A stretch of 64,000 nt of DNA, taken from the IMG/VR virus record IMGVR_UViG_3300046370_000585, positions 1-64,000 of that record; one strand, given 5' to 3'. Origin of the DNA: a virus. Position 1 is the stretch's first letter. Each line of letters begins with the position of its first letter. Position numbers and translations under genes: made by a program. The notes under the pieces are model-generated. The model did no database searches. It had not been told where the DNA came from and worked only from the letters and a program-made list of their open reading frames with translations. Shown piece by piece: positions 1 through 64,000 of this stretch.

Positions 1-1
1 T

Positions 2-805
2 TCCATGCATAGGTTTGATATTGACATTGAAGAATTTGTAAGAGAATGTAATAGAGATAACTGGAAATTAGTTTCAATTAGTGTTGGTGTTAAAAACTAT
101 GAAAACCTAATATACGACTTTCATTCTTCAGGTCTCAGGGTTGATATAATTACAATTGATATTGCGCATGGTCATTCAGAATCCATGAGGCAAACAATTA
201 AATATATTAAAGATACGCTGCCTAATGTAAAGATTATAGCGGGAAATGTAGCAACCCAACAAGCGGTCAGAGATTTATATAAATGGGGTGCAGATGCTGT
301 TAAAGTTGGAATAGGTCAAGGTAGTCCATGCACAACAAAAAATAAAACAGGATTCACAATGCCAATGTTTTCTTGCGTCAAGAATTGCTCGGGACAACTT
401 TATGGAGATACAATTTTTGACGACTGCGGATCAAACATTAATGATTATGAAAAAATTCCAATCATTGCAGATGGAGGGATTCTTCATAATGGAGATATCG
501 CAAAAGCTATTGTTGCGGGCGCAGATTTTGTTATGGCAGGCGGCATTTTTGCATCTTGCACAGATAGCCCCGCAAAAGAAGTTGAAGTGGACGGTGTGTG
601 GCATAAAGCCTATTTTGGTTCAGCATCTTTTGAAAACAAAAAAATGAAAAGAAACATTGAGGGCAAATTAAAAAAACTTCCTCAAAATGGAATGCTTTTG
701 TCAGAGAAACTTCAAGAAATTAAACAAGACTTACAAAGTTCTGTTTCCTACGGAGGGGTAAAAAACATCAACGACTTAACTAAAGTAAAATACGAAATTA
801 TATGA
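2..805 (+). CDS. guaC: GMP reductase / IMP dehydrogenase family, 5' end outside window
   Basis: Likely converts GMP to IMP with NADPH (guaC family), recycling purines from degraded host nucleic acid. The flavin-independent TIM-barrel signature is present: GIGQGSPCTTK with the catalytic cysteine near residue 109 counted from the ATG at 5, then ADGG and a second phosphate-binding loop ADFVMAGG. Family members are about 340 residues; only about 266 are here and the N-terminal part is missing, so the gene probably begins left of the window. IMP dehydrogenase is the alternative, but the short loop after the cysteine and the sequence around it look more like GMP reductase. Its stop overlaps the next gene's start (ATGA). 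Confidence 0.85.
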   Translation, partial: SMHRFDIDIEEFVRECNRDNWKLVSISVGVKNYENLIYDFHSSGLRVDIITIDIAHGHSESMRQTIKYIKDTLPNVKIIAGNVATQQAVRDLYKWGADAVKVGIGQGSPCTTKNKTGFTMPMFSCVKNCSGQLYGDTIFDDCGSNINDYEKIPIIADGGILHNGDIAKAIVAGADFVMAGGIFASCTDSPAKEVEVDGVWHKAYFGSASFENKKMKRNIEGKLKKLPQNGMLLSEKLQEIKQDLQSSVSYGGVKNINDLTKVKYEII

Positions 806-1722
806 AAAAATACAAAGCTCTAGTAACAGGAGGGGCAGGTTTTATAGGCAGTAATCTTGCAAAAGAATTATTAGATCAAAATTGGCAAGTTTCAATTATC
901 GATAATTTTGAATCTGGAAAAATGTCAAACATACCTTCTGGAGCAACAGTTATTCAAACAGACTTAAGATACAAAGAAAATAGAGAAACAATTTTTTCTG
1001 CATTGAGAGGCGTGGATTATGTTTTTCATCTCGCCGCATTACCTAGAGTACAACCTTCAATTGATAATCCTATTGAGTATCATGACTCTAATGTAAACGC
1101 AACCTTAAATATGCTTAATTTAGCTGAAGAAGCAGGTGTTAAAAGGTTTGTGTTTAGTTCAACTTCTGCAGTTTACGGAAACACCAATCAATTTCCTACG
1201 TCAGAAACCGCGGATATTGACCCGCTGAGCCCATACGGTTTACATAAATTGATAGGTGAGAATTATTGTAAACTTTTTTCAAAAATATATGATATTGAAA
1301 CGGTTTCATTGAGGTATTTTAATGTTTTTGGAGACAACATGCCTCTAGAAGGAGCCTATACGCTTGTTATGGGAGTTTTTGCAGAACAATTGAGAAATGG
1401 ATTACCTATGACTATCAGAGGGGATGGAGAACAAAGAAGAGATTTTATTCACGTTAAAGATGTTGCCCAAGCAAATATATTAGCAGCAACTTCCAAAAAA
1501 GTAGGCAAAGGAGAATGCATTAACATTGGAAGCGGGCAAAATAAAAGTGTTAATGAAATAGCAAATTTAATGGGAAAAAATAAAGTGAATGTTGATCCTG
1601 TTATCGAACCAAGAATCACTTTATGCGACAATACTTTAGCTAAAAAACTCTTAAATTGGCAGGCACAGCATTCGCTTGAAGATTTTGTGCCTTGGTGGTT
1701 AAATAAATTAGGAATTAATTAA
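802..1722 (+). CDS. NAD-dependent sugar-nucleotide epimerase/dehydratase
   Basis: Extended short-chain dehydrogenase/reductase of about 306 residues. The Rossmann motif TGGAGFIGS is at residues 9-17, a serine-rich strand FSSTSAVYG lies near 118-126 and the catalytic YGLHK is at 145-149. The closest family by eye is UDP-glucose or UDP-N-acetylglucosamine 4-epimerase, which makes activated sugars for surface polysaccharide. The exact substrate cannot be read from the motifs. It starts four bases inside the preceding gene and fits the several glycan-modifying genes elsewhere in the window. Confidence 0.88.
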   Translation: MKKYKALVTGGAGFIGSNLAKELLDQNWQVSIIDNFESGKMSNIPSGATVIQTDLRYKENRETIFSALRGVDYVFHLAALPRVQPSIDNPIEYHDSNVNATLNMLNLAEEAGVKRFVFSSTSAVYGNTNQFPTSETADIDPLSPYGLHKLIGENYCKLFSKIYDIETVSLRYFNVFGDNMPLEGAYTLVMGVFAEQLRNGLPMTIRGDGEQRRDFIHVKDVAQANILAATSKKVGKGECINIGSGQNKSVNEIANLMGKNKVNVDPVIEPRITLCDNTLAKKLLNWQAQHSLEDFVPWWLNKLGIN

Positions 1723-1727
1723 TAAAC

Positions 1728-2159
1728 ATGAAAGTAAAATTTAAAAAACTAAACCCACGGGCAAAAAGCCCAGAACAAGCCCACGAAGATGATGCTGGAT
1801 TCGATTTATTTGCGTGCAGTACAAATTGGTCAATAAACGAAGCTAGCGGCTTATACACAGAATATGGAACAGGAATATCTTTTGAAATACCGAAAGGTTA
1901 TGTTGGTTTTTTATTACCGCGGTCGAGCATATCAAAAACTAGACACATGCTAAAAAATTCTGTAGGAGTTATTGACTCAGGATACAGGGGGGAAGTTAAG
2001 TTTAGATTCTCTCCAGACACAACAAGAACAGCTTACATGACAGGGGACAAAATAGGTCAGATAGTATTTATAAAGTTGCCAAAAATTGAGCTTCAAGAAA
2101 GCGATGATCTTTCTGAATCGAGCAGAAATTCAGGAGGGTTTGGTTCAACAGGAAATTAA
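1728..2159 (+). CDS. dut: dUTPase
   Basis: Trimeric deoxyuridine triphosphatase that hydrolyses dUTP to dUMP and diphosphate, limiting uracil in phage DNA and feeding dTMP synthesis. All five family motifs are visible in its 143 residues: DDAGFDL (21-27), PRSSIS, GVIDSGYRGE, GDKIGQIVF and the C-terminal glycine-rich arm RNSGGFGSTGN that closes over the active site. Length is typical. It follows the epimerase by five bases and is probably co-transcribed with it. Confidence 0.95.
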   Translation: MKVKFKKLNPRAKSPEQAHEDDAGFDLFACSTNWSINEASGLYTEYGTGISFEIPKGYVGFLLPRSSISKTRHMLKNSVGVIDSGYRGEVKFRFSPDTTRTAYMTGDKIGQIVFIKLPKIELQESDDLSESSRNSGGFGSTGN

Positions 2160-2167
2160 TTTTTTAG

Positions 2168-2196
2168 TTGACTTTTATTTCTATATACAGTATGAT
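2168..2196 (+). promoter_or_regulatory. Sigma70-like promoter for the 2243 gene
   Basis: TTGACT at 2168-2173, a 17-base spacer and TATGAT at 2191-2196. It would start a message near 2203 with a leader of about 40 bases lacking a clear Shine-Dalgarno sequence. Confidence 0.6.
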
Positions 2197-2242
2197 TATA
2201 TCATCACAACAATAAAAACTTAAGATAAAAATCTAAATAAAC

Positions 2243-2767
2243 ATGGCTTATATAAATCGCTTCGATAAAGACGGAAACTCTTCAAAAGAAGGGCATAATG
2301 CAGAAGCTCTTTTTTGCGAAATTGCAAAATCAAAAGGGTACTTGATAGAAAAATCTTCTAAGTCAGACAATATGCATAAGCATATAGATTTTACCTTAGA
2401 AGGTAAAGATAAAAAAGTCACGGTTGATATTAAAGCTAGAAAAAGAACATCAAGAAAAGATAAAAAATTTACAGATGATTGGATATGGCTTGAAATTAAA
2501 AACGTTCAGGGGCGAAAAGGGTGGTTGTACGGACAAGCAGATTTTATCGTGTTCGAAACAGAAGATTCTTTTATTTTATCTCCAAGAAAATCTTTAATTG
2601 AGTTAGTAAACTCAACAGTAAGGTTTGACCTTTCTTTTGTTGATAGAGCATATCAAGCTAAATATAGAATTTACCAAAGAGCCAAACGAAGAGATCAAAT
2701 TACTCAAGTAAAAATGAAAGACATTTTATCAATTAAAAACGTAGTAACATGGAAAAAGAAAAATTAA
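2243..2767 (+). CDS. PD-(D/E)XK-like nuclease, putative
   Basis: The 174-residue product is rich in lysine. The segment HIDFTLEGKDKKVTVDIKARK gives an Asp followed about ten residues on by D-x-K on a second strand, the layout of a PD-(D/E)XK nuclease core with a mostly charged periphery. An upstream Glu (GHNAEALF) could be the helix residue that often completes such sites. Family and substrate are not recognised. It overlaps the next gene by 19 bases and has its own promoter upstream. Confidence 0.6.
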   Translation: MAYINRFDKDGNSSKEGHNAEALFCEIAKSKGYLIEKSSKSDNMHKHIDFTLEGKDKKVTVDIKARKRTSRKDKKFTDDWIWLEIKNVQGRKGWLYGQADFIVFETEDSFILSPRKSLIELVNSTVRFDLSFVDRAYQAKYRIYQRAKRRDQITQVKMKDILSIKNVVTWKKKN

Positions 2768-2955
2768 TTAAAAATAAAAAACTAGTATACGTGGTCACTA
2801 GAGACAAGAGAAGAGTAGAACCGCAAAATTATGAAAACGAACAGGATGCGCAAGAAAGGGCTTCAAAACTCGTAGATATGCTAAAGAAATATTCGCCTGA
2901 TTGCGTAAAGAAAGTTTCTATAATTAAAACGGTCAACCCCAATACAATATGCTAG
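2749..2955 (+). CDS. Small conserved-looking phage protein
   Basis: A 68-residue basic protein with the segment VYVVTRDKRRVEP and a helical middle part. I do not assign a function. It overlaps the nuclease-like gene by 19 bases and the next gene by seven, which indicates translation as part of the same unit. Confidence 0.7.
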   Translation: MEKEKLIKNKKLVYVVTRDKRRVEPQNYENEQDAQERASKLVDMLKKYSPDCVKKVSIIKTVNPNTIC

Positions 2956-3149
2956 ACCAAGGTCACATTCTAAATTATATCTTAAACAAGTTTTGCCCAA
3001 TCCTAATTGTGGGCTTCATATGTTTCTTTAAAATGGGATTTAATTCTTTTGAGCCATATATTATATTAGGAATGATGATATATGCTTGCAGTTTTAATTA
3101 CAAAGTAGGTCATGCAGTAGCAACTTGTGAAAAAAATAATTTACTATAA
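2949..3149 (+). CDS. Small membrane protein
   Basis: A 66-residue protein with two hydrophobic stretches (about residues 14-31 and 38-52), suggesting a two-pass inner-membrane protein. No family is recognised. Its stop shares one base with the following ATG. Confidence 0.6.
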   Translation: MLDQGHILNYILNKFCPILIVGFICFFKMGFNSFEPYIILGMMIYACSFNYKVGHAVATCEKNNLL

Positions 3150-3352
3150 TGAAAGATGCTGATAAAGATCAAGCTGAAAAATTTGACCTACTGATAAAAT
3201 TGATTATGTCACAGACTTCTCAGCTAGAAAAAAGAATTTTAAATTTGGAAAGAAAAGCTTTTCAACACACAGAAAGCATAGATTATATAGAAACAAAACA
3301 TAGGTCAAAACTAGACTATCTACTAAAAGAAATTCAAAAATTAAGAGGTTAG
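3149..3352 (+). CDS. Small coiled-coil protein
   Basis: A 67-residue, highly charged and probably fully helical protein (leucine-spaced, e.g. SQLEKRILNLERK). No function is recognised. Its final codons contain the AAGAGG that may serve as ribosome-binding site for the next gene. Confidence 0.6.
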   Translation: MKDADKDQAEKFDLLIKLIMSQTSQLEKRILNLERKAFQHTESIDYIETKHRSKLDYLLKEIQKLRG

Positions 3353-3353
3353 C

Positions 3354-3716
3354 ATCGAACATACAACTACATTTTTAATTTGCATCATAATTTTATGTTT
3401 TTGTTATAATTTCTATATAAGCAACAAACTTACTAAATTAAAGTTAAAACAAAAAAAAGATTTATCTCAAGAAAAAAGCAGGCAAGTAATTTTCGGACAG
3501 TCTGCAGAAAAATTAGCTCCATTTTTAGACCTTTTTCCGTTTGATCCGCAGAAGTCTCAATTCCTCGGTCAACCTATCGATTATATAGTATTTGAGGAAG
3601 ATGAAATTTGCCTAGTAGAAATAAAAACAGGCAAAGCGAGGCTAACAAGTAAACAAAGAAATATAAAAAAGTTAATTGAACAAAACAAAGTTTCTTGGAA
3701 AGAAATCAGGATATAA
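3354..3716 (+). CDS. Membrane-anchored endonuclease related to Holliday-junction resolvase, non-standard start
   Basis: The frame from 3345 to the stop at 3714-3716 encodes a protein that resembles the predicted secreted endonucleases distantly related to archaeal Holliday resolvases (COG4741). It has an N-terminal hydrophobic segment (TTFLICIIILCF), a charged linker, the block VIFGQSAEKLAPF, then FLGQPIDYIVF and LVEIKTGKARL, giving the D...ExK nuclease core, and a WKEIRI end typical of the family. No ATG, GTG or TTG occurs in frame. AAGAGG at 3343-3348 sits five bases before an ATC at 3354, which I take as the likely start, giving about 120 residues. A start at ATT 3378 or a sequencing error at the 5' end are alternatives. 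Confidence 0.72.
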   Translation: MEHTTTFLICIIILCFCYNFYISNKLTKLKLKQKKDLSQEKSRQVIFGQSAEKLAPFLDLFPFDPQKSQFLGQPIDYIVFEEDEICLVEIKTGKARLTSKQRNIKKLIEQNKVSWKEIRI

Positions 3717-3741
3717 TATAATAAGCTATATATACATTATA

Positions 3742-4452
3742 ATGTCAAAGAAAAAAAAGACCTCATTTAACATTCCTCAGCTTAAACAAAATATCACAGT
3801 TAATTGCGTAAAATTAGATGAAAAGCAGCTGACTTTTTTAGAAAAGTCGCTTTCGAACAAAACAAAAATCATGTTTGTTAACGGCCCTGCAGGCACTAGT
3901 AAAACATATATGGCAGTTTATTCTGCCCTACGCATGTTAAGTGCAGATGATGAGCTTGACTTAGTATACGTAAGAACTGTAATAGAGAGTGCAGACAAAG
4001 GCTTAGGGGCTTTGCCTGGAGATCTTGCGGAAAAATTTAACCCATATATGATGCCCCTTATGGATAAACTTGAAGAAATGTTGCCAAAAAACACTTCATT
4101 AAAATCAGATTTATTAGAAAAAGGAAGAATATCCGCCATGCCAATCAATTTCTTAAGAGGTGCAAGTTGGATAAATAAAGTCATCGTTGCAGATGAAGCT
4201 CAAAATTTTACATTTAAAGAATTAACTACTCTAATTACTCGAATAGGTAAAAATACAACATTATTTATATGTGGAGACTCAATGCAAAGCGATATAAGTG
4301 GAAAAAGCGGCTTCCAAGATATGTGCGAGATATTTGACGACTATAGAAGCAGGCAAAAAGGTATAGAATTTTTTAAATTTACCGAAGAAGATATAAAACG
4401 AAGCGAAATATTAAAATATATTGTTTCAAAAATTAATAATTGTCAAAAATGA
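3742..4452 (+). CDS. phoH: PhoH-like ATPase
   Basis: P-loop ATPase of the PhoH family, common in marine phages, with a role in RNA metabolism or stress that is not settled. Walker A GPAGTSKT is at residues 48-55 and Walker B VIVADEAQN at 147-155, followed by the sensor-like FICGDSMQ. I chose the ATG at 3742 (236 residues); a longer in-frame start at 3676 would lie inside the upstream nuclease gene and add residues unlike the family. The stop overlaps the next start as ATGA. Confidence 0.92.
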   Translation: MSKKKKTSFNIPQLKQNITVNCVKLDEKQLTFLEKSLSNKTKIMFVNGPAGTSKTYMAVYSALRMLSADDELDLVYVRTVIESADKGLGALPGDLAEKFNPYMMPLMDKLEEMLPKNTSLKSDLLEKGRISAMPINFLRGASWINKVIVADEAQNFTFKELTTLITRIGKNTTLFICGDSMQSDISGKSGFQDMCEIFDDYRSRQKGIEFFKFTEEDIKRSEILKYIVSKINNCQK

Positions 4453-4955
4453 GCGTAGGAAACTTATTTAGAGTAAAAGAAGCTAATTTAAACTTTTTAC
4501 CGAAAGTGGCTCTATTTAGGCATTTAAATTTAATACAAGATGAAGATTGTGAAAATTTCAAGTATCATATTTATGCACAATTCAACCATATAAAAAGTAC
4601 TCTAAAAAATGAATACGCCATCATAGTTGAGGGCAAACAAGGAGAAAACCATAAGCATTTTACTTCCTTTAAATCTTCATCGAACCACCATTGTTCGATA
4701 ACAAGAGCGATTAAAGCTTTTTTAGTACTTTTTCAGGAAAATGAATCATTTTCCTACAAAACAAATTTAGACCTAAATTTATCTTTTGTTATTGATGATA
4801 TTCATGGCGCAGATTTATATATTCGAGAACAAAATTACTTTTCTACAGTTAATCAACTTAAAGAAGGATTTGTGCCAAAAAATATTAGCGAATATAAACC
4901 ATGCAATATACTAAATTATTCTAAAAAAATACTTGACTATAATAGGTTTTTTTAG
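4449..4955 (+). CDS. Unknown protein, 168 residues
   Basis: No family is recognised. The sequence is soluble-looking with alternating strands and a histidine/serine-rich segment near residues 70-85 (FKSSSNHHCSIT). The ATG at 4449 overlaps the phoH stop, so it is probably co-translated. Its last codons hold the -35 box of the promoter that drives the structured RNA downstream. Confidence 0.65.
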   Translation: MSVGNLFRVKEANLNFLPKVALFRHLNLIQDEDCENFKYHIYAQFNHIKSTLKNEYAIIVEGKQGENHKHFTSFKSSSNHHCSITRAIKAFLVLFQENESFSYKTNLDLNLSFVIDDIHGADLYIREQNYFSTVNQLKEGFVPKNISEYKPCNILNYSKKILDYNRFF

Positions 4956-4961
4956 TATATT
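4933..4961 (+). promoter_or_regulatory. Strong sigma70-like promoter for the structured RNA
   Basis: TTGACT at 4933-4938, exactly 17 bases, then TATATT at 4956-4961. It overlaps the last codons of the gene ending at 4955. Predicted transcription start is about 4968. No coding frame follows for more than 350 bases, so it appears dedicated to the RNA. Confidence 0.75.
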
Positions 4962-4967
4962 ATATAC

Positions 4968-5316
4968 ATAACAAAAATTGATCTTTAACATTTTAATTTG
5001 AGCCTAGCCCAATCTCGTAAGAGAAGGGAATCATCGTTTAAATGCCTAAGCTAGACTCAATTCACTTTGGAAGGGCTTATAATCCTTCCTGTGGGTGACT
5101 CGAAATAACCTGTCGTGAGCGGGTTAAGGTATGCAGATCCCTGTGGTAGGGCTGGCAGAGTCCAATCGGATGAGCCAAAAGACAAATACCAAGTCTAATC
5201 TGTAGTTCGAAGTAGGTAATCCATGAACTGATGTTCACGCCGAAAAGTTGAGGGTATTCAGTAGTCCCTCCCCACACCTTTTTATTAAAACCCTCTAGAA
5301 ATAGAGGGTTTTTTTG
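4968..5316 (+). ncRNA. Large structured non-coding RNA, family not recognised
   Basis: About 350 bases with no plausible reading frame, GC-richer than its surroundings, bounded by a promoter and an intrinsic terminator. Complementary segments form a first domain closed by 4998-5008 with 5050-5060 (TTGAG, C/A mismatch, CTAGC) that caps in a TCTC-GTAA-GAGA hairpin at 5013-5024. Next come a perfect hairpin 5069-5074/5084-5089 and a second multibranch domain closed by 5090-5095/5271-5276 and 5097-5100/5263-5266. Inside it lie hairpins 5107-5112/5120-5125, 5128-5132/5186-5190 enclosing 5039-like short stems at 5139-5142/5148-5151, and 5224-5228/5233-5237. It lacks the tRNA-like ends of tmRNA and the conserved cores of RNase P, SRP or group I introns that I know. 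Confidence 0.75.
5288..5315 (+). terminator. Intrinsic terminator of the structured RNA
   Basis: A 10-bp perfect stem, AAACCCTCTA with TAGAGGGTTT, around a GAAA tetraloop (5298-5301), followed by a run of T. It would end the RNA near 5315. Confidence 0.88.
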
Positions 5317-5327
5317 TTATTATATTT

Positions 5328-5591
5328 GTGTTTTATATAAAGTCACAACAAGAAGACAAGAAAGCGATTAATTATATTAAAGATTGCTTAAACGCTTATT
5401 CGAAGCTCAAGTTAGAGAAAGAAGAGCTTCTTTTAAAACAATACAGCCAGTATAAAAATGGCGAACTAACAGTTCAATCAACTTTAGATACAGAAGAAGA
5501 GATCGAGAGAATTGAAAATTATATTGAAGCAATTGCATATACTTATGAATATGTCAAATTAATGATAAAGTTAAAAACAAATAATTATTAG
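5328..5591 (+). CDS. Small helical protein, GTG start
   Basis: An 87-residue, mostly charged, coiled-coil-like protein starting at GTG. No family is recognised. There is no clear ribosome-binding site; the start lies only about 12 bases beyond the terminator T-run, close to a TATATT at 5321-5327. Confidence 0.6.
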   Translation: MFYIKSQQEDKKAINYIKDCLNAYSKLKLEKEELLLKQYSQYKNGELTVQSTLDTEEEIERIENYIEAIAYTYEYVKLMIKLKTNNY

Positions 5592-5604
5592 TGTAAAACC
5601 AAAT

Positions 5605-5838
5605 ATGAATAAACCAAATTATATAATCATACTATTAGTTATTGCAATAATAGCAATGTACGGCTACTTCTCAGAAGAAAACCGAAAGCTTGAGAATATT
5701 ATCCTCAAACAGCAAGACGCAATACATTCGCAAAAACATCTGATAAGTTTATATAATCTTTATCACGCAGAGGCCAATCGAATTTATAATTTCCCAAAAC
5801 ATGACTCTCAAAGAAGTAATATTAAGCAACCGATTTAG
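5605..5838 (+). CDS. Single-pass membrane protein with coiled-coil tail
   Basis: A 77-residue protein with an N-terminal membrane segment (IIILLVIAIIAMYGYF, about residues 7-22) followed by a charged helix. A role in lysis or membrane anchoring is possible but nothing specific is recognised. Its 3' end overlaps the next gene by 38 bases. Confidence 0.6.
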   Translation: MNKPNYIIILLVIAIIAMYGYFSEENRKLENIILKQQDAIHSQKHLISLYNLYHAEANRIYNFPKHDSQRSNIKQPI

Positions 5839-6298
5839 ATACAAACAAATTTTTAATTTTGTCTTCAAAGAGTATCTTCAGCATAAAAGCCACGAAGAAG
5901 TTTCAAGAATTGATGTAAATTTTTATGGCTTATGGAATAGATCTCTCGAAGAATGTGCGAAAATTTCGAAAAAGACTTACAGAGGTTGTATATTTTTAAA
6001 CGAAATCATTGATGATCTCGAAGAGGAGTCACAACCTTTTATAGATGTTGCGGTTTATAACGCTGAAACTGAATCCTTGGAACCTATAGACTTCACTCCT
6101 TTGCCTAAAATTTTGAATTTAAAAATTCAAAGCCCAAAAAATTTAGAAGAAATAGAAATAATATCTCACATTTTGTATGAAATACTTCTTTTCGGCGAAA
6201 AAGATGAGGCGTATGAAAAAAAAGAAAAAAACCGAAAAAAGCTATGGAGAGAAATAGAAAAAGATATTAAAGATATATACAATCTTGGAGATGACTAA
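5801..6298 (+). CDS. Unknown protein, 165 residues
   Basis: A soluble, acidic protein ending in a lysine/glutamate-rich helix. No motif is recognised. Overlaps on both sides (38 bases upstream, a few downstream) place it in the same operon as the pyrophosphatase. Confidence 0.65.
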   Translation: MTLKEVILSNRFRYKQIFNFVFKEYLQHKSHEEVSRIDVNFYGLWNRSLEECAKISKKTYRGCIFLNEIIDDLEEESQPFIDVAVYNAETESLEPIDFTPLPKILNLKIQSPKNLEEIEIISHILYEILLFGEKDEAYEKKEKNRKKLWREIEKDIKDIYNLGDD

Positions 6299-6809
6299 CT
6301 TCTATAAAATACCAACTCACAACAAGTCTCCTAACATCGTTTATGCAGTAATTGAAATACCTAAAGGAATTAGCGCTAAATACGAGTATGATGAAAATTT
6401 AGATGCCTTTATTTATGACAGAAGTCTTTTAAGCGCAATGACATATCCCGCTAATTACGGTTTTATTCCTAATACTATTTCAGACGATGGTGACGCTCTA
6501 GATATTTTAGTTTATAATTCAATTCCTATTGAACGAGGGACTATTGTGGAATGTCAAGTCCTAGGGGTTTTAGATATGATTGATGATGGAAAAAAGGATT
6601 ATAAAATTATAGGCGCCCCAACTTCTCATGTCAGGAAGTACAATTCATTACAAGAGCTTGATCCATTATTTTTAAAAATTTGTAAAAATTTCTTCCTTCA
6701 CTACAAAGACCTCAATGGAAAATCCGTGGACGTATTTGGTTGGCACGGAGCAGACTTAGCAAAACAAATTATAGGCTTAAGCGAAAAAACGAAAAACAAG
6801 TGTAAATAA
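6291..6809 (+). CDS. ppa: Inorganic pyrophosphatase (family I)
   Basis: Hydrolyses pyrophosphate, pulling nucleic-acid and nucleotide-sugar synthesis forward. The metal-binding signature DDGDALDILV is at about residues 65-74, preceded by MTYPANYGFIP and followed by GxxxxIDDGKKDYKI, as in bacterial Ppa. Length (172) is typical. The ATG at 6291 overlaps the preceding stop; a TTG at 6285 in the same frame is an alternative start. Confidence 0.92.
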   Translation: MTNFYKIPTHNKSPNIVYAVIEIPKGISAKYEYDENLDAFIYDRSLLSAMTYPANYGFIPNTISDDGDALDILVYNSIPIERGTIVECQVLGVLDMIDDGKKDYKIIGAPTSHVRKYNSLQELDPLFLKICKNFFLHYKDLNGKSVDVFGWHGADLAKQIIGLSEKTKNKCK

Positions 6810-6830
6810 ACGTGTTCACGATTTAAATAT

Positions 6831-8489
6831 ATGGCAAAAATACAAAAAAGCGAACTTTCATCTTTTGAAGGCACCTCTACTCTAGAAATTGATGGTCAAG
6901 AAGGACTCATTAAATTAGGTGTTGTTAAAATATACAACGGAACAAATGAGAATTTAAAAATAGAAATTCAGCATAAAAACAACGGCGGAGCTTACAAGAC
7001 AATTAAAAAATATACAATATTGCCCGAAGAAGATTTAATGGCGGGAAATTTTGCATTCAATGATATTGATGATGGTTGGAAAGCTTTGTTTGATACCTCT
7101 GGGACTGGAGAGTACAATGTTTCATATACGCTAGTATGTGACTCTTCGTTAGAAAACAGTTATGGCTCAGGAGATACTTCAGGCTCAGGAGACACTTCAG
7201 GCTCAGGAGATACTTCAGGCTCAGGAGACACTTCAGGCTCAGGAGACACTTCAGGATCAGGAGATACTTCAGGCTCAGGAGACACTTCAGGCTCAGGAGA
7301 CACTTCAGGCTCAGGAGGCACTTCAGGATCAGGAGATACTTCAGGATCAGGAGACACTTCAGGCTCAGGAGACACTTCAGGCTCAGGAGACACTTCAGGC
7401 TCAGGAGACACTTCAGGCTCAGGAGACACTTCAGGATCAGGAGACACTTCAGGCTCAGGAGACACTTCAGGATCAGGAGACACTTCAGGCTCAGGAGACA
7501 CTTCAGGATCAGGAGACACTTCAGGCTCAGGAGACACTTCAGGCTCAGGAGACACTTCAGGATCAGGAGACACTTCAGGATCAGGAGACACTTCCGCACA
7601 AGGACTCCAAAATATTTCCTTACAATTTAACGATGAAGGTTCTTGGCCCGCTGGCAAAAGAACTGACAGAAGCCTAATTAGCAGTGTGCCTAGCAGTATA
7701 GCGCAGTCCACACAAGGAACAATTTGCTTTTGGATAAACTTTTTAAATGATCAGGCTAACCAATACCCTGTTAGACTTTACCATTCTACTTATCCTGAAT
7801 TTACTGAAATAGAATTCAGGATGAGTAGAACTTCCCTTCAGATTGAAGCAAAAACAGGAGATGGCACGGGGGGTGGAGATTATGAAGAGACGACGCAATG
7901 GAGGGTGGGCGACGGAACAACTAGTTTTACTTGGGAAAAAAATACTTGGCATCATATAGCTTTAACACAAGACGATACGCAAGCAAAACCAAAAGTGTAT
8001 CTAGATGGACTTTTGGTAGAGCAAAATATTTTTAGCCCTGCAGATACCCAAGAATCTTGGGATTGGTGGTTTAATTCTTACTACAACTTACGAAACGGAA
8101 CGACAAGACAGACAATTAATCAAATAAAGTTAGGCGGTGACGGTTTTGTAGGCATGATAGATAATTTTGCAATCTGGGATACAGAACTAACAGCAGAAAA
8201 CATAGAAAATATAGCTGATGGAGATCATACTTTTGATTTATCAACTTTTGGTGATCCTCAAATTTGGTGGCGAATGGGAAGAGATGATAATGTTACAGAT
8301 GGTGTTCAAACTGGCGTAACTCCTACGGCGATGGGAGATTTCGGCAACAATACGATTTCAACAATTACCGATGAAGGTGTTTCAGGAACAGACGCAACAT
8401 TAAACGGATTTACAGGAAATGTACAGTATGGAGTTCAGGGTACAATATATTATCCTTGGTTTGCTAAAAATGTAAAAACCAATTCATGA
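6831..8489 (+). CDS. Repeat-bearing surface protein with LamG/concanavalin-like C-terminus
   Basis: A 552-residue, probably virion-exposed protein in three parts. Residues 1-111 form a small beta-rich domain. Residues 112-255 are 24 tandem GSGDTS hexapeptides encoded by an 18-bp repeat. Residues about 260-552 look like a concanavalin-like lectin (LamG) fold, with phrases such as TICFWINFL, TWHHIALTQDD, KVYLDGLLVE and GMIDNFAIWDTEL typical of it. This suggests a carbohydrate-binding head on a flexible acidic stalk, perhaps a fibre or adhesin. No signal peptide is seen. Confidence 0.8.
   Translation: MAKIQKSELSSFEGTSTLEIDGQEGLIKLGVVKIYNGTNENLKIEIQHKNNGGAYKTIKKYTILPEEDLMAGNFAFNDIDDGWKALFDTSGTGEYNVSYTLVCDSSLENSYGSGDTSGSGDTSGSGDTSGSGDTSGSGDTSGSGDTSGSGDTSGSGDTSGSGGTSGSGDTSGSGDTSGSGDTSGSGDTSGSGDTSGSGDTSGSGDTSGSGDTSGSGDTSGSGDTSGSGDTSGSGDTSGSGDTSGSGDTSGSGDTSAQGLQNISLQFNDEGSWPAGKRTDRSLISSVPSSIAQSTQGTICFWINFLNDQANQYPVRLYHSTYPEFTEIEFRMSRTSLQIEAKTGDGTGGGDYEETTQWRVGDGTTSFTWEKNTWHHIALTQDDTQAKPKVYLDGLLVEQNIFSPADTQESWDWWFNSYYNLRNGTTRQTINQIKLGGDGFVGMIDNFAIWDTELTAENIENIADGDHTFDLSTFGDPQIWWRMGRDDNVTDGVQTGVTPTAMGDFGNNTISTITDEGVSGTDATLNGFTGNVQYGVQGTIYYPWFAKNVKTNS
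7164..7595 (+). repeat. 18-bp tandem repeat, 24 copies
   Basis: Consensus GGCTCAGGAGACACTTCA, in frame, 432 bases in all. Variation is nearly all third-base (GGC/GGA, GAT/GAC), with one Asp-to-Gly change in copy nine. The unit lacks stops in several frames, which produces long spurious reading frames on both strands here. Confidence 0.95.
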
Positions 8490-8653
8490 ATAATAGCCAA
8501 AAGAAATACGCTTCTTCAGAAAAGGGTAAGATTGCAATATCAAGAGCTAGAAAAAAATATGACGAAGAGGATTTAGAAAGAAGACGCAAGCAAAAAAGGG
8601 ATTACATGCGAAGAAAAAGAGAGCAAGATCCAAATTATTGCAAGTGGAAATAA
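8486..8653 (+). CDS. Small, very basic protein
   Basis: A 55-residue protein with a long Arg/Lys-rich helix (residues about 18-48, e.g. RRRKQKRDYMRRKR). It probably binds nucleic acid or is a structural remnant. It overlaps the stop of the surface protein (ATGA). No family is assigned. Confidence 0.65.
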   Translation: MNNSQKKYASSEKGKIAISRARKKYDEEDLERRRKQKRDYMRRKREQDPNYCKWK

Positions 8654-8666
8654 AGCCTATTTTTTC

Positions 8667-8695
8667 TTTACTTTTTTAAATTTTTCGCATATCAT
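8667..8695 (+). promoter_or_regulatory. Promoter giving a leaderless start at 8702
   Basis: TTTACT at 8667-8672, 17 bases, TATCAT at 8690-8695, then six bases to ATG. Confidence 0.6.
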
Positions 8696-8701
8696 AGGGC
8701 T

Positions 8702-9100
8702 ATGAATAATATAAAATATTTATTAATAGTGATGATTGCATTTCTTATTGGAGCGCAATCAAATTTTAATCAAGCTTTTGATGGAAAAATTCAACCAAAA
8801 AGTTTTTCAAGAGATTCATATAAAGTTCTAGTAGAGCATGCGAAAGGTTGTTACTTAATTGAAGTCAATAGCATTCCAGAACCTTTTGATATTGCAGGTT
8901 CGAGACCATATGTTTTATGGGTAAATGGTGAAAGATTTAACGTACCTAAACAAGACCTCAAGAATATTATTGAAAAAGTTGGTCGAGAAAACATTCCGCC
9001 AATTGACAGAAATGACATTCACAAAGGTTGGATGAGATCTTTTTTTGAAAACCCTAAAACAATTAATGATTTATTAGCAAACTCTAAACATATACAATGA
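8702..9100 (+). CDS. Exported or membrane-anchored protein, unknown
   Basis: A 132-residue protein with an N-terminal hydrophobic segment (LLIVMIAFLIGAQS) that looks like a signal anchor or signal peptide with a possible cut after AQS. The rest is soluble and unrecognised. Its stop overlaps the next start (ATGA), linking it to the cytidylyltransferase. Confidence 0.65.
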   Translation: MNNIKYLLIVMIAFLIGAQSNFNQAFDGKIQPKSFSRDSYKVLVEHAKGCYLIEVNSIPEPFDIAGSRPYVLWVNGERFNVPKQDLKNIIEKVGRENIPPIDRNDIHKGWMRSFFENPKTINDLLANSKHIQ

Positions 9101-9516
9101 AAACAGGAATCACCTTCTCTACCTTTGACTTGCTGCATGCAGGTCATGTAATGATGCTAAAAGAGGCAAAAAGTGTTTGTGATTATTTAATTTGTGGGTT
9201 GCATGTAGATCCACAAATAGAAAGGCCTCAAAAAAATTGCCCAATACAATCCTTGCCAGAAAGATATATGCAACTTTCTTCTTTAAGTTATGTTGATGAA
9301 ATAATTCCTTATCAGTATGAGCAAGACTTATGGAATATATTAAAAAGCTACAAAATAGACATTAGAATTGTTGGGTCAGACCATAAAAATACAAATTTTA
9401 GCGGCTTAGATATTTGTAAAGACTTAGGGATAGAAATATATTATAACAGCAGAAATCACGACTTCTCTAGCACAGAATTACGAAAAAGGATTGCAACTTC
9501 AGAAAAAAAGAAATAA
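9097..9516 (+). CDS. Cytidylyltransferase-like nucleotidyltransferase
   Basis: A 139-residue protein of the TagD/RfaE-C/glycerol-3-phosphate cytidylyltransferase type. It has the N-terminal FSTFDLLHAGHVMML with the HxGH nucleotide-binding motif, IVGSDHK in the middle and the SSTELRKRI that stands for the ISTTxI motif. The reaction is transfer of CMP (or another nucleotide) to a phosphorylated alcohol or sugar. The substrate is not evident. It starts a set of genes for activated-group transfer reaching to 12141. Confidence 0.85.
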   Translation: MKTGITFSTFDLLHAGHVMMLKEAKSVCDYLICGLHVDPQIERPQKNCPIQSLPERYMQLSSLSYVDEIIPYQYEQDLWNILKSYKIDIRIVGSDHKNTNFSGLDICKDLGIEIYYNSRNHDFSSTELRKRIATSEKKK

Positions 9517-9752
9517 TGTTACCAAAAAGCGATTTATCTAAAATTATTGAGTTAAATTCCTCAATTTTAAAACTATTACCTAAAAACGATTCTATGCATG
9601 ATATGTACTTCAAAATGGATAAAAGGCTAAAAGAGAGATTCGATTTATATGATAAATTTATTAAAAATCCCTACAAAGATGCTTCCCGCTCATTTAAATT
9701 AAATTCTGATAAAGAATTAGGTTTAGGCGAATATTTATCTCCAGAGGACTAG
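9516..9752 (+). CDS. Unknown protein between two cytidylyltransferases
   Basis: A 78-residue charged protein with no recognised motif. It shares one base with the preceding stop and is followed two bases later by a TTG-started gene, for which its GAGGA near 9744 can act as ribosome-binding site. Confidence 0.6.
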   Translation: MLPKSDLSKIIELNSSILKLLPKNDSMHDMYFKMDKRLKERFDLYDKFIKNPYKDASRSFKLNSDKELGLGEYLSPED

Positions 9753-9754
9753 TT

Positions 9755-11086
9755 TTGACAAAAGTAATTACTTATGGAACTTTTGATATGCTACACTCAG
9801 GGCATATTAATTTGTTAAAAAGAGCTAAAGAGCTTGGAGACTACCTAATTGTCGGAGTCACTGGAGAAGACTACGATAAACAGAGAGGCAAACTAAATGT
9901 TGCGGAGAGCTTGCACAAAAGAATAAAAAATATAGAAGAAACAGGTTTAGCAGATGAAATTATAGTAGAAGAATACTATGGTCAAAAATTAATTGACATC
10001 CAATCTAAGAATGTTGATATATTTGCAATAGGCTCAGACTGGGTGGATAAATTTAATTATTTAAAAGAGTACTGTAAGGTAATTTACCTTCCTCGCACAA
10101 AAGGCGTTTCCAGCACAAAAATTAGAAACAAAAAGAATTTCATTAAAATAGGCATCATAGGCACTGGCAATATAGCATCAAGATTTGTAAAAGAATCAAA
10201 ATTTGTTTCAAATGTCGAAATTTCATGCGTTTACTCAAAAACTTTACATAGAGCTAAACTTTTTGGACAAAAACATGAAATACAAAAATCTACCAATAAT
10301 TTAGATACATTTATACAAAACGTAGATGCCGTATACATTGCGACAATTCACGAACTGCATTATATGTTTGCAAAAAAAATGCTAAATGCCTCAAAACATG
10401 TTTTATGCGAAAAACCTCTAACTTTGAATATCGATCAATGTAAGGAACTTTGGCAATTAGCCGAAGAAAAACATCTGACTTTTTTAGAAGGGGTAAAGAC
10501 AGCCTTTTGCGAAGGTTTTATTAAAATGGTAAGCTTTGCAAAAAGTGGAGTAATTGGAGATATTATGCATTTAGATTGCTCTTTCACAAAACTAATAGAA
10601 GATAAATCCAGAAGGGAATTCATGAAAAATGGAGGAGCACATAATGAATTAATGAGTTATATGCTCTTGGCGGCAGCTAAGATTCTAGGAAAAAATGTAA
10701 AGAAATACAAGAACTTAAGATTTTACAAAAATTCTCAAGTAGATATTTTTTCTTCTTTAAACTTGGAATACGCAAACAGTATAGCAAATCTTTATTGCGG
10801 AATAGGTGCAAAAAAGCAGGGAGATTTAATCATTTCGGGCACAAAAGGATTCATTGTCTGCAAAGCGCCTTGGTGGAAAACTAAAAATATCCAAATTAAG
10901 TTCGAAGATTCATCTAAAGATTTTGAGTTAAATTTTGATTTTCAAGGAGATGGGCTGAGATATGAAATATCTGAATTTGCAAATTGCATATCTAATAAAA
11001 AAACACATTCATTCAAGTTAAATAATAAAGATTCAATTTTTATCAACAGTTATATTAATTGTAATTATTCAAAGATTGATGTGTAA
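9755..11086 (+). CDS. Fused cytidylyltransferase and Gfo/Idh/MocA oxidoreductase
   Basis: A two-domain protein of 443 residues starting at TTG. Residues 1-about 128 form a complete cytidylyltransferase (TYGTFDMLHSGHINLL, GSDW, and GVSSTKIR). Residues about 130-443 form an NAD(P)-dependent oxidoreductase with Rossmann motif IGIIGTGNIASRF and the family hallmark CEKPLTLN. The fusion suggests that one enzyme oxidises or reduces a polyol-phosphate or sugar-phosphate and the other activates it with CTP, analogous to the TarJ/TarI pair for CDP-ribitol, although the oxidoreductase family here is different. The pathway is inference. Confidence 0.88.
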   Translation: MTKVITYGTFDMLHSGHINLLKRAKELGDYLIVGVTGEDYDKQRGKLNVAESLHKRIKNIEETGLADEIIVEEYYGQKLIDIQSKNVDIFAIGSDWVDKFNYLKEYCKVIYLPRTKGVSSTKIRNKKNFIKIGIIGTGNIASRFVKESKFVSNVEISCVYSKTLHRAKLFGQKHEIQKSTNNLDTFIQNVDAVYIATIHELHYMFAKKMLNASKHVLCEKPLTLNIDQCKELWQLAEEKHLTFLEGVKTAFCEGFIKMVSFAKSGVIGDIMHLDCSFTKLIEDKSRREFMKNGGAHNELMSYMLLAAAKILGKNVKKYKNLRFYKNSQVDIFSSLNLEYANSIANLYCGIGAKKQGDLIISGTKGFIVCKAPWWKTKNIQIKFEDSSKDFELNFDFQGDGLRYEISEFANCISNKKTHSFKLNNKDSIFINSYINCNYSKIDV

Positions 11087-11094
11087 TATATTTT

Positions 11095-12141
11095 ATGGAT
11101 TCACTGTTTTTCAAGTATGTATTAGATAAATACTTTAAACCAAGATGTGATCAAAAAATCTGGAGTAAAATATCTTATTTATCTAACAAACCTCCGTTTT
11201 CTCTAAAAGATTTGGTTCAATATAATTGCTACACTCTTCTTGCAACAAAATTCAACACCCATTTTTTTGAAAAACAATATAGAATGGAAGCGAGAGAAAT
11301 AATTCCTGAAGAAGCTTTTGGATACCATTCAAATGTTTTTAAATCTTTACTAGATGCTTTTTTTATAGCATCAGACTTTAATATCGAAGACTTAAAAACT
11401 TATATGTTTAATTTAAAAGGCGGAGGTTATATTTTTATAGAACTAAGTCCCGACAGCCTGATTAAATACAGAAATTTTGAAAATATTAAAGAGATTGAAT
11501 TAGTAGAAAATTCTGAACATGGAATTATATTCAGAAAGCGAAAGTTAAACATTACTTACAGTAAAAACTTCTGGAGATATAAAAAAAAGTGCAGGCCAGA
11601 CTGGCAACCGACCAGAAACTATAATCATTTAGCGAGATTTAATGCTGTATGTGAAAAATTTAATATAAAATATTCAGCGATAGGAGGAACAGCTTTAGGA
11701 TTAGCTAGAAACGGAGGCATTATACCTTGGGATGATGATGTTGATGCTGCAACGACCCCTTATATGTGGGAATTATTAAGAAGCAAGCAGAAACACTTTC
11801 GATGGAATGGGATGAAATATTTTTATCACCGACCAGGAAGAAAACATATTGGTGCAGTAGACCTGTTTGGATTAAGATGGTTAAATAAAAATAATTTATA
11901 CACTGGACCTTTAAAAGCCTCAGTTTCTAAAGTTGAATGGGAAAATGTAGAAAAACAAATATTTGGACTTTCTCATGTATATGCCCCTCTTAATTTGCAC
12001 AGAATGTTATCCGCAAGATACGGAAAGCATTATTATGATATAGCTAATGGGAAAGACGCGTTTCACGGAAGGTGCAATTTTAAAAATTTTCAATTACTCG
12101 GAGAAGATAGGGGTTTCATTTGCACCCCTGAGCCGTATTAG
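11095..12141 (+). CDS. LicD-family phosphotransferase
   Basis: The C-terminal half carries the LicD/fukutin nucleotidyltransferase-fold signature GGTALGLARNGGIIPWDDD (about residues 197-215). Known members move phosphocholine or polyol-phosphate from a CDP carrier onto a surface glycan. The N-terminal 150 residues are not recognised and may bind the acceptor. Placement right after two cytidylyltransferases supports a CDP-activated donor. It ends convergent with a small minus-strand gene. Confidence 0.85.
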   Translation: MDSLFFKYVLDKYFKPRCDQKIWSKISYLSNKPPFSLKDLVQYNCYTLLATKFNTHFFEKQYRMEAREIIPEEAFGYHSNVFKSLLDAFFIASDFNIEDLKTYMFNLKGGGYIFIELSPDSLIKYRNFENIKEIELVENSEHGIIFRKRKLNITYSKNFWRYKKKCRPDWQPTRNYNHLARFNAVCEKFNIKYSAIGGTALGLARNGGIIPWDDDVDAATTPYMWELLRSKQKHFRWNGMKYFYHRPGRKHIGAVDLFGLRWLNKNNLYTGPLKASVSKVEWENVEKQIFGLSHVYAPLNLHRMLSARYGKHYYDIANGKDAFHGRCNFKNFQLLGEDRGFICTPEPY

Positions 12142-12307
12142 ACACTAGGTATTCGCCCATATGTTCGGAAAAAAAGTAAACTTGTTCCATCAGTTTAGAT
12201 CTTTCTTCTCCTTTTAAAGTTTTAGCTTTTTCGTATAAATTTAATACGAAATCCGAATCTATCTTACATTCTATTTTAACTTTCTTTTCTTTTCCTTTTC
12301 TTTTCAT
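12116..12307 (-). CDS. Small basic protein, minus strand
   Basis: A 63-residue protein if started at the ATG at 12307, beginning with a Lys/Arg-rich stretch and continuing as an amphipathic helix. It overlaps the end of the LicD gene by 26 bases. A longer start at 12364 is possible but would lie under the divergent promoter. Function is unknown. Confidence 0.5.
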   Translation of the reverse strand: MKRKGKEKKVKIECKIDSDFVLNLYEKAKTLKGEERSKLMEQVYFFSEHMGEYLVSNTAQGCK

Positions 12308-12329
12308 AAAAATATTTACACTTTCAATG

Positions 12330-12358
12330 TTGACAAATATCATTAGATATGCTAATAT
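12330..12358 (+). promoter_or_regulatory. Consensus promoter giving a leaderless start at 12367
   Basis: TTGACA at 12330-12335, 17 bases, TAATAT at 12353-12358, then eight bases to the ATG at 12367. An earlier in-frame ATG at 12349 lies inside the promoter and would not be transcribed. Confidence 0.75.
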
Positions 12359-12366
12359 CATCATTA

Positions 12367-12555
12367 ATGAATTTAAGCAAAGACCAAGAAAAAGTGTTCT
12401 TAAAATGCGCAGAAGAGTTAACTGAGCTAGCTACAGTCTTACTGCAAGAAGTAAATAAAGACAAATGCAAATACAATAAAATTATTGAAGAAAAACTTGA
12501 CGTTGAAAAACAGCTTAATAAATTAAGCCAAATCCTCAATACTGGAGAAGTTTAA
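12367..12555 (+). CDS. Small helical protein, possibly MazG-like
   Basis: A 62-residue helical protein. The segment KCAEELTELATVLLQE followed by IIEEKLDVEKQL recalls the EExxE...ExxD arrangement of MazG-type nucleotide pyrophosphohydrolases, but it is shorter than the family and the acidic residues fit imperfectly. I treat the relation as possible only. The start is set by the promoter. Confidence 0.55.
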   Translation: MNLSKDQEKVFLKCAEELTELATVLLQEVNKDKCKYNKIIEEKLDVEKQLNKLSQILNTGEV

Positions 12556-12702
12556 TTTTTATTGATCTTTACTTTTTGAGATTTCGATATATGTATAAAA
12601 ATGATTAATTCGTTAGGAAGCTTTTTTTCGCGATATTTAGCTATGAATATGTTTCTTTAAATTTAATTTTATCATTTTTTTATATATCATAAATATATAC
12701 AC

Positions 12703-12948
12703 ATGACACAACAAGAAAGAGAAAAAAGATTATATACTTTCAGAATTAAGTATAACTATGGAGACTACCATTCAGCTGAAGATAGTTATCATTATTATTC
12801 AGCTTTTTCAGCAGAACAAGCTTTAGAATATCATTGTTTCATGATGGAAAGAAAGAATCTCAAATGCCAGACTTTATCAATAGAGCGTCAATGCCCATGG
12901 ACAGATGACTGGGAAGATTATAGCTCTCCTGAATTAAAAATTAATTAA
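12703..12948 (+). CDS. Unknown protein, 81 residues
   Basis: A tyrosine- and histidine-rich small protein (GDYHSAEDSYHYYSAF near residues 20-35). No family is recognised. It ends four bases before the convergent GT25-like gene. The 147 bases upstream are AT-rich and hold only a weak TTTACT promoter-like site at 12568. Confidence 0.6.
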   Translation: MTQQEREKRLYTFRIKYNYGDYHSAEDSYHYYSAFSAEQALEYHCFMMERKNLKCQTLSIERQCPWTDDWEDYSSPELKIN

Positions 12949-12951
12949 GTT

Positions 12952-13518
12952 TTATTTTAAAGAAGATTTTTTAGACCAATCTGCTAATCTAATTTTTGGT
13001 AATTGAGCAGTTTCCCAAGAACGAGGCATACCGTACCAAAATAAAAATTTATCAACAGGGAAGCGGATTGTATGTCTTGTTTTTAATATTAATTCCTTAC
13101 AAGTGAGCGAATCGATCATATATGCCTCACTGCCATGGCACATGCTTCCAAATCTTAAATTAACTACTGTTCGATCTTCAGGCTCAATTTGCTGATCAGC
13201 CATCAATTTAATTACGTCATAAGGCTCGACATCATCTTCCAGTATAAGATATTTTTCATTTTTTCCAGTCAAATTATAAATTTTAAATATTTTAGCCCAT
13301 ACATTGTAGTGGCTTAAAAAACAGCCGTAAGCACCTTTGCATCTATTAAAATGCCTAGCGAATCTTTGATAAAGATCTACCTTAAAACCTCGCTTTTCAG
13401 CGAAACTTTCGCCTTTTTTTCTTGAATCAAAGCATGTAGATTTTTCTAAAAAATGCATGCCAACATACTTTGACCATCGAGACGGATCACAGTTAATCAT
13501 ATACGCCTTGTTTATCAT
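12952..13518 (-). CDS. Glycosyltransferase family 25-like
   Basis: A 188-residue protein with the GT25 (LPS beta-1,4-galactosyltransferase type) pattern: an N-terminal NCDPSRW strand, GCFLSHYNVW, the metal/nucleotide motif YLILEDDVEP and a later GSEAYMIDS with PVDKFLFW. It would add a hexose to a surface glycan. It is the last of three minus-strand genes transcribed from 14646 leftward. Confidence 0.83.
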   Translation of the reverse strand: MINKAYMINCDPSRWSKYVGMHFLEKSTCFDSRKKGESFAEKRGFKVDLYQRFARHFNRCKGAYGCFLSHYNVWAKIFKIYNLTGKNEKYLILEDDVEPYDVIKLMADQQIEPEDRTVVNLRFGSMCHGSEAYMIDSLTCKELILKTRHTIRFPVDKFLFWYGMPRSWETAQLPKIRLADWSKKSSLK

Positions 13519-13540
13519 ATATGATATTATATATTACACA

Positions 13541-13909
13541 TCAATTATCTATATATTTAAACCCTAATTTTTTATAAAATTCTTTTTTTTCAAAAACTTC
13601 CATGCTGCGAATTTGATGATTTACATATTCAGCAATTCTCATTCTTCTTTTCTCAGGCGACCCATTAACAAAAAACATAAACATAGATTCGTTTTCTAAT
13701 TTATTTAACAAATAATCAAAAATGTGACGATCCACAATTTTTTTATATAGAGTTATTTTTTCTTCGTAAGTCATGCTTTCATAATACGATAGGGAGATTA
13801 ATTCAGATTGTATTTTTTCTTTGATCACAAACTTAGCTGGACGAGTAGACAAAACCCTATCATATATATAACTTATTAATACATCTCGTTGACTTCTATC
13901 AATATTCAT
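13541..13909 (-). CDS. Unknown helical protein, 122 residues
   Basis: A mostly helical, charged protein with no recognised domain. Its start overlaps the stop of the upstream glycosyltransferase-like gene by four bases, so the two are translationally coupled. Confidence 0.6.
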   Translation of the reverse strand: MNIDRSQRDVLISYIYDRVLSTRPAKFVIKEKIQSELISLSYYESMTYEEKITLYKKIVDRHIFDYLLNKLENESMFMFFVNGSPEKRRMRIAEYVNHQIRSMEVFEKKEFYKKLGFKYIDN

Positions 13910-14646
13910 TTTACAAATTTTAAATTAAACCAGTCTAAAAAAAACTGAATATTTTTATTACCACGAGCTTGACCCTGAAATATATTCATATTGTACTTTT
14001 TACACAATAAAGAAAGAACGCTTTGGTCCTCTCTATGAGCTTGAAAGCCTCTATTTTTTTTAAATATGCTCGTCGAGCCGCTAGAAAGATTAAGGAAAAA
14101 AGAGCAAAAATGAAGCCACATTCTTGCAAAGTCTCTATTTTGTTTGTTATTTTTCAAGAAAAACCAAGTGGCTTGCACTTGAGGAGTTTCGGTATATTTA
14201 GGGCTATCGCAATCCATCGTAATAAATAAATCTCTTTTAGTCCAACGTTTTTCGCACATAGTATATGCGGAAGTTTCATGAAATAAATTTCCATATTTTT
14301 CAACATAATCAAATAAAACTGAGAGATTAACATTTTTAAGATTATTATGATTAGCGTCATAATAAAATATTATATCACCTTCTTCCGAATGATTAAGCAA
14401 AGCATCAAGAACAATAAAAGGCTTCCACATCCAAAGCCCTGCCCCTCTTTTTATTCTGAAAATTGCTCGATTTTTTGATATAAAATCCCTTAAACCAGCA
14501 GAAGCTGGGCTATACGTAAGAACCTTATCTATTGAACAAGCCCCTTTTTTAACATTTGCCTCTCTTTGTTTGATTATTTTATTAAATAATTTATTTCTCC
14601 CCCAACCCGCATTTGGATGGGAGTGATACTGAACAAGTAAATTCAT
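13906..14646 (-). CDS. Glycosyltransferase-like protein
   Basis: A 246-residue protein with GAGLWMWKPFIVLDALL, then DIIFYYDANHNN where a GT-A DxD-type motif would be, and EDQSVLSLLC near the C-terminus, a pattern seen in many capsule/LPS glycosyltransferases. I did not recognise the exact family. It is the first gene of the minus-strand glycan operon. Confidence 0.65.
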   Translation of the reverse strand: MNLLVQYHSHPNAGWGRNKLFNKIIKQREANVKKGACSIDKVLTYSPASAGLRDFISKNRAIFRIKRGAGLWMWKPFIVLDALLNHSEEGDIIFYYDANHNNLKNVNLSVLFDYVEKYGNLFHETSAYTMCEKRWTKRDLFITMDCDSPKYTETPQVQATWFFLKNNKQNRDFARMWLHFCSFFLNLSSGSTSIFKKNRGFQAHREDQSVLSLLCKKYNMNIFQGQARGNKNIQFFLDWFNLKFVK

Positions 14647-14697
14647 TTTAGCAATCCTTTCTTTTAGTTTGTTTAATCATAAATACACAGAATTATC

Positions 14698-14726
14698 TTG
14701 ACTTTTTAAAGTTTTTTTGAGAACAT
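14698..14726 (+). promoter_or_regulatory. Promoter for the 14737 gene
   Basis: TTGACT at 14698-14703, 17 bases ending in TGA, then GAACAT at 14721-14726, and ten bases to ATG. The -10 is weak but the extended TGA matches others in the window. Confidence 0.5.
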
Positions 14727-14736
14727 GTATAAATAA

Positions 14737-14916
14737 ATGAAAAATGAAACAGAATTTATTAATTTAACAGAAATGTGGAAAGACGGAAAATATGTCGAAG
14801 TAGGAGATATTATTTTCAAGGAAGACTGGAGTCATTCAAGAGTAGCGGAGTTTTGCTTGTATTTTGCAAAATATTTAGGCTTGAAAGAATTAGATATATT
14901 AGTTAGAATATTATAA
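14737..14916 (+). CDS. Small unknown protein, 59 residues
   Basis: Begins MKNETEFINLTEMWKDG. No family is recognised. It opens a run of short same-strand genes; the next ATG follows one base after its stop. Confidence 0.6.
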   Translation: MKNETEFINLTEMWKDGKYVEVGDIIFKEDWSHSRVAEFCLYFAKYLGLKELDILVRIL

Positions 14917-14917
14917 T

Positions 14918-15091
14918 ATGAATAAATTAAAAAAACTTGTAATAAGGCTAGATGTACTAAACGAAGAAATAGAATTGATTGAGTCTTTAATTGAACCACA
15001 AGATTGTGGACACTTAAAGACAACAGTCTCGGTATTAAAAGAGAGAATGAAGAAGCTTAAAGAACAAATATACGACTGGAAAGATGAATAA
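14918..15091 (+). CDS. Small coiled-coil protein, 57 residues
   Basis: A heptad-like helical protein with leucines and isoleucines at regular spacing. It overlaps the next gene by eight bases (ATGAATAA). Confidence 0.6.
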   Translation: MNKLKKLVIRLDVLNEEIELIESLIEPQDCGHLKTTVSVLKERMKKLKEQIYDWKDE

Positions 15092-15467
15092 GCTCGACGG
15101 GGTATGGGAAACACATGATTTCGTAATCAAACACCTTACCGAAGGGGAGGCAAAATACAACAGACTTCTTTCTGAATTGCCGATTTATGTAGAACTTTAC
15201 GAAAAAGGTGGAATTAAAAAATCCGAATTGCTTGACAGCGTAGAAAAGGCAGAAAAAAACTGCAAATCGCTACTCAGCCTTTACAACAAACACTTACAAA
15301 CTATAAAAGAAATACACATCATGATTAAAAACAATGATGTACCCCCAGAAAGAGAGGTTACAGCAGAGGTTGTAGATGAATTAAAATCAACAACACTAGA
15401 CCTAATGGAAGCAATCAAACAATCTATGAAATTATTTACTTTCCTCAAAAACGAGCACCATTTATAA
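15084..15467 (+). CDS. Helical protein, 127 residues
   Basis: A long, charged, coiled-coil-rich protein with no recognised family. It is coupled to the upstream gene by overlap. Confidence 0.65.
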   Translation: MNKLDGVWETHDFVIKHLTEGEAKYNRLLSELPIYVELYEKGGIKKSELLDSVEKAEKNCKSLLSLYNKHLQTIKEIHIMIKNNDVPPEREVTAEVVDELKSTTLDLMEAIKQSMKLFTFLKNEHHL

Positions 15468-15476
15468 TAAGTAAAT

Positions 15477-15689
15477 ATGGATCAAGAAAAACGGAGCATT
15501 AAATATATTGAGTTTCATATGTTTGAGACCTTTCATCCCATTTTTCTTAAAAATACTCAAGAGGCTTTTTTCTGGCATAATGATCAAGGTTTACCAAGAT
15601 ATGAAAGCATTATAAATAAAATTAGTTTTTTATTTCCGCCTTTTAACCCAGAAAGTAACGAATATGATAATTATAACCCTGATTTTTAA
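15477..15689 (+). CDS. Unknown protein, 70 residues
   Basis: A small protein rich in aromatic residues (HMFETFHPIF, FLFPPFNPE). No function is recognised. It lies in a tight run of same-strand genes. Confidence 0.6.
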   Translation: MDQEKRSIKYIEFHMFETFHPIFLKNTQEAFFWHNDQGLPRYESIINKISFLFPPFNPESNEYDNYNPDF

Positions 15690-15691
15690 AA

Positions 15692-15982
15692 ATGTGGAAC
15701 TATAGAATAATAAAAACAAAAGACTCGTATGGACTCCACGAGGTCATGTATAACGATAATCAAGAAATTACTGGTTATGTTGAAAATCCAGAGATTATAG
15801 GCGAGAACCCAGAGGAAATTTTACAAACGCTCAGGCTAATGCTTGATGATGTAAATAAATCATACTACAATATACTCGAGGCTGAAAAAATAAAATTCGC
15901 ACCAATGTATGACGAAAAAGATTTAAGCGAAGCAATTACTTTTGAAGAGTTTAGCAAAATGCTAGATAAGCTAGATCAATAA
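15692..15982 (+). CDS. Small phage protein beginning MWNYRIIK
   Basis: A 96-residue protein with the pattern MWNYRIIK, LHEVMYN and GYVENP that I associate with small proteins found in many phages and cyanobacteria-infecting viruses; no function is known to me. Confidence 0.68.
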   Translation: MWNYRIIKTKDSYGLHEVMYNDNQEITGYVENPEIIGENPEEILQTLRLMLDDVNKSYYNILEAEKIKFAPMYDEKDLSEAITFEEFSKMLDKLDQ

Positions 15983-16000
15983 AAATTAGCGCAATAAGCA

Positions 16001-16050
16001 TGTTATATCAAGCATAATCTATAGATTATCAATAAATTTATCATATAACA
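16001..16050. repeat. Nested inverted repeats (possible operator)
   Basis: TGTTATAT (16001-16008) pairs with ATATAACA (16043-16050) and between them lies a perfect 16-bp palindrome ATAATCTATAGATTAT (16014-16029). The 11-mer TATATCAAGCA also occurs twice (16004-16014, 16075-16085). All lie in the 156-base gap before the 16102 promoter. Confidence 0.7.
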
Positions 16051-16101
16051 TCAACTAATTGTAATTTTGCTTTTTATATCAAGCAAATATATTGTTTTTT
16101 C

Positions 16102-16130
16102 TTTACTTTGCTAAAAATATATACTATACT
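16102..16130 (+). promoter_or_regulatory. Promoter giving a leaderless start at 16139
   Basis: TTTACT at 16102-16107, 17 bases, TATACT at 16125-16130, eight bases to ATG. Confidence 0.68.
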
Positions 16131-16138
16131 GATAAAGT

Positions 16139-16474
16139 ATGAAAAATAAAGAAGGCTATTCAATAATAGAGGGAATGATCAGGCAGTCATGCGATTTGCC
16201 AATAGAACCTCCTCAGAACGAAATCACATGGGCATCTTCAGATAAGGTTAATAAATACAAAAAAGAAATTACAGAGATTCTTGATGCATTAGAAGATATT
16301 GAAGAAGGCTGGAAAGGATCATTGCTGACAGACGAAAGTTCTTTTGGAGATTATGACATGACAAAAGAAGAGCTAGCACTATTAAGCTTTAAACTACAAG
16401 AAGATATAAAGAATACAGATCTAATAGTTGATATCGCGGAAAAAATGAATAAGTTTTATGAAAGTAATTCTTAG
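16139..16474 (+). CDS. Unknown acidic protein, 111 residues
   Basis: A soluble helical protein with the phrase SLLTDESSFGDYD in the middle. No function is recognised. It has its own promoter behind the nested palindromes, and the next gene starts within its last six codons. Confidence 0.65.
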   Translation: MKNKEGYSIIEGMIRQSCDLPIEPPQNEITWASSDKVNKYKKEITEILDALEDIEEGWKGSLLTDESSFGDYDMTKEELALLSFKLQEDIKNTDLIVDIAEKMNKFYESNS

Positions 16475-16637
16475 TAAAATATTATATTATGTCGGAGATT
16501 TCATTAGTAAATTAATGAATTATGATTGTTTTGCTTGGCTATATCCTTTGTATAACAGAACAATGAGCTTAAGCTGCGATCTTGACAAGCATGGAAAGAT
16601 ATGGAAGATAGCTAAGAGGAGAAAGCTTCGTGAGTAA
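16458..16637 (+). CDS. Small phage protein with LYPLYN...SCDLD motif
   Basis: A 59-residue protein starting inside the end of the previous gene. The pattern GDFISKLM, WLYPLYNRTM and SCDLDKHGKIWK resembles a small protein I know from T4-like phages and cyanophages, function unknown. It ends 42 bases before the convergent 16680 gene. Confidence 0.68.
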   Translation: MKVILSKILYYVGDFISKLMNYDCFAWLYPLYNRTMSLSCDLDKHGKIWKIAKRRKLRE

Positions 16638-16679
16638 TTATTTCCAAAAGAAGAAGAGCCCGAAATTCCGCAAAAAATC

Positions 16680-16922
16680 CTAAAGATCGTGATATTTTTT
16701 TTCCCACCAAGGTTTACTTTTCGCCCTTTCATCTAAATAACTTATAATTACTTCTCTTAATGCTTGACTTTCTACAGAACTTTTAATATACTTATCTAAT
16801 GAAATATTTTGATGCGCAGCCCACTGACTCCATTCGTCAAACATTTTTTTTGTTATGCGTAATTTAATTTCCTTAAATTCTAACTTCTCGTCTGGATCAA
16901 TATATTTTTCAGATTCGCTCAC
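16680..16922 (-). CDS. Ribbon-helix-helix-like small protein
   Basis: An 80-residue protein with a strand FKEIKLRITKKMFDEW followed by two helices, the layout of an RHH DNA-binding domain. Possibly a transcriptional regulator; it is divergently arranged with the gene at 16942, about 20 bases apart, so it could control that gene. The function is inferred from shape only. Confidence 0.55.
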   Translation of the reverse strand: MSESEKYIDPDEKLEFKEIKLRITKKMFDEWSQWAAHQNISLDKYIKSSVESQALREVIISYLDERAKSKPWWEKKYHDL

Positions 16923-16941
16923 AACTTTATTATATTAAAAT

Positions 16942-17361
16942 ATGGATAAAAGTATAACAGAAAACATTTTTTTTCAAAGAGGATACGCAAAAGGTTGGGA
17001 CGACGCACAAGAAACTCTCGCAAAAGCATTTGATAAAATTTTAATTAAAGCTAAAACCGAAGCGTATGACAAAGGGCACAAAGAAGGTGCAAATCAAAAA
17101 AATAACGATCCTTGTGTTTGTGGATTTTGGGGCAAAACACACTCAAACCAATTAGTATCTGACTGGCATAATGAATGCTTAAACGAAGGAAAAGAAACAA
17201 CAGAAGAAAAACAAGAATACATGATTGTAGACTGGAATCGCCCACATGGTCACGAAAAAGTTCCATCTAAGAAAAAAATTATTTTAACAAGAGACGAGGC
17301 TTATGATTTAAATAAAATGCTAACATTAAATGGAGAAAACAAAAGATATATAAAATTATGA
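16942..17361 (+). CDS. Unknown protein, 139 residues
   Basis: A soluble protein with repeated GxxxGxxxA-like helices near the N-terminus and a CVCGFWG segment near residue 55 followed by HxxxC, which might bind a metal. TATATT at 16931-16936 lies five bases before the start. No family is recognised. Confidence 0.6.
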   Translation: MDKSITENIFFQRGYAKGWDDAQETLAKAFDKILIKAKTEAYDKGHKEGANQKNNDPCVCGFWGKTHSNQLVSDWHNECLNEGKETTEEKQEYMIVDWNRPHGHEKVPSKKKIILTRDEAYDLNKMLTLNGENKRYIKL

Positions 17362-17654
17362 AAACAATACATAATACTAAAAATTGCAATTACAGAAGAT
17401 TTCTTTACAAAAAATTAAAGCATGGCAGGATTAGTGGAAAGTTTTATAAGTTTATTTGCAGGAGTCACCCTTACCGAATTACAACTCGTAACATACAATT
17501 AATTGTAAGACAAATTCTTGATGGTAAAATGACAGAAGATAAAGGTATTTGCTTACTACAACAAGACGACAGGGAGCTCAAACATCAACAAGATATGTAT
17601 AGGTCAAATGTAGAGTGTAGAAAGAAAACAGGATTGAATCAAATAAATAAATGA
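17358..17654 (+). CDS. Basic protein, 98 residues
   Basis: Rich in Arg, Lys and Tyr in its first half, so it may bind nucleic acid. No motif is recognised. It overlaps both neighbours by four bases. Confidence 0.6.
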   Translation: MKTIHNTKNCNYRRFLYKKLKHGRISGKFYKFICRSHPYRITTRNIQLIVRQILDGKMTEDKGICLLQQDDRELKHQQDMYRSNVECRKKTGLNQINK

Positions 17655-17755
17655 AAGAAAAATTAAAACTAACATATGAACTTTTTGCTTGCGTAGGCGT
17701 GTTCTTTTTGCTATTCTTATTTCAATTATGGTTCATACTAACAGGAAGAGAATAA
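17651..17755 (+). CDS. Membrane microprotein, 34 residues
   Basis: A single hydrophobic helix (LFACVGVFFLLFLFQLWFIL) with short charged ends. It is coupled by overlaps on both sides, which argues that it is translated. Confidence 0.55.
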   Translation: MKEKLKLTYELFACVGVFFLLFLFQLWFILTGRE

Positions 17756-17976
17756 TGAAGTGCCCGATTTCAAATAAAGACGACATGATGGACGATTGTC
17801 ATATAACCATAGAGTTTGGCTATGGCAGCGATAAAGATTTAACAACATATACATTTTCGCCAGTACATGACGAAGTTGGCAAAAAAGTATTAGCGTATAT
17901 CCAATCCATCTCAGGAAAAGGGGTTGATATAGAAAACTTTGCAAGAGATGTAATGGATGAAACTTTTAATAATTAG
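17755..17976 (+). CDS. Unknown acidic protein, 73 residues
   Basis: Starts at the ATG at 17755, sharing one base with the previous stop; a longer frame start at 17689 would lie inside the microprotein gene. The sequence is acidic and soluble with no recognised family. Confidence 0.6.
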   Translation: MKCPISNKDDMMDDCHITIEFGYGSDKDLTTYTFSPVHDEVGKKVLAYIQSISGKGVDIENFARDVMDETFNN

Positions 17977-17978
17977 TC

Positions 17979-18185
17979 ATGTTAAACAATTATAATTTAA
18001 AACTTAACCAAGAATTATCCAAGCTAAGAGCAGAGACTCCTGAATCTATAAAAGCAGAAGAAATTCTAAATAACTCCAATTCAATAGAAGAATTAAATAA
18101 GTTATTAAAAGAGCTTCCCGAAAATGAATTCGAACCAGTGGCAGAACAAATAATCAAAAAATTACGAGAAGAAAGTCTTGACTAA
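17979..18185 (+). CDS. Small helical protein, 68 residues
   Basis: A glutamate-rich helical protein. Its last codons (Leu-Asp-stop) contain the -35 box of the promoter for the lipoprotein gene. Confidence 0.6.
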   Translation: MLNNYNLKLNQELSKLRAETPESIKAEEILNNSNSIEELNKLLKELPENEFEPVAEQIIKKLREESLD

Positions 18186-18206
18186 ACAAACAAGCTGTGT
18201 TAATCT
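18178..18206 (+). promoter_or_regulatory. Promoter giving a leaderless start at 18213
   Basis: TTGACT at 18178-18183, 17 bases, TAATCT at 18201-18206, six bases to ATG. Confidence 0.68.
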
Positions 18207-18212
18207 ATAATC

Positions 18213-18401
18213 ATGACAAAATTAAAATTACTAGCAGTAACAATTTACGCTTTTTACGCCTTCGGCTGCCAAAGCAATCAGCATAAATACAACATAAAAT
18301 GGCAAGATTCTTTTCAAAATCACTTGCCAGACGAAATGCAACATAAGCTAGTAAATAGGCACGAACAAAATCAAAAAGAATTTTTTGTATCATTAAAGTA
18401 A
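18213..18401 (+). CDS. Small predicted lipoprotein
   Basis: A 62-residue protein with an N-terminal signal ending in a lipobox-like YAFGC, so it is probably lipidated and exported. It is followed two bases later by the UV endonuclease gene. A spanin-like or superinfection role is possible but not supported by any motif. Confidence 0.6.
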   Translation: MTKLKLLAVTIYAFYAFGCQSNQHKYNIKWQDSFQNHLPDEMQHKLVNRHEQNQKEFFVSLK

Positions 18402-18403
18402 AA

Positions 18404-19426
18404 ATGAACGAACAAGTCCTAGGCTTAACCTGCATAAGTGAAGAACTAAAAGAGAAAGATAAACAAAAATATTCTTTCCGAACTATGACGCGTAAGCGTT
18501 TCAACGATTTATGCGAAAGAGAAAGTAGAGATGAAGCAATTAAACAGCTATCTGAAAGAATTTTACATAATGTTATTGTCACTCAGTACATTGTTAATCA
18601 TTGTATCAATTCAAATATTCATCATTATCGCCTTAGCTCTGCTTTATTTCCCCTTCTTACTGATGAAACTTTGGGAATATCTCTTGACGAACTTCCACAC
18701 AAAGCCCAAATAGAGGAAGAGCTTAGACTCGCAGGAGTGATAGCCTTTACTTTCAAAATTTCAATCGGCTCTCACCCCGATCAATTTAATGTTCTTGCGT
18801 CAAATAATAAAGATGCAGTAAGAAGAACTATTAATGAATTGAATTTTCAAGCGAGCATCTTAGATAAGCTAGGCTTACCTCAAGATCATACTGCTCCAAT
18901 GAATATTCATATCAATTATACCCCTCAAGCCGACGAGACCCTAGAAGTAGTTGCAGCTAGATTCTTTCGCAACCTCTCTATGTGCAACAAAGGTGTCTAC
19001 AACCGCCTAACTATCGAGAATGAAGATAAAGGTTTCTTTAATGTAGATAACTGCATCAAACTTAGCGAGTATTTGTTTGCCGTGTTCGGTGTGAATATCC
19101 CTGTTTGTTATGACAACTTACATGATTTTTGCAACCCATCAGAAGAGCGTAATCTTATATTTCAAGCAGAGCGTTGCGCGAATACATGGATAAATCAAGG
19201 AGCTGGAGACAACAACTTTATTGCCCCTGTTTTTCATTGGTCAGAAGGTAGACCTGATAAGCCAAGAGCTCATGCAGATTATTTTGCGTTAGGCAATCAA
19301 CCTCCTCATATCGCAATTGATCCCGATCAGCCTGCAAAATGGGAATGCGAAGTTAAAGCTAAAGATAAAGCGATAAAAGTTCTAAGGAAAAATATTGCAG
19401 AAAAAAATACAGAAGCGTTGACATGA
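18404..19426 (+). CDS. uvsE: UV damage endonuclease (UvsE/UVDE family)
   Basis: A 340-residue TIM-barrel endonuclease that nicks 5' of UV photoproducts and starts a repair route independent of UvrABC. Family features visible are YRLSSALFPL near 76-85, ISIGSHPDQFNVL near 119-131 with metal-ligand histidine, ENEDKG near 205, and CYDNLHDFCNP with further metal ligands. Length fits. It overlaps the next gene by four bases. Such a gene suits a virus in sunlit water. Confidence 0.9.
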   Translation: MNEQVLGLTCISEELKEKDKQKYSFRTMTRKRFNDLCERESRDEAIKQLSERILHNVIVTQYIVNHCINSNIHHYRLSSALFPLLTDETLGISLDELPHKAQIEEELRLAGVIAFTFKISIGSHPDQFNVLASNNKDAVRRTINELNFQASILDKLGLPQDHTAPMNIHINYTPQADETLEVVAARFFRNLSMCNKGVYNRLTIENEDKGFFNVDNCIKLSEYLFAVFGVNIPVCYDNLHDFCNPSEERNLIFQAERCANTWINQGAGDNNFIAPVFHWSEGRPDKPRAHADYFALGNQPPHIAIDPDQPAKWECEVKAKDKAIKVLRKNIAEKNTEALT

Positions 19427-19974
19427 AAAAAAACAACAAAGAACTATGCATAGGAGATAACATAAAAGAAAAATCTTTTAAATTGCGAAGGCGAGTTGGT
19501 CAAATAATATCAATACTTGAAGATAACCCCTCAAATCCAACACTAGAATGCATATCCATTCACCCGAAAACATTATTACCTTCGGAAAACATATTTGGTG
19601 AGTTTAGGAGATTTAAAATCAAGAGAAATAATGTCAAATATTATGTTCCTCGCCACAAACTTTTTAAAAAGAAAACATTTAGTGTCGGTGGGTTTTGCTC
19701 GTATAGAGGTGCAACTAGAATTAGATATGGAAGGATTATGGGGTATTTAAATAGAGAAGAAGGTTTATACCCTCATTCTTATGACCTACAAGAGCATAAC
19801 GGAAAAGATTTATTGCAGTGCGTAGAAATTAATCCCGATAATTTAAAAAGAATTTTAGACGCAGACAATCATCCAAATATTTTTATCGCAGACCCAAATA
19901 AGTGCAAGGTTGTAGATGTCCTAGATAAAGATGAAAACGGAAATACTATAATCGCAAGAAGACTGGATATATAA
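19423..19974 (+). CDS. Unknown basic protein, 183 residues
   Basis: No family is recognised. The N-terminal 90 residues are Lys/Arg-rich with YYVPRHKLFKKKTF. It is coupled to uvsE upstream and a microprotein downstream. Confidence 0.62.
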   Translation: MKKNNKELCIGDNIKEKSFKLRRRVGQIISILEDNPSNPTLECISIHPKTLLPSENIFGEFRRFKIKRNNVKYYVPRHKLFKKKTFSVGGFCSYRGATRIRYGRIMGYLNREEGLYPHSYDLQEHNGKDLLQCVEINPDNLKRILDADNHPNIFIADPNKCKVVDVLDKDENGNTIIARRLDI

Positions 19975-20048
19975 TGAATCTTTTATGGAATCTTTTATTT
20001 ATTATAGGAATTATAGCTATAAGTTGTTTATTAATGATTGAACTATGA
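19974..20048 (+). CDS. Membrane microprotein, 24 residues
   Basis: Almost the whole product is one hydrophobic helix (LLFIIGIIAISCLLMI). TAATG upstream and ATGA downstream overlaps tie it to both neighbours. Confidence 0.5.
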   Translation: MNLLWNLLFIIGIIAISCLLMIEL

Positions 20049-20176
20049 GTAAAACAAAATCCCAAAATGGCAAAGGGGATTCTCCCCGAAATAATAATTC
20101 GAAAAAATTTAAAGACAATTATTCCAAAATCAATTGGAAGAGCAAAAGAAAAAATGATCAAAACAGAAAATCTTGA
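20045..20176 (+). CDS. Small basic protein with GKGDSPRN motif
   Basis: A 43-residue protein containing GKGDSPRNNNSKKFKDNY. The arrangement of GDxPRN followed by KFxDNY is one I know from small proteins of T4-like and cyanobacterial phages, function unknown. Its end overlaps the macro-domain gene by 23 bases. Confidence 0.65.
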   Translation: MSKTKSQNGKGDSPRNNNSKKFKDNYSKINWKSKRKNDQNRKS

Positions 20177-20648
20177 ATTAATCAATGGAAATCTCTTAGA
20201 TTTTCCAAACGGAATTAACAGAATTGCTCATTCCTGCAACACTCATAATATTATGGGAGCAGGAATTGCGAAACAAATTAAATATCGCTACCCGCATTCA
20301 TACGCTTCTGATTGTGAAGCCATGATGCAAGGAGAAAATTCTTTAGGCAATTGGAGCTTCGCATGGGCAGATTCTACGCTAGAAAAAGGAATATATAATA
20401 TGTATACTCAAGAAAAACTTGGGGGGAATAGGGCAGTAAATTATGAAGCATTTTACAATTCTCTAGAATTTGTTGCAAAAAATTTAGAGTATCATTACCT
20501 GCATAATGATGGAGATATTATTTTTGGCTTGCCTTATGGAATTTCCTGCGGACTTGCGGGAGGGAGTTCAAGAATCATCAATACAATGATCCACGATATT
20601 TTAGTTGACATGCCGTTTAAAACATATATAGTTAAATACAATGAATAA
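20154..20648 (+). CDS. Macro domain protein
   Basis: A 164-residue single macro domain, the fold that binds or hydrolyses ADP-ribose derivatives, as in ADP-ribose-1''-phosphatases. ELINGNLLDFPN, NTHNIMGAGIAKQIKYRYP and GLPYGISCGLAGG mark the ligand loops. I use the ATG at 20154; a longer frame from 20067 adds unrelated residues that overlap another gene. Possible roles are removal of ADP-ribose marks or processing of a tRNA-splicing or NAD by-product. Confidence 0.87.
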   Translation: MIKTENLELINGNLLDFPNGINRIAHSCNTHNIMGAGIAKQIKYRYPHSYASDCEAMMQGENSLGNWSFAWADSTLEKGIYNMYTQEKLGGNRAVNYEAFYNSLEFVAKNLEYHYLHNDGDIIFGLPYGISCGLAGGSSRIINTMIHDILVDMPFKTYIVKYNE

Positions 20649-20898
20649 ATTAGAAGAAGCAATGAGCAACATGTCTAACATTCAAGATGATATTAATGCA
20701 CTTATTTATGCTATCGGAGATTCGCCTCGAATATATAAGGAAGACGAATTACTAAATATGCTAATTGGCATGAATCAGTTATATAAAACTCGCTATGAAA
20801 TGATGTGGCAAGAATATGAAAATTCCAAAAAAGGAGATCCGCATAACTTTGACGACTTGAACTTTCAACAATTTAAAAATTTAAAAAATAAACAGTAG
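20641..20898 (+). CDS. Unknown helical protein, 85 residues
   Basis: A methionine-rich helical protein with no recognised motif. It overlaps the macro-domain gene by eight bases. Confidence 0.6.
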   Translation: MNKLEEAMSNMSNIQDDINALIYAIGDSPRIYKEDELLNMLIGMNQLYKTRYEMMWQEYENSKKGDPHNFDDLNFQQFKNLKNKQ

Positions 20899-20913
20899 CA
20901 CAATCTATATAAC

Positions 20914-21210
20914 ATGAAATTATCACTAACATTACATAACAAAACTTACAGCGTTGAATCTGATGAAGCTTTTGATGGGATAAATGTTACCGAGCTGGCA
21001 GAACAATTTAAAGGCTTGCTTGTTAACGCAGGATTCCACCCAAGCAATGTAGACGAATTATTTAACATAGAGTATCAATGGTTCACAGAAGAAGAAAGGC
21101 ACGGTAACCTGCAAGGACATTTAGGCAATTATGAAAAAACAAAAAAAAGAATCGAAGAGTGGCAACAAAATTTGTACAATCAAGATGACGATGATATTTT
21201 TGAAAAATGA
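20914..21210 (+). CDS. Unknown protein, 98 residues
   Basis: An acidic small protein with strand-rich start (LSLTLHNKTYSVE) and helical end. It overlaps the AbrB-like gene by four bases. Confidence 0.6.
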   Translation: MKLSLTLHNKTYSVESDEAFDGINVTELAEQFKGLLVNAGFHPSNVDELFNIEYQWFTEEERHGNLQGHLGNYEKTKKRIEEWQQNLYNQDDDDIFEK

Positions 21211-21497
21211 AAACAACTGAATTACAAATAAAAGAAAACAACAAAGGAGAATTGTATTTCAATATCCCCGATGATGTACTCGAAAGAATAGGATGGGAAG
21301 AAGGCGATGAAGTAAAATTCGTAGAACAAGGCGACAGCTTTTTATTAAAAAAAGTTAAATATGAAAGTGTTGAGCTTGATTTAGATGAGGAAGATTTACT
21401 CAAATATATGACTTATGCACACGAGCAAAACATAACATTCAATCAATTCTGCGAGCAAGCAATCGAAGCAAAATTAGAACAAGATGACAGAAAATAG
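21207..21497 (+). CDS. AbrB/SpoVT-like DNA-binding protein
   Basis: A 96-residue protein whose first 50 residues match a swapped-hairpin AbrB/MazE domain: LYFNIPDDVLERIGWEEGD then VKFVEQGDSFLLKKV. The acidic helical C-terminus is unrecognised. It may be a transition-state-type regulator or the antitoxin half of a pair, though no toxin is obvious next to it. It overlaps the following gene by 14 bases. Confidence 0.75.
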   Translation: MKTTELQIKENNKGELYFNIPDDVLERIGWEEGDEVKFVEQGDSFLLKKVKYESVELDLDEEDLLKYMTYAHEQNITFNQFCEQAIEAKLEQDDRK

Positions 21498-21675
21498 TTA
21501 TATCGCTCCCAAGGGAGGCTATAAATTAATAATCAAAGATCGAAAATCTAAAGAAGAAATTTTAATAATTGAGTCAGAGGATTGTCAAGAATTAATATCA
21601 CTGGCAAGCGAATATGACAAGCAAAAATTTTCATTTACCCTTTGTGGTAAAGATATATTTTTATCAGAGCAATGA
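21484..21675 (+). CDS. Unknown small protein, 63 residues
   Basis: Follows the AbrB-like gene with a 14-base overlap, as antitoxin-toxin pairs often do, but no toxin motif is visible. Confidence 0.58.
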   Translation: MTENSYIAPKGGYKLIIKDRKSKEEILIIESEDCQELISLASEYDKQKFSFTLCGKDIFLSEQ

Positions 21676-21872
21676 ATTATAAAATAATGAACAAAGTGCA
21701 AGAAAATATCGAAAAATTCAGAGAGCTAAATAAGCAAATAAATGATCTAGAAATTGAGCTAGAATGGGCAGAAAATCAGTTAAATGATTATAGATACATA
21801 TCAGAATTAGAAAAGAAAATAGATAATTTATATGCAAAACTCGAAGAGTATGAAGAAGCCCCACAATCTTAG
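21672..21872 (+). CDS. Small coiled-coil protein, 66 residues
   Basis: A glutamate- and leucine-rich helix with clear heptads. It overlaps the preceding gene by four bases. No function is assigned. Confidence 0.6.
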   Translation: MNYKIMNKVQENIEKFRELNKQINDLEIELEWAENQLNDYRYISELEKKIDNLYAKLEEYEEAPQS

Positions 21873-21879
21873 TTTAAAA

Positions 21880-22140
21880 ATGCCATTTAGCGGCTATCAA
21901 GAGCCCGTGCAAATTCAATATTCAGCAGATCAAATAAGAAAAAGAGTTTCTTATAATTTTTGGAAACCTATCGTTGAAAATATGTCTTGGATGCCATTTG
22001 CAAATTTAGTCAATGCGACAGCTTTAGTATGGTCAAAAATGGATGATAGACATAATTTCGGAACTAATAAACAAGCCTATTATGACCTAGAATCGCTAGT
22101 GTTTTGTCTGCTGGAGTCTAAAGGCGATATAACCTTGTAA
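21880..22140 (+). CDS. Unknown protein, 86 residues
   Basis: Starts at the ATG at 21880 rather than an earlier ATG inside the upstream gene. No motif is recognised. Its last 45 bases overlap the end of the convergent minus-strand gene. Confidence 0.58.
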   Translation: MPFSGYQEPVQIQYSADQIRKRVSYNFWKPIVENMSWMPFANLVNATALVWSKMDDRHNFGTNKQAYYDLESLVFCLLESKGDITL

Positions 22141-22884
22141 TAGATGTGCAACTTTTGCCCAAACTTTTTTAAATTTTTTAATTCCTTTATACGCAGGCTC
22201 TCCATCTGCTCGAATTTTTAAAAAACGAAAATTAATTTCACAAATATTAATATTTTCTTTAACAGATTTTATTCTAAGTAAATTTTCGTAATCTTGCATT
22301 TTTAATCCAAGCTTGTAAAACCCTTCTAAAAGAAGGGCGACGCTATCAATATTCCCTGCATAAAAACCATTAGTAATCCCTTTATCTAAATAACCTTTAT
22401 TTTGATCAGAAACAATAACGCAATCATGCTTAAACCAATTTAAATCAATTTCCTTTTCAAACCAAAAGTCAGAACAAAATACAATAGCTTTATCAAAATT
22501 ATTTTTATTTTTTAACAATTTCTTAGAAACATTGTGTTCGAGAAATTTTTGCTGAAATGGATGAAAACCATGCACGGAATAATATTTTGCTGAAAAAGTT
22601 GCTCGCAACCTCCATGGTTTATAATATTTTCTAATTATTTTATTTATATTTGGTTGAATATATTTTTGGTAATTATTTGACCTTAAAATTTTTTCATCAA
22701 TTTGTTCCTGAATTCTACCGTCAATTTTAAAAGCAAAATTATCAATATAATGTATTTCATATAAAATATTCTCATTCTCTAATATTTTATAAATTTTTTC
22801 GTGATGATTTCCATCGGTAATCGTCAAAGACCTTGAGAAGCAACCAAATACAACTACTAATACTTTTGTTTTTTCTGTTGACAT
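22096..22884 (-). CDS. Unknown 262-residue protein, possibly surface-glycan related
   Basis: The start TKVLVVVFGCFSRSL followed by a YEIHYID strand looks like the first Rossmann-like strands of GT-B or related glycan enzymes, but no diagnostic motif follows. It is the only minus-strand gene in this stretch and its start codon is overlapped by the divergent promoter at 22878. Confidence 0.5.
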   Translation of the reverse strand: MSTEKTKVLVVVFGCFSRSLTITDGNHHEKIYKILENENILYEIHYIDNFAFKIDGRIQEQIDEKILRSNNYQKYIQPNINKIIRKYYKPWRLRATFSAKYYSVHGFHPFQQKFLEHNVSKKLLKNKNNFDKAIVFCSDFWFEKEIDLNWFKHDCVIVSDQNKGYLDKGITNGFYAGNIDSVALLLEGFYKLGLKMQDYENLLRIKSVKENINICEINFRFLKIRADGEPAYKGIKKFKKVWAKVAHLLQGYIAFRLQQTKH

Positions 22885-22906
22885 AACTGAAAATATCTAG
22901 TAATAT
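22878..22906 (+). promoter_or_regulatory. Consensus promoter overlapping a divergent start codon
   Basis: TTGACA at 22878-22883, 17 bases, TAATAT at 22901-22906, seven bases to the ATG at 22914. The -35 box covers the start codon of the minus-strand gene (22882-22884). Confidence 0.78.
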
Positions 22907-22913
22907 ATACACA

Positions 22914-23084
22914 ATGAAAAGAATTTTTAATAAGTTCATAATGTTTTTTCAAAAAAAGAAAATAAAAAAGCAAATTAATAATTCAATAAATAAAAACGAA
23001 AAAATTTTAGAACAAATAAACGATCACATGGATTATGATGGAATGGGTAATTACGGAAGATTCCCACCAACCAAAGAGAAGTAA
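22914..23084 (+). CDS. Small protein with DYDGMGN motif, 56 residues
   Basis: A Lys/Ile/Asn-rich N-terminal half and a C-terminal DYDGMGNYGR at residues 40-49. The same DYDGMGN occurs at the end of the 27652 gene. Leaderless start predicted. It shares one base with the next start. Confidence 0.62.
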   Translation: MKRIFNKFIMFFQKKKIKKQINNSINKNEKILEQINDHMDYDGMGNYGRFPPTKEK

Positions 23085-23401
23085 TGAAAAAATATTTATC
23101 AATCATAGCAGTAGTCCTCATGGGTTGCAATCATTCTGCCAACCTAAAACCCGAAGACACTAAATTATCTCGCTCATTAGAAATGCAAAAAGAAATAAAT
23201 TATATATTATCTTTAGATGAAGCATATAAAATGGAAGAGAAAATGTATTTAGAGGAAATACGCAAAGCTCAAGCACATGATGACGAAGATGCATTTATGT
23301 TTTTTCTTCGAGAGTATGCTAAAGTAAAAAGATTAGATTTGCCCGAATGGATAAAAAAAGAACCAAATTATATTGAGGGCGGAGTAAATATAAAATATTA
23401 A
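23084..23401 (+). CDS. Predicted lipoprotein, 105 residues
   Basis: An N-terminal signal ending in the lipobox VLMGC (Cys near 15) predicts lipidation; the remainder is a charged helix. No family is recognised. It is coupled to the preceding gene by TAATG. Confidence 0.65.
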   Translation: MKKYLSIIAVVLMGCNHSANLKPEDTKLSRSLEMQKEINYILSLDEAYKMEEKMYLEEIRKAQAHDDEDAFMFFLREYAKVKRLDLPEWIKKEPNYIEGGVNIKY

Positions 23402-23520
23402 TTTATGTAGATGGGTTGACCTCTTTTCCCTGCTTGATCAACAAAAAAAGACTAGCAAGTAATTCGATTACTACTATATCGGAGTTAGTCATGGACACTC
23501 TCCATGCAAATATTTAAACT

Positions 23521-23787
23521 ATGAAAATAAAATTAGGGATACGAGGAAGTACAGATGCAATCAATCATATTATCATCAAGATAGATGATCTTATGCTTGT
23601 AACTGCTGACAATTTATTTTTAACAGGAGAAGAAGGTAGAGAAAAAACAGGAAAAAATTTAGTTCAATTATTAAATTCCCTATCGAAAGATCACGAAATA
23701 TCTGTTAAAAAAAATCTTGCCAAAGAAATTGAAAGAGAACTAAACTTAAATGGAGAGATAATCGAATATAGCGATAAAGATGAATAG
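23521..23787 (+). CDS. Unknown protein, 88 residues
   Basis: A charged small protein. The 119 bases upstream have a TTGACC but no convincing -10. It overlaps the next microprotein gene by eight bases. Confidence 0.58.
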   Translation: MKIKLGIRGSTDAINHIIIKIDDLMLVTADNLFLTGEEGREKTGKNLVQLLNSLSKDHEISVKKNLAKEIERELNLNGEIIEYSDKDE

Positions 23788-23878
23788 TTGGACTAAAAAA
23801 GATATATTACTATTAACTTACTCAGTCTTAATGAATTTAGTCACCCTTACAATAATTCTGTTGGCAGTATGTAGCTAA
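23780..23878 (+). CDS. Membrane microprotein, 32 residues
   Basis: A hydrophobic helix (LLLTYSVLMNLVTLTIILLA) makes up most of the product. It is supported by the overlap with the upstream gene. Confidence 0.5.
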   Translation: MNSWTKKDILLLTYSVLMNLVTLTIILLAVCS

Positions 23879-23889
23879 AAAGAAAAGGC

Positions 23890-23918
23890 TTGACAAATTT
23901 CAAAACCGAGAATATACT
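23890..23918 (+). promoter_or_regulatory. Consensus promoter for the 23929 gene
   Basis: TTGACA at 23890-23895, 17 bases, TATACT at 23913-23918, ten bases to ATG at 23929; the predicted leader is about four bases. Confidence 0.75.
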
Positions 23919-23928
23919 TTAATGTATT

Positions 23929-24507
23929 ATGAGTGGAGAAGGATTATCAGTTAGCTTTAGAAGAACGGCAATGACCCAAAAGTCAAATCAAGAACTTCTT
24001 AGGAAGTTTCAAGGTTTAGTTTATTCTAATAAAAAAATAATGTCGCACATGAAATGGTATGGTCATGCTCATAGTGTTACACTAGAAGAACATGGAGATG
24101 AAGAGTTGGCAGAATGGCAACGAGAAGGAGTTGCCATCAAAGATACTTTTTGTTTTTGTATTAGCCTGTATGAGTCTTGGCATGAAGATGCAGACATATA
24201 CGAATCTCACAGCAGGGATGATAGTTTCGTTTCTCTTGCTAGAGAATTTGCAAAGAATAATGGGTTGATGTATTTTTCAGAAGGCTTTCCTGCTGAGTGG
24301 ATAGAGACAGAAACCATTGATGGTGAAAAATGCTGGAATCATTTTAATGTAAAGTCCGATGATAAAAACATTGACAAAATATGTAAAATATGGGAGAATT
24401 ATGGAATGTCTATGGTTAGAGCAGAACAATCGGGAGAATACGAAGAGGTAAGGAGTTCAATTTGGTCATCAGCAAGAGATGATATTAAAGCAGTAATGGA
24501 GAAATAA
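23929..24507 (+). CDS. Unknown protein, 192 residues
   Basis: Soluble, acidic and rich in Trp, Glu and Ser (ISLYESWHEDADIYESHS). No family is recognised. The ATG at 23929 is preferred to 23971 because of the promoter. Confidence 0.65.
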   Translation: MSGEGLSVSFRRTAMTQKSNQELLRKFQGLVYSNKKIMSHMKWYGHAHSVTLEEHGDEELAEWQREGVAIKDTFCFCISLYESWHEDADIYESHSRDDSFVSLAREFAKNNGLMYFSEGFPAEWIETETIDGEKCWNHFNVKSDDKNIDKICKIWENYGMSMVRAEQSGEYEEVRSSIWSSARDDIKAVMEK

Positions 24508-24508
24508 T

Positions 24509-24676
24509 ATGAGCAAACTTAATAGAGCCGCCCCAATTAGCGTGAAAAAAACAACAAATAAAATAATTAATTTATGCAAGCAGTTGCAAGAGCTTCCTTT
24601 GAACGATGATGACAAAGAAGACTTACTGCATTGCGAAATATATCTATCCAAAATAAAAGTAAAACACGACAAATAA
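24509..24676 (+). CDS. Small unknown protein, 55 residues
   Basis: A Lys-rich helical protein one base after the previous stop; no motif is seen. Confidence 0.58.
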   Translation: MSKLNRAAPISVKKTTNKIINLCKQLQELPLNDDDKEDLLHCEIYLSKIKVKHDK

Positions 24677-24679
24677 AAT

Positions 24680-24871
24680 ATGAACTTTATACATGACAAA
24701 TCGCCCTTGGACAAATATGTCCTCATAGACACAAGTCTTAAACCATCTTACGCTAGACTCAGTAAAGCAGTAGACTTGACAGAAGCAGAAGCTCGGCAAA
24801 AGAATTACGCTTTCTCAATGAATCGCTCTCAAAAAAAATACATAAAGGAATTAGAGTGGAATAAGCAATGA
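24680..24871 (+). CDS. Small unknown protein, 63 residues
   Basis: A basic helical protein that overlaps the next gene by four bases. No family is recognised. Confidence 0.58.
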   Translation: MNFIHDKSPLDKYVLIDTSLKPSYARLSKAVDLTEAEARQKNYAFSMNRSQKKYIKELEWNKQ

Positions 24872-25113
24872 AAGACGAAATTTTAGTTGAAGAAAAATAT
24901 ATAAAGAATAGAAGTAACCCACTTTATGTTATTACATCTTTTCACGCAAAAGCAATAAATAATATGACTCGCAAAAAAAGCGTTGACGAGGTAGACTTGC
25001 AGTCTCTAAGCGACTTGGGTTATGCAATAGCTCTAAATAAATTAGATGCCTATGGGAGCAAAACTTATATAAAACACAACCTTAGAACACGCAAAGAACA
25101 AAGACATCGTTGA
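24868..25113 (+). CDS. Small unknown protein, 81 residues
   Basis: A basic protein with KRNRS-like ends; no motif is recognised. Its stop overlaps the TTG start of the next gene (TTGA). Confidence 0.58.
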   Translation: MKDEILVEEKYIKNRSNPLYVITSFHAKAINNMTRKKSVDEVDLQSLSDLGYAIALNKLDAYGSKTYIKHNLRTRKEQRHR

Positions 25114-25328
25114 ATTATAAATATAATATAACTTTTTTTCTTGACGATAACCCTAACAACGAAGAGCGATCACGACAAATAATAGGATTTAAGTCAAAAA
25201 AGAATATGATAAATTATCTAAATTCAAATAAAAACGAACTAAATAAACTAACTAGCGTTCAACTTAATTTCAAACAAATATCTTTAGCATTAAGTCAATC
25301 ATCATGGAGAATAAAGAAAACAAAATAG
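25110..25328 (+). CDS. Small unknown protein, TTG start, 72 residues
   Basis: A strand-rich start (YKYNITFFLDD) and Lys/Asn-rich rest. The TTG start is inferred from the frame and four-base overlap. Confidence 0.5.
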   Translation: MNYKYNITFFLDDNPNNEERSRQIIGFKSKKNMINYLNSNKNELNKLTSVQLNFKQISLALSQSSWRIKKTK

Positions 25329-25504
25329 TCGATCAAATGGTTTCAGATTTGATGGAAATTTATTACAGAGATTATGTAAATTATGAAGAAAAATCTTCTC
25401 CAAAATTAACAGAAAAACAAGTCAATGAACTTATGAAAGAGGTCGAAAAAGCCAAAACACAAAGAAGGATAGATGAATCAACTGAGGGTAGAGGCTTGTA
25501 TTGA
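25304..25504 (+). CDS. Small unknown protein, 66 residues
   Basis: A charged helical protein with a 25-base overlap with the previous gene. No family is recognised. Confidence 0.58.
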   Translation: MENKENKIVDQMVSDLMEIYYRDYVNYEEKSSPKLTEKQVNELMKEVEKAKTQRRIDESTEGRGLY

Positions 25505-25507
25505 TAA

Positions 25508-25777
25508 ATGTTTGATGATGGAATAAATAATGAGTTTGAACAAGCTCATCAAAAAGGCTTAAATAGAGGCTTTGATTTAGGGTGGTCATATAAAGGAAGG
25601 TTTGATCGCCAAATAATAGAGGATGAAATAAGCTCGCTAGAAAAACAATGCAATAAAGTTTCAGATCCCGAAACAAAATTAAGATTTCTTTCGCAAAAAG
25701 ATAGCTTGCGAAAAGTTTTATCACAAATAAAAAACCATCCATCCAACAGAGAAAACATTACCTTCAATAGTTGGTAG
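25508..25777 (+). CDS. Unknown helical protein, 89 residues
   Basis: Begins MFDDGINNEFEQAHQKGLNRGFDLGW, a Gly-spaced helix reminiscent of small tail- or head-associated proteins, but no assignment is possible. Confidence 0.58.
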   Translation: MFDDGINNEFEQAHQKGLNRGFDLGWSYKGRFDRQIIEDEISSLEKQCNKVSDPETKLRFLSQKDSLRKVLSQIKNHPSNRENITFNSW

Positions 25778-25822
25778 TTAGTTTTATCTAAAATATTTTT
25801 CAACTATTACTTAAAAAATGCG

Positions 25823-25851
25823 TTGACATTCCCTAATAAGTCTGTCAGGAT
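25823..25851 (+). promoter_or_regulatory. Promoter giving a leaderless start at 25858
   Basis: TTGACA at 25823-25828, 17 bases ending in TGT, CAGGAT at 25846-25851, six bases to ATG. Confidence 0.65.
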
Positions 25852-25857
25852 GTATTT

Positions 25858-26103
25858 ATGTCAAACAAACGAGGAAGAAAAAAAGGCTATTGTCCTTATG
25901 TAGATATTACCTACGAGTCACTAGGAGATTACCTTGGCAAGAAAGGTATCGTAAGAGTGAGTAGAGCTTGGTTAGAAACTTTAGGCTATGAAGTTTCGGA
26001 GCAACAGGAAATAGTTTTACCACAAATAATTCTAACAGAAAAACAATCAAATAAAGTAGAAGAGGAGTCCAAAATTGAATACAAACTTACACACTTTGAA
26101 TAG
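25858..26103 (+). CDS. Small protein cotranscribed with RuvB-like ATPase
   Basis: An 81-residue protein with basic start (NKRGRKKG) and a compact domain ITYESLGDYLG...VSRAWLETLG that could be a small DNA-binding or adaptor module. It overlaps the ATPase gene by 29 bases and supplies the GAGGAG ribosome-binding site for it, so the two probably work together. Confidence 0.62.
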   Translation: MSNKRGRKKGYCPYVDITYESLGDYLGKKGIVRVSRAWLETLGYEVSEQQEIVLPQIILTEKQSNKVEEESKIEYKLTHFE

Positions 26104-27055
26104 GCATAAAAGATATTTCCCCGAACTTATCGGGCAGTTAGCTGTAAAGAAAAAATTATCTTTTTACCTTGATGCTTTTGAGGCAACAAGCCTTTCGCCA
26201 TTTTTATGCCTTGTAGGTGCTAAAGGTTTAGGCAAGACTGAATTCGCAAAAGCGTATGCAAAAAACCTGCATAATGATGACGGAAAAGGTAGAGCCTTCC
26301 TTGAGCTTAATTGTTCAACAATAAAAAATAATGAACAATTTTTTGAGCAAATATTCATGCCATTGATTCACGACAATGAAATAACTATTTTATTTGACGA
26401 AGCTCATGCTTTGCCAAAAGATTTGACTATGGCATTTCTAACTATTTTCAATACAGAAAAAAATCATACTAAAAATTTTGAGTGGGATGGAATGAATTTT
26501 GAGTTTAATTTTAAGCGTCAAACTTTTATTTTCGCAACAACAGAAAGTGATAAAATATTCCCACCACTAAAAGATAGATTAACGACTATTGATTTTGAAC
26601 CTTATTCAAGGGAAGAGCTTGCACAAATCCTAAAGCTCTGCACTCCAAATATTACATTTACAGATGGTGCGTTGGCTAAAGTTGCAAGATCAGTTCGCAA
26701 TAACCCTCGCAATGCAGTTATGCGTTCTAAGGAAATTGTATTGTTTTGTGCGAGTAAAAATACTAATCATTTTACCGAAAAATCATTTGATGAACTTTCG
26801 GACGCAATAGGCATTTTACCATACGGAATTTCTTATACCGAGAGACAGATACTAGATGTACTCAAAGAATGTGGAAGTTGCTCCTTAACCACTCTTTCTG
26901 CGAAGATTGGTTTAAGTCCATCAGCTATTCGTCGTGACCATGAAATGTATTTGCTCAATAAAAATCTCATGGAAATTGACGGCAAGCGTAAGATTACTGC
27001 TCAAGGCATCAAGGTTTCTGATCTTGCCCACGCAACGCTCACCTCAGAAGGGTAA
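26075..27055 (+). CDS. RuvB-like AAA+ ATPase with winged-helix C-terminus
   Basis: A 326-residue AAA+ protein laid out like RuvB: FPELIGQLAVKKKL (RFC-like box II), Walker A GAKGLGKTEFAKA, Walker B ITILFDEAHAL, sensor FIFATTESDK, an arginine-finger-like PLKDRLTTIDF, and a C-terminal winged helix (TLSAKIGLSPSAIRRDHE). RuvB drives Holliday-junction branch migration. The start is TTG with GAGGAG seven bases upstream. No RuvA or RuvC is seen nearby, so it may have another remodelling job in phage replication or recombination. Confidence 0.85.
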   Translation: MNTNLHTLNRHKRYFPELIGQLAVKKKLSFYLDAFEATSLSPFLCLVGAKGLGKTEFAKAYAKNLHNDDGKGRAFLELNCSTIKNNEQFFEQIFMPLIHDNEITILFDEAHALPKDLTMAFLTIFNTEKNHTKNFEWDGMNFEFNFKRQTFIFATTESDKIFPPLKDRLTTIDFEPYSREELAQILKLCTPNITFTDGALAKVARSVRNNPRNAVMRSKEIVLFCASKNTNHFTEKSFDELSDAIGILPYGISYTERQILDVLKECGSCSLTTLSAKIGLSPSAIRRDHEMYLLNKNLMEIDGKRKITAQGIKVSDLAHATLTSEG

Positions 27056-27074
27056 AACTTTTTTTAGAAAAATG

Positions 27075-27102
27075 TTGACATCGACAGCCAATCTGTCATG
27101 CT
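27075..27102 (+). promoter_or_regulatory. Promoter with 16-bp spacer
   Basis: TTGACA at 27075-27080, 16 bases ending in TGT, CATGCT at 27097-27102. The leader runs about 30 bases to ATG 27138 and includes TAGGA. Confidence 0.6.
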
Positions 27103-27137
27103 GAAAGAATAACAACTCAAATTAGGAATAAATAATT

Positions 27138-27308
27138 ATGCAAGAAATAATAGATAAAATATACGAGCGTATGCAGTTTTGTGCAGATGCTCAAGCAACA
27201 ACACAAGAAGAAGAACACAATTACATTCTTGAACTAAGTTGCTTAAACGAAGTTTTAGATCAAATAGAGGGATTCCCTTGGAATCATTTTGAAAATGAGT
27301 GTGAGTAA
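27138..27308 (+). CDS. Small acidic protein, 56 residues
   Basis: A helical, Glu-rich protein with no recognised motif. It overlaps the next gene by 14 bases. Confidence 0.6.
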   Translation: MQEIIDKIYERMQFCADAQATTQEEEHNYILELSCLNEVLDQIEGFPWNHFENECE

Positions 27309-27456
27309 TTCATATAGCGTTGCAGTTCCCTTTACCCAACAAGAGTTGGAAGAGATGTTGTACGAAGATAAAGAATTCACATGGACATTTGATACAAGTG
27401 AAGATAAAAATGTTGTGATTACATTGCACTTAGCAAAAGATCACGGAGAGGAATAA
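27295..27456 (+). CDS. Small acidic protein, 53 residues
   Basis: A soluble protein ending in a strand VVITLHLAKDH. No family is recognised. It lies in an operon of very small acidic genes. Confidence 0.6.
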   Translation: MSVSNSYSVAVPFTQQELEEMLYEDKEFTWTFDTSEDKNVVITLHLAKDHGEE

Positions 27457-27462
27457 ATTATT

Positions 27463-27651
27463 ATGGAAATGAGAGCATATCTAATTGAGCATTTAAGAGA
27501 GTTAGTTAAGCGAGAGCAAATACCTCAACATCATGCACAAGATGTGCTTGAGCTTTATGATGATGAATGTGATGACACAAGCGAAAATACTGCTTACGAT
27601 AAAGCAATGCAAGATATAGACAACATTATAGCAGGAGAGTGGGATTTATAA
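27463..27651 (+). CDS. Small acidic protein, 62 residues
   Basis: Two helices with His and Glu (HLRELVKREQIPQHHAQDVLELY). No function is assigned. The next ATG follows directly after its stop. Confidence 0.6.
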   Translation: MEMRAYLIEHLRELVKREQIPQHHAQDVLELYDDECDDTSENTAYDKAMQDIDNIIAGEWDL

Positions 27652-27954
27652 ATGAAAATAAAAACTTATGAAATAGAAATAAGTAGCAAGACCTCTCGCA
27701 CTTATTATATTGATGCAGAATCAGCAGATGAAGCGATAGAGAGAGCTTTTTATGAGCTAGACCATGATTGGGAAATAAGTACGGCATGGAAGGACGGAGC
27801 AGAGATTGAGAGTTGTGAACCTTATTTTCTCGATGAAAATGGACGCAAGGTGGTGGGTACATCCCACATGGATGACGATCAATTTGGTGCGTACATCGGA
27901 GGAGAAGAAGCAGACGCAATGGATTATGATGGCATGGGAAATCATAAAAGGTAA
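27652..27954 (+). CDS. Acidic protein with C-terminal DYDGMGN motif, 100 residues
   Basis: The N-terminal half alternates strand and helix (YEIEISSKTSRTYYIDAESADEAIERAF), a pattern common in small phage proteins. Residues 91-97 are DYDGMGN, shared with the 22914 gene. Function is unknown. Confidence 0.65.
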   Translation: MKIKTYEIEISSKTSRTYYIDAESADEAIERAFYELDHDWEISTAWKDGAEIESCEPYFLDENGRKVVGTSHMDDDQFGAYIGGEEADAMDYDGMGNHKR

Positions 27955-27962
27955 TAAAAGGC

Positions 27963-27990
27963 TTGACACATCGCAACAACCTGTCATTAT
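27963..27990 (+). promoter_or_regulatory. Promoter giving a leaderless start at 27997
   Basis: TTGACA at 27963-27968, 16 bases ending in TGT, CATTAT at 27985-27990, six bases to ATG. Confidence 0.7.
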
Positions 27991-27996
27991 GGAAGC

Positions 27997-28206
27997 ATGA
28001 AGATAAAAAATAAATGGGACGAAGAGTTTGAAGTGAGAGTTGGAGACTATGTAGGATTCAAATGTGACATTGAACAAATTGGGAAAGTAAAAGAGATTCA
28101 AAGAAGAGGAGCATTGATAGTTGAAAACAAAAATGGATTCGATGGAGACTACATTGGTGGAGATACGGAAGTGTTGGTTGGATTTGATGAAGTATGGAAA
28201 GAATGA
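27997..28206 (+). CDS. Small beta-rich protein, 69 residues
   Basis: A sequence of alternating strands (EVRVGDYVGFKCD, GKVKEIQRRGALIVEN) suggests a small beta-barrel of SH3-like or KOW-like type. No family call is made. Overlaps next gene by four bases. Confidence 0.6.
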   Translation: MKIKNKWDEEFEVRVGDYVGFKCDIEQIGKVKEIQRRGALIVENKNGFDGDYIGGDTEVLVGFDEVWKE

Positions 28207-28367
28207 ATTGGCACATAGAGATAACTAAAGGTGGAGCAGAGATTCATGTATCTTCTTCAAAAGAATCTATTTTTATTGGAGAAGGATATACCAAACAGGA
28301 ACAAGCAAGAAGTTTAGAACTTGCAAATATTATCGTAAAAGCACTAAATAAACATGAGAACAACTGA
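28203..28367 (+). CDS. Small unknown protein, 54 residues
   Basis: A strand-strand-helix layout (WHIEITKGGAEIHVSSS then QARSLELANIIVKAL). Overlaps both neighbours; function unknown. Confidence 0.58.
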   Translation: MNWHIEITKGGAEIHVSSSKESIFIGEGYTKQEQARSLELANIIVKALNKHENN

Positions 28368-28554
28368 AAGGCAAACTAGAGAAGGTGAACCAACTATTGA
28401 TGATATGCGTTATGATCTTGCAGAGCAAGAAGCAATGAACATTAGCGTTGGTCAAATCATTGAAATATTATTAGATGGTGTTCAAGGACTGAATGAAATT
28501 CCCGACATCGAAATCAAAGATGAATGGGAATCAATGTTTGAAGATTCAAAATAA
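28354..28554 (+). CDS. Small acidic protein, 66 residues
   Basis: A helical, acidic protein with no recognised motif, sharing one base with the next start. Confidence 0.6.
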   Translation: MRTTERQTREGEPTIDDMRYDLAEQEAMNISVGQIIEILLDGVQGLNEIPDIEIKDEWESMFEDSK

Positions 28555-28769
28555 TGAGATTAACAAAATATCAAAAAGCACGATTACTAGAATTTGAATG
28601 GGATGCAGTACAAAACAAAGATGGACAAAATTGCCGTTGGTTAGAACTAAGCCCCGAAGACGGAACAATTTTCAATGAAGCCTGTAAAGTTTTAGACTTG
28701 ACAGGAGATGCAGATTATGTTCAACTACTTATCGTAGGCACAAAAGAAATACATAACGAAGAAAAATAA
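28554..28769 (+). CDS. Small unknown protein, 71 residues
   Basis: Begins MRLTKYQKARLLEFEWDAVQ; soluble and acidic with no family recognised. Confidence 0.6.
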   Translation: MRLTKYQKARLLEFEWDAVQNKDGQNCRWLELSPEDGTIFNEACKVLDLTGDADYVQLLIVGTKEIHNEEK

Positions 28770-28771
28770 AT

Positions 28772-28987
28772 ATGAGTTTAGCAAGAGAAGTTAATGACAG
28801 GCTTGATGCAATTCTTGCATTAGGCAAAACAGATAAGAGCAAAAAAGCGATACAAACAATAATAGATGAATTGAATATTCTAACACATAAAGGTCAAAAC
28901 ATCAGAAACATATTTACAAATATTTATTATGTAAATGATTTTTCTCAAGATAGGAAAATATCAAATGAATCTAAGGCAAGCAACTAA
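28772..28987 (+). CDS. Small unknown protein, 71 residues
   Basis: A helical, basic-ended protein two bases after the preceding stop. No motif is recognised. Confidence 0.58.
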   Translation: MSLAREVNDRLDAILALGKTDKSKKAIQTIIDELNILTHKGQNIRNIFTNIYYVNDFSQDRKISNESKASN

Positions 28988-29027
28988 GAGCTTTCCACAA
29001 CAATCAAACAAATAAAACCAAATAAAA

Positions 29028-29186
29028 ATGAATAATGTTACAAATATAGATTACGAATTGCTTGCAGAGCAAAGAGAAGTTTTACTTAATTCAATTTGGC
29101 AAGATGAACAATCTCCACTTTGGGGAGTAGTTGACTTGCTAGATGAACTCATTAACGCAGATGAACTTGTCAAAGTAAATCGCTGA
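29028..29186 (+). CDS. Small acidic protein, 52 residues
   Basis: A leucine- and aspartate-rich helical protein (VVDLLDELINADELV). No family is recognised. Confidence 0.55.
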   Translation: MNNVTNIDYELLAEQREVLLNSIWQDEQSPLWGVVDLLDELINADELVKVNR

Positions 29187-29201
29187 TTTGAAAAAAAAGG
29201 C

Positions 29202-29229
29202 TTGACATCTTTTGGTAACTTGTCATACT
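29202..29229 (+). promoter_or_regulatory. Promoter giving a leaderless start at 29237
   Basis: TTGACA at 29202-29207, 16 bases ending in TGT, CATACT at 29224-29229, seven bases to ATG. Confidence 0.75.
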
Positions 29230-29236
29230 TGTAGAT

Positions 29237-29344
29237 ATGAATGAGATAAACAAGCAAGATGTAAGTATCGAAAAAATAGCGAGCGAGCTAGAAAAACTAA
29301 ACCAAACATTAGTGCTAATTGCACAAATTTTAAGAAACAAATGA
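29237..29344 (+). CDS. Coiled-coil microprotein, 35 residues
   Basis: A single amphipathic helix (IEKIASELEKLNQTLVLIAQIL). Support comes from the promoter and the overlap with the next ATG. Confidence 0.55.
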   Translation: MNEINKQDVSIEKIASELEKLNQTLVLIAQILRNK

Positions 29345-29520
29345 AAATTATGAATGTAGATATTATTTACGCAAGTGATGTAGAAGAATTTTTCTACAAA
29401 GACAATAATGAAGCAGTACCAAATGGCGAGCTTGTCGGTTTTGATGTTGACACAGGAAATGAAGTAGAACTTGTGTTAGATTCAAATATTTATTGGAATC
29501 CCGATGCGTCCGTGGAATAG
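29341..29520 (+). CDS. Small acidic protein, 59 residues
   Basis: A soluble beta-rich protein with no recognised family, overlapped by 17 bases by the next gene. Confidence 0.55.
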   Translation: MKIMNVDIIYASDVEEFFYKDNNEAVPNGELVGFDVDTGNEVELVLDSNIYWNPDASVE

Positions 29521-29677
29521 TCTTAATTCAAGAGGAAAACTTGTGCTATTGGCTTGCGTAATGAATGTCTGTTTTGCAGTATTCTTTGCAGTCAACGGCA
29601 GTTGGTTCTCGATACCAACTTTATTTTGTGCAATATTCTGTGGAATAGGCACATATTCAGATAAATACAAACAATAA
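29504..29677 (+). CDS. Small membrane protein, 57 residues
   Basis: Two hydrophobic segments (LVLLACVMNVCFAVFFAV and IPTLFCAIFCGIG) joined by a short loop suggest a two-pass membrane protein, holin-sized but otherwise unrecognised. Confidence 0.58.
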   Translation: MRPWNSLNSRGKLVLLACVMNVCFAVFFAVNGSWFSIPTLFCAIFCGIGTYSDKYKQ

Positions 29678-29708
29678 AAAGTGTAATTATAAGCGAAAGG
29701 AACACACC

Positions 29709-30236
29709 ATGTACTTCAACTATGCAAAAGTAAATTGGAATAGATTCTCACCTAGCGACATCTATTTCAAAAGTAATATACTCACTAAAGGATTAGAGGA
29801 TGAAATCAATATAGTTTCATACAAAAATAAAGGAGACTTTTATCAAGAGTATGATAAAGGAGTTTTTGTAAAACTAAATAATACAAAAGATAATTATCCA
29901 AATGCAGAGATAAATATATTTGACAGAACTCCATTAAGAAATAGATCAAATCAAAATAGAGTAGCCTACCATGAACATTTTGATAATCTCGTTTACCTAT
30001 ATACCACTCACCAACAAGCGATCCATCAGCGAGATGCAAATGGAAATTGGCAAATGACACCTATCGGCAATCCAAAACCAAACGAAGAAGGTTATGCAAT
30101 CAACTTTCATAACTTTTCTGCACATGATCCAAGAGTATGCCAAGAGCAAATCGACATCGTTTATGAGGTTCGTAACTTCTTGGCTACTAGGATTTTAGAG
30201 CGAAAACAAAAAAAAGTCTTGACAATGGTTGCCTAG
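29709..30236 (+). CDS. Unknown protein upstream of rIIA-like gene, 175 residues
   Basis: A soluble protein rich in Asn, Tyr and His. A Shine-Dalgarno-like AAAGGAAC lies about 9 bases before the ATG. No domain is recognised. Its last codons hold the -35 box for the rIIA-like transcript. Confidence 0.65.
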   Translation: MYFNYAKVNWNRFSPSDIYFKSNILTKGLEDEINIVSYKNKGDFYQEYDKGVFVKLNNTKDNYPNAEINIFDRTPLRNRSNQNRVAYHEHFDNLVYLYTTHQQAIHQRDANGNWQMTPIGNPKPNEEGYAINFHNFSAHDPRVCQEQIDIVYEVRNFLATRILERKQKKVLTMVA

Positions 30237-30247
30237 TGTGCCATTAT
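30219..30247 (+). promoter_or_regulatory. Promoter for the rIIA-like gene
   Basis: TTGACA at 30219-30224, 17 bases ending in TGC, CATTAT at 30242-30247. The leader is about 33 bases to ATG 30286. Confidence 0.68.
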
Positions 30248-30285
30248 TATGGAATAACAAACGAAAAACCCAAAACAAAAAAATT

Positions 30286-32520
30286 ATGATTATTGCACAA
30301 GACAAAGCTAAGAGAATAGTTCAATCGCACGACTTTGATGAAGTCAAATGTACTATTGATGCAGAAGATATGCGTTATGTAGCATCGTTGTTGCGAAACA
30401 ACTATTCCAAACCTATACTTGCAGTTATTCGTGAGATTACTGCTAACGCACTTGACGCTAACCTAGAAGCAGGAACAAAGAAACGAGCAATCGTAAAAGT
30501 TCCATCTTCTTTCAACCCTGTTTTCTCAGTAAGAGATTTTGGTGGCGGTTTATCGCAAGAAGATGTATTTGGATTATACTCCAAGTACGGCAAGTCAACC
30601 AAGAGAGATTCAAACAATTATATCGGTGCATTTGGTATAGGTAAGTTTGCTCCACTTTCTTACGGAAACAACTTCACTTGCGTATCCTATCATGGTGGAA
30701 AGAAGACTTCATACGATATTTATGTCAATGATGACGATGATACCAAGATTTCTAAGTTGCACGAAGAGCCTAGCAATGAGCCAACAGGCTTATGCGTAGA
30801 GGTTGCAGTTGCAGATAGTGATGTAGACAAGTTCAAAGAAGAGGTTCGTTCTTTCTTCAAGGTCTTTCCAACGGATGAATTGCCCGAATTTAAGGGTATA
30901 GATGAAGAAGAGTTCTTTCCAACTTATGCTAAAGCCCTAGAAGGTAAAGATTGGTTTTTTGTTGAACAAAAGAACGATAGGTACTACGGATATGGGCATA
31001 GTTATGGCAGTCAATCGTATGCAATTATGGGTAGAGTTGCATATCCTTTAGATTCTTCAGCACTCAATTTTGATTGTGAAGATGGAGAGGCATTGCGTGA
31101 CCTAGTTCAATCGACAGGATTTTATGTGCAATTCTCTATTGGAGACTTGAAACTCCATCATAGTCGTGAATCACTAGAGTACAACAAACCAACTCAGAAG
31201 AAGATTCTTGAACGCTTGCGTGTTGTCAAGTCTGAAATCGAAGAGATTGCCAAAGAGCGTCTTGAGGGAGCAGAAGATTTATGGGACGCAAAATGCAAGT
31301 ATGCACAAGTAATGAACGCAATTCCATATACATTACAAAATGTGTTTAGGAATAGCTTCACATGGCAAGGTACAACAATCAATAGCTTGACCTTTGATAG
31401 ACCTTATGGTATGCACGAAAGCCTTATTATTAAGGAGTATCGCAAAAGAGATGATTCAAATGCTACGGATGGCTACAAAATTCAGACAACAAGTGTGTCA
31501 AGGGTTAATTGTCATGTAGATGCGTTGCTAGTTATTCAAGATGCCCCGAAGTACGGACTATCGCTTAGAGCAAGAACTTTATTTAAGGAGAATTCTGATG
31601 TAGATGTAATCTATTCTGTCGAGACTAAAGACCAAGAAGCAAAAGATTACCTAAATGATACTTGGGAATTTGACTTAATTTTACCTAAAAACAAAGTTAG
31701 CTTTGTAAAAGTCGAAAAAGCAAAACTACAACAAGGCACTAGGTCGAGTGGAGAAAGTCGTGCAAGCGTACCTTTATTTGAGTTCAGCAAGTCTTCTCGC
31801 TATGGCTCAAGAAATGCAGACTATTGGGTTAATGTGGATAAAAAGTTAGATGAACTTGATTTTTCAGACAATAAGAAAAAGGTTTATGTAGCTATTACTG
31901 CTTACAGACTTACAGACCATAACGATAGCTTAGACCAACTGCATTCAAAAGTAGGTGCAGTTAAGAAGTACAATGAAGACCTCGTTGTGTATGGTGTTCG
32001 CAACAAGGATGTCAAAAAGTTGGACAAAGCAGAGTGGGTAGAGTTTTACGATTACATGAAAGAAATTTCTATCGAATACTGCAAGGAGCATATTGGAGAC
32101 ATCAAGAAAGCTCGGAAGACTAGAGAGATTCAGAACAATGCACACAAGTCAGATTATTGGACTAATCTAGGAAGCGTTCTAACCAACGACAATTTGTTCG
32201 CAAGCATGGATTTACCTTCTAAACACCCTCTTCTTGAGTTATTTGCTCAGTATAAGGCTTGCAAGAACGCAGATTCAACAACTTCTTGCAACGGATTATT
32301 GCTTTCAGTTGCAGAAAAACATCACAAGGAAAAGATTGACAAGATTGCACCAATTAAGTACACTTGGGAAATGCTTGACGCTGATTGCAAAGAAATTTGC
32401 GTTAAGTACCCCTTGTTGGTCAATATCTCAAATCAGATCTCTTACTATACAAACATGAACAATGACGATTTCGGAAAGAATATTTCTGACTTCATCAAAT
32501 TAGTCGATAAAAATGCTTGA
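30286..32520 (+). CDS. rIIA: rIIA-like protein, GHKL ATPase
   Basis: A 744-residue protein with an N-terminal GHKL (Hsp90/gyrase B) ATPase: REITANALDA at 49-58 (N box), VRDFGGGLS at 82-90 (G1), GAFGIGKFAPLSYG at 114-127 (G2). T4 rIIA has this architecture and acts with rIIB at the membrane in lysis inhibition and exclusion of other phages. I start at ATG 30286; the longer frame from 30229 reads across the promoter. It is followed directly by the rIIB-like gene. Its TGA stop is part of the next -35 box. Confidence 0.85.
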   Translation: MIIAQDKAKRIVQSHDFDEVKCTIDAEDMRYVASLLRNNYSKPILAVIREITANALDANLEAGTKKRAIVKVPSSFNPVFSVRDFGGGLSQEDVFGLYSKYGKSTKRDSNNYIGAFGIGKFAPLSYGNNFTCVSYHGGKKTSYDIYVNDDDDTKISKLHEEPSNEPTGLCVEVAVADSDVDKFKEEVRSFFKVFPTDELPEFKGIDEEEFFPTYAKALEGKDWFFVEQKNDRYYGYGHSYGSQSYAIMGRVAYPLDSSALNFDCEDGEALRDLVQSTGFYVQFSIGDLKLHHSRESLEYNKPTQKKILERLRVVKSEIEEIAKERLEGAEDLWDAKCKYAQVMNAIPYTLQNVFRNSFTWQGTTINSLTFDRPYGMHESLIIKEYRKRDDSNATDGYKIQTTSVSRVNCHVDALLVIQDAPKYGLSLRARTLFKENSDVDVIYSVETKDQEAKDYLNDTWEFDLILPKNKVSFVKVEKAKLQQGTRSSGESRASVPLFEFSKSSRYGSRNADYWVNVDKKLDELDFSDNKKKVYVAITAYRLTDHNDSLDQLHSKVGAVKKYNEDLVVYGVRNKDVKKLDKAEWVEFYDYMKEISIEYCKEHIGDIKKARKTREIQNNAHKSDYWTNLGSVLTNDNLFASMDLPSKHPLLELFAQYKACKNADSTTSCNGLLLSVAEKHHKEKIDKIAPIKYTWEMLDADCKEICVKYPLLVNISNQISYYTNMNNDDFGKNISDFIKLVDKNA

Positions 32521-32545
32521 CATTTCACGGAATATAAACGATAAT
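32517..32545 (+). promoter_or_regulatory. Promoter for the rIIB-like gene, overlapping the rIIA stop
   Basis: TTGACA at 32517-32522 includes the TGA stop (32518-32520). After 17 bases comes GATAAT at 32540-32545. The leader is about 38 bases. Confidence 0.7.
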
Positions 32546-32589
32546 ATACGAATACTAAATTGAAAAACAAACTAGAAGGATTGAAAAAA

Positions 32590-33648
32590 ATGAATAGAGT
32601 ACCATATAACATGAGCGAAGATTCCATCACCATCTTTTGGGAAGGAAAGCCTTATACAATAAGAAAAGATAACGCAAATTTTAGTGCAGTAAAGCAAGCT
32701 CTACTAGATGCTCGTTATGATGATGTTGGTGGACTATTAGACATCAAGAAGGCAGTCGAAGATTTCGTAGAAGGAGACATCGAAGTGCGTGATGAAGTAG
32801 TTTACTACAAAGGACATCGTTTGCATGGTGTTGTTGTGGATAAGTTGCTAGAGATGCTCAGAGCAGGATTGAAGGACTCTGCACCTCTCACTAACTTTAT
32901 TTCTCGTTTGCAAGCAAATCCAAGTGCAAATTCGGTCAATGAGCTTTATTCGTTCTTGAGCTATAAGTCTCTTTCAACTACTCCCGAAGGCAAGGTCTTA
33001 GGATACAAAGGTGTTCAATCAGACTATTGGAGTACCACAGGTAATGCAGACACAATCGTAATTCAAGGGAAAACAAACGAGCGTCATCAGATTCTTAATG
33101 AAGTAGGCTCAACGATTGAGGTTGCTCGTAGATGTGTAGATGACAACAAGGATAATCATTGTTCTTTTGGTCTTCATGTTGGCTCATACGATTATGCAAA
33201 TAGTTGGGCAGGAGCAGATGGGCGACTTCTTGTTGTCGAGTTTGACCCCGAAGATGCAGTATCAGTTCCAACGGATTGTAATTTTCAGAAGCTAAGAGTC
33301 TCTAAGTACAGAGTAGTATCTGACATCTCAGACACTAGGAAAGAGCTAAATAAGCCTGTCTACGAGGCTAATAAGCCTATCTACGGATCGAATAATGATT
33401 CAGATGATTTTGTAGAAGATTATGATAAAGAGGAGTCAGATTGGGAAGAGGATAGTGTTCGCCTTATGATACGGAATTATATCGAAAATCGTTTAGATGA
33501 AGGAGTAAATCCAACCTTGAAGCAAGTGCAAAGCAGAATGAAAGGAGAGTCTCTGTCTTGCAAACGCATCTGTTCTATTGCAGAGGATTTGGGTTATAAT
33601 GTATCAGATGACGAAGAAATTCCTTTCTCTCAACAAAAAATTTACTAA
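32590..33648 (+). CDS. rIIB: rIIB-like protein
   Basis: A 352-residue protein with the phage rIIB pattern: NELYSFLSYKSLSTTPEGKVLGYKGV, a cysteine/histidine segment RRCVDDNKDNHCSFGLHVGSYDYA, and a FDPEDAVSVPTD strand region. A variable acidic linker near 280-300 precedes a small C-terminal helical domain. The ATG at 32590 with AGAAGGA upstream is preferred over a TTG at 32560. It pairs with the rIIA-like ATPase just upstream. Confidence 0.82.
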   Translation: MNRVPYNMSEDSITIFWEGKPYTIRKDNANFSAVKQALLDARYDDVGGLLDIKKAVEDFVEGDIEVRDEVVYYKGHRLHGVVVDKLLEMLRAGLKDSAPLTNFISRLQANPSANSVNELYSFLSYKSLSTTPEGKVLGYKGVQSDYWSTTGNADTIVIQGKTNERHQILNEVGSTIEVARRCVDDNKDNHCSFGLHVGSYDYANSWAGADGRLLVVEFDPEDAVSVPTDCNFQKLRVSKYRVVSDISDTRKELNKPVYEANKPIYGSNNDSDDFVEDYDKEESDWEEDSVRLMIRNYIENRLDEGVNPTLKQVQSRMKGESLSCKRICSIAEDLGYNVSDDEEIPFSQQKIY

Positions 33649-33667
33649 TTAGAAAGAAAAAAAAATT

Positions 33668-33919
33668 ATGGAAAATGTAAAACAAACAACTCTAGTAGGA
33701 GAGTCACTACTAAGTGCAAGCAATGCTCAAGTAGATGCAATTTGGGCAATACTAAAATATCGAGAAATCGGAATTTACAGAAAATTGGCTTCAATCAGCG
33801 AAGTATTGAACTTAAATTTTGATGAAGTTGTAATGGATTTTCCTTCGGATGAAGAGGGGAGAATCCTAGACCACAAGACGAGGCACATAATTCATGATGC
33901 ACTAATAACTCTTAAATGA
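33668..33919 (+). CDS. Unknown protein, 83 residues
   Basis: A soluble helical protein following the rIIB-like gene, overlapping the next gene by four bases. No family is recognised. Confidence 0.6.
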   Translation: MENVKQTTLVGESLLSASNAQVDAIWAILKYREIGIYRKLASISEVLNLNFDEVVMDFPSDEEGRILDHKTRHIIHDALITLK

Positions 33920-34356
33920 ACAATTTGGCAAATCGGTATGGAGCAAGATTGGGGTTTCTTGCTTTATCCCTTTTTGCTTTTTTTATAGGTTGGTTGTCCA
34001 TATCATTCATTTTTATTGCTTGTGCGATACTCGGTTATTTTAGAGTTTGTGGCATAATGAGAAATGCTTGGTGTGGAATCCTTCCTTATAAATTATGGAG
34101 CGAAGAAAAACCACAAGATTATTTATCTTACAAAAATCATTTATTTCTCAGACTTAAATCGAGTTTAAGATTTCTTCTGTTTAGAGAGACAATGGCAGAT
34201 ATTTCGTTACAAGATTCTTTTCAAGTTAGTTTTTCAGATTATTTTGGATCGGAGAAATGTGGTCAATATGAAGAGAAACCAAATCAATCAGAAGATGAAT
34301 ATTCTTATCTTTATGGTTCTTGGAAAGAAAGTAATCCAAACGCATGGAAAGAATAA
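33916..34356 (+). CDS. Membrane protein, 146 residues
   Basis: Two N-terminal membrane segments (about residues 12-29 and 30-45, LGFLALSLFAFFIGWLS and FIFIACAILGYF) followed by a soluble acidic tail. It could serve the rII system at the membrane, but that is inference from position. Confidence 0.6.
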   Translation: MNNLANRYGARLGFLALSLFAFFIGWLSISFIFIACAILGYFRVCGIMRNAWCGILPYKLWSEEKPQDYLSYKNHLFLRLKSSLRFLLFRETMADISLQDSFQVSFSDYFGSEKCGQYEEKPNQSEDEYSYLYGSWKESNPNAWKE

Positions 34357-34790
34357 GTAAATAGAATTTTCTACTCATTATTCATTCATAGAAAATTATT
34401 TTATACTTTGTAATTAGAAATAAATCAAAATATAATTCAAAACAAATTCTTTTTTTATTAGAAAATATTAGATTCCTGTTCAAATCTTATAATTTCAAAT
34501 AGTTTTACGCTTACCTTTGATATTACAAATAAGACAATAAACAATATAACATATAATAAGTATAAATATATAGGTAATATAACAGAGAATATATAAATCA
34601 ATAATTAAGATAAAGTATTGTTTACAATCTCCACGAACTTTCTCTTTCAATTAAGTCCCACGCAATTTCATTCAAAATTATATATTATTATATTTAGCTT
34701 TTATTTTTATATTCTCTTATATTGTAATTGATTTATAGTCCACGAAATAAATAATAATAGAATTGAAACAAATAAACACAAAATAATTAT
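34357..34790. other. 434-base AT-rich non-coding gap
   Basis: No reading frame on either strand is convincing. The DNA is extremely AT-rich, with an inverted pair TAAACAAT (34538-34545) / ATTGTTTA (34617-34624) and a TATATTATTATAT palindrome near 34681. It is the longest gene-free stretch after the structured RNA. It could be an unwinding element or origin, or a regulatory region; the sequence does not decide. Confidence 0.5.
34365..34397 (+). terminator. Hairpin after the rII block, possible terminator
   Basis: AATTTTCTA (34365-34373) pairs perfectly with TAGAAAATT (34389-34397) around a 15-base loop and is followed by ATTTTATA. The long loop and AT stem make it a weak terminator candidate. 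Confidence 0.35.
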
Positions 34791-34952
34791 ATGAAAAAAT
34801 TTATAAAATTCGGCAAGAGCTTAATAGCTAGGGTTTTTACCAAAACTCAAAATCAAAATAATGCAAAGCCAAATAAACAAGTCTGTTGTCAAGAGAGAAA
34901 CGATCACGGCTTCCCATGTATCTGTTCTGAGAGCCAAGATAAAAAGAAATAA
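34791..34952 (+). CDS. Small cysteine-containing protein, 53 residues
   Basis: A basic N-terminal helix and a C-terminal VCCQERNDHGFPCICSE with four cysteines that might bind zinc. No family is recognised. Confidence 0.55.
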   Translation: MKKFIKFGKSLIARVFTKTQNQNNAKPNKQVCCQERNDHGFPCICSESQDKKK

Positions 34953-35055
34953 AGTGTCGATCAAATAAACACTTATCAAATATATGTCGATATAATATAA
35001 AAATATAAACATATAACTCGCAAATAATTATAAACAAAAATAAATCAAATAATAT

Positions 35056-35124
35056 ATGAGTTGGGAATTCTGCTTAATCTGTTCAATACTTTGCCTCGTT
35101 GTCTTAGAAGTAATCTTCAATTAA
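35056..35124 (+). CDS. Membrane microprotein, 22 residues
   Basis: MSWEFCLICSILCLVVLEVIFN is nearly all hydrophobic. It is isolated, with no overlap evidence, so it is only a candidate. Confidence 0.35.
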   Translation: MSWEFCLICSILCLVVLEVIFN

Positions 35125-35220
35125 GGCACTTAATTTTACGCAAATTTTTGTGCGATTTCGCCAAATAACAATATAATTCGAACGAGCAGAGATTTTTTCT
35201 TAAATTTTTTTCGATTTTGA

Positions 35221-35249
35221 TTGACTTTGAAAGCCCTATCTGCCAATAT
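35221..35249 (+). promoter_or_regulatory. Promoter giving a leaderless start at 35256
   Basis: TTGACT at 35221-35226, 17 bases ending in TGC, CAATAT at 35244-35249, six bases to ATG. Confidence 0.7.
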
Positions 35250-35255
35250 AGTACC

Positions 35256-35480
35256 ATGAACAATAAAGAAATGCTCAAGCAAAACATAGTTGATAAGCGT
35301 CTAACGCTCGCAACTCTCATGTATAACGCATCATCAAAGATGAACGAAGAAGAGATCGAGGAGATGAAATCAGATTGTCAAAGACTACATCTGTTTGCAA
35401 TGAATGGAGATTTGCAAGGAGCATTGGAAGGAACGGAAAAACTTATAAAACAAATTCAAAATAAAACAAATAATGAATAA
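35256..35480 (+). CDS. Helical protein, 74 residues
   Basis: Starts at the promoter-defined ATG, not at the upstream TTG at 35217 inside the promoter. A charged helical product, overlapping the next gene by eight bases. Function unknown. Confidence 0.62.
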   Translation: MNNKEMLKQNIVDKRLTLATLMYNASSKMNEEEIEEMKSDCQRLHLFAMNGDLQGALEGTEKLIKQIQNKTNNE

Positions 35481-35775
35481 AGAGTTTTGGAGCAACATGA
35501 AGAATGTGTCAAATATAATGGCAGACCTTGAGGCAGAGCATGAAAGGTTTTTTAGTAACGAAGAAGAATTACAACTTCTTAATTATAAAAAGAATTTTGT
35601 AGATTCAATTTTATTTTGGTCTGAGTCTAAAGAGATGAATGAAGAAGAAAAGATGAATAGAATTAGATGGGAGTATAATAATATGTTTGATTTGTTATGT
35701 AAAATTATTGATAAAAATGTAGAAGAATGGGACAATAATACAAATAATAATAAAAATGACGACTACGACTTCTAA
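35473..35775 (+). CDS. Helical protein, 100 residues
   Basis: A Glu/Asn-rich protein ending in a low-complexity Asn-Asp tail; overlaps the next gene by 20 bases. No family is recognised. Confidence 0.6.
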   Translation: MNKEFWSNMKNVSNIMADLEAEHERFFSNEEELQLLNYKKNFVDSILFWSESKEMNEEEKMNRIRWEYNNMFDLLCKIIDKNVEEWDNNTNNNKNDDYDF

Positions 35776-36181
35776 GACAACAAATAAACACTCCAAAAGC
35801 CTAGAAACCTTAATAAGAAATAATATTTGGGAATATCATGTATGGAATTGGAAAGGAAAAGATAAATTACGAATCTTAAATTTGTCTAGCTCAGATAAAG
35901 ATGTAGAATTTTTAAGAGAGCAAGGATATGAAAAAATAAATACGATTGATCCAAATAATATAACAAATCTTGATAATGAACGAGAATACCATGTTGCTAT
36001 ATCCATTTACCCCAACGATCAAATAAAGAACTACGAAGATAGAGAAGACTATATGTACGAAATGTATGAAAGAATACATCTTAATGGGGCAATTTTTATA
36101 TGTGTTTCAAATAAAAGTGGAATAGAACTAGATTGTAATATAATTGAAGAGAATAGAAGTTATACTTGGTATGTAACTTGA
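35756..36181 (+). CDS. Unknown 141-residue protein, faint methyltransferase-like pattern
   Basis: After a Thr/Ser/Lys-rich start, the segment LRILNLSSSDKDVEFLREQGYEKINTID and later MYERIHLNGAIFICVSN recall the strand-helix order of a degraded Rossmann methyltransferase, but the glycine motif is missing. I would not assign activity. Confidence 0.5.
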   Translation: MTTTTSKTTNKHSKSLETLIRNNIWEYHVWNWKGKDKLRILNLSSSDKDVEFLREQGYEKINTIDPNNITNLDNEREYHVAISIYPNDQIKNYEDREDYMYEMYERIHLNGAIFICVSNKSGIELDCNIIEENRSYTWYVT

Positions 36182-36230
36182 TAAAATTTTTCATAAAATT
36201 ATTGCGAGAAAAACTTCTTAAATTTTTTAG

Positions 36231-36259
36231 TTGACAACAACCCTCATATTTGAGATACT
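36231..36259 (+). promoter_or_regulatory. Promoter giving a leaderless start at 36268
   Basis: TTGACA at 36231-36236, 17 bases ending in TGA, GATACT at 36254-36259, eight bases to ATG. Confidence 0.75.
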
Positions 36260-36267
36260 ATAACCAT

Positions 36268-36459
36268 ATGACGAGCGAATCAGACAAATCAATCTTACGA
36301 GAGATCGCTAAACTTCACAAGAAAATTGATTATCTTACAGACGAAGTTATGTCAAGACTAGATCAATTACCTAAAGAGGAAGAGGAAGCTCAAAAAGATT
36401 TTCCATTTGCACCTAACCCACAAGGGATCAAAGAAATCAAAATCAAACGAAAGGAATAA
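36268..36459 (+). CDS. Small helical protein, 63 residues
   Basis: A coiled-coil N-terminal half (LREIAKLHKKIDYLTDEV) with acidic then basic tail. A TTG at 36250 lies in the promoter and is rejected as start. Confidence 0.6.
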   Translation: MTSESDKSILREIAKLHKKIDYLTDEVMSRLDQLPKEEEEAQKDFPFAPNPQGIKEIKIKRKE

Positions 36460-36461
36460 AA

Positions 36462-36662
36462 ATGAGTATTGCGAAAAATGCTAGAACAAGTCAAATCATG
36501 CGTAACATCGAAAGCGGACATTATGTAGGAAACAAGCGTTTCCAAGGGTATGGCACTTTACCCGAAGATATTCCATCTTGGGATTATCGAGCAAGAAGGC
36601 ATGGTCAGGTATTAGCGAAGCTAGAGAGAGACGCTCAACGCAAAATTCGTAAAAACAAATAG
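36462..36662 (+). CDS. Small basic protein, 66 residues
   Basis: An Arg/Lys-rich protein (RARRHGQVLAKLERDAQRKIRKNK at the end), perhaps nucleic-acid binding. Its stop lies directly before the next -35 box. Confidence 0.6.
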   Translation: MSIAKNARTSQIMRNIESGHYVGNKRFQGYGTLPEDIPSWDYRARRHGQVLAKLERDAQRKIRKNK

Positions 36663-36663
36663 C

Positions 36664-36690
36664 TTGACACATCGCGTGTCTTGCCATAGT
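36664..36690 (+). promoter_or_regulatory. Promoter giving a leaderless start at 36699
   Basis: TTGACA at 36664-36669, 15 bases ending in TGC, CATAGT at 36685-36690, eight bases to ATG. Confidence 0.62.
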
Positions 36691-36698
36691 ATTGTCTT

Positions 36699-36932
36699 AT
36701 GAATACAGCAGAAGCCTTTTTACAAGATATTGAGCTTTCCATCAAGCAAGTAGAGAAAGAAGCAAACTCTCAACCTCGCAAGGGCATGATGGTTTACTTA
36801 GATAAATCCACACCAATTATGGTGCAGTACGCCAACGAAAGCTCATTCAACAAAGCAAAAGCAGTTTCGTCTCGGAAGGGACAACAATCTTGTCTTAGAA
36901 ATGTAATTGATAACGGAGGAAAGATGCAATGA
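36699..36932 (+). CDS. Small protein, 77 residues
   Basis: A Lys/Ser/Gln-rich protein with a strand GMMVYLDKSTPIMVQY. Overlaps the next gene by four bases; function unknown. Confidence 0.6.
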   Translation: MNTAEAFLQDIELSIKQVEKEANSQPRKGMMVYLDKSTPIMVQYANESSFNKAKAVSSRKGQQSCLRNVIDNGGKMQ

Positions 36933-37309
36933 GTGAATCGTATGTAGAGTTTGATAAGTTGGCATGGATTAGCGATAAGCCAATTCCTGTTAGAGGCACG
37001 GAAGTAAATGTTCGGATCAATGGTATCGGACGCTCAGTAGTACAGAAGTATTTTGTTGAGCATAACATCATTGGTCTAATTGTAAAGCCTTATGATCCGC
37101 CAGCTTGGTACATCAAGCAGAATGGAGCAGATGCAGTATGCCATGTGTTTCCAGCAGAAACCGAAGAGCTTAAGGTTGTCACTGAGGAAGGTAAGCCTAA
37201 TAAACAATTTTATGAAGCAAGCCATGATTCACTCAGAGATGATTACCCCTTTGGTACAATTACACAAGGAGATAAAAAATTGATGGAGATGATGGATAAT
37301 AATCAGTAG
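36929..37309 (+). CDS. Unknown beta-rich protein, 126 residues
   Basis: Contains PVRGTEVNVRINGIGRSVVQKYFVE and IIGLIVKPYDPP, the look of a small beta-barrel domain. Such sequences occur in other phages, but I know no function. Confidence 0.65.
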   Translation: MSESYVEFDKLAWISDKPIPVRGTEVNVRINGIGRSVVQKYFVEHNIIGLIVKPYDPPAWYIKQNGADAVCHVFPAETEELKVVTEEGKPNKQFYEASHDSLRDDYPFGTITQGDKKLMEMMDNNQ

Positions 37310-37443
37310 TAAAATAAAGGAGAAAGGATAAAAATTCATTTAGCTTAATATAATACAAATACATATAAAATAAAAACTCGAATAGAGTAAATATAAAATA
37401 ATAAAAGCGATTCGTAACTTCTTGCGGTGGAGGGAGTTGCGGA

Positions 37444-37458
37444 AATCGCCCGCCGATT
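37444..37458. repeat. Palindromic intergenic repeat, copy 1
   Basis: AATCGCCCGCCGATT: five-base arms AATCG/CGATT around CCCGC. It sits in the 242-base gap before the 37552 gene. Without the outer TTGGCA/TGCCAA arms. Confidence 0.75.
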
Positions 37459-37516
37459 TTTAAAAGTTGTCAAGCATAAAATTCATAAAGTTTTTTTAGT
37501 TTTACAAAAAAAAGTG

Positions 37517-37544
37517 TTGACTCCATGCTAAAAACTGTCATACT
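37517..37544 (+). promoter_or_regulatory. Promoter giving a leaderless start at 37552
   Basis: TTGACT at 37517-37522, 16 bases ending in TGT, CATACT at 37539-37544, seven bases to ATG. Confidence 0.75.
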
Positions 37545-37551
37545 AGGTACT

Positions 37552-37791
37552 ATGACATACGCACAAGAACAACTAGAATATCTCGAATGGAAAAATCAGT
37601 TCGAGAAAGAAAAACGATATCACCCATGCGACATTAAGGAAGGAGTCTATGCTTTAGTAGATGATGATAGTCCTAGTGAATCGCCAATGTATTTTCTCAC
37701 ATTGGAAGGGGCATCAACTTATGCAAAGGGAAGTTACCCTTACTCAAATGGCAATTGGTCAGTATATAGAATAGGAAACAAAGTATTATGA
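37552..37791 (+). CDS. Unknown protein, 79 residues
   Basis: A Tyr/Glu-rich protein. The upstream in-frame ATG at 37525 falls inside the promoter spacer, so 37552 is taken as start. Overlaps the next gene by four bases. Confidence 0.62.
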   Translation: MTYAQEQLEYLEWKNQFEKEKRYHPCDIKEGVYALVDDDSPSESPMYFLTLEGASTYAKGSYPYSNGNWSVYRIGNKVL

Positions 37792-37979
37792 CAATGATTA
37801 CAGGAAAAGAACAAATTGATGCTTTTAGGGCAAGAGTATTGCTTAGAGGCTTGAAACTAGAAACGCTTGGTATGACAAGGCGAGGACAATCTTGCTATGC
37901 AATCATCAAACAAGAATACGGATTGAAAGGCAGTAAGAAAAAAGTTTACGAAGAATTCAAAAAGATGCTTGACATATAG
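37788..37979 (+). CDS. Small basic protein, 63 residues
   Basis: Contains RGLKLETLGMTRRGQSCYAIIKQEYGLKGSK, a helix-turn-helix-like spacing seen in many small phage proteins. Its last codons (Leu-Asp-Ile) encode the -35 box for the ligase promoter. Confidence 0.62.
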   Translation: MTMITGKEQIDAFRARVLLRGLKLETLGMTRRGQSCYAIIKQEYGLKGSKKKVYEEFKKMLDI

Positions 37980-37997
37980 CAGAAAATTTGAGACAAT
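37969..37997 (+). promoter_or_regulatory. Promoter giving a leaderless start at the DNA ligase
   Basis: TTGACA at 37969-37974, 17 bases ending in TGA, GACAAT at 37992-37997, six bases to ATG 38004. Confidence 0.75.
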
Positions 37998-38003
37998 ACT
38001 ATT

Positions 38004-39209
38004 ATGCAGAAACTTGAAAAGCTATACAAAATTGACTCTCTAGGTAAACTACGAGAGTGGACTATGGTTATTGACAAAGATTCATTCTATGCCGAAAAAG
38101 GCTTAGTTGGAGGTAAAATCGTATGCGATAAACCTACAACTGCAATCGGCAAGAACGAAGGCAAGATCAATGAAACTACTAACGAAGAGCAAGCATTGCT
38201 TGAAGCTCAAGCAAGATGGGACAAAAAACTCAAAGAAGGATATGCGTTGACTCCAAAAGATGCAGAAACAATGAGTTATTATGAACCTATGCTTGCACAA
38301 AAGTTTGAGGATAGAGAGAAGGAAATTCAAGCTATATTCAATGACGAGTTGCGAGTTCTTTCTCAACCAAAGCTAGATGGCATCCGTTGTATAATTCGCA
38401 TGGAAGATGGAGAGGTAGTTGCTCGTACTCGCAAAGGTAGAACTATCGACACAATTCCTCATGTGATTGAGGAACTGAGCGTCTTCTTTGATTGTAACAA
38501 GAATGCCATACTCGATGGCGAGTTGTATAACCACGACTTGAAGCACGACTTCAACAAGATTGTTTCTCTTGTACGCAAAAAGACTCCCGAAATGACCAAA
38601 GGTGATTCGGAAAAAAGTTTTGCAAGAAAACAAGCAAAGTATGAAGAGGCATTAGCAGAGTCAAAAAACTTGATTCAGTATTGGGTTTATGATTGTCCAA
38701 GGTTGTCAGATGAATACGATGAGTCAATGATATTTTCGTCTAGGAACTTTATGTTGCAAGGAGAGTTCGCTGATGTTGTGGATGGGAATTCCGTCAAACT
38801 TGTGGAAACAAGCGAGTGTTATTCTTTCTTGTCTCTCGATCAAGCATATTCTTCCTTTATGGAAAAAGGTTACGAAGGACAAATGATTCGCATTGACTCT
38901 CCATACGAAAGCAAGCGTTCAAAGTCCTTACTCAAGCGTAAAGAGTTTCAAGATGCAGAATACAAGGTAATTGATATTGAGGAAGGTAATGGCAATCGTA
39001 ATGGTACTGCAAAGCATTTAGTATGCTATTGCGATAAAACCGACCAAACTTTCAATTCTAATGTCAAAGGTAACTTTGACTACCTTGCAGAGATTCTTGA
39101 CAACAAAGATGATTACATTGGCAAATTAGCTACAATCAAGTTCTTTGAGCTAACTCCTGATGGAGTGCCACGCTTTCCATATGCAATAGCATTTCGAGAT
39201 TACGAATAA
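38004..39209 (+). CDS. ATP-dependent DNA ligase with N-terminal WGR-like domain
   Basis: A 401-residue DNA ligase that seals nicks using ATP. Residues 1-about 80 look like a WGR-type module (REWTMVIDKDSFYAEKGLVGGK). The nucleotidyltransferase domain has motif I QPKLDGIR with Lys123 as the AMP acceptor, motif III ILDGELYNH, motif IV YEGQMIRID and motif V SLLKRKEF, followed by an OB-fold. This domain order is known from phage and bacterial ligases. It leads a repair group with two glycosylases. Confidence 0.92.
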   Translation: MQKLEKLYKIDSLGKLREWTMVIDKDSFYAEKGLVGGKIVCDKPTTAIGKNEGKINETTNEEQALLEAQARWDKKLKEGYALTPKDAETMSYYEPMLAQKFEDREKEIQAIFNDELRVLSQPKLDGIRCIIRMEDGEVVARTRKGRTIDTIPHVIEELSVFFDCNKNAILDGELYNHDLKHDFNKIVSLVRKKTPEMTKGDSEKSFARKQAKYEEALAESKNLIQYWVYDCPRLSDEYDESMIFSSRNFMLQGEFADVVDGNSVKLVETSECYSFLSLDQAYSSFMEKGYEGQMIRIDSPYESKRSKSLLKRKEFQDAEYKVIDIEEGNGNRNGTAKHLVCYCDKTDQTFNSNVKGNFDYLAEILDNKDDYIGKLATIKFFELTPDGVPRFPYAIAFRDYE

Positions 39210-39229
39210 ACCACTAACCATTGCGAAAA

Positions 39230-39817
39230 ATGATTGATCCAAAAAAAGTAACAAACTATAACAGAACCAAATCCGAATTACAAGAATTTCTTTTATTTTG
39301 TATTTGTGTGGCGGGCAAGAAAAGCAGAATAGAAGCACCAAAGCTTGATAGATTTTTGAGTTCACTTAAGCGTAGATTCAATGTAGAGGAACCTTTTGCC
39401 CTAATCCAATTGGCAAAAGAAGACGGAAGTCTTTGGGATGAAATGCAAGAGCATAGAATTGCTCCCTATTCGCAGAGATATAATAGCTTTATCGATGTGA
39501 TCACTAAACTTGATGGCAACAACTTAGATAAGTCTACATTAGATGAATTACAGTCTGTTAGGGGTATTAGCACAAAAACTAGCAGATTCTTCTTAACGCA
39601 TTCTGTAGAAAAATTCGATGATCCAATCTTAGATACTCATATTCTCAGATTCTTAAGCGACTTTGGTTACAGAGATGTACCCAAATCAACTCCTCAAAAT
39701 CCAAAAGTATATGAAAGATTTTCAAGGTTATTTCGAAGTATTGCTAGATTCGAAGGTAAGAGTGTGGCAGATTTTGATCTAGAAGTTTGGACAAAGTATT
39801 CTTACGGAAACGCTTGA
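39230..39817 (+). CDS. Helix-hairpin-helix DNA glycosylase, first of a pair
   Basis: A 195-residue protein of the HhH-GPD superfamily. The hairpin LQSVRGISTKTSRFFL carries a candidate catalytic Lys, and DDPILDTHILRFL supplies the conserved Asp. It resembles endonuclease III/8-oxoguanine glycosylases, which excise damaged bases. No iron-sulfur cluster cysteines follow. The ATG at 39230 is preferred to the TTG at 39221. Its TGA stop is part of the next -35 box. Confidence 0.82.
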   Translation: MIDPKKVTNYNRTKSELQEFLLFCICVAGKKSRIEAPKLDRFLSSLKRRFNVEEPFALIQLAKEDGSLWDEMQEHRIAPYSQRYNSFIDVITKLDGNNLDKSTLDELQSVRGISTKTSRFFLTHSVEKFDDPILDTHILRFLSDFGYRDVPKSTPQNPKVYERFSRLFRSIARFEGKSVADFDLEVWTKYSYGNA

Positions 39818-39842
39818 CATAAAACACCAACTCCATTATATT
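39814..39842 (+). promoter_or_regulatory. Promoter giving a leaderless start at the second glycosylase
   Basis: TTGACA at 39814-39819 overlaps the TGA stop (39815-39817). After 17 bases comes TATATT at 39837-39842, then seven bases to ATG 39850. Confidence 0.8.
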
Positions 39843-39849
39843 ATATATT

Positions 39850-40584
39850 ATGATTACAAAAACTATTGCTAAAAAACAAAACAAAAACGAGAGAGTAGAT
39901 CGCCACATAGATATTATTAGCTCATCCAACAGATATGCCAAAGTTGATAACTTCTTTGCTAAACTAAATTCTTCTGTTGTGGATAAAGAAACTAAGTATT
40001 GGGAAGAGCTTACGATTCGTGACGATGCTGAATATTTTGATCGTTGGATATTTGCCATAATGAGCGTACATACTACATGGGAGAGTAATGTAAGAGGCTA
40101 CAACGATGCAATGAGTGACTTATCATGGACAATCTCAAAGCCTAGACTAGAGAAGATGATTACTGATGCAAGAGTAGGAATCAATCATAGAAGAAACAAA
40201 GGTCTTTGGCAACTTGTTCAAAAGTTTCGCTCGAACCCTAAACAATTTCATAAGAAAAAGAATGAAACTTGGCAAGAGTGCCGTAATCGTCTTGTAGGTA
40301 GTATTTATGGGTTAGGTCTTGCGAAGACTACATATGCTATTGCACTTGGATTTCCAACAGAAGCAAAACTCTGTTGCTTAGATGTTCATTTGCTTCGTTT
40401 TATGGGTCATAATGTAAAGAAAGGTCATGCAAGTTCTCAAAAAGTTTATGAGGAAATGGAAAACGAATGGTTAGAGCGTTGTGAGCGTTATGATGTTTCG
40501 CCAAATGTTGCAAGAGAAATTTATTGGAACAAGGTGCAAAATCGTAGAAATTCTCGCTATTGGAGTTACTGCTTAGAAAGGTAA
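39850..40584 (+). CDS. Helix-hairpin-helix DNA glycosylase, second of a pair
   Basis: A 244-residue HhH protein with LVGSIYGLGLAKTTYAIAL (candidate Lys in the hairpin) and LCCLDVHLLRFMG (conserved Asp). It is related in layout to the preceding gene but diverged, so the two are separate enzymes and not one broken gene. Possible specificities are oxidised or alkylated bases. It completes a ligase-glycosylase-glycosylase set. Confidence 0.78.
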   Translation: MITKTIAKKQNKNERVDRHIDIISSSNRYAKVDNFFAKLNSSVVDKETKYWEELTIRDDAEYFDRWIFAIMSVHTTWESNVRGYNDAMSDLSWTISKPRLEKMITDARVGINHRRNKGLWQLVQKFRSNPKQFHKKKNETWQECRNRLVGSIYGLGLAKTTYAIALGFPTEAKLCCLDVHLLRFMGHNVKKGHASSQKVYEEMENEWLERCERYDVSPNVAREIYWNKVQNRRNSRYWSYCLER

Positions 40585-40588
40585 AGTT

Positions 40589-40840
40589 ATGGAAACACAA
40601 ACAAATTTGAATAAACTTATGTTGGATGACGAGGCAATCTATTATCAAGAATACGATTCCGCAATCATTGGCGTAGACTCAAAAGGTAGGGTAGTTTACG
40701 ATATCGACAAATGCGTAGAAATTCTTGTTGATGGAGGAATGGAATACGAGGAAGCTTGCGAATATTTTTGGTTCAATACGGAGGGTGCATATCATGGAGA
40801 AATGACTCCATTGTTTATATCTAGCATTGATAAAGTGTAA
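40589..40840 (+). CDS. Unknown acidic protein, 83 residues
   Basis: Contains VYDIDKCVEILVDGGMEYEEACEYFWFNTEGAY in its middle, a pattern I recognise from small proteins in many phages, function unknown. It follows the second glycosylase by four bases. Shares one base with the next ATG. Confidence 0.68.
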   Translation: METQTNLNKLMLDDEAIYYQEYDSAIIGVDSKGRVVYDIDKCVEILVDGGMEYEEACEYFWFNTEGAYHGEMTPLFISSIDKV

Positions 40841-40908
40841 TGGAAGCTTTAGTTATGCTAATTTTTTATTCTGTATGTATTTTTTTACTTTACCAAAGAT
40901 TGTCATAG
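40840..40908 (+). CDS. Membrane microprotein, 22 residues
   Basis: A short hydrophobic helix (LVMLIFYSVCIFLLY) with a TAATG overlap to the preceding gene, which favours it being real. Confidence 0.45.
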   Translation: MEALVMLIFYSVCIFLLYQRLS

Positions 40909-40915
40909 AATAAGT

Positions 40916-41089
40916 ATGACAGAAGTTGAAATCCGTGAATATTTTGAGTCCATAAAATGGTTTGATGCAAAATTTGATAAAGGGGAGGACATACAAGTTA
41001 TTATTCAAGATATGTGGCAAGCTTACCCAGCAGCTACCATGCATTTGCTAAAGGAGGGATTTTTTATGGCGCTTGCCTTAAGAAACTGA
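40916..41089 (+). CDS. Small protein, 57 residues
   Basis: Soluble and mixed helical; no family is recognised. CATAGAAT upstream could be a -10, but no good -35 is visible. Confidence 0.52.
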   Translation: MTEVEIREYFESIKWFDAKFDKGEDIQVIIQDMWQAYPAATMHLLKEGFFMALALRN

Positions 41090-41104
41090 TAAACAGCGAC
41101 TTAG

Positions 41105-41130
41105 GGCAAATCGCCCGCCGATTTCGTGCC
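41105..41130. repeat. Palindromic intergenic repeat, copy 2
   Basis: AATCGCCCGCCGATT at 41109-41123 flanked by GGCA (41105-41108) and TGCC (41127-41130), then eight T residues. It could act as a terminator before the next promoter. Confidence 0.8.
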
Positions 41131-41151
41131 ATTTTTTTTCTAAGAAAAACC

Positions 41152-41179
41152 TTGACTTTACGAAGAAATCTGTCAAACT
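41152..41179 (+). promoter_or_regulatory. Promoter giving a leaderless start at 41188
   Basis: TTGACT at 41152-41157, 16 bases ending in TGT, CAAACT at 41174-41179, eight bases to ATG. Confidence 0.65.
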
Positions 41180-41187
41180 AATATATT

Positions 41188-41655
41188 ATGAAAAGAACAC
41201 ACGATTGCGAAAAGTACGATATTGATTTCTCTAGAAAAGTTTTTGTTTACAAGAATCTTCATAAAGGTTGTTGGAGTATAAAACAAGATGGGCTTGTGAA
41301 GGCTCATTCTGATGGTTCTCCCATAACTTTGTATTTTACACAAATGAAAGTGAATCGCAAAGGTAGAGAGCGAGTGCTTAGAGAAAAGCGTAAGAATGTT
41401 CATGCAGGTGTTGAGGGCTACCTTTCTCACGAAGATAGTCATGTTTGGCATGGTTGGGTAGACATGGTGGAAATTTCTTATAATCCATATAAGTACCCTT
41501 CATTTTACGATGTGGAAACCAAGAAGTCAAGGTGGTATGCAGATCTATGCAAACTTTATCAAGATAAGGTTCTCGTTGAACGCGTGGTGCGTGGCATCCC
41601 ATTTTTTCATAACCCTGTTTACAATGAAGCTGAAAATTGCTTGACACAAGCGTAA
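41188..41655 (+). CDS. Conserved phage protein, 155 residues
   Basis: The pattern VFVYKNLHKGCWSIKQDGLVKAH, then RVLREKRKNVHAGVEGYL, is one I know from uncharacterised proteins of many tailed phages. No catalytic motif is apparent. Its last codons include the -35 box of the next promoter. Confidence 0.75.
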   Translation: MKRTHDCEKYDIDFSRKVFVYKNLHKGCWSIKQDGLVKAHSDGSPITLYFTQMKVNRKGRERVLREKRKNVHAGVEGYLSHEDSHVWHGWVDMVEISYNPYKYPSFYDVETKKSRWYADLCKLYQDKVLVERVVRGIPFFHNPVYNEAENCLTQA

Positions 41656-41669
41656 ACCTAAACTAGACT
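41641..41669 (+). promoter_or_regulatory. Promoter giving a leaderless start at 41677
   Basis: TTGACA at 41641-41646, inside the previous gene, 17 bases, TAGACT at 41664-41669, seven bases to ATG. Confidence 0.72.
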
Positions 41670-41676
41670 ACATACT

Positions 41677-41910
41677 ATGACACAATCCAAAATCAGAGAA
41701 GAAATTCTACAACTTGTAAGAGGTAACCTTGCATGGGCAGACCCAATGTCAAAAGTATGCCTAGATCAAAATCAATTGCATCCAAAAAAGTTTCCAATTG
41801 GAAGTACATTTCAGTCCGCAGAAGAAGTCTTGGAAGACATCATTTGTGACTTGACATCCCTCCAAAATGAGCTTAGGATAGAAGCATCTTTTCAATCAGC
41901 ACAGCTATGA
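41677..41910 (+). CDS. Unknown protein, 77 residues
   Basis: A soluble helical protein overlapping the kinase-like gene by four bases; no motif is recognised. Confidence 0.6.
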   Translation: MTQSKIREEILQLVRGNLAWADPMSKVCLDQNQLHPKKFPIGSTFQSAEEVLEDIICDLTSLQNELRIEASFQSAQL

Positions 41911-42308
41911 AAACATTATACATCGTAAGAGGACTTCCAGGAAGTGGCAAGTCTAGCCTAGCAAAGAAAGTTACAGAGTTAGTATACTCTGCTGACGACT
42001 TCTTCACCAACAAGAAAGGGGAATACAATTTCAATGCCAAATTGCTTGGAAAAGCACATGAATGGTGTTGGGGCAAAGTAAGAGATGCAATGTTCATTGG
42101 AGTAGAAGCAGTTGCCGTTGCCAATACCTTTACTCAAGCATGGGAGGCAGAAAAGTATTATAAGATTGCAGAAGAGTATGGATACTCTGTCTTTGTAATT
42201 GAATGTCAAAATAACTTCGGTAATGTTCATGATGTGCCTCAAGAAAGTATTGACGCAATGAAAAAAAGATGGGAAAAAGACTTGACTCCTGTCGGCAATC
42301 TGTCATAA
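41907..42308 (+). CDS. P-loop kinase of polynucleotide-kinase / AAA_33 type
   Basis: A 133-residue P-loop protein: Walker A VRGLPGSGKSSLAKK at about 7-21, YSADDFF, then VANTFTQAWEAEKY and HDVPQESIDAMKKRWE. This pattern is shared with the kinase part of T4 polynucleotide kinase and with NEDD4BP2-like and zeta-toxin-like kinases. A role in 5'-end phosphorylation before ligation is attractive given the ligase nearby, but the substrate is not shown by sequence. Confidence 0.82.
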   Translation: MKTLYIVRGLPGSGKSSLAKKVTELVYSADDFFTNKKGEYNFNAKLLGKAHEWCWGKVRDAMFIGVEAVAVANTFTQAWEAEKYYKIAEEYGYSVFVIECQNNFGNVHDVPQESIDAMKKRWEKDLTPVGNLS

Positions 42309-42309
42309 T
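42282..42309 (+). promoter_or_regulatory. Promoter inside the end of the kinase gene
   Basis: TTGACT at 42282-42287, 16 bases ending in TGT, CATAAT at 42304-42309. A 24-base leader with AAAGGA precedes the ATG at 42340, so this unit has a normal ribosome-binding site. Confidence 0.72.
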
Positions 42310-42339
42310 TGAACATATAACACTAACAAAGGATACATT

Positions 42340-42753
42340 ATGGGATTAGATCAATACGCATATGCAACAACCGACGAGTTACCTAACTCTGAATTGGAAC
42401 TTGCATATTGGAGAAAACACAATAGACTGCAAGGTTGGATGGAAGATCTTTGGATCGACAAAGGCAAACCTAATGCAAAGAAAGACCCTAGCCCTATGGG
42501 TGATTTCAATTGCATACCTCTTGAGCTTACATTGTCAGATTTAGAGCAACTTGAAGCTCATATAGAGAATAAACAATTGCCTGCCACATTAGGCTTTTTC
42601 TTTGGGGAGGACTCTTATGAAACTAAAACAGAAGACGGAGAAACTTATCAAGAAAACGATTACGCTTACAAAGAAGAAGACCTAGCCTTTATAGAAAAGG
42701 CTCGACAAGCAATCACAGACGGCAAAAAAGTATTTTACAATTGTTGGTGGTAA
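42340..42753 (+). CDS. Conserved phage protein with MGLDQYAY start, 137 residues
   Basis: Begins MGLDQYAYA and contains LAYWRKHNRLQGWMEDLW, a pattern found in uncharacterised proteins of many phages. An AAAGGA ribosome-binding site lies eight bases upstream. Function is unknown. Confidence 0.75.
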   Translation: MGLDQYAYATTDELPNSELELAYWRKHNRLQGWMEDLWIDKGKPNAKKDPSPMGDFNCIPLELTLSDLEQLEAHIENKQLPATLGFFFGEDSYETKTEDGETYQENDYAYKEEDLAFIEKARQAITDGKKVFYNCWW

Positions 42754-42756
42754 AAA

Positions 42757-43011
42757 ATGAAATTGCTAAAAGAAATTATTGACCATTGGGGTTTTGTAGA
42801 CTCAAGACAATTGCCCGAACTAGTAAAACATTTCCCTAACACTCCTCTTGTTATCAAGTGGGGAGGTATGCCAAGGGAACAAGTCGCTGCATCAAAAGTA
42901 GCTAGACGCATAGAAGAAGTTGAACAGTCAGGTAAAGACTATGTCCGTGAAGTCTTCATGTGTGCTAAACAAATGAACAACATCAAAGAAGTTTTTGGAT
43001 TGACAGATTGA
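42757..43011 (+). CDS. Unknown protein, 84 residues
   Basis: A soluble protein with no recognised motif. Its last codons (Leu-Thr-Asp) include the -35 box for the next gene. Confidence 0.6.
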   Translation: MKLLKEIIDHWGFVDSRQLPELVKHFPNTPLVIKWGGMPREQVAASKVARRIEEVEQSGKDYVREVFMCAKQMNNIKEVFGLTD

Positions 43012-43028
43012 TCTTAATTTGAAAGAAT
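43000..43028 (+). promoter_or_regulatory. Promoter giving a leaderless start at 43035
   Basis: TTGACA at 43000-43005, 17 bases ending in TGA, AAGAAT at 43023-43028, six bases to ATG. Confidence 0.7.
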
Positions 43029-43034
43029 ATTATC

Positions 43035-43265
43035 ATGCAGAACATAAAAGAAGATATACAAAATCAAATCCGAAAAGTATTATTTGCTTATCCTATCAAG
43101 TCTGAGATTGTTGAGGAAGTATGCCAAGTTGTTGAGCAAAACTTTCAAAACTATCCTTCGGGAAACCTCTCAGATTTACACTCGGATACTAAAGATCAAA
43201 ATCGTTATGTCGATAAAGATGCTGACATCGACATGCTCAACCAAATGTACAACCAAACGCTATAA
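43035..43265 (+). CDS. Small acidic protein, 76 residues
   Basis: A helical N-terminal half (KSEIVEEVCQVVEQNF) and an Asp-rich end. No family is recognised. Confidence 0.6.
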   Translation: MQNIKEDIQNQIRKVLFAYPIKSEIVEEVCQVVEQNFQNYPSGNLSDLHSDTKDQNRYVDKDADIDMLNQMYNQTL

Positions 43266-43267
43266 CT

Positions 43268-43558
43268 ATGAATGAATACGACCAATATATTGATGCAGTT
43301 GTCTCAGAAGACGAACTCGGCACGCTACCTCCTTTAGACTCTAAGCCCGAATACGATGTTGATTCGGATACATGGGCATTACATTTTGAGTATGAAGATC
43401 CTTATACAGGAGGAAACGACATGGTTACCTTGCATTTTGACACCGAGCAAGGCGCAATCTTAACTGCAAACAAAATTATAAGCGATAGACATATAGCTAT
43501 GTTAGAATTAGACAGAAAAAAAGCAGAAAACAGTCTTGACAAAAACCCTCAACAATGA
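43268..43558 (+). CDS. Acidic protein, 96 residues
   Basis: Contains DTWALHFEYEDPYTGGNDMVTLHFDTEQGA, a beta-hairpin-like segment, and a helical end that carries the next -35 box. No function is assigned. Confidence 0.62.
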   Translation: MNEYDQYIDAVVSEDELGTLPPLDSKPEYDVDSDTWALHFEYEDPYTGGNDMVTLHFDTEQGAILTANKIISDRHIAMLELDRKKAENSLDKNPQQ

Positions 43559-43564
43559 GATAAT
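43536..43564 (+). promoter_or_regulatory. Promoter giving a leaderless start at 43571
   Basis: TTGACA at 43536-43541, 17 bases ending in TGA, GATAAT at 43559-43564, six bases to ATG. Confidence 0.8.
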
Positions 43565-43570
43565 TATAGC

Positions 43571-43855
43571 ATGAAAAATCAAACGAATACGCTAGAAAAA
43601 ACAATCACTAACCTTCTTGCTCGCGGAACAGCGATCGCAAGTTTTGATTATAATGGTTCCGCAAGGAATGTCGTTATTGGAGCTAAGGCTTCATCAGGAG
43701 ATGACAGAGTTTGGGGAGTAATGAATAATCGAGCAATTATAGAACATAGAGGAAGAAAGTATTTATCCGCAAGAGTCAACAATGACATTGGATATGTAAA
43801 AGCTTTTTCCTTAGATAAAATTTCCAATTTTCAAGTAGATGGTTCTGTAGTATAG
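43571..43855 (+). CDS. Small WYL-like or SH3-like protein, 94 residues
   Basis: The phrase RNVVIGAK..., RKYLSARVNNDIGYVKAFSLDKI resembles the core of a WYL-type ligand-sensing domain (strand, strand, then FxLDxI). If so it would be a stand-alone small regulator, but the resemblance is weak. It is closed by a strong terminator. Confidence 0.58.
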   Translation: MKNQTNTLEKTITNLLARGTAIASFDYNGSARNVVIGAKASSGDDRVWGVMNNRAIIEHRGRKYLSARVNNDIGYVKAFSLDKISNFQVDGSVV

Positions 43856-43878
43856 CCGTTGGTTAGTGGTGTGTTCAT

Positions 43879-43908
43879 GCGGAAGGTCTTCGGGCCTTCC
43901 GCTTTTTT
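43879..43908 (+). terminator. Strong intrinsic terminator
   Basis: A 10-bp stem GCGGAAGGTC / GGCCTTCCGC with a TTCG tetraloop (43879-43902) followed by six T. It ends the transcript of the 43571 gene. Confidence 0.92.
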
Positions 43909-43917
43909 GTTTGTGAA

Positions 43918-43932
43918 AATCGCCCGCCGATT
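43918..43932. repeat. Palindromic intergenic repeat, copy 3
   Basis: AATCGCCCGCCGATT, followed by TTGTGCC. It lies just after a strong terminator, so termination alone cannot be its purpose here. Confidence 0.78.
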
Positions 43933-44030
43933 TTGTGCCTCATTTTGGCAATATTTGAGACAGAAGAGGGTTTGTGTTTCATTTATGCATCACAAGAATA
44001 AAAAAAAGTATCGAACTAAGATTTTTTTTC

Positions 44031-44058
44031 TTGCAATTATCTTAGATTTTGTCATACT
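44031..44058 (+). promoter_or_regulatory. Promoter giving a leaderless start at 44066
   Basis: TTGCAA at 44031-44036, 16 bases ending in TGT, CATACT at 44053-44058, seven bases to ATG. Confidence 0.7.
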
Positions 44059-44065
44059 TATATAC

Positions 44066-44191
44066 ATGAAGGCAAGAGAGATAAAGATAAGAAAACAAAT
44101 TCTTTTCACCAAGTCTCGCCCACACAAGGTAAAGAAGAACACACTACATCGCAAACGCAAACACAAGGAGAACTTACATCATGTATCTTAA
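44066..44191 (+). CDS. Very basic small protein, 41 residues
   Basis: Lys/Arg/His-rich along its length (about half the residues), so likely to bind nucleic acid. The promoter fixes the ATG at 44066; the frame extends upstream to 43859 only by chance. Overlaps the next gene by 11 bases. Confidence 0.62.
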   Translation: MKAREIKIRKQILFTKSRPHKVKKNTLHRKRKHKENLHHVS

Positions 44192-44405
44192 CGAAGAATA
44201 CAACGAAGACAAAATCGAGAACGCACTTGACGCAAACGATCAAGCAATGGACTTGGTTTACAATGCAGTTATCGCCCCTATGGAAGATAAGCTAGACGAG
44301 AAGCAAGCCTACGCTGTTGCCATTGCAGGTGCAGTCCTCAAGACTATCGCTCAAAAGGCATACGCTTACGAACAAATGCAAAAAGGTCAAGATTTGCGAA
44401 ATTAG
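44181..44405 (+). CDS. Small helical protein, 74 residues
   Basis: An acidic start and an alanine-rich helix (AYAVAIAGAVLKTIAQKAYAYEQM). No family is recognised. Confidence 0.62.
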   Translation: MYLNEEYNEDKIENALDANDQAMDLVYNAVIAPMEDKLDEKQAYAVAIAGAVLKTIAQKAYAYEQMQKGQDLRN

Positions 44406-44408
44406 TGC

Positions 44409-44437
44409 TTGACTATCGCACGCATTTTTGAGATAAT
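44409..44437 (+). promoter_or_regulatory. Promoter for the DUF932-like gene
   Basis: TTGACT at 44409-44414, 17 bases ending in TGA, GATAAT at 44432-44437. The leader is about 33 bases to ATG 44477. Confidence 0.75.
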
Positions 44438-44476
44438 TATAACCATAATCAAGATAACCTAATACGAAAAAAAATT

Positions 44477-45229
44477 ATGAATAGACTAAACCTAAACATC
44501 TGTGGTGGAGAACATACTAAAGTCGGCTTCGATGAAGTCTGTGCAGTGGAGACTCCACAAGCAACTGACACATGGCGACCAATTAGCCATAGCTACCTTA
44601 TCGACAGAGTTCGTTCTCATCTCGATGACAATGGCTACGATATTGTAGCTGAGAATCATAACCTCGCTCGCTTCGGGCAACGCTACTTTGGATTGTTTCA
44701 AGTTAGCAGTAAAGATCGCCAAGAAGGCGATAGAGGCACAATCCTAGGTCTTCGCAATGCTCACGACAAGTGCTTCCCTGCAGGACTTTGTGCAGGTGAC
44801 GCCCCTTTTGTTTGTGACAACCTTGTTTTTCACAACGAGATTGTCCTTGCTCGTAGGCATACCAAGAATATCATGACTGACCTTCCTCAAGTCATTGCTC
44901 GCACCATCGGCAAATTGTCGGGTATGTGGAATACTCAAGACAAGCGAATCGAGTCCTACAAAGACTACGAGGTCACCAATGCTCAAGCGAATGATCTTGT
45001 CATTCGTGCTTACCAAGCAGGAGCAATTAGCAAGGCAAAAATTGCTGATGTCGTTGACCAATGGGAAACTCCCGAACATCCCGAATTCAAGGATCGCAAT
45101 ATGAATTCCTTGTACAACGGATTCACGGCAGTCCTTCGTGGAGGGGTCATGCAGTTACCAAAGCGTTCTGACGCTCTGCACTCTGTTCTTGACTCTGAAG
45201 TCGGACTTACTCTCGCAACCAAATCTTAA
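44477..45229 (+). CDS. DUF932-like phage/plasmid protein
   Basis: A 250-residue protein with HDKCFPAGLCAGDAPFVCDNLVFHNE and a QVIARTIGKLSGMWNTQ helix, matching the pattern of the phage/plasmid DUF932 family. Base composition is noticeably richer in C and G than neighbours. Function of the family is not known; it is often found near replication genes. Confidence 0.78.
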   Translation: MNRLNLNICGGEHTKVGFDEVCAVETPQATDTWRPISHSYLIDRVRSHLDDNGYDIVAENHNLARFGQRYFGLFQVSSKDRQEGDRGTILGLRNAHDKCFPAGLCAGDAPFVCDNLVFHNEIVLARRHTKNIMTDLPQVIARTIGKLSGMWNTQDKRIESYKDYEVTNAQANDLVIRAYQAGAISKAKIADVVDQWETPEHPEFKDRNMNSLYNGFTAVLRGGVMQLPKRSDALHSVLDSEVGLTLATKS

Positions 45230-45254
45230 TCATAAACCATAAGGAATAACTGAT

Positions 45255-45497
45255 ATGAAACATAAAAACCTCTCATCCGTTCTCAATAACCTCCAAGGGC
45301 GATTCGTTTCAGTTCTTGTCAAAGATGGCGTAAATCGTCATTCTTATTCGGCAAAATTGAAAAGTCATAGTTCTCAAGTGGTAACTTTTGTAGATACCAA
45401 TGAACCAAAAGGACGAATCTTTCGTAAGGTGCGTAGGTCAGCCATTCTTGGGCTGAAAAGTGGAAAAGATTCTTTTCGAAGAACTAAATCCATTTAG
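45255..45497 (+). CDS. Basic protein, 80 residues
   Basis: A Lys/Arg/Ser-rich beta-like small protein (FVSVLVKDGVNRHSYSAKLKSHSSQVVTFVD). AAGGAA about 10 bases upstream of the ATG can act as ribosome-binding site. Function is unknown. Confidence 0.62.
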   Translation: MKHKNLSSVLNNLQGRFVSVLVKDGVNRHSYSAKLKSHSSQVVTFVDTNEPKGRIFRKVRRSAILGLKSGKDSFRRTKSI

Positions 45498-45550
45498 GTT
45501 AGTAGTCAAATAGGCGAATTAGCAAATAGGCAAATACGCCAATAAATACG

Positions 45551-45580
45551 GAGCCCCGAGGAGTTATCTCCTTGGGGCTC
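45551..45580. terminator. Long hairpin, probable terminator
   Basis: A 13-bp stem GAGCCCCGAGGAG / CTCCTTGGGGCTC (one G-T pair) with a TTAT loop. No T-run follows immediately; copy 4 of the palindromic repeat comes 12 bases later and a T-run after that. Confidence 0.6.
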
Positions 45581-45592
45581 AATGGTTTGCAA

Positions 45593-45607
45593 AATCGCCC
45601 GCCGATT
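45593..45607. repeat. Palindromic intergenic repeat, copy 4
   Basis: AATCGCCCGCCGATT followed by TCGTGCCAAAACTTTTTTT. The left outer arm is TTTGCA instead of TTGGCA. Confidence 0.8.
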
Positions 45608-45646
45608 TCGTGCCAAAACTTTTTTTGTAATTTTATCAATTTTTGC

Positions 45647-45674
45647 TTGCGTTTATTTCAATTTGTGTCATTAT
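45647..45674 (+). promoter_or_regulatory. Promoter giving a leaderless start at 45681
   Basis: TTGCGT at 45647-45652, 16 bases ending in TGT, CATTAT at 45669-45674, six bases to ATG. Confidence 0.62.
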
Positions 45675-45680
45675 AGAGGA

Positions 45681-45749
45681 ATGATAGAACTTATTATGAT
45701 TGTATTTTTTTCGTTCCTGTTAGCTATAAAAAGTCCAAATTTTAGTTGA
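45681..45749 (+). CDS. Membrane microprotein, 22 residues
   Basis: MIELIMIVFFSFLLAIKSPNFS, one hydrophobic helix. It is bracketed precisely by a promoter six bases upstream and a TGA stop that belongs to the next -35 box, which argues that it is a real unit. Confidence 0.5.
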   Translation: MIELIMIVFFSFLLAIKSPNFS

Positions 45750-45774
45750 CAAACTTTAAAGATTCGCTTATTGT
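45746..45774 (+). promoter_or_regulatory. Promoter overlapping the microprotein stop
   Basis: TTGACA at 45746-45751 contains TGA 45747-45749. After 17 bases comes TATTGT at 45769-45774. The leader is about 30 bases to ATG 45811, without a clear Shine-Dalgarno. Confidence 0.62.
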
Positions 45775-45810
45775 ATTACTTATAACATTAAAACACTAAA
45801 CCTAAAAAAC

Positions 45811-46446
45811 ATGATTGCAGAAAAAATTGACACAAAACTTATAGAAGACTCTCTTAACTCCGTATCCTCTAACGGCATGACTCATCATGGTTATGCTTTC
45901 GAGGAATTTCTTATTCTTGCTTTAGGCTTTACTGAGCAAGATGGCACTCCTTATCGTTCAATTAGAGAAGGTGGCACTCAGAAGCATAATCAAGATTTTG
46001 ATATCCCTGCTGATGTTGTCGCTCGTAATCCAATTATACCTCAAAACTTGCAAGGTAATTGGTCTATAAAGGCTTGCGAGCATGGTAAAACAATTGGTTT
46101 AGGCATGGCAAACAATCAGTACAATGCATGGGCAAAAGACGGACTTATTCAAGCAATCGTTTTCTACAAGAAAGCTGATGATAGAAAAGTTGTTAGTCAT
46201 TTTTCTATTCATCGTATTGAGCCATCTGTCAAATTTTGGGGCAACATTTCTAAGGAAATGATTGACAACATCGACCCAATGCTTCGCAAGGATAAGTCAA
46301 TTGCATGGTCTAAAGATGAGACAAAGAAAGTAAACAGAATTGCAAACGGCATGATTGGTTTGCGTAACATCTCAAGGGAAAGCGTAGGTAGTCGCAACCT
46401 GCAATGTTACATGACTTTCAACAATTATATGCAATTAGTTGCTTGA
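45811..46446 (+). CDS. Unknown protein, 211 residues, possibly nuclease-like
   Basis: The segment YAFEEFLILALGF, FDIPADVVARNP and NWSIKACEHGKTIGLG places acidic residues before an S-x-K, loosely like a PD-(D/E)XK core, followed by a C-terminal helical part. The match is too weak for a firm call. The TGA stop is part of the next -35 box. Confidence 0.6.
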   Translation: MIAEKIDTKLIEDSLNSVSSNGMTHHGYAFEEFLILALGFTEQDGTPYRSIREGGTQKHNQDFDIPADVVARNPIIPQNLQGNWSIKACEHGKTIGLGMANNQYNAWAKDGLIQAIVFYKKADDRKVVSHFSIHRIEPSVKFWGNISKEMIDNIDPMLRKDKSIAWSKDETKKVNRIANGMIGLRNISRESVGSRNLQCYMTFNNYMQLVA

Positions 46447-46471
46447 CAAAAACCCTTTAATCTGAAAGAAT
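46443..46471 (+). promoter_or_regulatory. Promoter giving a leaderless start at 46478
   Basis: TTGACA at 46443-46448 overlaps the stop TGA (46444-46446). 17 bases ending in TGA, AAGAAT at 46466-46471, six bases to ATG. Confidence 0.72.
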
Positions 46472-46477
46472 AAAATT

Positions 46478-46708
46478 ATGGAAAACAACACTACATACAA
46501 CGGATGGAAAAATTGGGCAACTTGGAATGTTGCTCTTTGGTTAGCTAACGACGAAGATCTATACAGAATTTCTCGTAGATTTGTAAACTACAAAGATCTT
46601 GCAAATGCTCTTGAGGATTTTGGCATGAAAGTCACGCCTGATGGAGCGAGCTACCAAGATAAAGACCTTGATACTTACGCTCTTGATGAGTGGCTAATGG
46701 ATGAATAA
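46478..46708 (+). CDS. Conserved phage protein with NGWKNWATWNVALW motif, 76 residues
   Basis: The start YNGWKNWATWNVALWLANDEDLY and end LDTYALDEWLMDE are typical of a small protein family spread among phages and their hosts (DUF7249-like as I recall). Function is unknown. Confidence 0.78.
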   Translation: MENNTTYNGWKNWATWNVALWLANDEDLYRISRRFVNYKDLANALEDFGMKVTPDGASYQDKDLDTYALDEWLMDE

Positions 46709-46718
46709 ACTGTGGCGA

Positions 46719-46752
46719 TTGGCATAAAAATCGCCCGCCGATTTCGTGCCAA
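46719..46752. repeat. Palindromic intergenic repeat, copy 5 (full form)
   Basis: Outer arms TTGGCA (46719-46724) and TGCCAA (46747-46752) enclose AATCGCCCGCCGATT at 46729-46743, giving a two-part stem. Confidence 0.85.
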
Positions 46753-46803
46753 CTTTACCTCTAAAAAAAATCGCATTTTGTGAATAACTTTATCACTTTT
46801 TTC

Positions 46804-46832
46804 TTGCAATTACCAAAAAACTATGCTACCTT
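46804..46832 (+). promoter_or_regulatory. Promoter giving a leaderless start at 46841
   Basis: TTGCAA at 46804-46809, 17 bases ending in TGC, TACCTT at 46827-46832, eight bases to ATG. Confidence 0.6.
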
Positions 46833-46840
46833 GTAGGTAT

Positions 46841-47026
46841 ATGATTAAGACTACTACATACAAAAAAGGAGATGTTCTGATCTCTCGTGACAACCAAGTT
46901 CTTCAGTTCAAGGGAACTTTCAACCATCCCGAACTCGGCAAGATTGCTAAGGTTCGAATTTACAACACGAACCGAGAGGTCGGCATCCGTTTCGAAGATG
47001 TCAAACTTCATCCATTTTTTTCTTAA
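46841..47026 (+). CDS. Small beta-rich protein, 61 residues
   Basis: A basic protein of alternating strands (GDVLISRDNQVLQFKGTF). An upstream ATG at 46823 falls inside the promoter, so 46841 is preferred. No family is assigned. Confidence 0.6.
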   Translation: MIKTTTYKKGDVLISRDNQVLQFKGTFNHPELGKIAKVRIYNTNREVGIRFEDVKLHPFFS

Positions 47027-47034
47027 CTTAGGGG

Positions 47035-47063
47035 TTGACAAAAACCATTTTATTTGATTGAAT
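47035..47063 (+). promoter_or_regulatory. Promoter giving a leaderless start at 47070
   Basis: TTGACA at 47035-47040, 17 bases ending in TGA, TTGAAT at 47058-47063, six bases to ATG. Confidence 0.65.
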
Positions 47064-47069
47064 ACAATT

Positions 47070-47345
47070 ATGACAGAATCACAAAGACTAGAACTCATCG
47101 CTAACGCAGTCGCCAAGACTAACAAAAAAGTTGCTCCTCAGTTTGAGGATTTACTTGCAGACCTTCTCTCAGAAAAACTTGTTGTTGAGCATGGCTTGAC
47201 AGAAGCAAAAGAAGATGACATTAAGGAGGAATTTGTTTCTCTCGATGCCGTTGGAAGTGACTCCGAGAAGGAGGACTTTGATAATGACGAAAATCTTGTC
47301 GATATGAATTGCCGAAGCTCTTTTTGGCAAGAAATTGAATCCTAA
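47070..47345 (+). CDS. Acidic protein, 91 residues
   Basis: Helical start (RLELIANAVAKTNKK) and a strongly Asp/Glu-rich end. A TTG at 47058 lies in the -10 and is rejected as start. Function unknown. Confidence 0.62.
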   Translation: MTESQRLELIANAVAKTNKKVAPQFEDLLADLLSEKLVVEHGLTEAKEDDIKEEFVSLDAVGSDSEKEDFDNDENLVDMNCRSSFWQEIES

Positions 47346-47359
47346 ACGAAAGGAAAATT

Positions 47360-47518
47360 ATGCTAATCCTACAATCAATCCCATTTTCGAATAAAGCAGG
47401 TTGGGTAACCGAGTCAATCCCAATGTATAAGAAGCAAGCTGAGGCTTTGCTCAAAATGCGAACCCTTGGCAACAAGGGCAAGAACCGAAGGCGGTACAGA
47501 CTCATAAAAGCTGAGTAA
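47360..47518 (+). CDS. Small basic protein, 52 residues
   Basis: Contains FSNKAGWVTESIPMYKKQAEALLKMR and an Arg-rich end. AAAGGA lies seven bases before the ATG. No family is recognised. Confidence 0.62.
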   Translation: MLILQSIPFSNKAGWVTESIPMYKKQAEALLKMRTLGNKGKNRRRYRLIKAE

Positions 47519-47545
47519 ATAGCTCAGCAACAATACTTTGCGCGA

Positions 47546-47579
47546 TTGGTACAAAAATCGCTGGCCGATTTCGTGCCAA
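47546..47579. repeat. Palindromic intergenic repeat, copy 6 (variant)
   Basis: TTGGTA (47546-47551) pairs with TGCCAA (47574-47579) through one T-G wobble, around AATCGCTGGCCGATT (47556-47570). Loop is CTGGC. It lies between convergent genes. Confidence 0.78.
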
Positions 47580-47587
47580 CTTTTATA

Positions 47588-47803
47588 TTATTCGTAAAGT
47601 CCGTCCCTAGCAAGGGAAAGTTCTTGGAGAATTTTGTTATACTCTTTTCTTGCTTTTCGTATTGCGTGCAAGGCATCTTGCACCGCTTCGCCTTGAGTCA
47701 TAGTCTGCATTTCTGCCTCAGCCAAAAACTTTAAGTTTCCCTCAGCTTTGGACATTGCTAAAGCACATTCAAGTGCAGGATATCTTTTTTTTATTTTTTT
47801 CAT
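47588..47803 (-). CDS. Helical protein, minus strand, 71 residues
   Basis: A basic start MKKIKKRYPALECALAMSKAEGN and a charged helix. Start at 47803 lies two bases after the upstream gene's stop, so the two are an operon. Function unknown. Confidence 0.6.
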   Translation of the reverse strand: MKKIKKRYPALECALAMSKAEGNLKFLAEAEMQTMTQGEAVQDALHAIRKARKEYNKILQELSLARDGLYE

Positions 47804-47805
47804 AT

Positions 47806-48009
47806 TTAGCAAGCCTTTTGAAAAACAACATTGAAGCGAAACTGATTAAGACCTTCGTCCCTCATGATTCTATTGAGATGAGACTGACTCGATGCAGTAC
47901 GAACGCGTGGGCGATCATTGCCATCGGAATCGACGCCTTGATCGAAAATTTTTACTGCCCAATGAGTTGACCACTCTTGGATTCTAACTTGTATTTTATC
48001 TTTTAGCAT
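47806..48009 (-). CDS. Small protein, minus strand, 67 residues
   Basis: Contains VRIQEWSTHWAVKIFDQGVDSDG and RVRTASSQSHLNRIMRDEGL. No family is recognised. It has its own promoter at 48015-48043. Confidence 0.6.
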   Translation of the reverse strand: MLKDKIQVRIQEWSTHWAVKIFDQGVDSDGNDRPRVRTASSQSHLNRIMRDEGLNQFRFNVVFQKAC

Positions 48010-48014
48010 AACTA

Positions 48015-48043
48015 ACTATCGCATATTTTATTACTGAAGTCAA
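48015..48043 (-). promoter_or_regulatory. Minus-strand promoter for the 48009 start
   Basis: Read on the minus strand: TTGACT (48043-48038), 17 bases ending in TGC, GATAGT (48020-48015), five bases to ATG. Confidence 0.65.
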
Positions 48044-48051
48044 ATTTTTTT

Positions 48052-48516
48052 TCAATTATTTTTCCACTCCCAAAGTTCGGGGTGAGAGTTCCAATGAAAA
48101 AAGAACCTTCCGTCTGATGTTTTCGCAACACTTTTTTCGTAATCCGAAGGTTCAACTCCGTACTTAAGGCGAAAGTTTGCTTCTGAAGTAGAGATTTGAA
48201 GATCTTTTTTGAGCTTAACAATTTCACCCATTGTAGGTCGATAAGTTTTATTTTTGAATACTCTAACCCTCTTCGGTTTAGTTTTATCAAAGTTCGTTGG
48301 CTTCGATTGAAATCGGTCAGGGGCATAGGCATTCCAAAGCTTTGCAACTTCATCAGCCGAAGCTTGTTTAGTATTGACTAAAGTGTTTGCAACATTTTGC
48401 AATTGCTTGCGTTCGTTGCGTCCGCGATTCCAAACGGAGTGGTCATCTGAATAGTCGTAAAACCAATCGTGAGACTTTAAGTCATTAGTGAATTCGGTTA
48501 GTAGGTTATTTATCAT
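48052..48516 (-). CDS. Unknown protein, minus strand, 154 residues
   Basis: A Trp/Asn/Lys-rich protein. A longer frame begins at 48732 but would run through another gene; the ATG at 48516 is set by the promoter. It ends WNSHPELWEWKNN. No domain is recognised. Confidence 0.62.
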   Translation of the reverse strand: MINNLLTEFTNDLKSHDWFYDYSDDHSVWNRGRNERKQLQNVANTLVNTKQASADEVAKLWNAYAPDRFQSKPTNFDKTKPKRVRVFKNKTYRPTMGEIVKLKKDLQISTSEANFRLKYGVEPSDYEKSVAKTSDGRFFFHWNSHPELWEWKNN

Positions 48517-48524
48517 ATAACATA

Positions 48525-48553
48525 AATGTAAACAAATTTTAGTAAAATTGCAA
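48525..48553 (-). promoter_or_regulatory. Minus-strand promoter for the 48516 start
   Basis: On the minus strand: TTGCAA (48553-48548), 17 bases, TACATT (48530-48525), eight bases to ATG. Confidence 0.62.
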
Positions 48554-48582
48554 GCACAAAATGCGTTTTTGGTGATTTTTTT

Positions 48583-48607
48583 TTGGCATAAAAATCGCGG
48601 GGCGATT
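48583..48607. repeat. Palindromic intergenic repeat, copy 7 (variant)
   Basis: TTGGCA at 48583-48588 then AATCGCGGGGCGATT (48593-48607), where stem is extended to AATCGC/GCGATT around GGG. The right outer arm is lost. Confidence 0.75.
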
Positions 48608-48613
48608 TGACCC

Positions 48614-48802
48614 TCAAAAGTCATGTTGGGCATGATACCCGTAGTCAATGTCCTCTTGCTCCTCGAAGTCAAGAAGAGCAATCCTGTCTTGCAGGTCGCC
48701 AATTTCATTGCGAATCGCGACTCGGTCTGCAACCGAAAGAACGCAGTCCTTAAGGGTTTCGTGAAGGATAGAGATTTCTTTGAGCATTTCTGATTTAGTC
48801 AT
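48614..48802 (-). CDS. Small helical protein, minus strand, 62 residues
   Basis: An acidic coiled-coil-like protein (IGDLQDRIALLDFEEQEDIDYG). Function unknown. A strong minus-strand promoter precedes it. Confidence 0.6.
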   Translation of the reverse strand: MTKSEMLKEISILHETLKDCVLSVADRVAIRNEIGDLQDRIALLDFEEQEDIDYGYHAQHDF

Positions 48803-48808
48803 AAGTAT

Positions 48809-48836
48809 AATCTAACACAAATTTTTATAAAGTCAA
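48809..48836 (-). promoter_or_regulatory. Minus-strand promoter for the 48802 start
   Basis: On the minus strand: TTGACT (48836-48831), 16 bases ending in TGT, TAGATT (48814-48809), six bases to ATG. Confidence 0.72.
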
Positions 48837-48852
48837 ACTTTTTTTGCTAAAA

Positions 48853-48867
48853 AATCGCGGGGCGATT
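48853..48867. repeat. Palindromic intergenic repeat, copy 8 (variant)
   Basis: AATCGCGGGGCGATT, same variant as copy 7, between two minus-strand genes; no outer arms. Confidence 0.75.
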
Positions 48868-48875
48868 GCCCCCGC

Positions 48876-49184
48876 CTAGAATATCTCTAGGTCGGGTTGT
48901 GCTGTATCGCTTGCGAACCAGTCGGAAGCGTTTATTATTTCACCGTTCAACACGGGCTCGAATTTGAATTGGTAAACGCCCGCGTTTGCTATGCCGTTAA
49001 CGCGTTCGCGTGTGGTCGGTGTGTTCCAGCCTGCGAGCGACCAACGGACTAACCCATCAGGATCACGCTTAACAATTGCGTTGCCATGCAACCAAACGGT
49101 GTTTCCGTCTGTCCTAGTGTTGCCAACTTTTTTGGCTACGCGTTGCTCGAATGCTTGTTTGATTTGTTCTGTAACTTTTCTCAT
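48876..49184 (-). CDS. Conserved phage/plasmid protein, minus strand, 102 residues
   Basis: Contains VWLHGNAIVKRDPDG and SLAGWNTPTTRERVNGI, a pattern I know from uncharacterised proteins of phages and plasmids. GC-richer than neighbours. Function unknown. Confidence 0.72.
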   Translation of the reverse strand: MRKVTEQIKQAFEQRVAKKVGNTRTDGNTVWLHGNAIVKRDPDGLVRWSLAGWNTPTTRERVNGIANAGVYQFKFEPVLNGEIINASDWFASDTAQPDLEIF

Positions 49185-49192
49185 ATAATTAT

Positions 49193-49221
49193 AAACTAAA
49201 GCAGATAAAGCTAAATTGCAA
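49193..49221 (-). promoter_or_regulatory. Minus-strand promoter for the 49184 start
   Basis: On the minus strand: TTGCAA (49221-49216), 17 bases, TAGTTT (49198-49193), eight bases to ATG. The -10 is weak. Confidence 0.5.
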
Positions 49222-49248
49222 GCAAAAAGATAATTTTTTTCAAAAAAA

Positions 49249-49263
49249 AATCGCGGGCCGATT
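49249..49263. repeat. Palindromic intergenic repeat, copy 9 (variant)
   Basis: AATCGCGGGCCGATT followed by TCGTGCCAA; loop CGGGC. It lies between divergent genes, where no transcript should end from either side. Confidence 0.75.
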
Positions 49264-49302
49264 TCGTGCCAATTAAAAAAGTTTATTTTACGAAAAAAAG
49301 TG

Positions 49303-49330
49303 TTGACTTAGCTTCCCATTTGTGCATAAT
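49303..49330 (+). promoter_or_regulatory. Promoter giving a leaderless start at 49338
   Basis: TTGACT at 49303-49308, 16 bases, CATAAT at 49325-49330, seven bases to ATG. Confidence 0.75.
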
Positions 49331-49337
49331 GGTATAC

Positions 49338-49481
49338 ATGAACGCTAAAGAAAGAATGAATGAATGGAAAAAGCTTCCTTCGAATACTATTGCTTGGGAA
49401 ACTTTCAAACGGCTAGTATCTCAGTTCGGAATGGACGAAGGTATCAAGAAAGCCCAAAAGATAATTGAAAAAAAAGGTTGA
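49338..49481 (+). CDS. Small basic protein, 47 residues
   Basis: A helical protein (ERMNEWKKLPSNTIAWETFKRLVSQ). The promoter sets the ATG at 49338; the frame's earlier ATG at 49266 is upstream of the promoter. Its TGA stop is within the next -35 box. Confidence 0.6.
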   Translation: MNAKERMNEWKKLPSNTIAWETFKRLVSQFGMDEGIKKAQKIIEKKG

Positions 49482-49507
49482 CAAACACACATAAAAACTG
49501 ATAGGAT
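49478..49507 (+). promoter_or_regulatory. Promoter giving a leaderless start at 49514
   Basis: TTGACA at 49478-49483 overlaps stop TGA (49479-49481). TAGGAT at 49502-49507 lies after 18 bases ending in TGA, then six bases to ATG. Confidence 0.65.
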
Positions 49508-49513
49508 TACATC

Positions 49514-50236
49514 ATGCTAAAAACTACATTGCTTACATCAGGAAACCAAAAAATTCTCAAAGGCGAAAAACTTGGTTATATAACAAAAGGTATTCATCTT
49601 GCCCCAGCAAATCTTGCGGGCTACGAAGTTTGCCAATGGCGATCAAAGGGTTGCACTATGGCTTGTCTTAACACGGCAGGTCGTGGACAAATGAATTCTG
49701 TGCAACAATCACGCATTGCCAAGACAAAACTCTTTTTTGAGCAAAAAACTGATTTTCTTGCTAAACTTGCAAAAGAAATCACATCTACCATAAAAAGCTC
49801 AATCAAGAAAGAAATGCAAGCGGTATTCCGTCTCAATCTCACAAGCGACATTATGTGGGAAAGCGAAAAAGACTTGCAAGGAAAAACAATTTTTGAGCAA
49901 TTCAAAGATACCATGTTTTACGATTACACAAAGTCGTTCAAACGCATGACAAACTTTCTTTCAAAAGAAAAAAACTTTCCATCAAACTATCACTTAACTT
50001 TCAGCCGTTCGGAGCATAACGACAAACTTTGCGAAATGGTTCTCGAAATGGGTGGTAATGTTGCCGTGGTATTTAGGAATCAACTTCCGCAAACTTGGAA
50101 GGGTTGCGAAGTTGTAAATGGCGACGAAACGGACTTGCGTTTTCTCGACAAAAAAGGTGTGGTCGTCGGGCTTATCGAAAAAGGTATGGCAAAGAAAGAT
50201 GAAACAGGATTTGTTCAAGAAGGAATTGACTCTTGA
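49514..50236 (+). CDS. Conserved phage protein with Cx6Cx3C motif (DUF7227-like)
   Basis: A 240-residue protein with Cys40, Cys47 and Cys51 in CQWRSKGCTMACLNTAGRG, then FRLNLTSDIMWE, FYDYTKSFKRM, YHLTFSRSEHND and VNGDETDLRFLD. This order is shared by a widespread, uncharacterised phage family. The cysteine cluster could bind a metal or iron-sulfur centre, but spacing does not match radical SAM. Its TGA stop lies in the next -35 box. Confidence 0.8.
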   Translation: MLKTTLLTSGNQKILKGEKLGYITKGIHLAPANLAGYEVCQWRSKGCTMACLNTAGRGQMNSVQQSRIAKTKLFFEQKTDFLAKLAKEITSTIKSSIKKEMQAVFRLNLTSDIMWESEKDLQGKTIFEQFKDTMFYDYTKSFKRMTNFLSKEKNFPSNYHLTFSRSEHNDKLCEMVLEMGGNVAVVFRNQLPQTWKGCEVVNGDETDLRFLDKKGVVVGLIEKGMAKKDETGFVQEGIDS

Positions 50237-50261
50237 CAAAACAACTTAACTCAACTATTAT
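50233..50261 (+). promoter_or_regulatory. Promoter giving a leaderless start at 50268
   Basis: TTGACA at 50233-50238 overlaps stop TGA (50234-50236). 17 bases, TATTAT at 50256-50261, six bases to ATG. Confidence 0.8.
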
Positions 50262-50267
50262 TTCAAC

Positions 50268-50435
50268 ATGAATGACACTTATTACGACTCAGCAGAAGGA
50301 ATAACCTTATCACAAGAAGAAGCCTTTGGGGTGCTTGCCCAACATGGTTGCCAAGAACTTGATGAATTTTTTCAAGACATGGGTGACAAAGAAGAATATG
50401 ACGCACAGAAAGTTTTAGAGTGGCTAGGGTATTGA
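50268..50435 (+). CDS. Conserved small phage protein, 55 residues
   Basis: Pattern DSAEGITLSQEEAFGVLAQHG then EEYDAQKVLEWLGY, typical of a small acidic family seen in many phages. Function unknown. Leaderless start predicted. Confidence 0.72.
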   Translation: MNDTYYDSAEGITLSQEEAFGVLAQHGCQELDEFFQDMGDKEEYDAQKVLEWLGY

Positions 50436-50437
50436 AA

Positions 50438-50471
50438 TTGGCATAAAAATCGCCCGCCGATTTCGTGCCAA
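50438..50471. repeat. Palindromic intergenic repeat, copy 10 (full form)
   Basis: TTGGCA (50438-50443) and TGCCAA (50466-50471) enclose AATCGCCCGCCGATT (50448-50462), identical to copy 5 over the whole element. It begins three bases after the upstream stop. Confidence 0.85.
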
Positions 50472-50513
50472 GTTGTAGACTTAACTTTTTTTATTTTTTT
50501 TTGCGATTAGGTG

Positions 50514-50542
50514 TTGACATATTCCTTCAAGGGGTTTATATT
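50514..50542 (+). promoter_or_regulatory. Promoter giving a leaderless start at 50549
   Basis: TTGACA at 50514-50519, 17 bases, TATATT at 50537-50542, six bases to ATG. Confidence 0.82.
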
Positions 50543-50548
50543 ACTTAT

Positions 50549-50746
50549 ATGAACACTAAAAAAGAATTACAAGAGATTATCCAACAAAACACTGAAGCTG
50601 CAGAACTTGGCTGTGCTTTTTCTCGCATGAAAATTATAAATGCCCAAGCAGAACTAGATAAAATTGAAAGTCAATCCAAGGAATCTGTTTTGGAATTATT
50701 TTCTCAACAACAAAGAAATTTAGTTGAATTTAGCTTGACATTCTGA
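50549..50746 (+). CDS. Small helical protein, 65 residues
   Basis: A coiled-coil-like protein rich in Gln and Glu. The in-frame ATG at 50465 lies upstream of the promoter and inside the repeat, so it is rejected as start. Function unknown. Confidence 0.62.
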   Translation: MNTKKELQEIIQQNTEAAELGCAFSRMKIINAQAELDKIESQSKESVLELFSQQQRNLVEFSLTF

Positions 50747-50765
50747 ACCAAAACATTAGGATTAT
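50735..50765 (+). promoter_or_regulatory. Promoter-like site before 50773, -10 uncertain
   Basis: TTGACA at 50735-50740 inside the previous gene. The -10 may be AGGATT (17-base spacer) or GATTAT at 50760-50765 (19-base spacer, seven bases to ATG). Confidence 0.5.
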
Positions 50766-50772
50766 ATTTACT

Positions 50773-50937
50773 ATGAAAATTCAACAAGAAATCTCTCGAC
50801 TAACTTCAACGCTTCAAGCCCTCACTCAACAAAGACTTCTCGCTCTTCGTGAGGGTAAACATTCCGAAGCCAATCAGATTGCCTCTGTGCAAGTTGATAT
50901 TGATAACAAGATTCAAGAGCTAGAAAAAAAGATATAA
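50773..50937 (+). CDS. Small coiled-coil protein, 54 residues
   Basis: An amphipathic helix from end to end (MKIQQEISRLTSTLQALTQ and later VDIDNKIQELEKKI). It resembles in layout the preceding gene. Function unknown. Confidence 0.58.
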   Translation: MKIQQEISRLTSTLQALTQQRLLALREGKHSEANQIASVQVDIDNKIQELEKKI

Positions 50938-50944
50938 TTTTAGC

Positions 50945-50973
50945 TTGACACTCCAACCATATTACTACATACT
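50945..50973 (+). promoter_or_regulatory. Promoter giving a leaderless start at 50980
   Basis: TTGACA at 50945-50950, 17 bases, CATACT at 50968-50973, six bases to ATG. Confidence 0.75.
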
Positions 50974-50979
50974 GATATT

Positions 50980-51171
50980 ATGATTACGATAAAAAGACAC
51001 CCAAACCTTGATAATTGGATAAACATTAGCTTCTTTGGTAAGCTCATTGAGCAAACTACTTCGAGGGCTAAAGCATTGCGTCTTGCGACTGCACTCTCTC
51101 GAAAGAATAACGATGTTGTTATTCATGACCTTGACGAACTACCTATTCACCTAAGATCAAGCAACTCATGA
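50980..51171 (+). CDS. Small protein, 63 residues
   Basis: Strand-then-helix layout (ITIKRHPNLDNWINISFFGKLIE, TSRAKALRLATALSRK) as in many small phage proteins. Overlaps the next gene by four bases. Confidence 0.62.
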   Translation: MITIKRHPNLDNWINISFFGKLIEQTTSRAKALRLATALSRKNNDVVIHDLDELPIHLRSSNS

Positions 51172-51365
51172 GTAACTTGCAAAAATCATTAGAAATTGAT
51201 AATCCTTTTGTGTTGACTTGTATTGATGGCAAGGCAATTATTATGCGAAAAGATAATCCTATTTATAACCCTTTACAAAACGACAGAATTCTTTCTATTG
51301 ATTGCGTTCTCGCCAATTCAGAAAGACTGACAGAGATTAAGGAAGGAATATTTTATTTGTCATGA
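51168..51365 (+). CDS. Small protein, 65 residues
   Basis: Soluble, beta-rich, no recognised family. Its stop overlaps the next ATG (ATGA). Confidence 0.58.
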   Translation: MSNLQKSLEIDNPFVLTCIDGKAIIMRKDNPIYNPLQNDRILSIDCVLANSERLTEIKEGIFYLS

Positions 51366-51472
51366 TTGATAAGATTTTATTTTGTTTGTCGATGCTTTAT
51401 CTTTGTTTTGTTGGATCTTGCTTTCTTTTTGGTTGTGCAATGTTTGCAGAAGTAATTAGCAAAGGATTCTAA
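51362..51472 (+). CDS. Membrane microprotein, 36 residues
   Basis: A hydrophobic helix with several cysteines (ILFCLSMLYLCFVGSCFLFGCAMF). Coupled at both ends by overlaps. Confidence 0.52.
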   Translation: MIDKILFCLSMLYLCFVGSCFLFGCAMFAEVISKGF

Positions 51473-51549
51473 TGAGTTGGGATATTTTACTTTTCTTGCC
51501 GTGGCTTTGGGTGTTCTGGGTTATGTGGCAAGACCTAGCAAGGGACTGA
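51472..51549 (+). CDS. Tryptophan-rich membrane microprotein, 25 residues
   Basis: MSWDILLFLPWLWVFWVMWQD is hydrophobic with five Trp. TAATG overlap with the preceding gene supports translation. Begins MSW like the 35056 microprotein. Confidence 0.5.
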   Translation: MSWDILLFLPWLWVFWVMWQDLARD

Positions 51550-51559
51550 AAGAGGTAAG

Positions 51560-51595
51560 CCCCTCCCCCCTTTTTTCAAAAAAAGGGGAGAGGGG
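51560..51595. terminator. C-run/G-run hairpin, possible bidirectional terminator
   Basis: CCCCTCCCCCC followed by TTTTTT, C, then AAAAAAAGGGGAGAGGGG can fold into a long imperfect hairpin. It separates the small-gene region from the minus-strand Hsp20 gene. A G-rich tract continues to about 51620. Confidence 0.5.
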
Positions 51596-51686
51596 AAGGC
51601 GAGGAAACGGGCGGGGGTGGTTTTCTTCAATATAAAATACAATTTTTAATTTATAATAATTGCTTGAACGAAAAAAAAATCGGACC

Positions 51687-52073
51687 TTACTCGATTTTAA
51701 GTAATTTCCTTTTTTTTGCTTTCTTTGGGACGGTCACCGTTAATATACCATCTTTTACCGAGGCAGAAGCAGCATCAGGGTCTATATCATTATATACCGC
51801 GAATTCTCGATTAATTTCTGCGTTCATTCTATTGTTAATTTTCTTTGATCCCTCGACGATAATTCTATCATGCAAGACTTCAACTTTAATATCTTTTTTG
51901 TTTAACCCAGGAACTGCTGTCGTAATAATATAAGCATCATTAGCCTCATCTATATCTGCACTCAATTTGTAAGAATTTATTGTAGTATCTACAATTGAAT
52001 TAGGCTCTACATTAAAAAAATCGGCAAGCAAAGAGCTTCCGAATCCGTTATAATTAATAAATGAATTTGTCAT
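51687..52073 (-). CDS. Small heat-shock protein (Hsp20/alpha-crystallin)
   Basis: About 128 residues with an alpha-crystallin domain: ANDAYIITTAVPGLNKKDIKVE, HDRIIVEGSKK, REFAVYNDIDPDAASASVKDGILTVTVPKK. The GILTVTVP strand is the hallmark. It would act as an ATP-independent holdase; T4-like cyanophages carry comparable genes thought to help virion assembly. Start at 52073 or 52082. Confidence 0.92.
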   Translation of the reverse strand: MTNSFINYNGFGSSLLADFFNVEPNSIVDTTINSYKLSADIDEANDAYIITTAVPGLNKKDIKVEVLHDRIIVEGSKKINNRMNAEINREFAVYNDIDPDAASASVKDGILTVTVPKKAKKRKLLKIE

Positions 52074-52184
52074 GCAATACATCTTGCAGTATTCATGCCA
52101 AAAAAATTAGTATAAAAAGCTAATTAATTAACGACTAATTGACCCAATTGTCTTTAAAATAGAGACAAATTGCCTATCATAAGA

Positions 52185-53042
52185 ATGAAAATAGCGCATG
52201 TAGTAAATACTTTAGAGATTAAAGAAAAACATAAATGGGATCATTTACACATCGCTCAAGATGTTACTTTGCGAACAATGAGTTATGCTAAACAATCTAC
52301 ATATCATAGTGAAGTTGAGCTTTTTTCTATAAAAAGCAAACAAGATAATTTTACTCCTCCTCCAGAATTTACTTGCCTGCCTGATATTGAGAGAAATTGT
52401 TCAGACGTATTCCCAGACCTACCTTCTTCGAGGGATTATCCGTTGATTGGGGATATTATAACTCCGATGATAGAATCCTCTGATGCAGATATTTTTATTG
52501 TCACTAATGTCGATATTAGCATATTTCCTACGTTCTATGATTTTGTTTATAAACATATGCTCATGCATGACATTGATTGTTTAACTATAAATAGAAGAGA
52601 TGTTTCTCAAACAATAGATGGTCGATTAATAGATGTAAATACAGTTATAGATGACTTGCCAGAAATAAAAGAAATGTGCAAACCATGGCACGCTTATCAT
52701 CCTGGAACAGACTGCTTTGCTTTTACAAAAGAAATTGCAAAAGATTTAATATGGGGGAATGTTTTTGTTGGCAGACCTCCTGTTGGTCAAATGTTTTTAG
52801 AGAACGGTTACAAATTCACAAAAAAAGGATTTCATAATATCAACAAAAAGCTTACGAATTTTCATCGAAAGCGATTCAAAAAACACGGGCTCGCTTTTCC
52901 TAAAAAGCATTGGGCTTTTCAAACGTTTCATTTAGGTACAACTCAATTTAACGGAGGGAGATGGAAAAACAATAAAAAACTTCAAAAAGACCCTTGGTAC
53001 TTAAAAAATATTAAAGCTAAACTTAACGCTTGGCATGATTAG
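52185..53042 (+). CDS. Glycosyltransferase-like protein, 285 residues
   Basis: First plus-strand gene of the sulfotransferase cluster. ADIFIVTNVDISIFPTFYDF gives a GT-A-like DxD region and HPGTDCFAFTKEIAKDLI a second acceptor-side segment. Family is not recognised precisely. The ATG at 52185 is preferred to a TTG at 52170. An imperfect inverted repeat lies just upstream at 52145-52172. Overlaps the next gene by eight bases. Confidence 0.65.
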   Translation: MKIAHVVNTLEIKEKHKWDHLHIAQDVTLRTMSYAKQSTYHSEVELFSIKSKQDNFTPPPEFTCLPDIERNCSDVFPDLPSSRDYPLIGDIITPMIESSDADIFIVTNVDISIFPTFYDFVYKHMLMHDIDCLTINRRDVSQTIDGRLIDVNTVIDDLPEIKEMCKPWHAYHPGTDCFAFTKEIAKDLIWGNVFVGRPPVGQMFLENGYKFTKKGFHNINKKLTNFHRKRFKKHGLAFPKKHWAFQTFHLGTTQFNGGRWKNNKKLQKDPWYLKNIKAKLNAWHD

Positions 53043-53778
53043 TCATTCTCTCAAGTTTATATTTATTCAAATCCCTGAATGTTCAAACGTTTTTCTAGAA
53101 AAAGCAATAGAACCTTATTGCGATGAAATTGAAGTCAAATCGCTTGAGAAAACAAAATTTCTACAAAATCTAGGGCTTCAAGAAGCTTCTAAACAATTTC
53201 TAGATTATTTTACGTTCTCTTTGGTGCGAGATCCTTACGAAAGATTTTTATTGACTTGGAAAAATCACAAGAAAGATGATTGTCCTATAGATGATTTTAT
53301 AGATCAAGCGATTTTTTTTTTAAAACAAAGGCCTGCTAGATTTTATAAAAAAGTGTATCACCATAATGAGCTTCCACAAAAAGTAATGATAAAACCAGGT
53401 AATAGAAAATATAAAAGAAAATGGTTTGCAAGAAAAATTAGAATAAAATATCCCTTTAATGACAATGGAGAAATTGGGTATAAATTACTTCCTCAAGTAT
53501 ATTTTTTACAGTTTTGTAGAGCAATGAAGTTGTGTCAAAATGGAAAATCAAAAGAAGAGGATTCTTATTACAATGCTGTTAGACCTGTAGATTTAATTTT
53601 TACAAATAAAGATATTGAGAGTAAATTCAAAATTATCTCTCAAAAACTAAAAACCCCTTTGATAGTGAAATCCGATTCGCCAGAACAATCTTCTGATGAA
53701 ATTTTATCTGACGCTCAAAAGAATAAGATCAGAAATATGTATTCTGATGATTTTACTTTTCTTTCCGAATTTTTATAA
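53035..53778 (+). CDS. Sulfotransferase-like protein 1
   Basis: A 247-residue protein related to the carbohydrate sulfotransferase 2-type fold: N-terminal FIFIQIPECSNVFLEKAI in place of the 5'-phosphosulfate loop and FSLVRDPYERFLLTW as the 3'-phosphate motif. The first loop lacks the usual Lys/Thr (compare PKTASSS in the next gene), so catalysis by this copy is doubtful. One of four related genes in a row. Confidence 0.72.
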   Translation: MISHSLKFIFIQIPECSNVFLEKAIEPYCDEIEVKSLEKTKFLQNLGLQEASKQFLDYFTFSLVRDPYERFLLTWKNHKKDDCPIDDFIDQAIFFLKQRPARFYKKVYHHNELPQKVMIKPGNRKYKRKWFARKIRIKYPFNDNGEIGYKLLPQVYFLQFCRAMKLCQNGKSKEEDSYYNAVRPVDLIFTNKDIESKFKIISQKLKTPLIVKSDSPEQSSDEILSDAQKNKIRNMYSDDFTFLSEFL

Positions 53779-53780
53779 AA

Positions 53781-54491
53781 ATGATTAATTGGTCCAGGAA
53801 ATGTATTTTCGCAAGAGTGCCAAAGACTGCCTCAAGCTCGCTAATGCATGCAATTTATGGTCAAATAGAATTTCATAAACAAACAAGTAAAATTAGCGGA
53901 AAATATAAAAGATGGGCAGGAATTAAACATCCAAAAGGGTGGAGTCAAATTAAATGGATTAAAAACCCTGGTAGATTTGATTTAAACCATGTACCCTTAC
54001 CTTTCATAAAAGAATCTGTAGATTTGAAAAAATATATTAATTTTTACAAATTTGGGTTTGTCAGAAACCCATGGGATAGAGTTTATGCTCAATATAGATA
54101 TAGTTTTGATTGGATGGTGCAAGATAATATTTATCACAAAATAATGAAATGGAACCCTCCTAGTTTTGAAGAATTCTGCAATAAACTCGATGACCCAGAA
54201 ACAATATGGTTTACGAAAACTAAATGGACTCAAGCTTTTTTTTGTCAAGGAGCAGACTTTATCGGAAGGTTTGAAACTTTAAATGAAGACTATGAGTCTT
54301 TAATTGCTTCTCATAAAGGATTCAAGAAATCCGCAAAAAAAATGCCTCATGTTAATGCTCATATAGGAGTAAAAACTCCTTGGTGGAAAATGTATAATTC
54401 AGAAACATCTAAGCTGGTTGAAAAAAAATACGAAGAAGATATAGATAAATTTAAATATTTGGGGCCATTTCATGATTCTGTGCAAGAGTAA
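53781..54491 (+). CDS. Sulfotransferase-like protein 2
   Basis: A 236-residue PAPS-dependent sulfotransferase candidate with an intact 5'-phosphosulfate loop FARVPKTASSSLMHAI near 9-24 and 3'-phosphate motif FGFVRNPWDRVYAQY. Such enzymes move sulfate from PAPS to sugar hydroxyls. It overlaps the next gene by 20 bases. Confidence 0.85.
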   Translation: MINWSRKCIFARVPKTASSSLMHAIYGQIEFHKQTSKISGKYKRWAGIKHPKGWSQIKWIKNPGRFDLNHVPLPFIKESVDLKKYINFYKFGFVRNPWDRVYAQYRYSFDWMVQDNIYHKIMKWNPPSFEEFCNKLDDPETIWFTKTKWTQAFFCQGADFIGRFETLNEDYESLIASHKGFKKSAKKMPHVNAHIGVKTPWWKMYNSETSKLVEKKYEEDIDKFKYLGPFHDSVQE

Positions 54492-55122
54492 AAAATTTAT
54501 ATATATTCATTGCTTAAAAACTGCAGGAACAAGCATCGGGTACTGTCTTAGCAGGGTTTGCTCTAAACAAGATGTAATAATAGGATATGACAATAAAGGA
54601 GAATTTTGTGAAAAATCTCCATTTTATAGAAAAAAGCATTTGTCCATGAGTGAGCTTATGGACATTAAGCCTGGTTTAGATTACAAAAAATATTTTAAAT
54701 TTGGATTTTGTCGAAACCCTTTCGAGCTTGCTGTTTCAGCTTTTTATTTCTTTAAAACATGGAAACTTCCTGCGGAACAGCAACCCTTTGCATCTATAAA
54801 TTATAAAAGGCAAGAGGCTATGAAAGGTATGGATTTTAATGATTTCATATCGTCTGAATGGTACCAAAGAATTCCTACGATTCATTCCATGCTTTTTAAA
54901 GATGGTAAGCCTATTGTTGACTTTATAGGTAGATTTGAGAACATTGACGCAGATTTTAACTTTATTAAAAATAAAATTTGCCTAAATGAGGATATTCAAC
55001 TTTCGCACAAAAACAAAACTAGTAGACCTATGGATATTAGAAAAATATACTCTAGCACGTCTAAAAGAATTGTTGAAGAGAAAAACGCAAAAGATTTAGA
55101 ATATTTCAAGTATGAATATTAA
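54472..55122 (+). CDS. Sulfotransferase-like protein 3
   Basis: A 216-residue protein with IHCLKTAGTSIGYCL as the PAPS loop and FGFCRNPFELAVSAFYF as the 3'-phosphate motif, then GRFENIDADFNFI. Both core motifs look functional. Its end overlaps the next frame's first ATG. Confidence 0.84.
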   Translation: MILCKSKKFIYIHCLKTAGTSIGYCLSRVCSKQDVIIGYDNKGEFCEKSPFYRKKHLSMSELMDIKPGLDYKKYFKFGFCRNPFELAVSAFYFFKTWKLPAEQQPFASINYKRQEAMKGMDFNDFISSEWYQRIPTIHSMLFKDGKPIVDFIGRFENIDADFNFIKNKICLNEDIQLSHKNKTSRPMDIRKIYSSTSKRIVEEKNAKDLEYFKYEY

Positions 55123-55129
55123 TATAAAT

Positions 55130-55957
55130 ATGGCAAGAAAGAAAAAGAAATCGTCTAAAAGAAAAAAAGCAAAACTGAAGAAGAAAAAGCAGGAAGCCTA
55201 TGCAAGAAAAAATGCTGCACCTTTACCAAATGTTCAATATGTACACTTAGCCAGGCAAGCCATACAGGAGAGTTCTTGGGACGGGTATAAAATAAGGTAT
55301 ATGCTTCAAAACCGTCAGAGAACCGTTTGGCCGAGATCTTTTTTCGAAAAAATTACATCCCTTGAGTGTGAAAAAACCATAGATTATATTTTTATAGGTA
55401 ATATTAATGCAGGCTGCACGTCTCTAGATGAAGGAAGAAGGCGTCGCTCGCAATTGGTTTTTGAAAACAGAAAGTGGATTCTTAGATTCATAGAATATAA
55501 TTTTACGAACGAATCGTTCTTGCAGTTTACCGATGAAAATACCCTGCAATTATATGAATCTGCTCGCCGAAGGGCTGATGAAGAAGAGGGGATATTTCAA
55601 GACAAACCATATGATTATACTAATAAGGCGTGGAGAGAAGAAATTCCTTACGTTCCGAGGGAAGTGGAAAACTCCTCGGGCGAGCCGTACTTTGACTTAG
55701 AATACTTTAAAAAAATGAACCAAGCAAAGTTTTGCCTTTGTCCAGGTGGGGATTCTCCATGGAGCTATAGATTCTATGAAGCTATTATGTGTAAATGCAT
55801 ACCCATTATTCATTCTCCCCAAGAAGGGCCCCGAACCCGCAGAGAAAGGCGTTTAGGTTATAAGTGCTACTTTAGAAATGATGCCCACGTATACGACGAG
55901 TCTATAGTTAAACATAATTTAGAAATTTTTGAAAAAGAATCGTTATTAGTTGAGTGA
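55130..55957 (+). CDS. Exostosin-like glycosyltransferase (GT47 type)
   Basis: About 275 residues. After a very basic start (KKKKSSKRKKAKLKKKK) the C-terminal half has FCLCPGGDSPWSYRFYEAIMCKCIPIIHS, the exostosin motif where the nucleotide-sugar is held. Such enzymes extend sulfated glycans in eukaryotes and occur in some bacteria and viruses. An ATG at 55112 is a possible earlier start. Confidence 0.8.
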   Translation: MARKKKKSSKRKKAKLKKKKQEAYARKNAAPLPNVQYVHLARQAIQESSWDGYKIRYMLQNRQRTVWPRSFFEKITSLECEKTIDYIFIGNINAGCTSLDEGRRRRSQLVFENRKWILRFIEYNFTNESFLQFTDENTLQLYESARRRADEEEGIFQDKPYDYTNKAWREEIPYVPREVENSSGEPYFDLEYFKKMNQAKFCLCPGGDSPWSYRFYEAIMCKCIPIIHSPQEGPRTRRERRLGYKCYFRNDAHVYDESIVKHNLEIFEKESLLVE

Positions 55958-56757
55958 AGAAAATTGTTCAAATTAGTTCGCCTAGATCTGGGTCAAATCT
56001 ATTTTGCCAAATGGTTGAGCATTTTAGCAATATGAGCGTAAAATATGAAGTTTTTCATAAGAAAGATGAGTGGATTATGAAAATGATGAGGGAAGTGTGC
56101 GAGTCTGAAAATCCATCTCCAGGAATATTAAGTTTTGCAAAAGATTTTGTTGAAGGCAAGATAAAGTGGAATAAAGAAGAGGTTTTTAAAAAAAAGAATA
56201 TAATAAAGTTAATTGAAGAATATATGTCTTGCTTGGGTATTGAGAATTTTTATTTTAAATTATTTTCAGAGCATTTGAATAAAGCAAGAAGGTATGAGCT
56301 TATTTCTCGATGTGATGGAATGGTTTTTGTTGAGCGAAATATTATTGACTCTCTTATTTCGTACGAAAAGGCCTTGTATTGCAAAGAGTGGAGTAATGCG
56401 AATACTTCTAGTTTAAAAATAGAATTTAAGCCCGAAAGATATGAGTGGTTTAAAAGGAGGTTTATTTTTCCTAAAAACGAAATGAAAGACGTTGCGAAAA
56501 ATATGCAAATTCCTTTTTTTTGTATAAGATATGAAGATTTTGTTAAATTGACCCATGCAGAAAAAACAAAGTTAGTTAAAAAGTTAATGCTTGATAATTT
56601 TAACATAGAATGCGGAGAGTTTGATACTGAAGAGTATAACTATACTAGATTCAGAAAGCAAGATAGATCTAGTTATTTCTATCAAAAACTTTCTAATCCT
56701 AAGCTATTTAAGGAGTACTATGAGTCGGTCATAAGATATGAAATTAATCAGGTGTAA
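55954..56757 (+). CDS. Stf0-type sulfotransferase-like protein 4
   Basis: A 267-residue protein starting at GTG. VQISSPRSGSNLFCQMV is the PAPS loop, with the SPRSGSN form seen in Stf0 trehalose sulfotransferases, and DGMVFVERNIIDSLISYEKAL holds the 3'-phosphate motif. It overlaps both neighbours and belongs to the same operon. Confidence 0.8.
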   Translation: MKKIVQISSPRSGSNLFCQMVEHFSNMSVKYEVFHKKDEWIMKMMREVCESENPSPGILSFAKDFVEGKIKWNKEEVFKKKNIIKLIEEYMSCLGIENFYFKLFSEHLNKARRYELISRCDGMVFVERNIIDSLISYEKALYCKEWSNANTSSLKIEFKPERYEWFKRRFIFPKNEMKDVAKNMQIPFFCIRYEDFVKLTHAEKTKLVKKLMLDNFNIECGEFDTEEYNYTRFRKQDRSSYFYQKLSNPKLFKEYYESVIRYEINQV

Positions 56758-57754
56758 CGATAAGTTTGTGCATAACGCATGGACTTCCTGCGAAAACGCA
56801 TTAACAAAAATACGACAACTTCCTAATGTAGAGCTGTATTCTTTTTTGGAGGATCATTATAAATTCAATACAAATAAAAGATGGGCTAAAAAAATAATAA
56901 AATCTCCATTTATCGGCATAATTCATACTCCTTTAAATTCTTTTAAGTATACAAAAGAACGTCGCTACAGGTTTAATGGTTTTGGATTTTTGGAATCATT
57001 AAAAAATTGCAAAGGTTTATTTTTTATGTCTAAAGCGGAGTTAGAAAACTGGCGCAGGCATTTTGATATAATTCAGCATAAGCCTTGGAGGGAAAATCTT
57101 AAAAAATCATATGATCTCTCACACATTGAATTAGATTCAATCATGCATCCTGCGAGACCTTTTGAAGAAGAGCATCATTTTTGCTGGGAAGAATTTAAAG
57201 ATCAAAAACATAAAAAAATAATTCAGAGCGGTTATTGGTTACGAAAAATTTATTCAATATATAAATTAGATACCCATTACAATGAAGGAACCGATTTCGA
57301 ATGGTCAAAATGCATAAAACCTTTTGATCGATGGAATAAAAAGCAAGTTGATATAACTTGTGCAAATGACGGTGTGACAATAGAAAGCTGGAGAAAACAA
57401 TGGGTTAGGGGATTGTTAAAAACACAGCACGATGAATATTCCAAGCTTCTTAGAAGCAGTGTGTTTTACTTAGATCTTTATGATTTTACATCTAATAATA
57501 CAATTATTGACTGTATTACTACTTCAACGCCCGTACTTGTTAATCGACACCCTGCTTCAGAGCAATATTTAGGTAAGGATTATCCTTTATTGTATGATGA
57601 CAGGTGGGACGCTGAAACGAAATTGACAAAACCTGAGTTAATTAAAGATGCTCATATTTATCTTAAGGAAAAAGACAAATCTATGTTCTCTTACGATTAT
57701 TTTCGAAAAAGTATATTAGATTCGAATGTTGTACGATCCGTGTTGAAAAAATAA
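56738..57754 (+). CDS. GT-B-like glycosyltransferase, 338 residues
   Basis: C-terminal SSVFYLDLYDFTSNNTIIDCITTSTPVLVNRHPASEQYLG resembles the donor-binding half of GT-B glycosyltransferases. The N-terminal half (IGIIHTPLN, GLFFMSKAELENW) fits the acceptor domain. Family and substrate are not known. Confidence 0.68.
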   Translation: MKLIRCNDKFVHNAWTSCENALTKIRQLPNVELYSFLEDHYKFNTNKRWAKKIIKSPFIGIIHTPLNSFKYTKERRYRFNGFGFLESLKNCKGLFFMSKAELENWRRHFDIIQHKPWRENLKKSYDLSHIELDSIMHPARPFEEEHHFCWEEFKDQKHKKIIQSGYWLRKIYSIYKLDTHYNEGTDFEWSKCIKPFDRWNKKQVDITCANDGVTIESWRKQWVRGLLKTQHDEYSKLLRSSVFYLDLYDFTSNNTIIDCITTSTPVLVNRHPASEQYLGKDYPLLYDDRWDAETKLTKPELIKDAHIYLKEKDKSMFSYDYFRKSILDSNVVRSVLKK

Positions 57755-57776
57755 GGATTAAAATTATCATCATACA

Positions 57777-58466
57777 ATGGATGATAATAAAGAAAGTATT
57801 TGTATAGTGGGGAACTCTGCTTCTGTTATCGGAAGGGGAAAAGGTTCAGAGATAGATAAGTTTGATAACGTATGTAGGATAAATGACTGGGTGGTCAATG
57901 GATTTCAAAAAGATGTAGGTTCTAAAATTACACATTGGGTTACAGGAGGCGGCCGCCAAATTCCTAAATGGAGCAGAGGTAGAAGTTTAAAGAATAAGTA
58001 TACAATTGTATTATGGCCTGTGCAAATTTTTCCTATGTGGAGAAGGCATGCAAAAGAAACGTATCATACAGATGGAAGTATGTTTGAAGCAGCCCCTTAT
58101 GTTAAAAAAGAATTACTCAAAAGATGGGGGTATGCATTAGATGACTTTTCAATATGGAAAGATAATAATTCACCAGACTTACATGATACAAGAGATAATA
58201 TAACTTTTGTACCAGAATATATAAGTGAAAGAATTGCGGCAAATACTGTTGCGTACCCGACTACGGGACTCGCAACAATAGCTTATTTTAGATTTATATT
58301 AAAATATAATGTCACTACTATTGGTTTTGATTTTTTTCTTAAACACCGATCACACTATTGGGATGGTGACAAAGGACTGCAAACCAGAATCGAAGGACAT
58401 ACCTTGGAGTCCGATAGAGATGTATACCAAGATTGGCTATCTAGCGGAATTATCCAAGAGCTTTGA
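57777..58466 (+). CDS. GT29-like sialyltransferase
   Basis: A 229-residue protein with the sialyl-motif layout of family GT29: ICIVGNSASVIGRGKGSEID followed by VCRIN (L motif), YPTTGLATIAYF (S motif) and HYWDG near the C-terminus (region of the catalytic His). It would use CMP-activated sialic acid or a related sugar. No CMP-sialate synthase is seen in the window, so the donor must come from the host or another region. Family is best known from eukaryotes, which makes it notable in a phage. Confidence 0.82.
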   Translation: MDDNKESICIVGNSASVIGRGKGSEIDKFDNVCRINDWVVNGFQKDVGSKITHWVTGGGRQIPKWSRGRSLKNKYTIVLWPVQIFPMWRRHAKETYHTDGSMFEAAPYVKKELLKRWGYALDDFSIWKDNNSPDLHDTRDNITFVPEYISERIAANTVAYPTTGLATIAYFRFILKYNVTTIGFDFFLKHRSHYWDGDKGLQTRIEGHTLESDRDVYQDWLSSGIIQEL

Positions 58467-58643
58467 TATCGCGGTTTTTAAATCCTCCACTTCTTCTAAA
58501 CTCAATTTAACTTCTCCATTATAATCATCTGATATTGTAATATAATTTTCTTTATCTGGATTATGATGAGTTATTTTTGGACAACATCTTCCTCTTCCGC
58601 ACAATATTATTGTTCTATTGTTGTTTTTTATTTCTTCTTTCAT
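58437..58643 (-). CDS. Small phage protein with CGRGRCCPKI motif, minus strand
   Basis: A 68-residue protein with TIILCGRGRCCPKIT and ITISDDYNGEVKLSLEEV, a pattern I have seen in uncharacterised marine phage proteins. Its end overlaps the sialyltransferase gene by 30 bases. Confidence 0.65.
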   Translation of the reverse strand: MKEEIKNNNRTIILCGRGRCCPKITHHNPDKENYITISDDYNGEVKLSLEEVEDLKTAISKLLDNSAR

Positions 58644-58679
58644 AAAAATATATAAAGATTTATAAGGAGTTGCAAGTTT

Positions 58680-58892
58680 TCACTTGCTACTCCTTTTATT
58701 CTTTTTACGCTTATATGACTTTATGTAAATCTGAGCTTCTGCATAAACTCTCTCAGCTTGACCTAATTTAATTAATTCATATGGCGTGCGATTGTTAAAT
58801 TTTTCAATAGGCGTCCCTAGCCAAGTTGTGGCAATATATGAAGGTAGCGATTCCGATAAAACTTGTAAAATTTGAAAAGTCTTTAAATTCAT
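58680..58892 (-). CDS. DUF2384-like small protein, minus strand
   Basis: A 70-residue protein with WLGTPIEKFNNRTPYELIKLGQAERVYA, which resembles the C-terminal toxin-binding segment of Xre/MbcA/ParS antitoxins (DUF2384). No toxin (RES family) is adjacent, so it may stand alone. On the minus strand TATAAT (58905-58900) lies seven bases before the ATG, but with a poor -35. Confidence 0.62.
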   Translation of the reverse strand: MNLKTFQILQVLSESLPSYIATTWLGTPIEKFNNRTPYELIKLGQAERVYAEAQIYIKSYKRKKNKRSSK

Positions 58893-58949
58893 GTAGTTTA
58901 TTATATAAATTTTTTTAAAAAATAAAATAATATTCGTGTATATAGTTTT

Positions 58950-59384
58950 ATGGGACCCATATTGAATACAGTGATTGGCGCGGGAATTAAGCTTGCTGCA
59001 AATTTAATAAATTACTGGCTGGAGCAGAAGCGCGCTGACCAAATGATTCTTGCAGCGAGAGATAATGAGATGCTTAAAGCATTGATAGAAAATCAAGCAA
59101 GGCAAGCGCTTGATCCTTTCGTTAAGGTCACAAGGAGAATACTATTCCTTACGATTACCTTTACGATGTGTTTTTTAATGATATATTATGCAATGAACCC
59201 AAGCATAACCTATGATTTAATCGTTCCCAAGGGTGAAAATTCTAGTCTAGGTTTTTTTAGTTGGGTATTTGGTGGAAAAGATTGGGAACTTGTTAAAATG
59301 ACAGGAGGATTAATGCTAGCATCTTTTATGGATTTATGTTTTATGATTATTGGCTTTTATGCGATTCCAAGCAGATCAAGATGA
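58950..59384 (+). CDS. Membrane protein, possible holin
   Basis: A 144-residue protein with an N-terminal amphipathic part, a membrane segment at about 63-82 (ILFLTITFTMCFLMIYYAMN) and another near the C-terminus (GGLMLAS...CFMIIGFYAI). Position between the glycan cluster and late genes and size suit a holin, but no diagnostic motif exists. ATGA overlap with the next gene. Confidence 0.58.
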   Translation: MGPILNTVIGAGIKLAANLINYWLEQKRADQMILAARDNEMLKALIENQARQALDPFVKVTRRILFLTITFTMCFLMIYYAMNPSITYDLIVPKGENSSLGFFSWVFGGKDWELVKMTGGLMLASFMDLCFMIIGFYAIPSRSR

Positions 59385-59671
59385 GAAAAATTTTAATACT
59401 TTTACTGTTAGCTTTATCTAGCTGTATATCTACTAAAAATAAGGCAAACCCAGTTATGGTTAAGCAAGAAGCTGTTCAGTTTGAAAATATTGATCTTGAT
59501 TCAGACGGTGAAATTTCAAAAAAAGAAATTGATGTATTTAATAAATTTTCCTTAAATAAAAATTCTACCTATGAAACTAAAGCGCCTATATGGATTACTG
59601 TAGGGATAATATTTTTAACGTTATTAATGTGTCTAGTTTCTAGCTGGATAAAATGCAGTAAAAGTGAATAA
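59381..59671 (+). CDS. Lipoprotein with EF-hand loop and C-terminal membrane helix
   Basis: A 96-residue protein: signal with lipobox LSSC, a canonical EF-hand loop DLDSDGEISKKE near residues 37-48 that should bind calcium, and a C-terminal hydrophobic helix (WITVGIIFLTLLMCLVSSWI). This could span the periplasm, as spanins do, but the EF-hand is unusual. Start at 59381 overlaps the previous stop. Confidence 0.65.
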   Translation: MRKILILLLLALSSCISTKNKANPVMVKQEAVQFENIDLDSDGEISKKEIDVFNKFSLNKNSTYETKAPIWITVGIIFLTLLMCLVSSWIKCSKSE

Positions 59672-60272
59672 TTTTTTTGAAACGTTGATTGCTGTCGAAA
59701 GTATTATTGTTGCTTTCGTAACTATTGTTTCTACATTTGGAGGTCTATGGTTAAAGAAAAAATGGGGAGATAAGAATCACCAAAAAGAACTTGAACATAT
59801 AACTTTTAAAAATGCAGAGATTATTAAAGTATTACAAGGCGTCATGACGGATTTAGGCAGCGATCGAGCGTATGTTTTTGAATTTCACAATGGCGATTAT
59901 TTCTCTTCGGGAATGCCTATGCAAAAATTTACATGCACATATGAAGTTGTTTCTGAGGGAGTTAGCGCAGAATGCCATAATCCAGGAGAATATAGAATGT
60001 CTAATTATAACGATTATATTAGCTCAATGGTACATAAAAGAGATTACATCATTCAAAACGTTTCAAATATGAAATCTGATGCATTACTGAAAGCTTTACT
60101 AACCAAAAAAGGCGTAAAAAGCCTCTACAACATACCTATAAAGACTTTTGGCGGGAGAACGATAGGTTTTATAGGCTTAGACTTTGTAAAGCAGGAAATA
60201 AACCTTTCAGGGGAACAAATTAACTGTTTAAGATCTGCCGCCAAAATTATCACTGGATACATTGCTCAATAG
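59664..60272 (+). CDS. Membrane-anchored GAF-like protein
   Basis: A 202-residue protein from a GTG start. One N-terminal membrane helix (IIVAFVTIVSTFGGLWL) is followed by a GAF-like domain with DRAYVFEFHNGDYF, a middle KFTCTYEVV, and the final IGFIGLDFVKQEINLS. GAF domains sense small ligands. The FHNG pattern occurs in other phage membrane proteins of unknown role. Overlaps upstream gene by eight bases. Confidence 0.7.
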   Translation: MNNFFETLIAVESIIVAFVTIVSTFGGLWLKKKWGDKNHQKELEHITFKNAEIIKVLQGVMTDLGSDRAYVFEFHNGDYFSSGMPMQKFTCTYEVVSEGVSAECHNPGEYRMSNYNDYISSMVHKRDYIIQNVSNMKSDALLKALLTKKGVKSLYNIPIKTFGGRTIGFIGLDFVKQEINLSGEQINCLRSAAKIITGYIAQ

Positions 60273-60301
60273 AAACTTATTAAGTTTAAGATATAATGTT
60301 T

Positions 60302-60658
60302 ATGTCTTTTATATATTGTCAATCATGTGGATCTAAAATTGAATATACTACTCAAAAGCCTAATTTTTGTTCTAAGTGTGGTACTGCGCTAGCATCAATT
60401 CCTAATCAAAACACCAAAATTAAACCCCCCGCTCAGACTGCTGAACCAAGCGAAATAGAATCTGTGCCTAAAATCACAAGAATAGATTGCGAGATCTCTG
60501 CATCAAATCATAATGATACTATTGGCAGCGTTATTGGTAAAGGTTCAATAGGAGATATGAAAAGAGCGCCATACGTTCCTAGACATGGAAGCGCTTCTAA
60601 CGATTCCTTGGAGTTTTGTCGTTCCAGCAAAACAAGGGATATCGACGAAAGTGGCTGA
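60302..60658 (+). CDS. Zinc-ribbon protein, 118 residues
   Basis: Starts with a zinc ribbon (YCQSCGSKI, NFCSKCGTAL, two CxxC knuckles) followed by a Pro/Glu-rich linker and a small basic end. The ATG at 60302 follows an in-frame ATG at 60296. Possibly a transcription accessory factor, since it overlaps the sigma-like gene by eight bases. Confidence 0.68.
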   Translation: MSFIYCQSCGSKIEYTTQKPNFCSKCGTALASIPNQNTKIKPPAQTAEPSEIESVPKITRIDCEISASNHNDTIGSVIGKGSIGDMKRAPYVPRHGSASNDSLEFCRSSKTRDIDESG

Positions 60659-61358
60659 TAAAAAAAATACAGAAAAATTTGAAGACCATTACCATTTAAT
60701 TTCTAAAGAAATAGATAAGCGAAGGCCTAAGTGGTTTTTGTCCTCTTTAGCTTGGATGGATTTTGAAGATGTAAAACAGATTATATCTTCCCATATTTAT
60801 AATAAATGGGATAAATGGGACCCCGAGCGACCTTTGATTCCTTGGGTTAATAAGATCATTAGTAATCAATTTAAAAATATATTAAGAAATAATTACTCAA
60901 ACTTTGTTAGACCTTGCTTAAACTGCCCTTTTAATTTGTCTTCAGGTTCGGGAGACGGAGACGCTTGCTCATTTACTGAATCCAGGGCGCAAGATAATAG
61001 TTGCCCTCTTTTTGCTAAGTGGGAAAAAACGAAAAAATCTGCATATGACATAAAAATGGCAGTACCTATAGAGCTTAAGGAGCATGAAGTAAAAAGAATG
61101 GAGCAAAAAGACGTTGATATGATGCAGGCATCTGACAAACTTCACAAAGAAATTGAAAAACATTTAAATCCTAGGCACTACAAAGTCTATAAAATGCTTT
61201 TTATCGAATTTAGAAGCGAAGAAGAAGTTGCAAAAGAAATGGGATATAAAACTAGCGAGAAAGGCAGGCTTGCAGGGTACAAACAAATTAAAAACTTAAA
61301 GAAACAATTTAAAGACGTTGCGAAAAAGATTTTGCAAACAAAAGATATATTTCTATGA
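60651..61358 (+). CDS. Sigma-factor-like late transcription protein
   Basis: A 235-residue protein with GTG start. DFEDVKQIISSHIYNKWDKWDPERPLIPWVNKIISNQFKNILRN matches region 2 of small phage/ECF-like sigma factors and the end (VYKMLFIEFRSEEEVAKEMGY) looks like a region-4 helix-turn-helix. In T4, gp55 directs late transcription. Four cysteines in the linker (CLNCPF ... SCPLF) could hold zinc. It lies directly before terminase-region genes. Confidence 0.8.
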   Translation: MADKKNTEKFEDHYHLISKEIDKRRPKWFLSSLAWMDFEDVKQIISSHIYNKWDKWDPERPLIPWVNKIISNQFKNILRNNYSNFVRPCLNCPFNLSSGSGDGDACSFTESRAQDNSCPLFAKWEKTKKSAYDIKMAVPIELKEHEVKRMEQKDVDMMQASDKLHKEIEKHLNPRHYKVYKMLFIEFRSEEEVAKEMGYKTSEKGRLAGYKQIKNLKKQFKDVAKKILQTKDIFL

Positions 61359-62413
61359 GTAAAATAAATTTGACAGAAGAGCAAGAAAGTTTTATTAATA
61401 AAAACTGCTCAAAGATTACAGATCTAATCGAGCTGACTCGAGCGGTGTTTATGGACGATTCGTTGGATGGTAGAACCAAAGAGGGTAGGGCAGTAAGAGC
61501 GTATTTAATAAAAATTGGAAAAGAATTTTCTACAACCAAAAACGCTCCCGCGAAAGATATAAATCTAACGGAGGAAAATAAAGAGTTTATTAAAACTCAG
61601 TCCTCAGACGGAATGAATGCGTTTCAAATTGCTAAAATAATATTTCCTGATGAAAAAATTACTCCTTTAAGCAAGGAAACTATTGTTATTAGCGAATATA
61701 TACGAGAAGAAATTCCTGCAAATATTACGCCTGAAGATTCCGCAAGAGGAGTTGAGTACTCATCTCCTTCATCTAGACTATCTGCATTAAAGAAAATAAA
61801 CTCTGTTACTGACTCAAATTTAAAGTTAGAAAAACTCACTCGATCAGAGGAGATATCTGTTGACTTCATGATGTCTATATTATCTTCGCCAAGGTTTGTC
61901 TATCAAATTAACAGTTATAGCGACTTACATGATAGGACTTTATTTGAGGCAGAATTTGTAAGAGCTTGTTGGGGTAAGCCTGATTTGACTCCTGACGAAG
62001 TTAACTTGTATATTAATGTTTGCATGGATTATATCAACCTAAAGCAAATAGAAAAACAAAAATTAAAACTAAATGATATGTTTGATGATGCCGAAGAAGG
62101 TAATGATTTTACAATTAGACTTACCGAAATACTAAAAACAAAAAGTGAAGAATACAATCAGTGTGTTAGTCGTATAGATAGGGTTATAACAAAACTTCAA
62201 GGTGATAGGGCAAAAAGATTAAATTCCAAACACAAAGAAACTGCAAATGTTTTGGCTCTTGTGAAGCTTTTTCAAGAAGAAAAAGAGAGAGAAATTATGG
62301 TAAAAATGGCTGAAATGCAAAAAAAGACGATTCAAGAAGAAGCTGACCGTATCGAAAGCATGCCTGCATGGAAAGCTAGAATACTTGGTATTTCTAGAGA
62401 AGATACAATATAA
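61355..62413 (+). CDS. Unknown 352-residue protein with two N-terminal HTH-like repeats
   Basis: Residues 3-45 (LTEEQESFINKNCSKITDLIELTRAVF) and 70-110 (LTEENKEFIKTQSSDGMNAFQIAKIIF) repeat one helix-rich unit. A long helical, charged C-terminal part follows. Its place before a nuclease and the large terminase makes a small-terminase or DNA-binding packaging role possible, but this is inference. Confidence 0.65.
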   Translation: MSKINLTEEQESFINKNCSKITDLIELTRAVFMDDSLDGRTKEGRAVRAYLIKIGKEFSTTKNAPAKDINLTEENKEFIKTQSSDGMNAFQIAKIIFPDEKITPLSKETIVISEYIREEIPANITPEDSARGVEYSSPSSRLSALKKINSVTDSNLKLEKLTRSEEISVDFMMSILSSPRFVYQINSYSDLHDRTLFEAEFVRACWGKPDLTPDEVNLYINVCMDYINLKQIEKQKLKLNDMFDDAEEGNDFTIRLTEILKTKSEEYNQCVSRIDRVITKLQGDRAKRLNSKHKETANVLALVKLFQEEKEREIMVKMAEMQKKTIQEEADRIESMPAWKARILGISREDTI

Positions 62414-63354
62414 TGGGCGGCTCAAAATTAAAGTGTCAAGAATGCGGTCAAATATTCAAGACTGAAAGATCTCTCCATGCACATTTAAAAAAACATAATC
62501 TTACCGTTGCGGAATATTATACCAAATTTTTTCCTAGAAAAAATCTTTTAACTGGAAAGCTAATGCCTTTCAAGAATAAAAAAGAATATTTTTCCAAAGA
62601 TTTCTCTAGCTTGCATCAGATGAAAGAGTGGTTTCGCCTAAAAGGCTCTTGTGAGACTACAAGAAAATACATTATTAACAAATTAAAAAACATGATAGTT
62701 GAAAAAGATTTGGATATATCTCCTTCCCATATAGATTTATCACTGTCTGAGATGCCTACGATAGATATGTTTAAGAGTTGTTTTGGTAGTTATAGCTCCG
62801 CGTGTCACGAAGCAGGCATACCTTTAAGGTTCCCGCATAACATCGTTAAGGATTTTTTTAATAAAAACACGCAATACGAGGAGATGGAAATTTTCATAGA
62901 CACTAGGGAGCAAAAACCTCTGACTTTTAAAAATTCTAAAAGTCTAAAATTAGATTTTGGGGATTATACTGTTGGTGGAGCAAATTATAATTATACATAT
63001 GTTGACCGCAAAAGCGAGGGAGATTTTAAGTCTACCATGTCTGTAGGCTTCGAGAGGTTTAAAAGAGAACTTGAACGAGCAAGACAATTTAATAGTTTTC
63101 TTTTTATTGTTGTTGAGAGTAGTATAGAAAAAATTAAAAAAAATAATTTATTTGCTCCTCACAAGTCTAATTTGTCATATATATTTCATAATACAAAATT
63201 TCTATCAAGAAACTATTCTGATGTTGCGCAGATATTGTTTTCAGGGGGAAGGAAATCTTCCGAGTATTTAATTCCTAGAATCTTGGGTTTCGGTAGACCT
63301 TTGTGGACTTGCGATATGCAATATTTTATAGATAAAAGAATAGAAGAAAAATGA
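62413..63354 (+). CDS. C2H2 zinc finger fused to ERCC4-type nuclease
   Basis: A 313-residue protein. A C2H2 finger occupies 8-28 (Cys8, Cys11, His24, His28), a linker region follows, and residues 158-313 form an ERCC4/XPF nuclease: DTREQKP at 163-169, GDYTVGG at 183-189, VDRKS at 197-201 in the place of the XPF VERKS. XPF-like nucleases cut branched DNA. Next to terminase, it could resolve replication or packaging intermediates. It overlaps both neighbours by one to four bases. Confidence 0.85.
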   Translation: MGGSKLKCQECGQIFKTERSLHAHLKKHNLTVAEYYTKFFPRKNLLTGKLMPFKNKKEYFSKDFSSLHQMKEWFRLKGSCETTRKYIINKLKNMIVEKDLDISPSHIDLSLSEMPTIDMFKSCFGSYSSACHEAGIPLRFPHNIVKDFFNKNTQYEEMEIFIDTREQKPLTFKNSKSLKLDFGDYTVGGANYNYTYVDRKSEGDFKSTMSVGFERFKRELERARQFNSFLFIVVESSIEKIKKNNLFAPHKSNLSYIFHNTKFLSRNYSDVAQILFSGGRKSSEYLIPRILGFGRPLWTCDMQYFIDKRIEEK

Positions 63355-64000
63355 GCTGGGAAACAGGCAATCAAACCGCAAGGGAATCCTATTCCAAGCT
63401 AAATCAAGAAATCTTGGCAAAAAAAGGCTTTCTTGAAGAGAGGGAGGCAAAACTTTTACTATATAAGTTTTTAAGATGTAATATGACATTTGCGACAGAT
63501 TTACTTGCAGGAGTCAAACTTTTCCCTTTTCAGCACATGGCAGTAAAATCAATGTTTCAGACTGATTATTTTTTAGGCGTTTGGAGTCGGGGTATGTCAA
63601 AATCTTGGACTACGGGAGTTTTTGCTTTTATGGATGCCATATTAAACCAAGGGGTTCAAATAGGAATTTTATCAAAATCATTCCGACAAGCTAAAATGAT
63701 TTTTAAAAAAATAGAAGATATCGCAAATAAGCCTGAGGCCGCGTTTTTATCTCAATGCATAACAAAGACTTCTAAGACTAATGATCAGTGGACGCTTCAG
63801 ATTGGTGATAGTCAAATTCACGCATTACCTCTAGGAGATGGGGAAAAGCTGCGTGGATTTCGTTTTCATAGAATTATTATTGACGAATTTTTATTGATGC
63901 CAGAAAGGATTTATAATGAGGTCATTATACCGTTTTTGTCTGTTGTTGAGAATCCTACACAAAGAGATGACCTTTACAACTTAGAGACTAAGCTTATAGA
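63351..64000 (+). CDS. terL: Terminase large subunit, 3' end outside window
   Basis: The DNA-packaging motor and nuclease. The ATPase half is present: FPFQHMAVKSMF adenine-binding region, Walker A SRGMSKSWT at 79-87, and Walker B RIIIDEF at 174-180. The nuclease half lies beyond 64000. Gene order sigma-like factor, HTH protein, nuclease, TerL is consistent with a late module of a T4-like phage. Confidence 0.93.
   Translation, partial: MSWETGNQTARESYSKLNQEILAKKGFLEEREAKLLLYKFLRCNMTFATDLLAGVKLFPFQHMAVKSMFQTDYFLGVWSRGMSKSWTTGVFAFMDAILNQGVQIGILSKSFRQAKMIFKKIEDIANKPEAAFLSQCITKTSKTNDQWTLQIGDSQIHALPLGDGEKLRGFRFHRIIIDEFLLMPERIYNEVIIPFLSVVENPTQRDDLYNLETKLI

Follow-up and report, generated by a model that had tools for sequence, protein, structure and literature searches.

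Leaderless genes in described systems

It has been reported that most middle and late mRNAs of the Thermus phage phiYS40 carry no leader (review PMC3594737, on the work of Sevostyanova et al. 2007). In the Deinococcus-Thermus phylum, leaderless genes are marked by a TANNNT motif at a fixed distance from the open reading frame and account for about one third of the genes of D. radiodurans (PMC12340547). A further example is the cI gene of phage lambda, the mRNA of which begins at the AUG and is leaderless (PMC9031893, PMC3160421). The tailed phage presented here resembles phiYS40 in that many of its genes have a -10 box a few bases upstream of the start codon. In contrast to phiYS40, the host of which is Thermus, from a phylum rich in leaderless genes, it belongs to a marine lineage, and its leaderless-type genes are apparently non-structural and have complete TTGACA/-10 promoters, whereas those of phiYS40 were reported as middle and late. 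The leaderless genes of Deinococcus-Thermus are cellular and their -35 box is dispensable, while here a -35 box stands at nearly all sites, partly because the scan demands one. Lambda cI is a single leaderless gene, but here the layout is genome-wide. Large phages such as AR9 and T4 have separate early and late promoters, as this phage may have, however AR9 leaders measure 26-491 bases, unlike the layout here, and T4 has a strong Shine-Dalgarno (SD) signal and no peak of -10 boxes six bases before the start codon. The open-access literature on leaderless phage expression offered the phiYS40 and lambda precedents and nothing on this lineage, which is weak evidence of novelty as subscription journals fell mostly outside it. 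It can be said that phiYS40 is a precedent and that a sigma70 form of the layout, shared across a lineage of marine phages, seems to be new.

The record and its relatives

The DNA comes from the uncultivated virus record IMGVR_UViG_3300046370_000585 (70,696 bases, GC content 34%), positions 1-64000 of which form the window, that is, the whole stretch of 64,000 nucleotides analysed. The record is a fragment of a phage genome. It carries a terminase large subunit gene (63351-65216), rIIB (32560) and a HATPase gene at 30229, where rIIA usually sits. Among 50,697 phage records the closest terminase had about 26% identity over 58%, so there is no near relative there; a terminase search of IMG/VR returned at least 598 related stretches, and relatives found by the ligase include contigs as long as 211 kb.

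Promoters adjoining start codons

An earlier note on the window had claimed that in more than 25 genes promoter boxes lie 5-8 bases before the ATG. The number of bases between the end of the -10 box and the ATG is called here the gap. When all ATGs on both strands of the whole 70.7-kb record were scanned for consensus boxes (at least 5/6 matches at -35 and 4/6 at -10, spacer of 16-18 bases), 16 sites were found at gap 6 and 10 at gap 7, against about two at either gap in 40 dinucleotide shuffles. Over gaps 5-8 together there were 34 sites, and the shuffles, proposed in the earlier note as a check, stayed far below (mean 7.9, maximum 14). A second scan of 134 starts, called by a simple gene caller made for this analysis, used a generic E. 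coli-type sigma70 weight matrix without training on this genome and with a 7-bit cut-off set after a first look at the data. At gaps 5-8 it yielded 38 sites, which belong to 35 genes, with 1.47 expected from 300 shuffled upstreams (maximum 6), which confirms the claim; all 18 start coordinates named in the earlier note are among the recovered genes. The sites have the composition of sigma70 promoters, namely a TTGACA-like -35 box, a -10 box and a spacer of 16-18 bases.

The matrix sites are sharply distributed: three at gap 5, 18 at gap 6 (0.4 expected from shuffled upstreams), eight at gap 7 and nine at gap 8, with 0-2 at most other gaps. There are 0.28 sites per called start, compared with 0.013 per non-start ATG on the plus strand and 0.022 on the minus strand, and 22 of the 42 intergenic sites above 9.5 bits are located at gaps 4-10. 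Judged by the DNA signal, the leaderless-type share is 35 of about 133-134 starts, or roughly a quarter of the genes, although in two of these genes (6291 and 16942) the -35 box is weak and the match may be fortuitous. The best gap is 5 in two genes, 6 in 17, 7 in eight and 8 in eight, hence a geometry repeated "almost to the base" describes about half of the genes and not the rest. Sites on both strands are present as well, but the minus strand has only two or three (48009, 48802 and, weakly, 49184).

In AT-rich DNA, TA-rich sequence next to an ATG could imitate -10 boxes by chance, and the genome has only 34% GC. Nevertheless, sites are far fewer in shuffles and at non-start ATGs, T4 and HTVC008M at equal GC show none at gaps 5-8, and the spacing persists in relatives at 41-43% GC, which leaves chance a negligible probability. 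The control phages were run through the same gene caller and scan; the gap-6 peak was absent in T4, HTVC008M, NiceHouse and DC31 and present in phiYS40. Three gap-6 sites in XacN1 (background 1.1) indicate that occasional leaderless-type genes exist outside the lineage.

The sites are given below as -35 box, spacer length and -10 box, on the plus strand unless stated otherwise. At gap 6 they comprise TTTACT-17-TATCAT (8667..8704, ATG 8702), TTGACT-17-TAATCT (18178..18215, ATG 18213), TTGACT-17-CAATAT (35221..35258, ATG 35256) and TTGACA-17-TAGTAT (36664..36701, ATG 36699), the last two retained in two relatives each, TTGACT-16-TAGATT on the minus strand (48800..48836, ATG 48802), TTGACA-18-TAGGAT of gp88 (49478..49516, ATG 49514), TTGACA-17-TATTAT (50233..50270, ATG 50268), TTGACA-17-TATATT (50514..50551, ATG 50549), TTGACA-17-CATACT (50945..50982, ATG 50980) and TTGAAA-16-TATCAT of a sialyltransferase-like gene (57743..57779, ATG 57777). 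Minus-10 boxes lacking the first T are often accompanied by the TG of an extended -10, as in CTGTCATACT and TTTGAGATACT. Gap-6 sites with this TG are TTGACA-17-CAGGAT (25823..25860, ATG 25858) and TTGACA-16-CATTAT (27963..27999, ATG 27997), both retained in the relative G001, TTGACA-17-GACAAT of the DNA ligase (37969..38006, ATG 38004), TTGACA-17-AAGAAT (43000..43037, ATG 43035, and again 46443..46480, ATG 46478), TTGACA-17-GATAAT (43536..43573, ATG 43571) and TTGACA-17-TTGAAT (47035..47072, ATG 47070).

At gap 7 there are TTGACA-17-TAATAT (22878..22916, ATG 22914), TTGACA-17-TATATT of an Ogg-like glycosylase (39814..39852, ATG 39850) and TTGACA-17-TAGACT (41641..41679, ATG 41677), as well as, with the TG, TTGACA-16-CATACT (29202..29239, ATG 29237), TTGACT-16-CATACT (37517..37554, ATG 37552; retained in two relatives) and TTGCAA-16-CATACT (44031..44068, ATG 44066). 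Gap 8 is found for TTGACA-17-TAATAT (12330..12369, ATG 12367), TTGAAA-17-TAGAAT (14881..14920, ATG 14918), TTTACT-17-TATACT (16102..16141, ATG 16139), TTGACA-16-TATAGT (20605..20643, ATG 20641; the orthologue in G015 also has gap 8) and TTGCAA-17-TACCTT (46804..46843, ATG 46841) and, with the TG, for TTGACA-17-GATACT (36231..36270, ATG 36268) and TTGACT-16-CAAACT of an L5 gp82 family gene (41152..41190, ATG 41188). Leaders of 1-3 bases are possible in the eight of 35 genes at gap 8. TTGACT-17-GATAGT on the minus strand (48007..48043, ATG 48009) has gap 5. Two sites can be read in two ways: TTGACA-17-TATACT at gap 10 or TACTTT at gap 8 (23890..23931, ATG 23929), and TTGACA-16-TAGGAT at gap 10 or -19-GATTAT at gap 7 (50735..50775, ATG 50773).

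Conservation of the layout

The layout and its excess over chance recur throughout the lineage. In nine related contigs pooled (925 genes), gap 6 accounts for 63 sites and gap 7 for 28, with about 4.5 per gap elsewhere; being mutually related, and two of them sharing a bin, these contigs do not amount to nine independent tests, and the gene caller probably undercalled some records (coverage 0.47 in G005 and 0.31 in G023 C12). G001 gave 44 pattern matches and one with the reversed pattern. A site at gap 5-8 was retained in 49 of 78 orthologue pairs, down to about 40% protein identity, and the spacing was kept in relatives of 41-43% GC.

Among 31 distinct lineage upstreams of gp88, the best site is at gap 6 in 20 and at gap 7 in 11; it exceeds 7 bits in 23, and an SD motif is found in none. 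The boxes are only moderately more conserved than the spacer (entropy about 1.1 vs 1.5 bits), in part because the gaps vary by one base. Distant gp88 homologues have no site at gap 5-8 (0/12) and SD-like motifs in six, and the distant ligase homologues L020, L023 and L024 show an AGGAG-like stretch upstream of the start without a promoter there. Since SD-type and promoter-type homologues exist for both gp88 and ligase, one gene can take either mode.

Starts called without experimental data could be wrong, with the true starts lying downstream behind ordinary SD leaders. However, an in-frame ATG preceded by an SD motif was found within codons 3-25 in none of the 35 leaderless-type genes, orthologues have the same start position, and coding-type conservation of gp88 begins at codon 2, thus covering its first codons; miscalled starts are accordingly a very improbable explanation.

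Signature of the predicted transcription start

If the mRNA begins at the A of the ATG, C or T is expected at position -1, because a pyrimidine-purine step is preferred at transcription starts. In the window a pyrimidine stands there in 16 of 17 gap-6 genes and in 58 of 98 other genes, and in the relatives in 95 of 117 leaderless-type starts (81%) vs 400 of 808 others (50%; p = 4e-11). All 34 gp88 sequences have it. Taken together, the gap peak, the conservation, the pyrimidine at -1 and the control phages support well the leaderless transcription proposed in the earlier note, and therefore make it very likely, as judged from DNA, in this phage.

The choice of start by sigma70 polymerase shifts by a few bases, and gaps of 7-8 occur in 16 of the 35 genes. 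The promoters could be real and transcription could begin slightly earlier, giving leaders of 1-5 bases without an SD motif and "near-leaderless" translation. The dominance of gap 6 and the enrichment of a pyrimidine ahead of the A of the ATG argue against this, and we regard it as rather unlikely.

Promoters with leaders and a putative sigma factor

Not every promoter is joined to its ATG. Strong promoters 27-46 bases before the start have their -10 boxes at 2191, 27097, 32540, 41874, 42304, 44432 and 45769, and three of the seven are accompanied by AGGA-type motifs. The contrast is clear on the plus strand at 27075..27140 (-10 at 27097, leader of about 30 bases with AGGA, ATG 27138), at rIIB (32517..32592; TTGACA-17-GATAAT, -10 at 32540, leader with AAGGA, ATG 32590) and at 42282..42342 (TTGACT-16-CATAAT, -10 at 42304, leader of about 25 bases with AAAGGA, ATG 42340). 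SD-like 4-mers occur at three of the 35 leaderless-type starts (1.7 expected), in 9 of 117 such starts in relatives, and in 21 of 98 other genes of the phage (10 expected). The statement that the phage "systematically avoids" ribosome-binding sites was too strong in view of the seven leadered promoters and these 21 genes. The SD signal across the lineage is much weaker than in T4 or DC31.

The matrix scan found no promoter sites of this layout in the structural block (62-70.7 kb), and the positions elsewhere fit the assignment to early or middle genes made before. Close to the terminase gene, 60585..61358 (+) encodes a probable phage sigma factor, an assignment resting mainly on weak sequence matches: sigma-70 region 2 is matched at E 4.6e-4, short of the Pfam cut-off, PDB sequence matches to sigma factors are weak, and the predicted fold, a low-confidence model (pTM 0.37), matches ECF sigma factors best, none of them with E below 5e-3. 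Its homologues adjoin the terminase in most terminase relatives examined. A T4-like split between host-sigma and phage-sigma genes is plausible. The T4-type late motif TATAAATA, considered as a late signal, is not concentrated upstream of late genes.

Host and ribosomes

TerL matches in four MAG contigs disagree in taxon (Halobacteriovorax, Flavobacteriaceae, Verrucomicrobiales and one unnamed taxon), and the phage tmRNAs, 43-54% identical to tmRNAs from non-phage contigs of those bins, favour none. A pattern scan of Verrucomicrobiota gave a few genomes with modest counts (16 in G077, 13 in G031, control 0), the reversed-pattern control being blind to promoters at other gaps.

The leaderless layout could be a trait of the host which the phage merely matches, a cause compatible with leaderless transcription itself. 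The example of phiYS40 and Deinococcus-Thermus hosts speaks for it, together with the SD signal of the lineage, which is low beside that of T4 in the remaining genes too. On the other hand, segments of a Halobacteriovorax MAG, the bin of which holds related phage contigs, lack the gap-6 peak and have SD-like 4-mers in 100 of 190 genes (53%), bin membership being a weak host link. A host trait is a serious candidate, to which we give somewhat less than even weight.

The suggestion of "changed ribosomes" has so far found no support: domain matches of the scanned genes identified no ribosome-modifying gene, and bS21, the sole factor specifically sought, was absent from 19 phage records. 70S ribosomes can initiate on leaderless mRNAs, and a change of initiation-factor levels during infection may work in favour of such mRNAs (PMC9031893). 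Possible benefits would be that a promoter ending at the ATG turns a small gene into a self-contained unit, or that shifts of initiation factors during infection favour leaderless mRNAs; possibly the host itself prefers such mRNAs.

Proposed mechanism and significance

With considerable confidence, it is proposed that about 35 sigma70 promoters fused to the ATG produce leaderless mRNAs, that a minority of promoters give leadered ones and that the structural block is probably expressed otherwise. From the DNA we infer the transcription start, leaderless translation and timing as follows. About 35 genes, for the most part small and located at 12-51 kb, would each stand under their own host-type promoter (TTGACA, a spacer of 16-18 bases, frequently TGn, and the -10 box). 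As the -10 box ends about six bases before the ATG, host RNA polymerase would begin transcription on the A of the AUG or no more than 1-2 bases from it; an mRNA starting at this A is leaderless and would be initiated by direct recognition of its 5'-terminal AUG. Translational coupling would serve the later genes on the same transcripts, many of which overlap slightly, by a few bases. The minority of promoters 27-46 bases ahead of the start, some with AGGA, would give leaders, and the structural block would probably depend on signals of another kind, perhaps by way of the sigma-like protein at 60585.

A more speculative extension, to which we attach a low probability, is that a widespread lineage of large marine phages runs a dedicated leaderless programme of promoter-ATG cassettes for non-structural genes, in which infection shifts ribosomes to 5'-terminal AUGs while other phage genes are leadered. 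A genome-wide leaderless layout has seldom been described for phages outside hosts such as Thermus. The DNA signal predicts single-base transcription starts for dozens of genes in an uncultured marine phage lineage, a claim that is therefore directly testable in existing metatranscriptomes. The layout also matters for gene calling, as predictors guided by ribosome-binding sites would lack that cue at these starts, and the gp88 and ligase families, having both leaderless-type and Shine-Dalgarno versions, offer a natural comparison of how modes of initiation change.

Palindromic repeats and promoters

A palindrome of the form AAATCG(loop)CGATTT occurs in ten copies in the window (at 37444, 41109, 43918, 45593, 46729, 47556, 48593, 48853, 49249 and 50448), some of them with the extended arms TTGGCA/TGCCAA. 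Six of the ten are located 16-94 bases 5' of the -35 box of a predicted leaderless-type promoter, i.e. one in which the -10 box ends 5-8 bases before the ATG. Among related phage contigs, ten copies were also noticed in G001 and two in G013, and none was found in G003, G014, G015 and G017.

One more leaderless-type gene is probably present at 49301-49341 on the plus strand, judging from the sequence TTGACT, a 16-base spacer and CATAAT, behind which an ATG lies at approximately 49339; the start assigned by the gene caller is an ATG upstream of this one. Away from the leaderless promoters, a manA RNA motif (RF01745) was recorded at 5069-5280 (+), with 81 bits over the full-length model. Another repeat, consisting of about 24 tandem copies of an 18-base unit, each encoding GSGDTS, falls at 7164-7594 within a Laminin_G_3-domain protein. 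Immediately past the region of leaderless-type cassettes, a gene of the small heat-shock protein HSP20 is located at 51687-52073 (-).

tmRNA in relatives and in a bacterial bin

No tmRNA was found in the window's own 70.7-kb record; six relatives encode one (G001, G003, G004, G014, G015 and G017), those of G003 and G004 being probably one and the same. Examples lie at 8065-8440 of L142 and 18398-18798 of L164, both stretches of relatives. According to ARAGORN, the G014 tag is basic and comprises 31 residues (GNKNRVRALGFKNRLAAKRFGFKGRKLALAA), and that of G003 has 21 residues. Proteins of the phage lineage are matched by contigs C4, C12, C24 and C33, all four of which share a single bacterial bin, the MAG PBIO01 (Halobacteriovorax sp. 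SP2999), and the tmRNA of C24 has 94% identity with its counterpart in phage G001.
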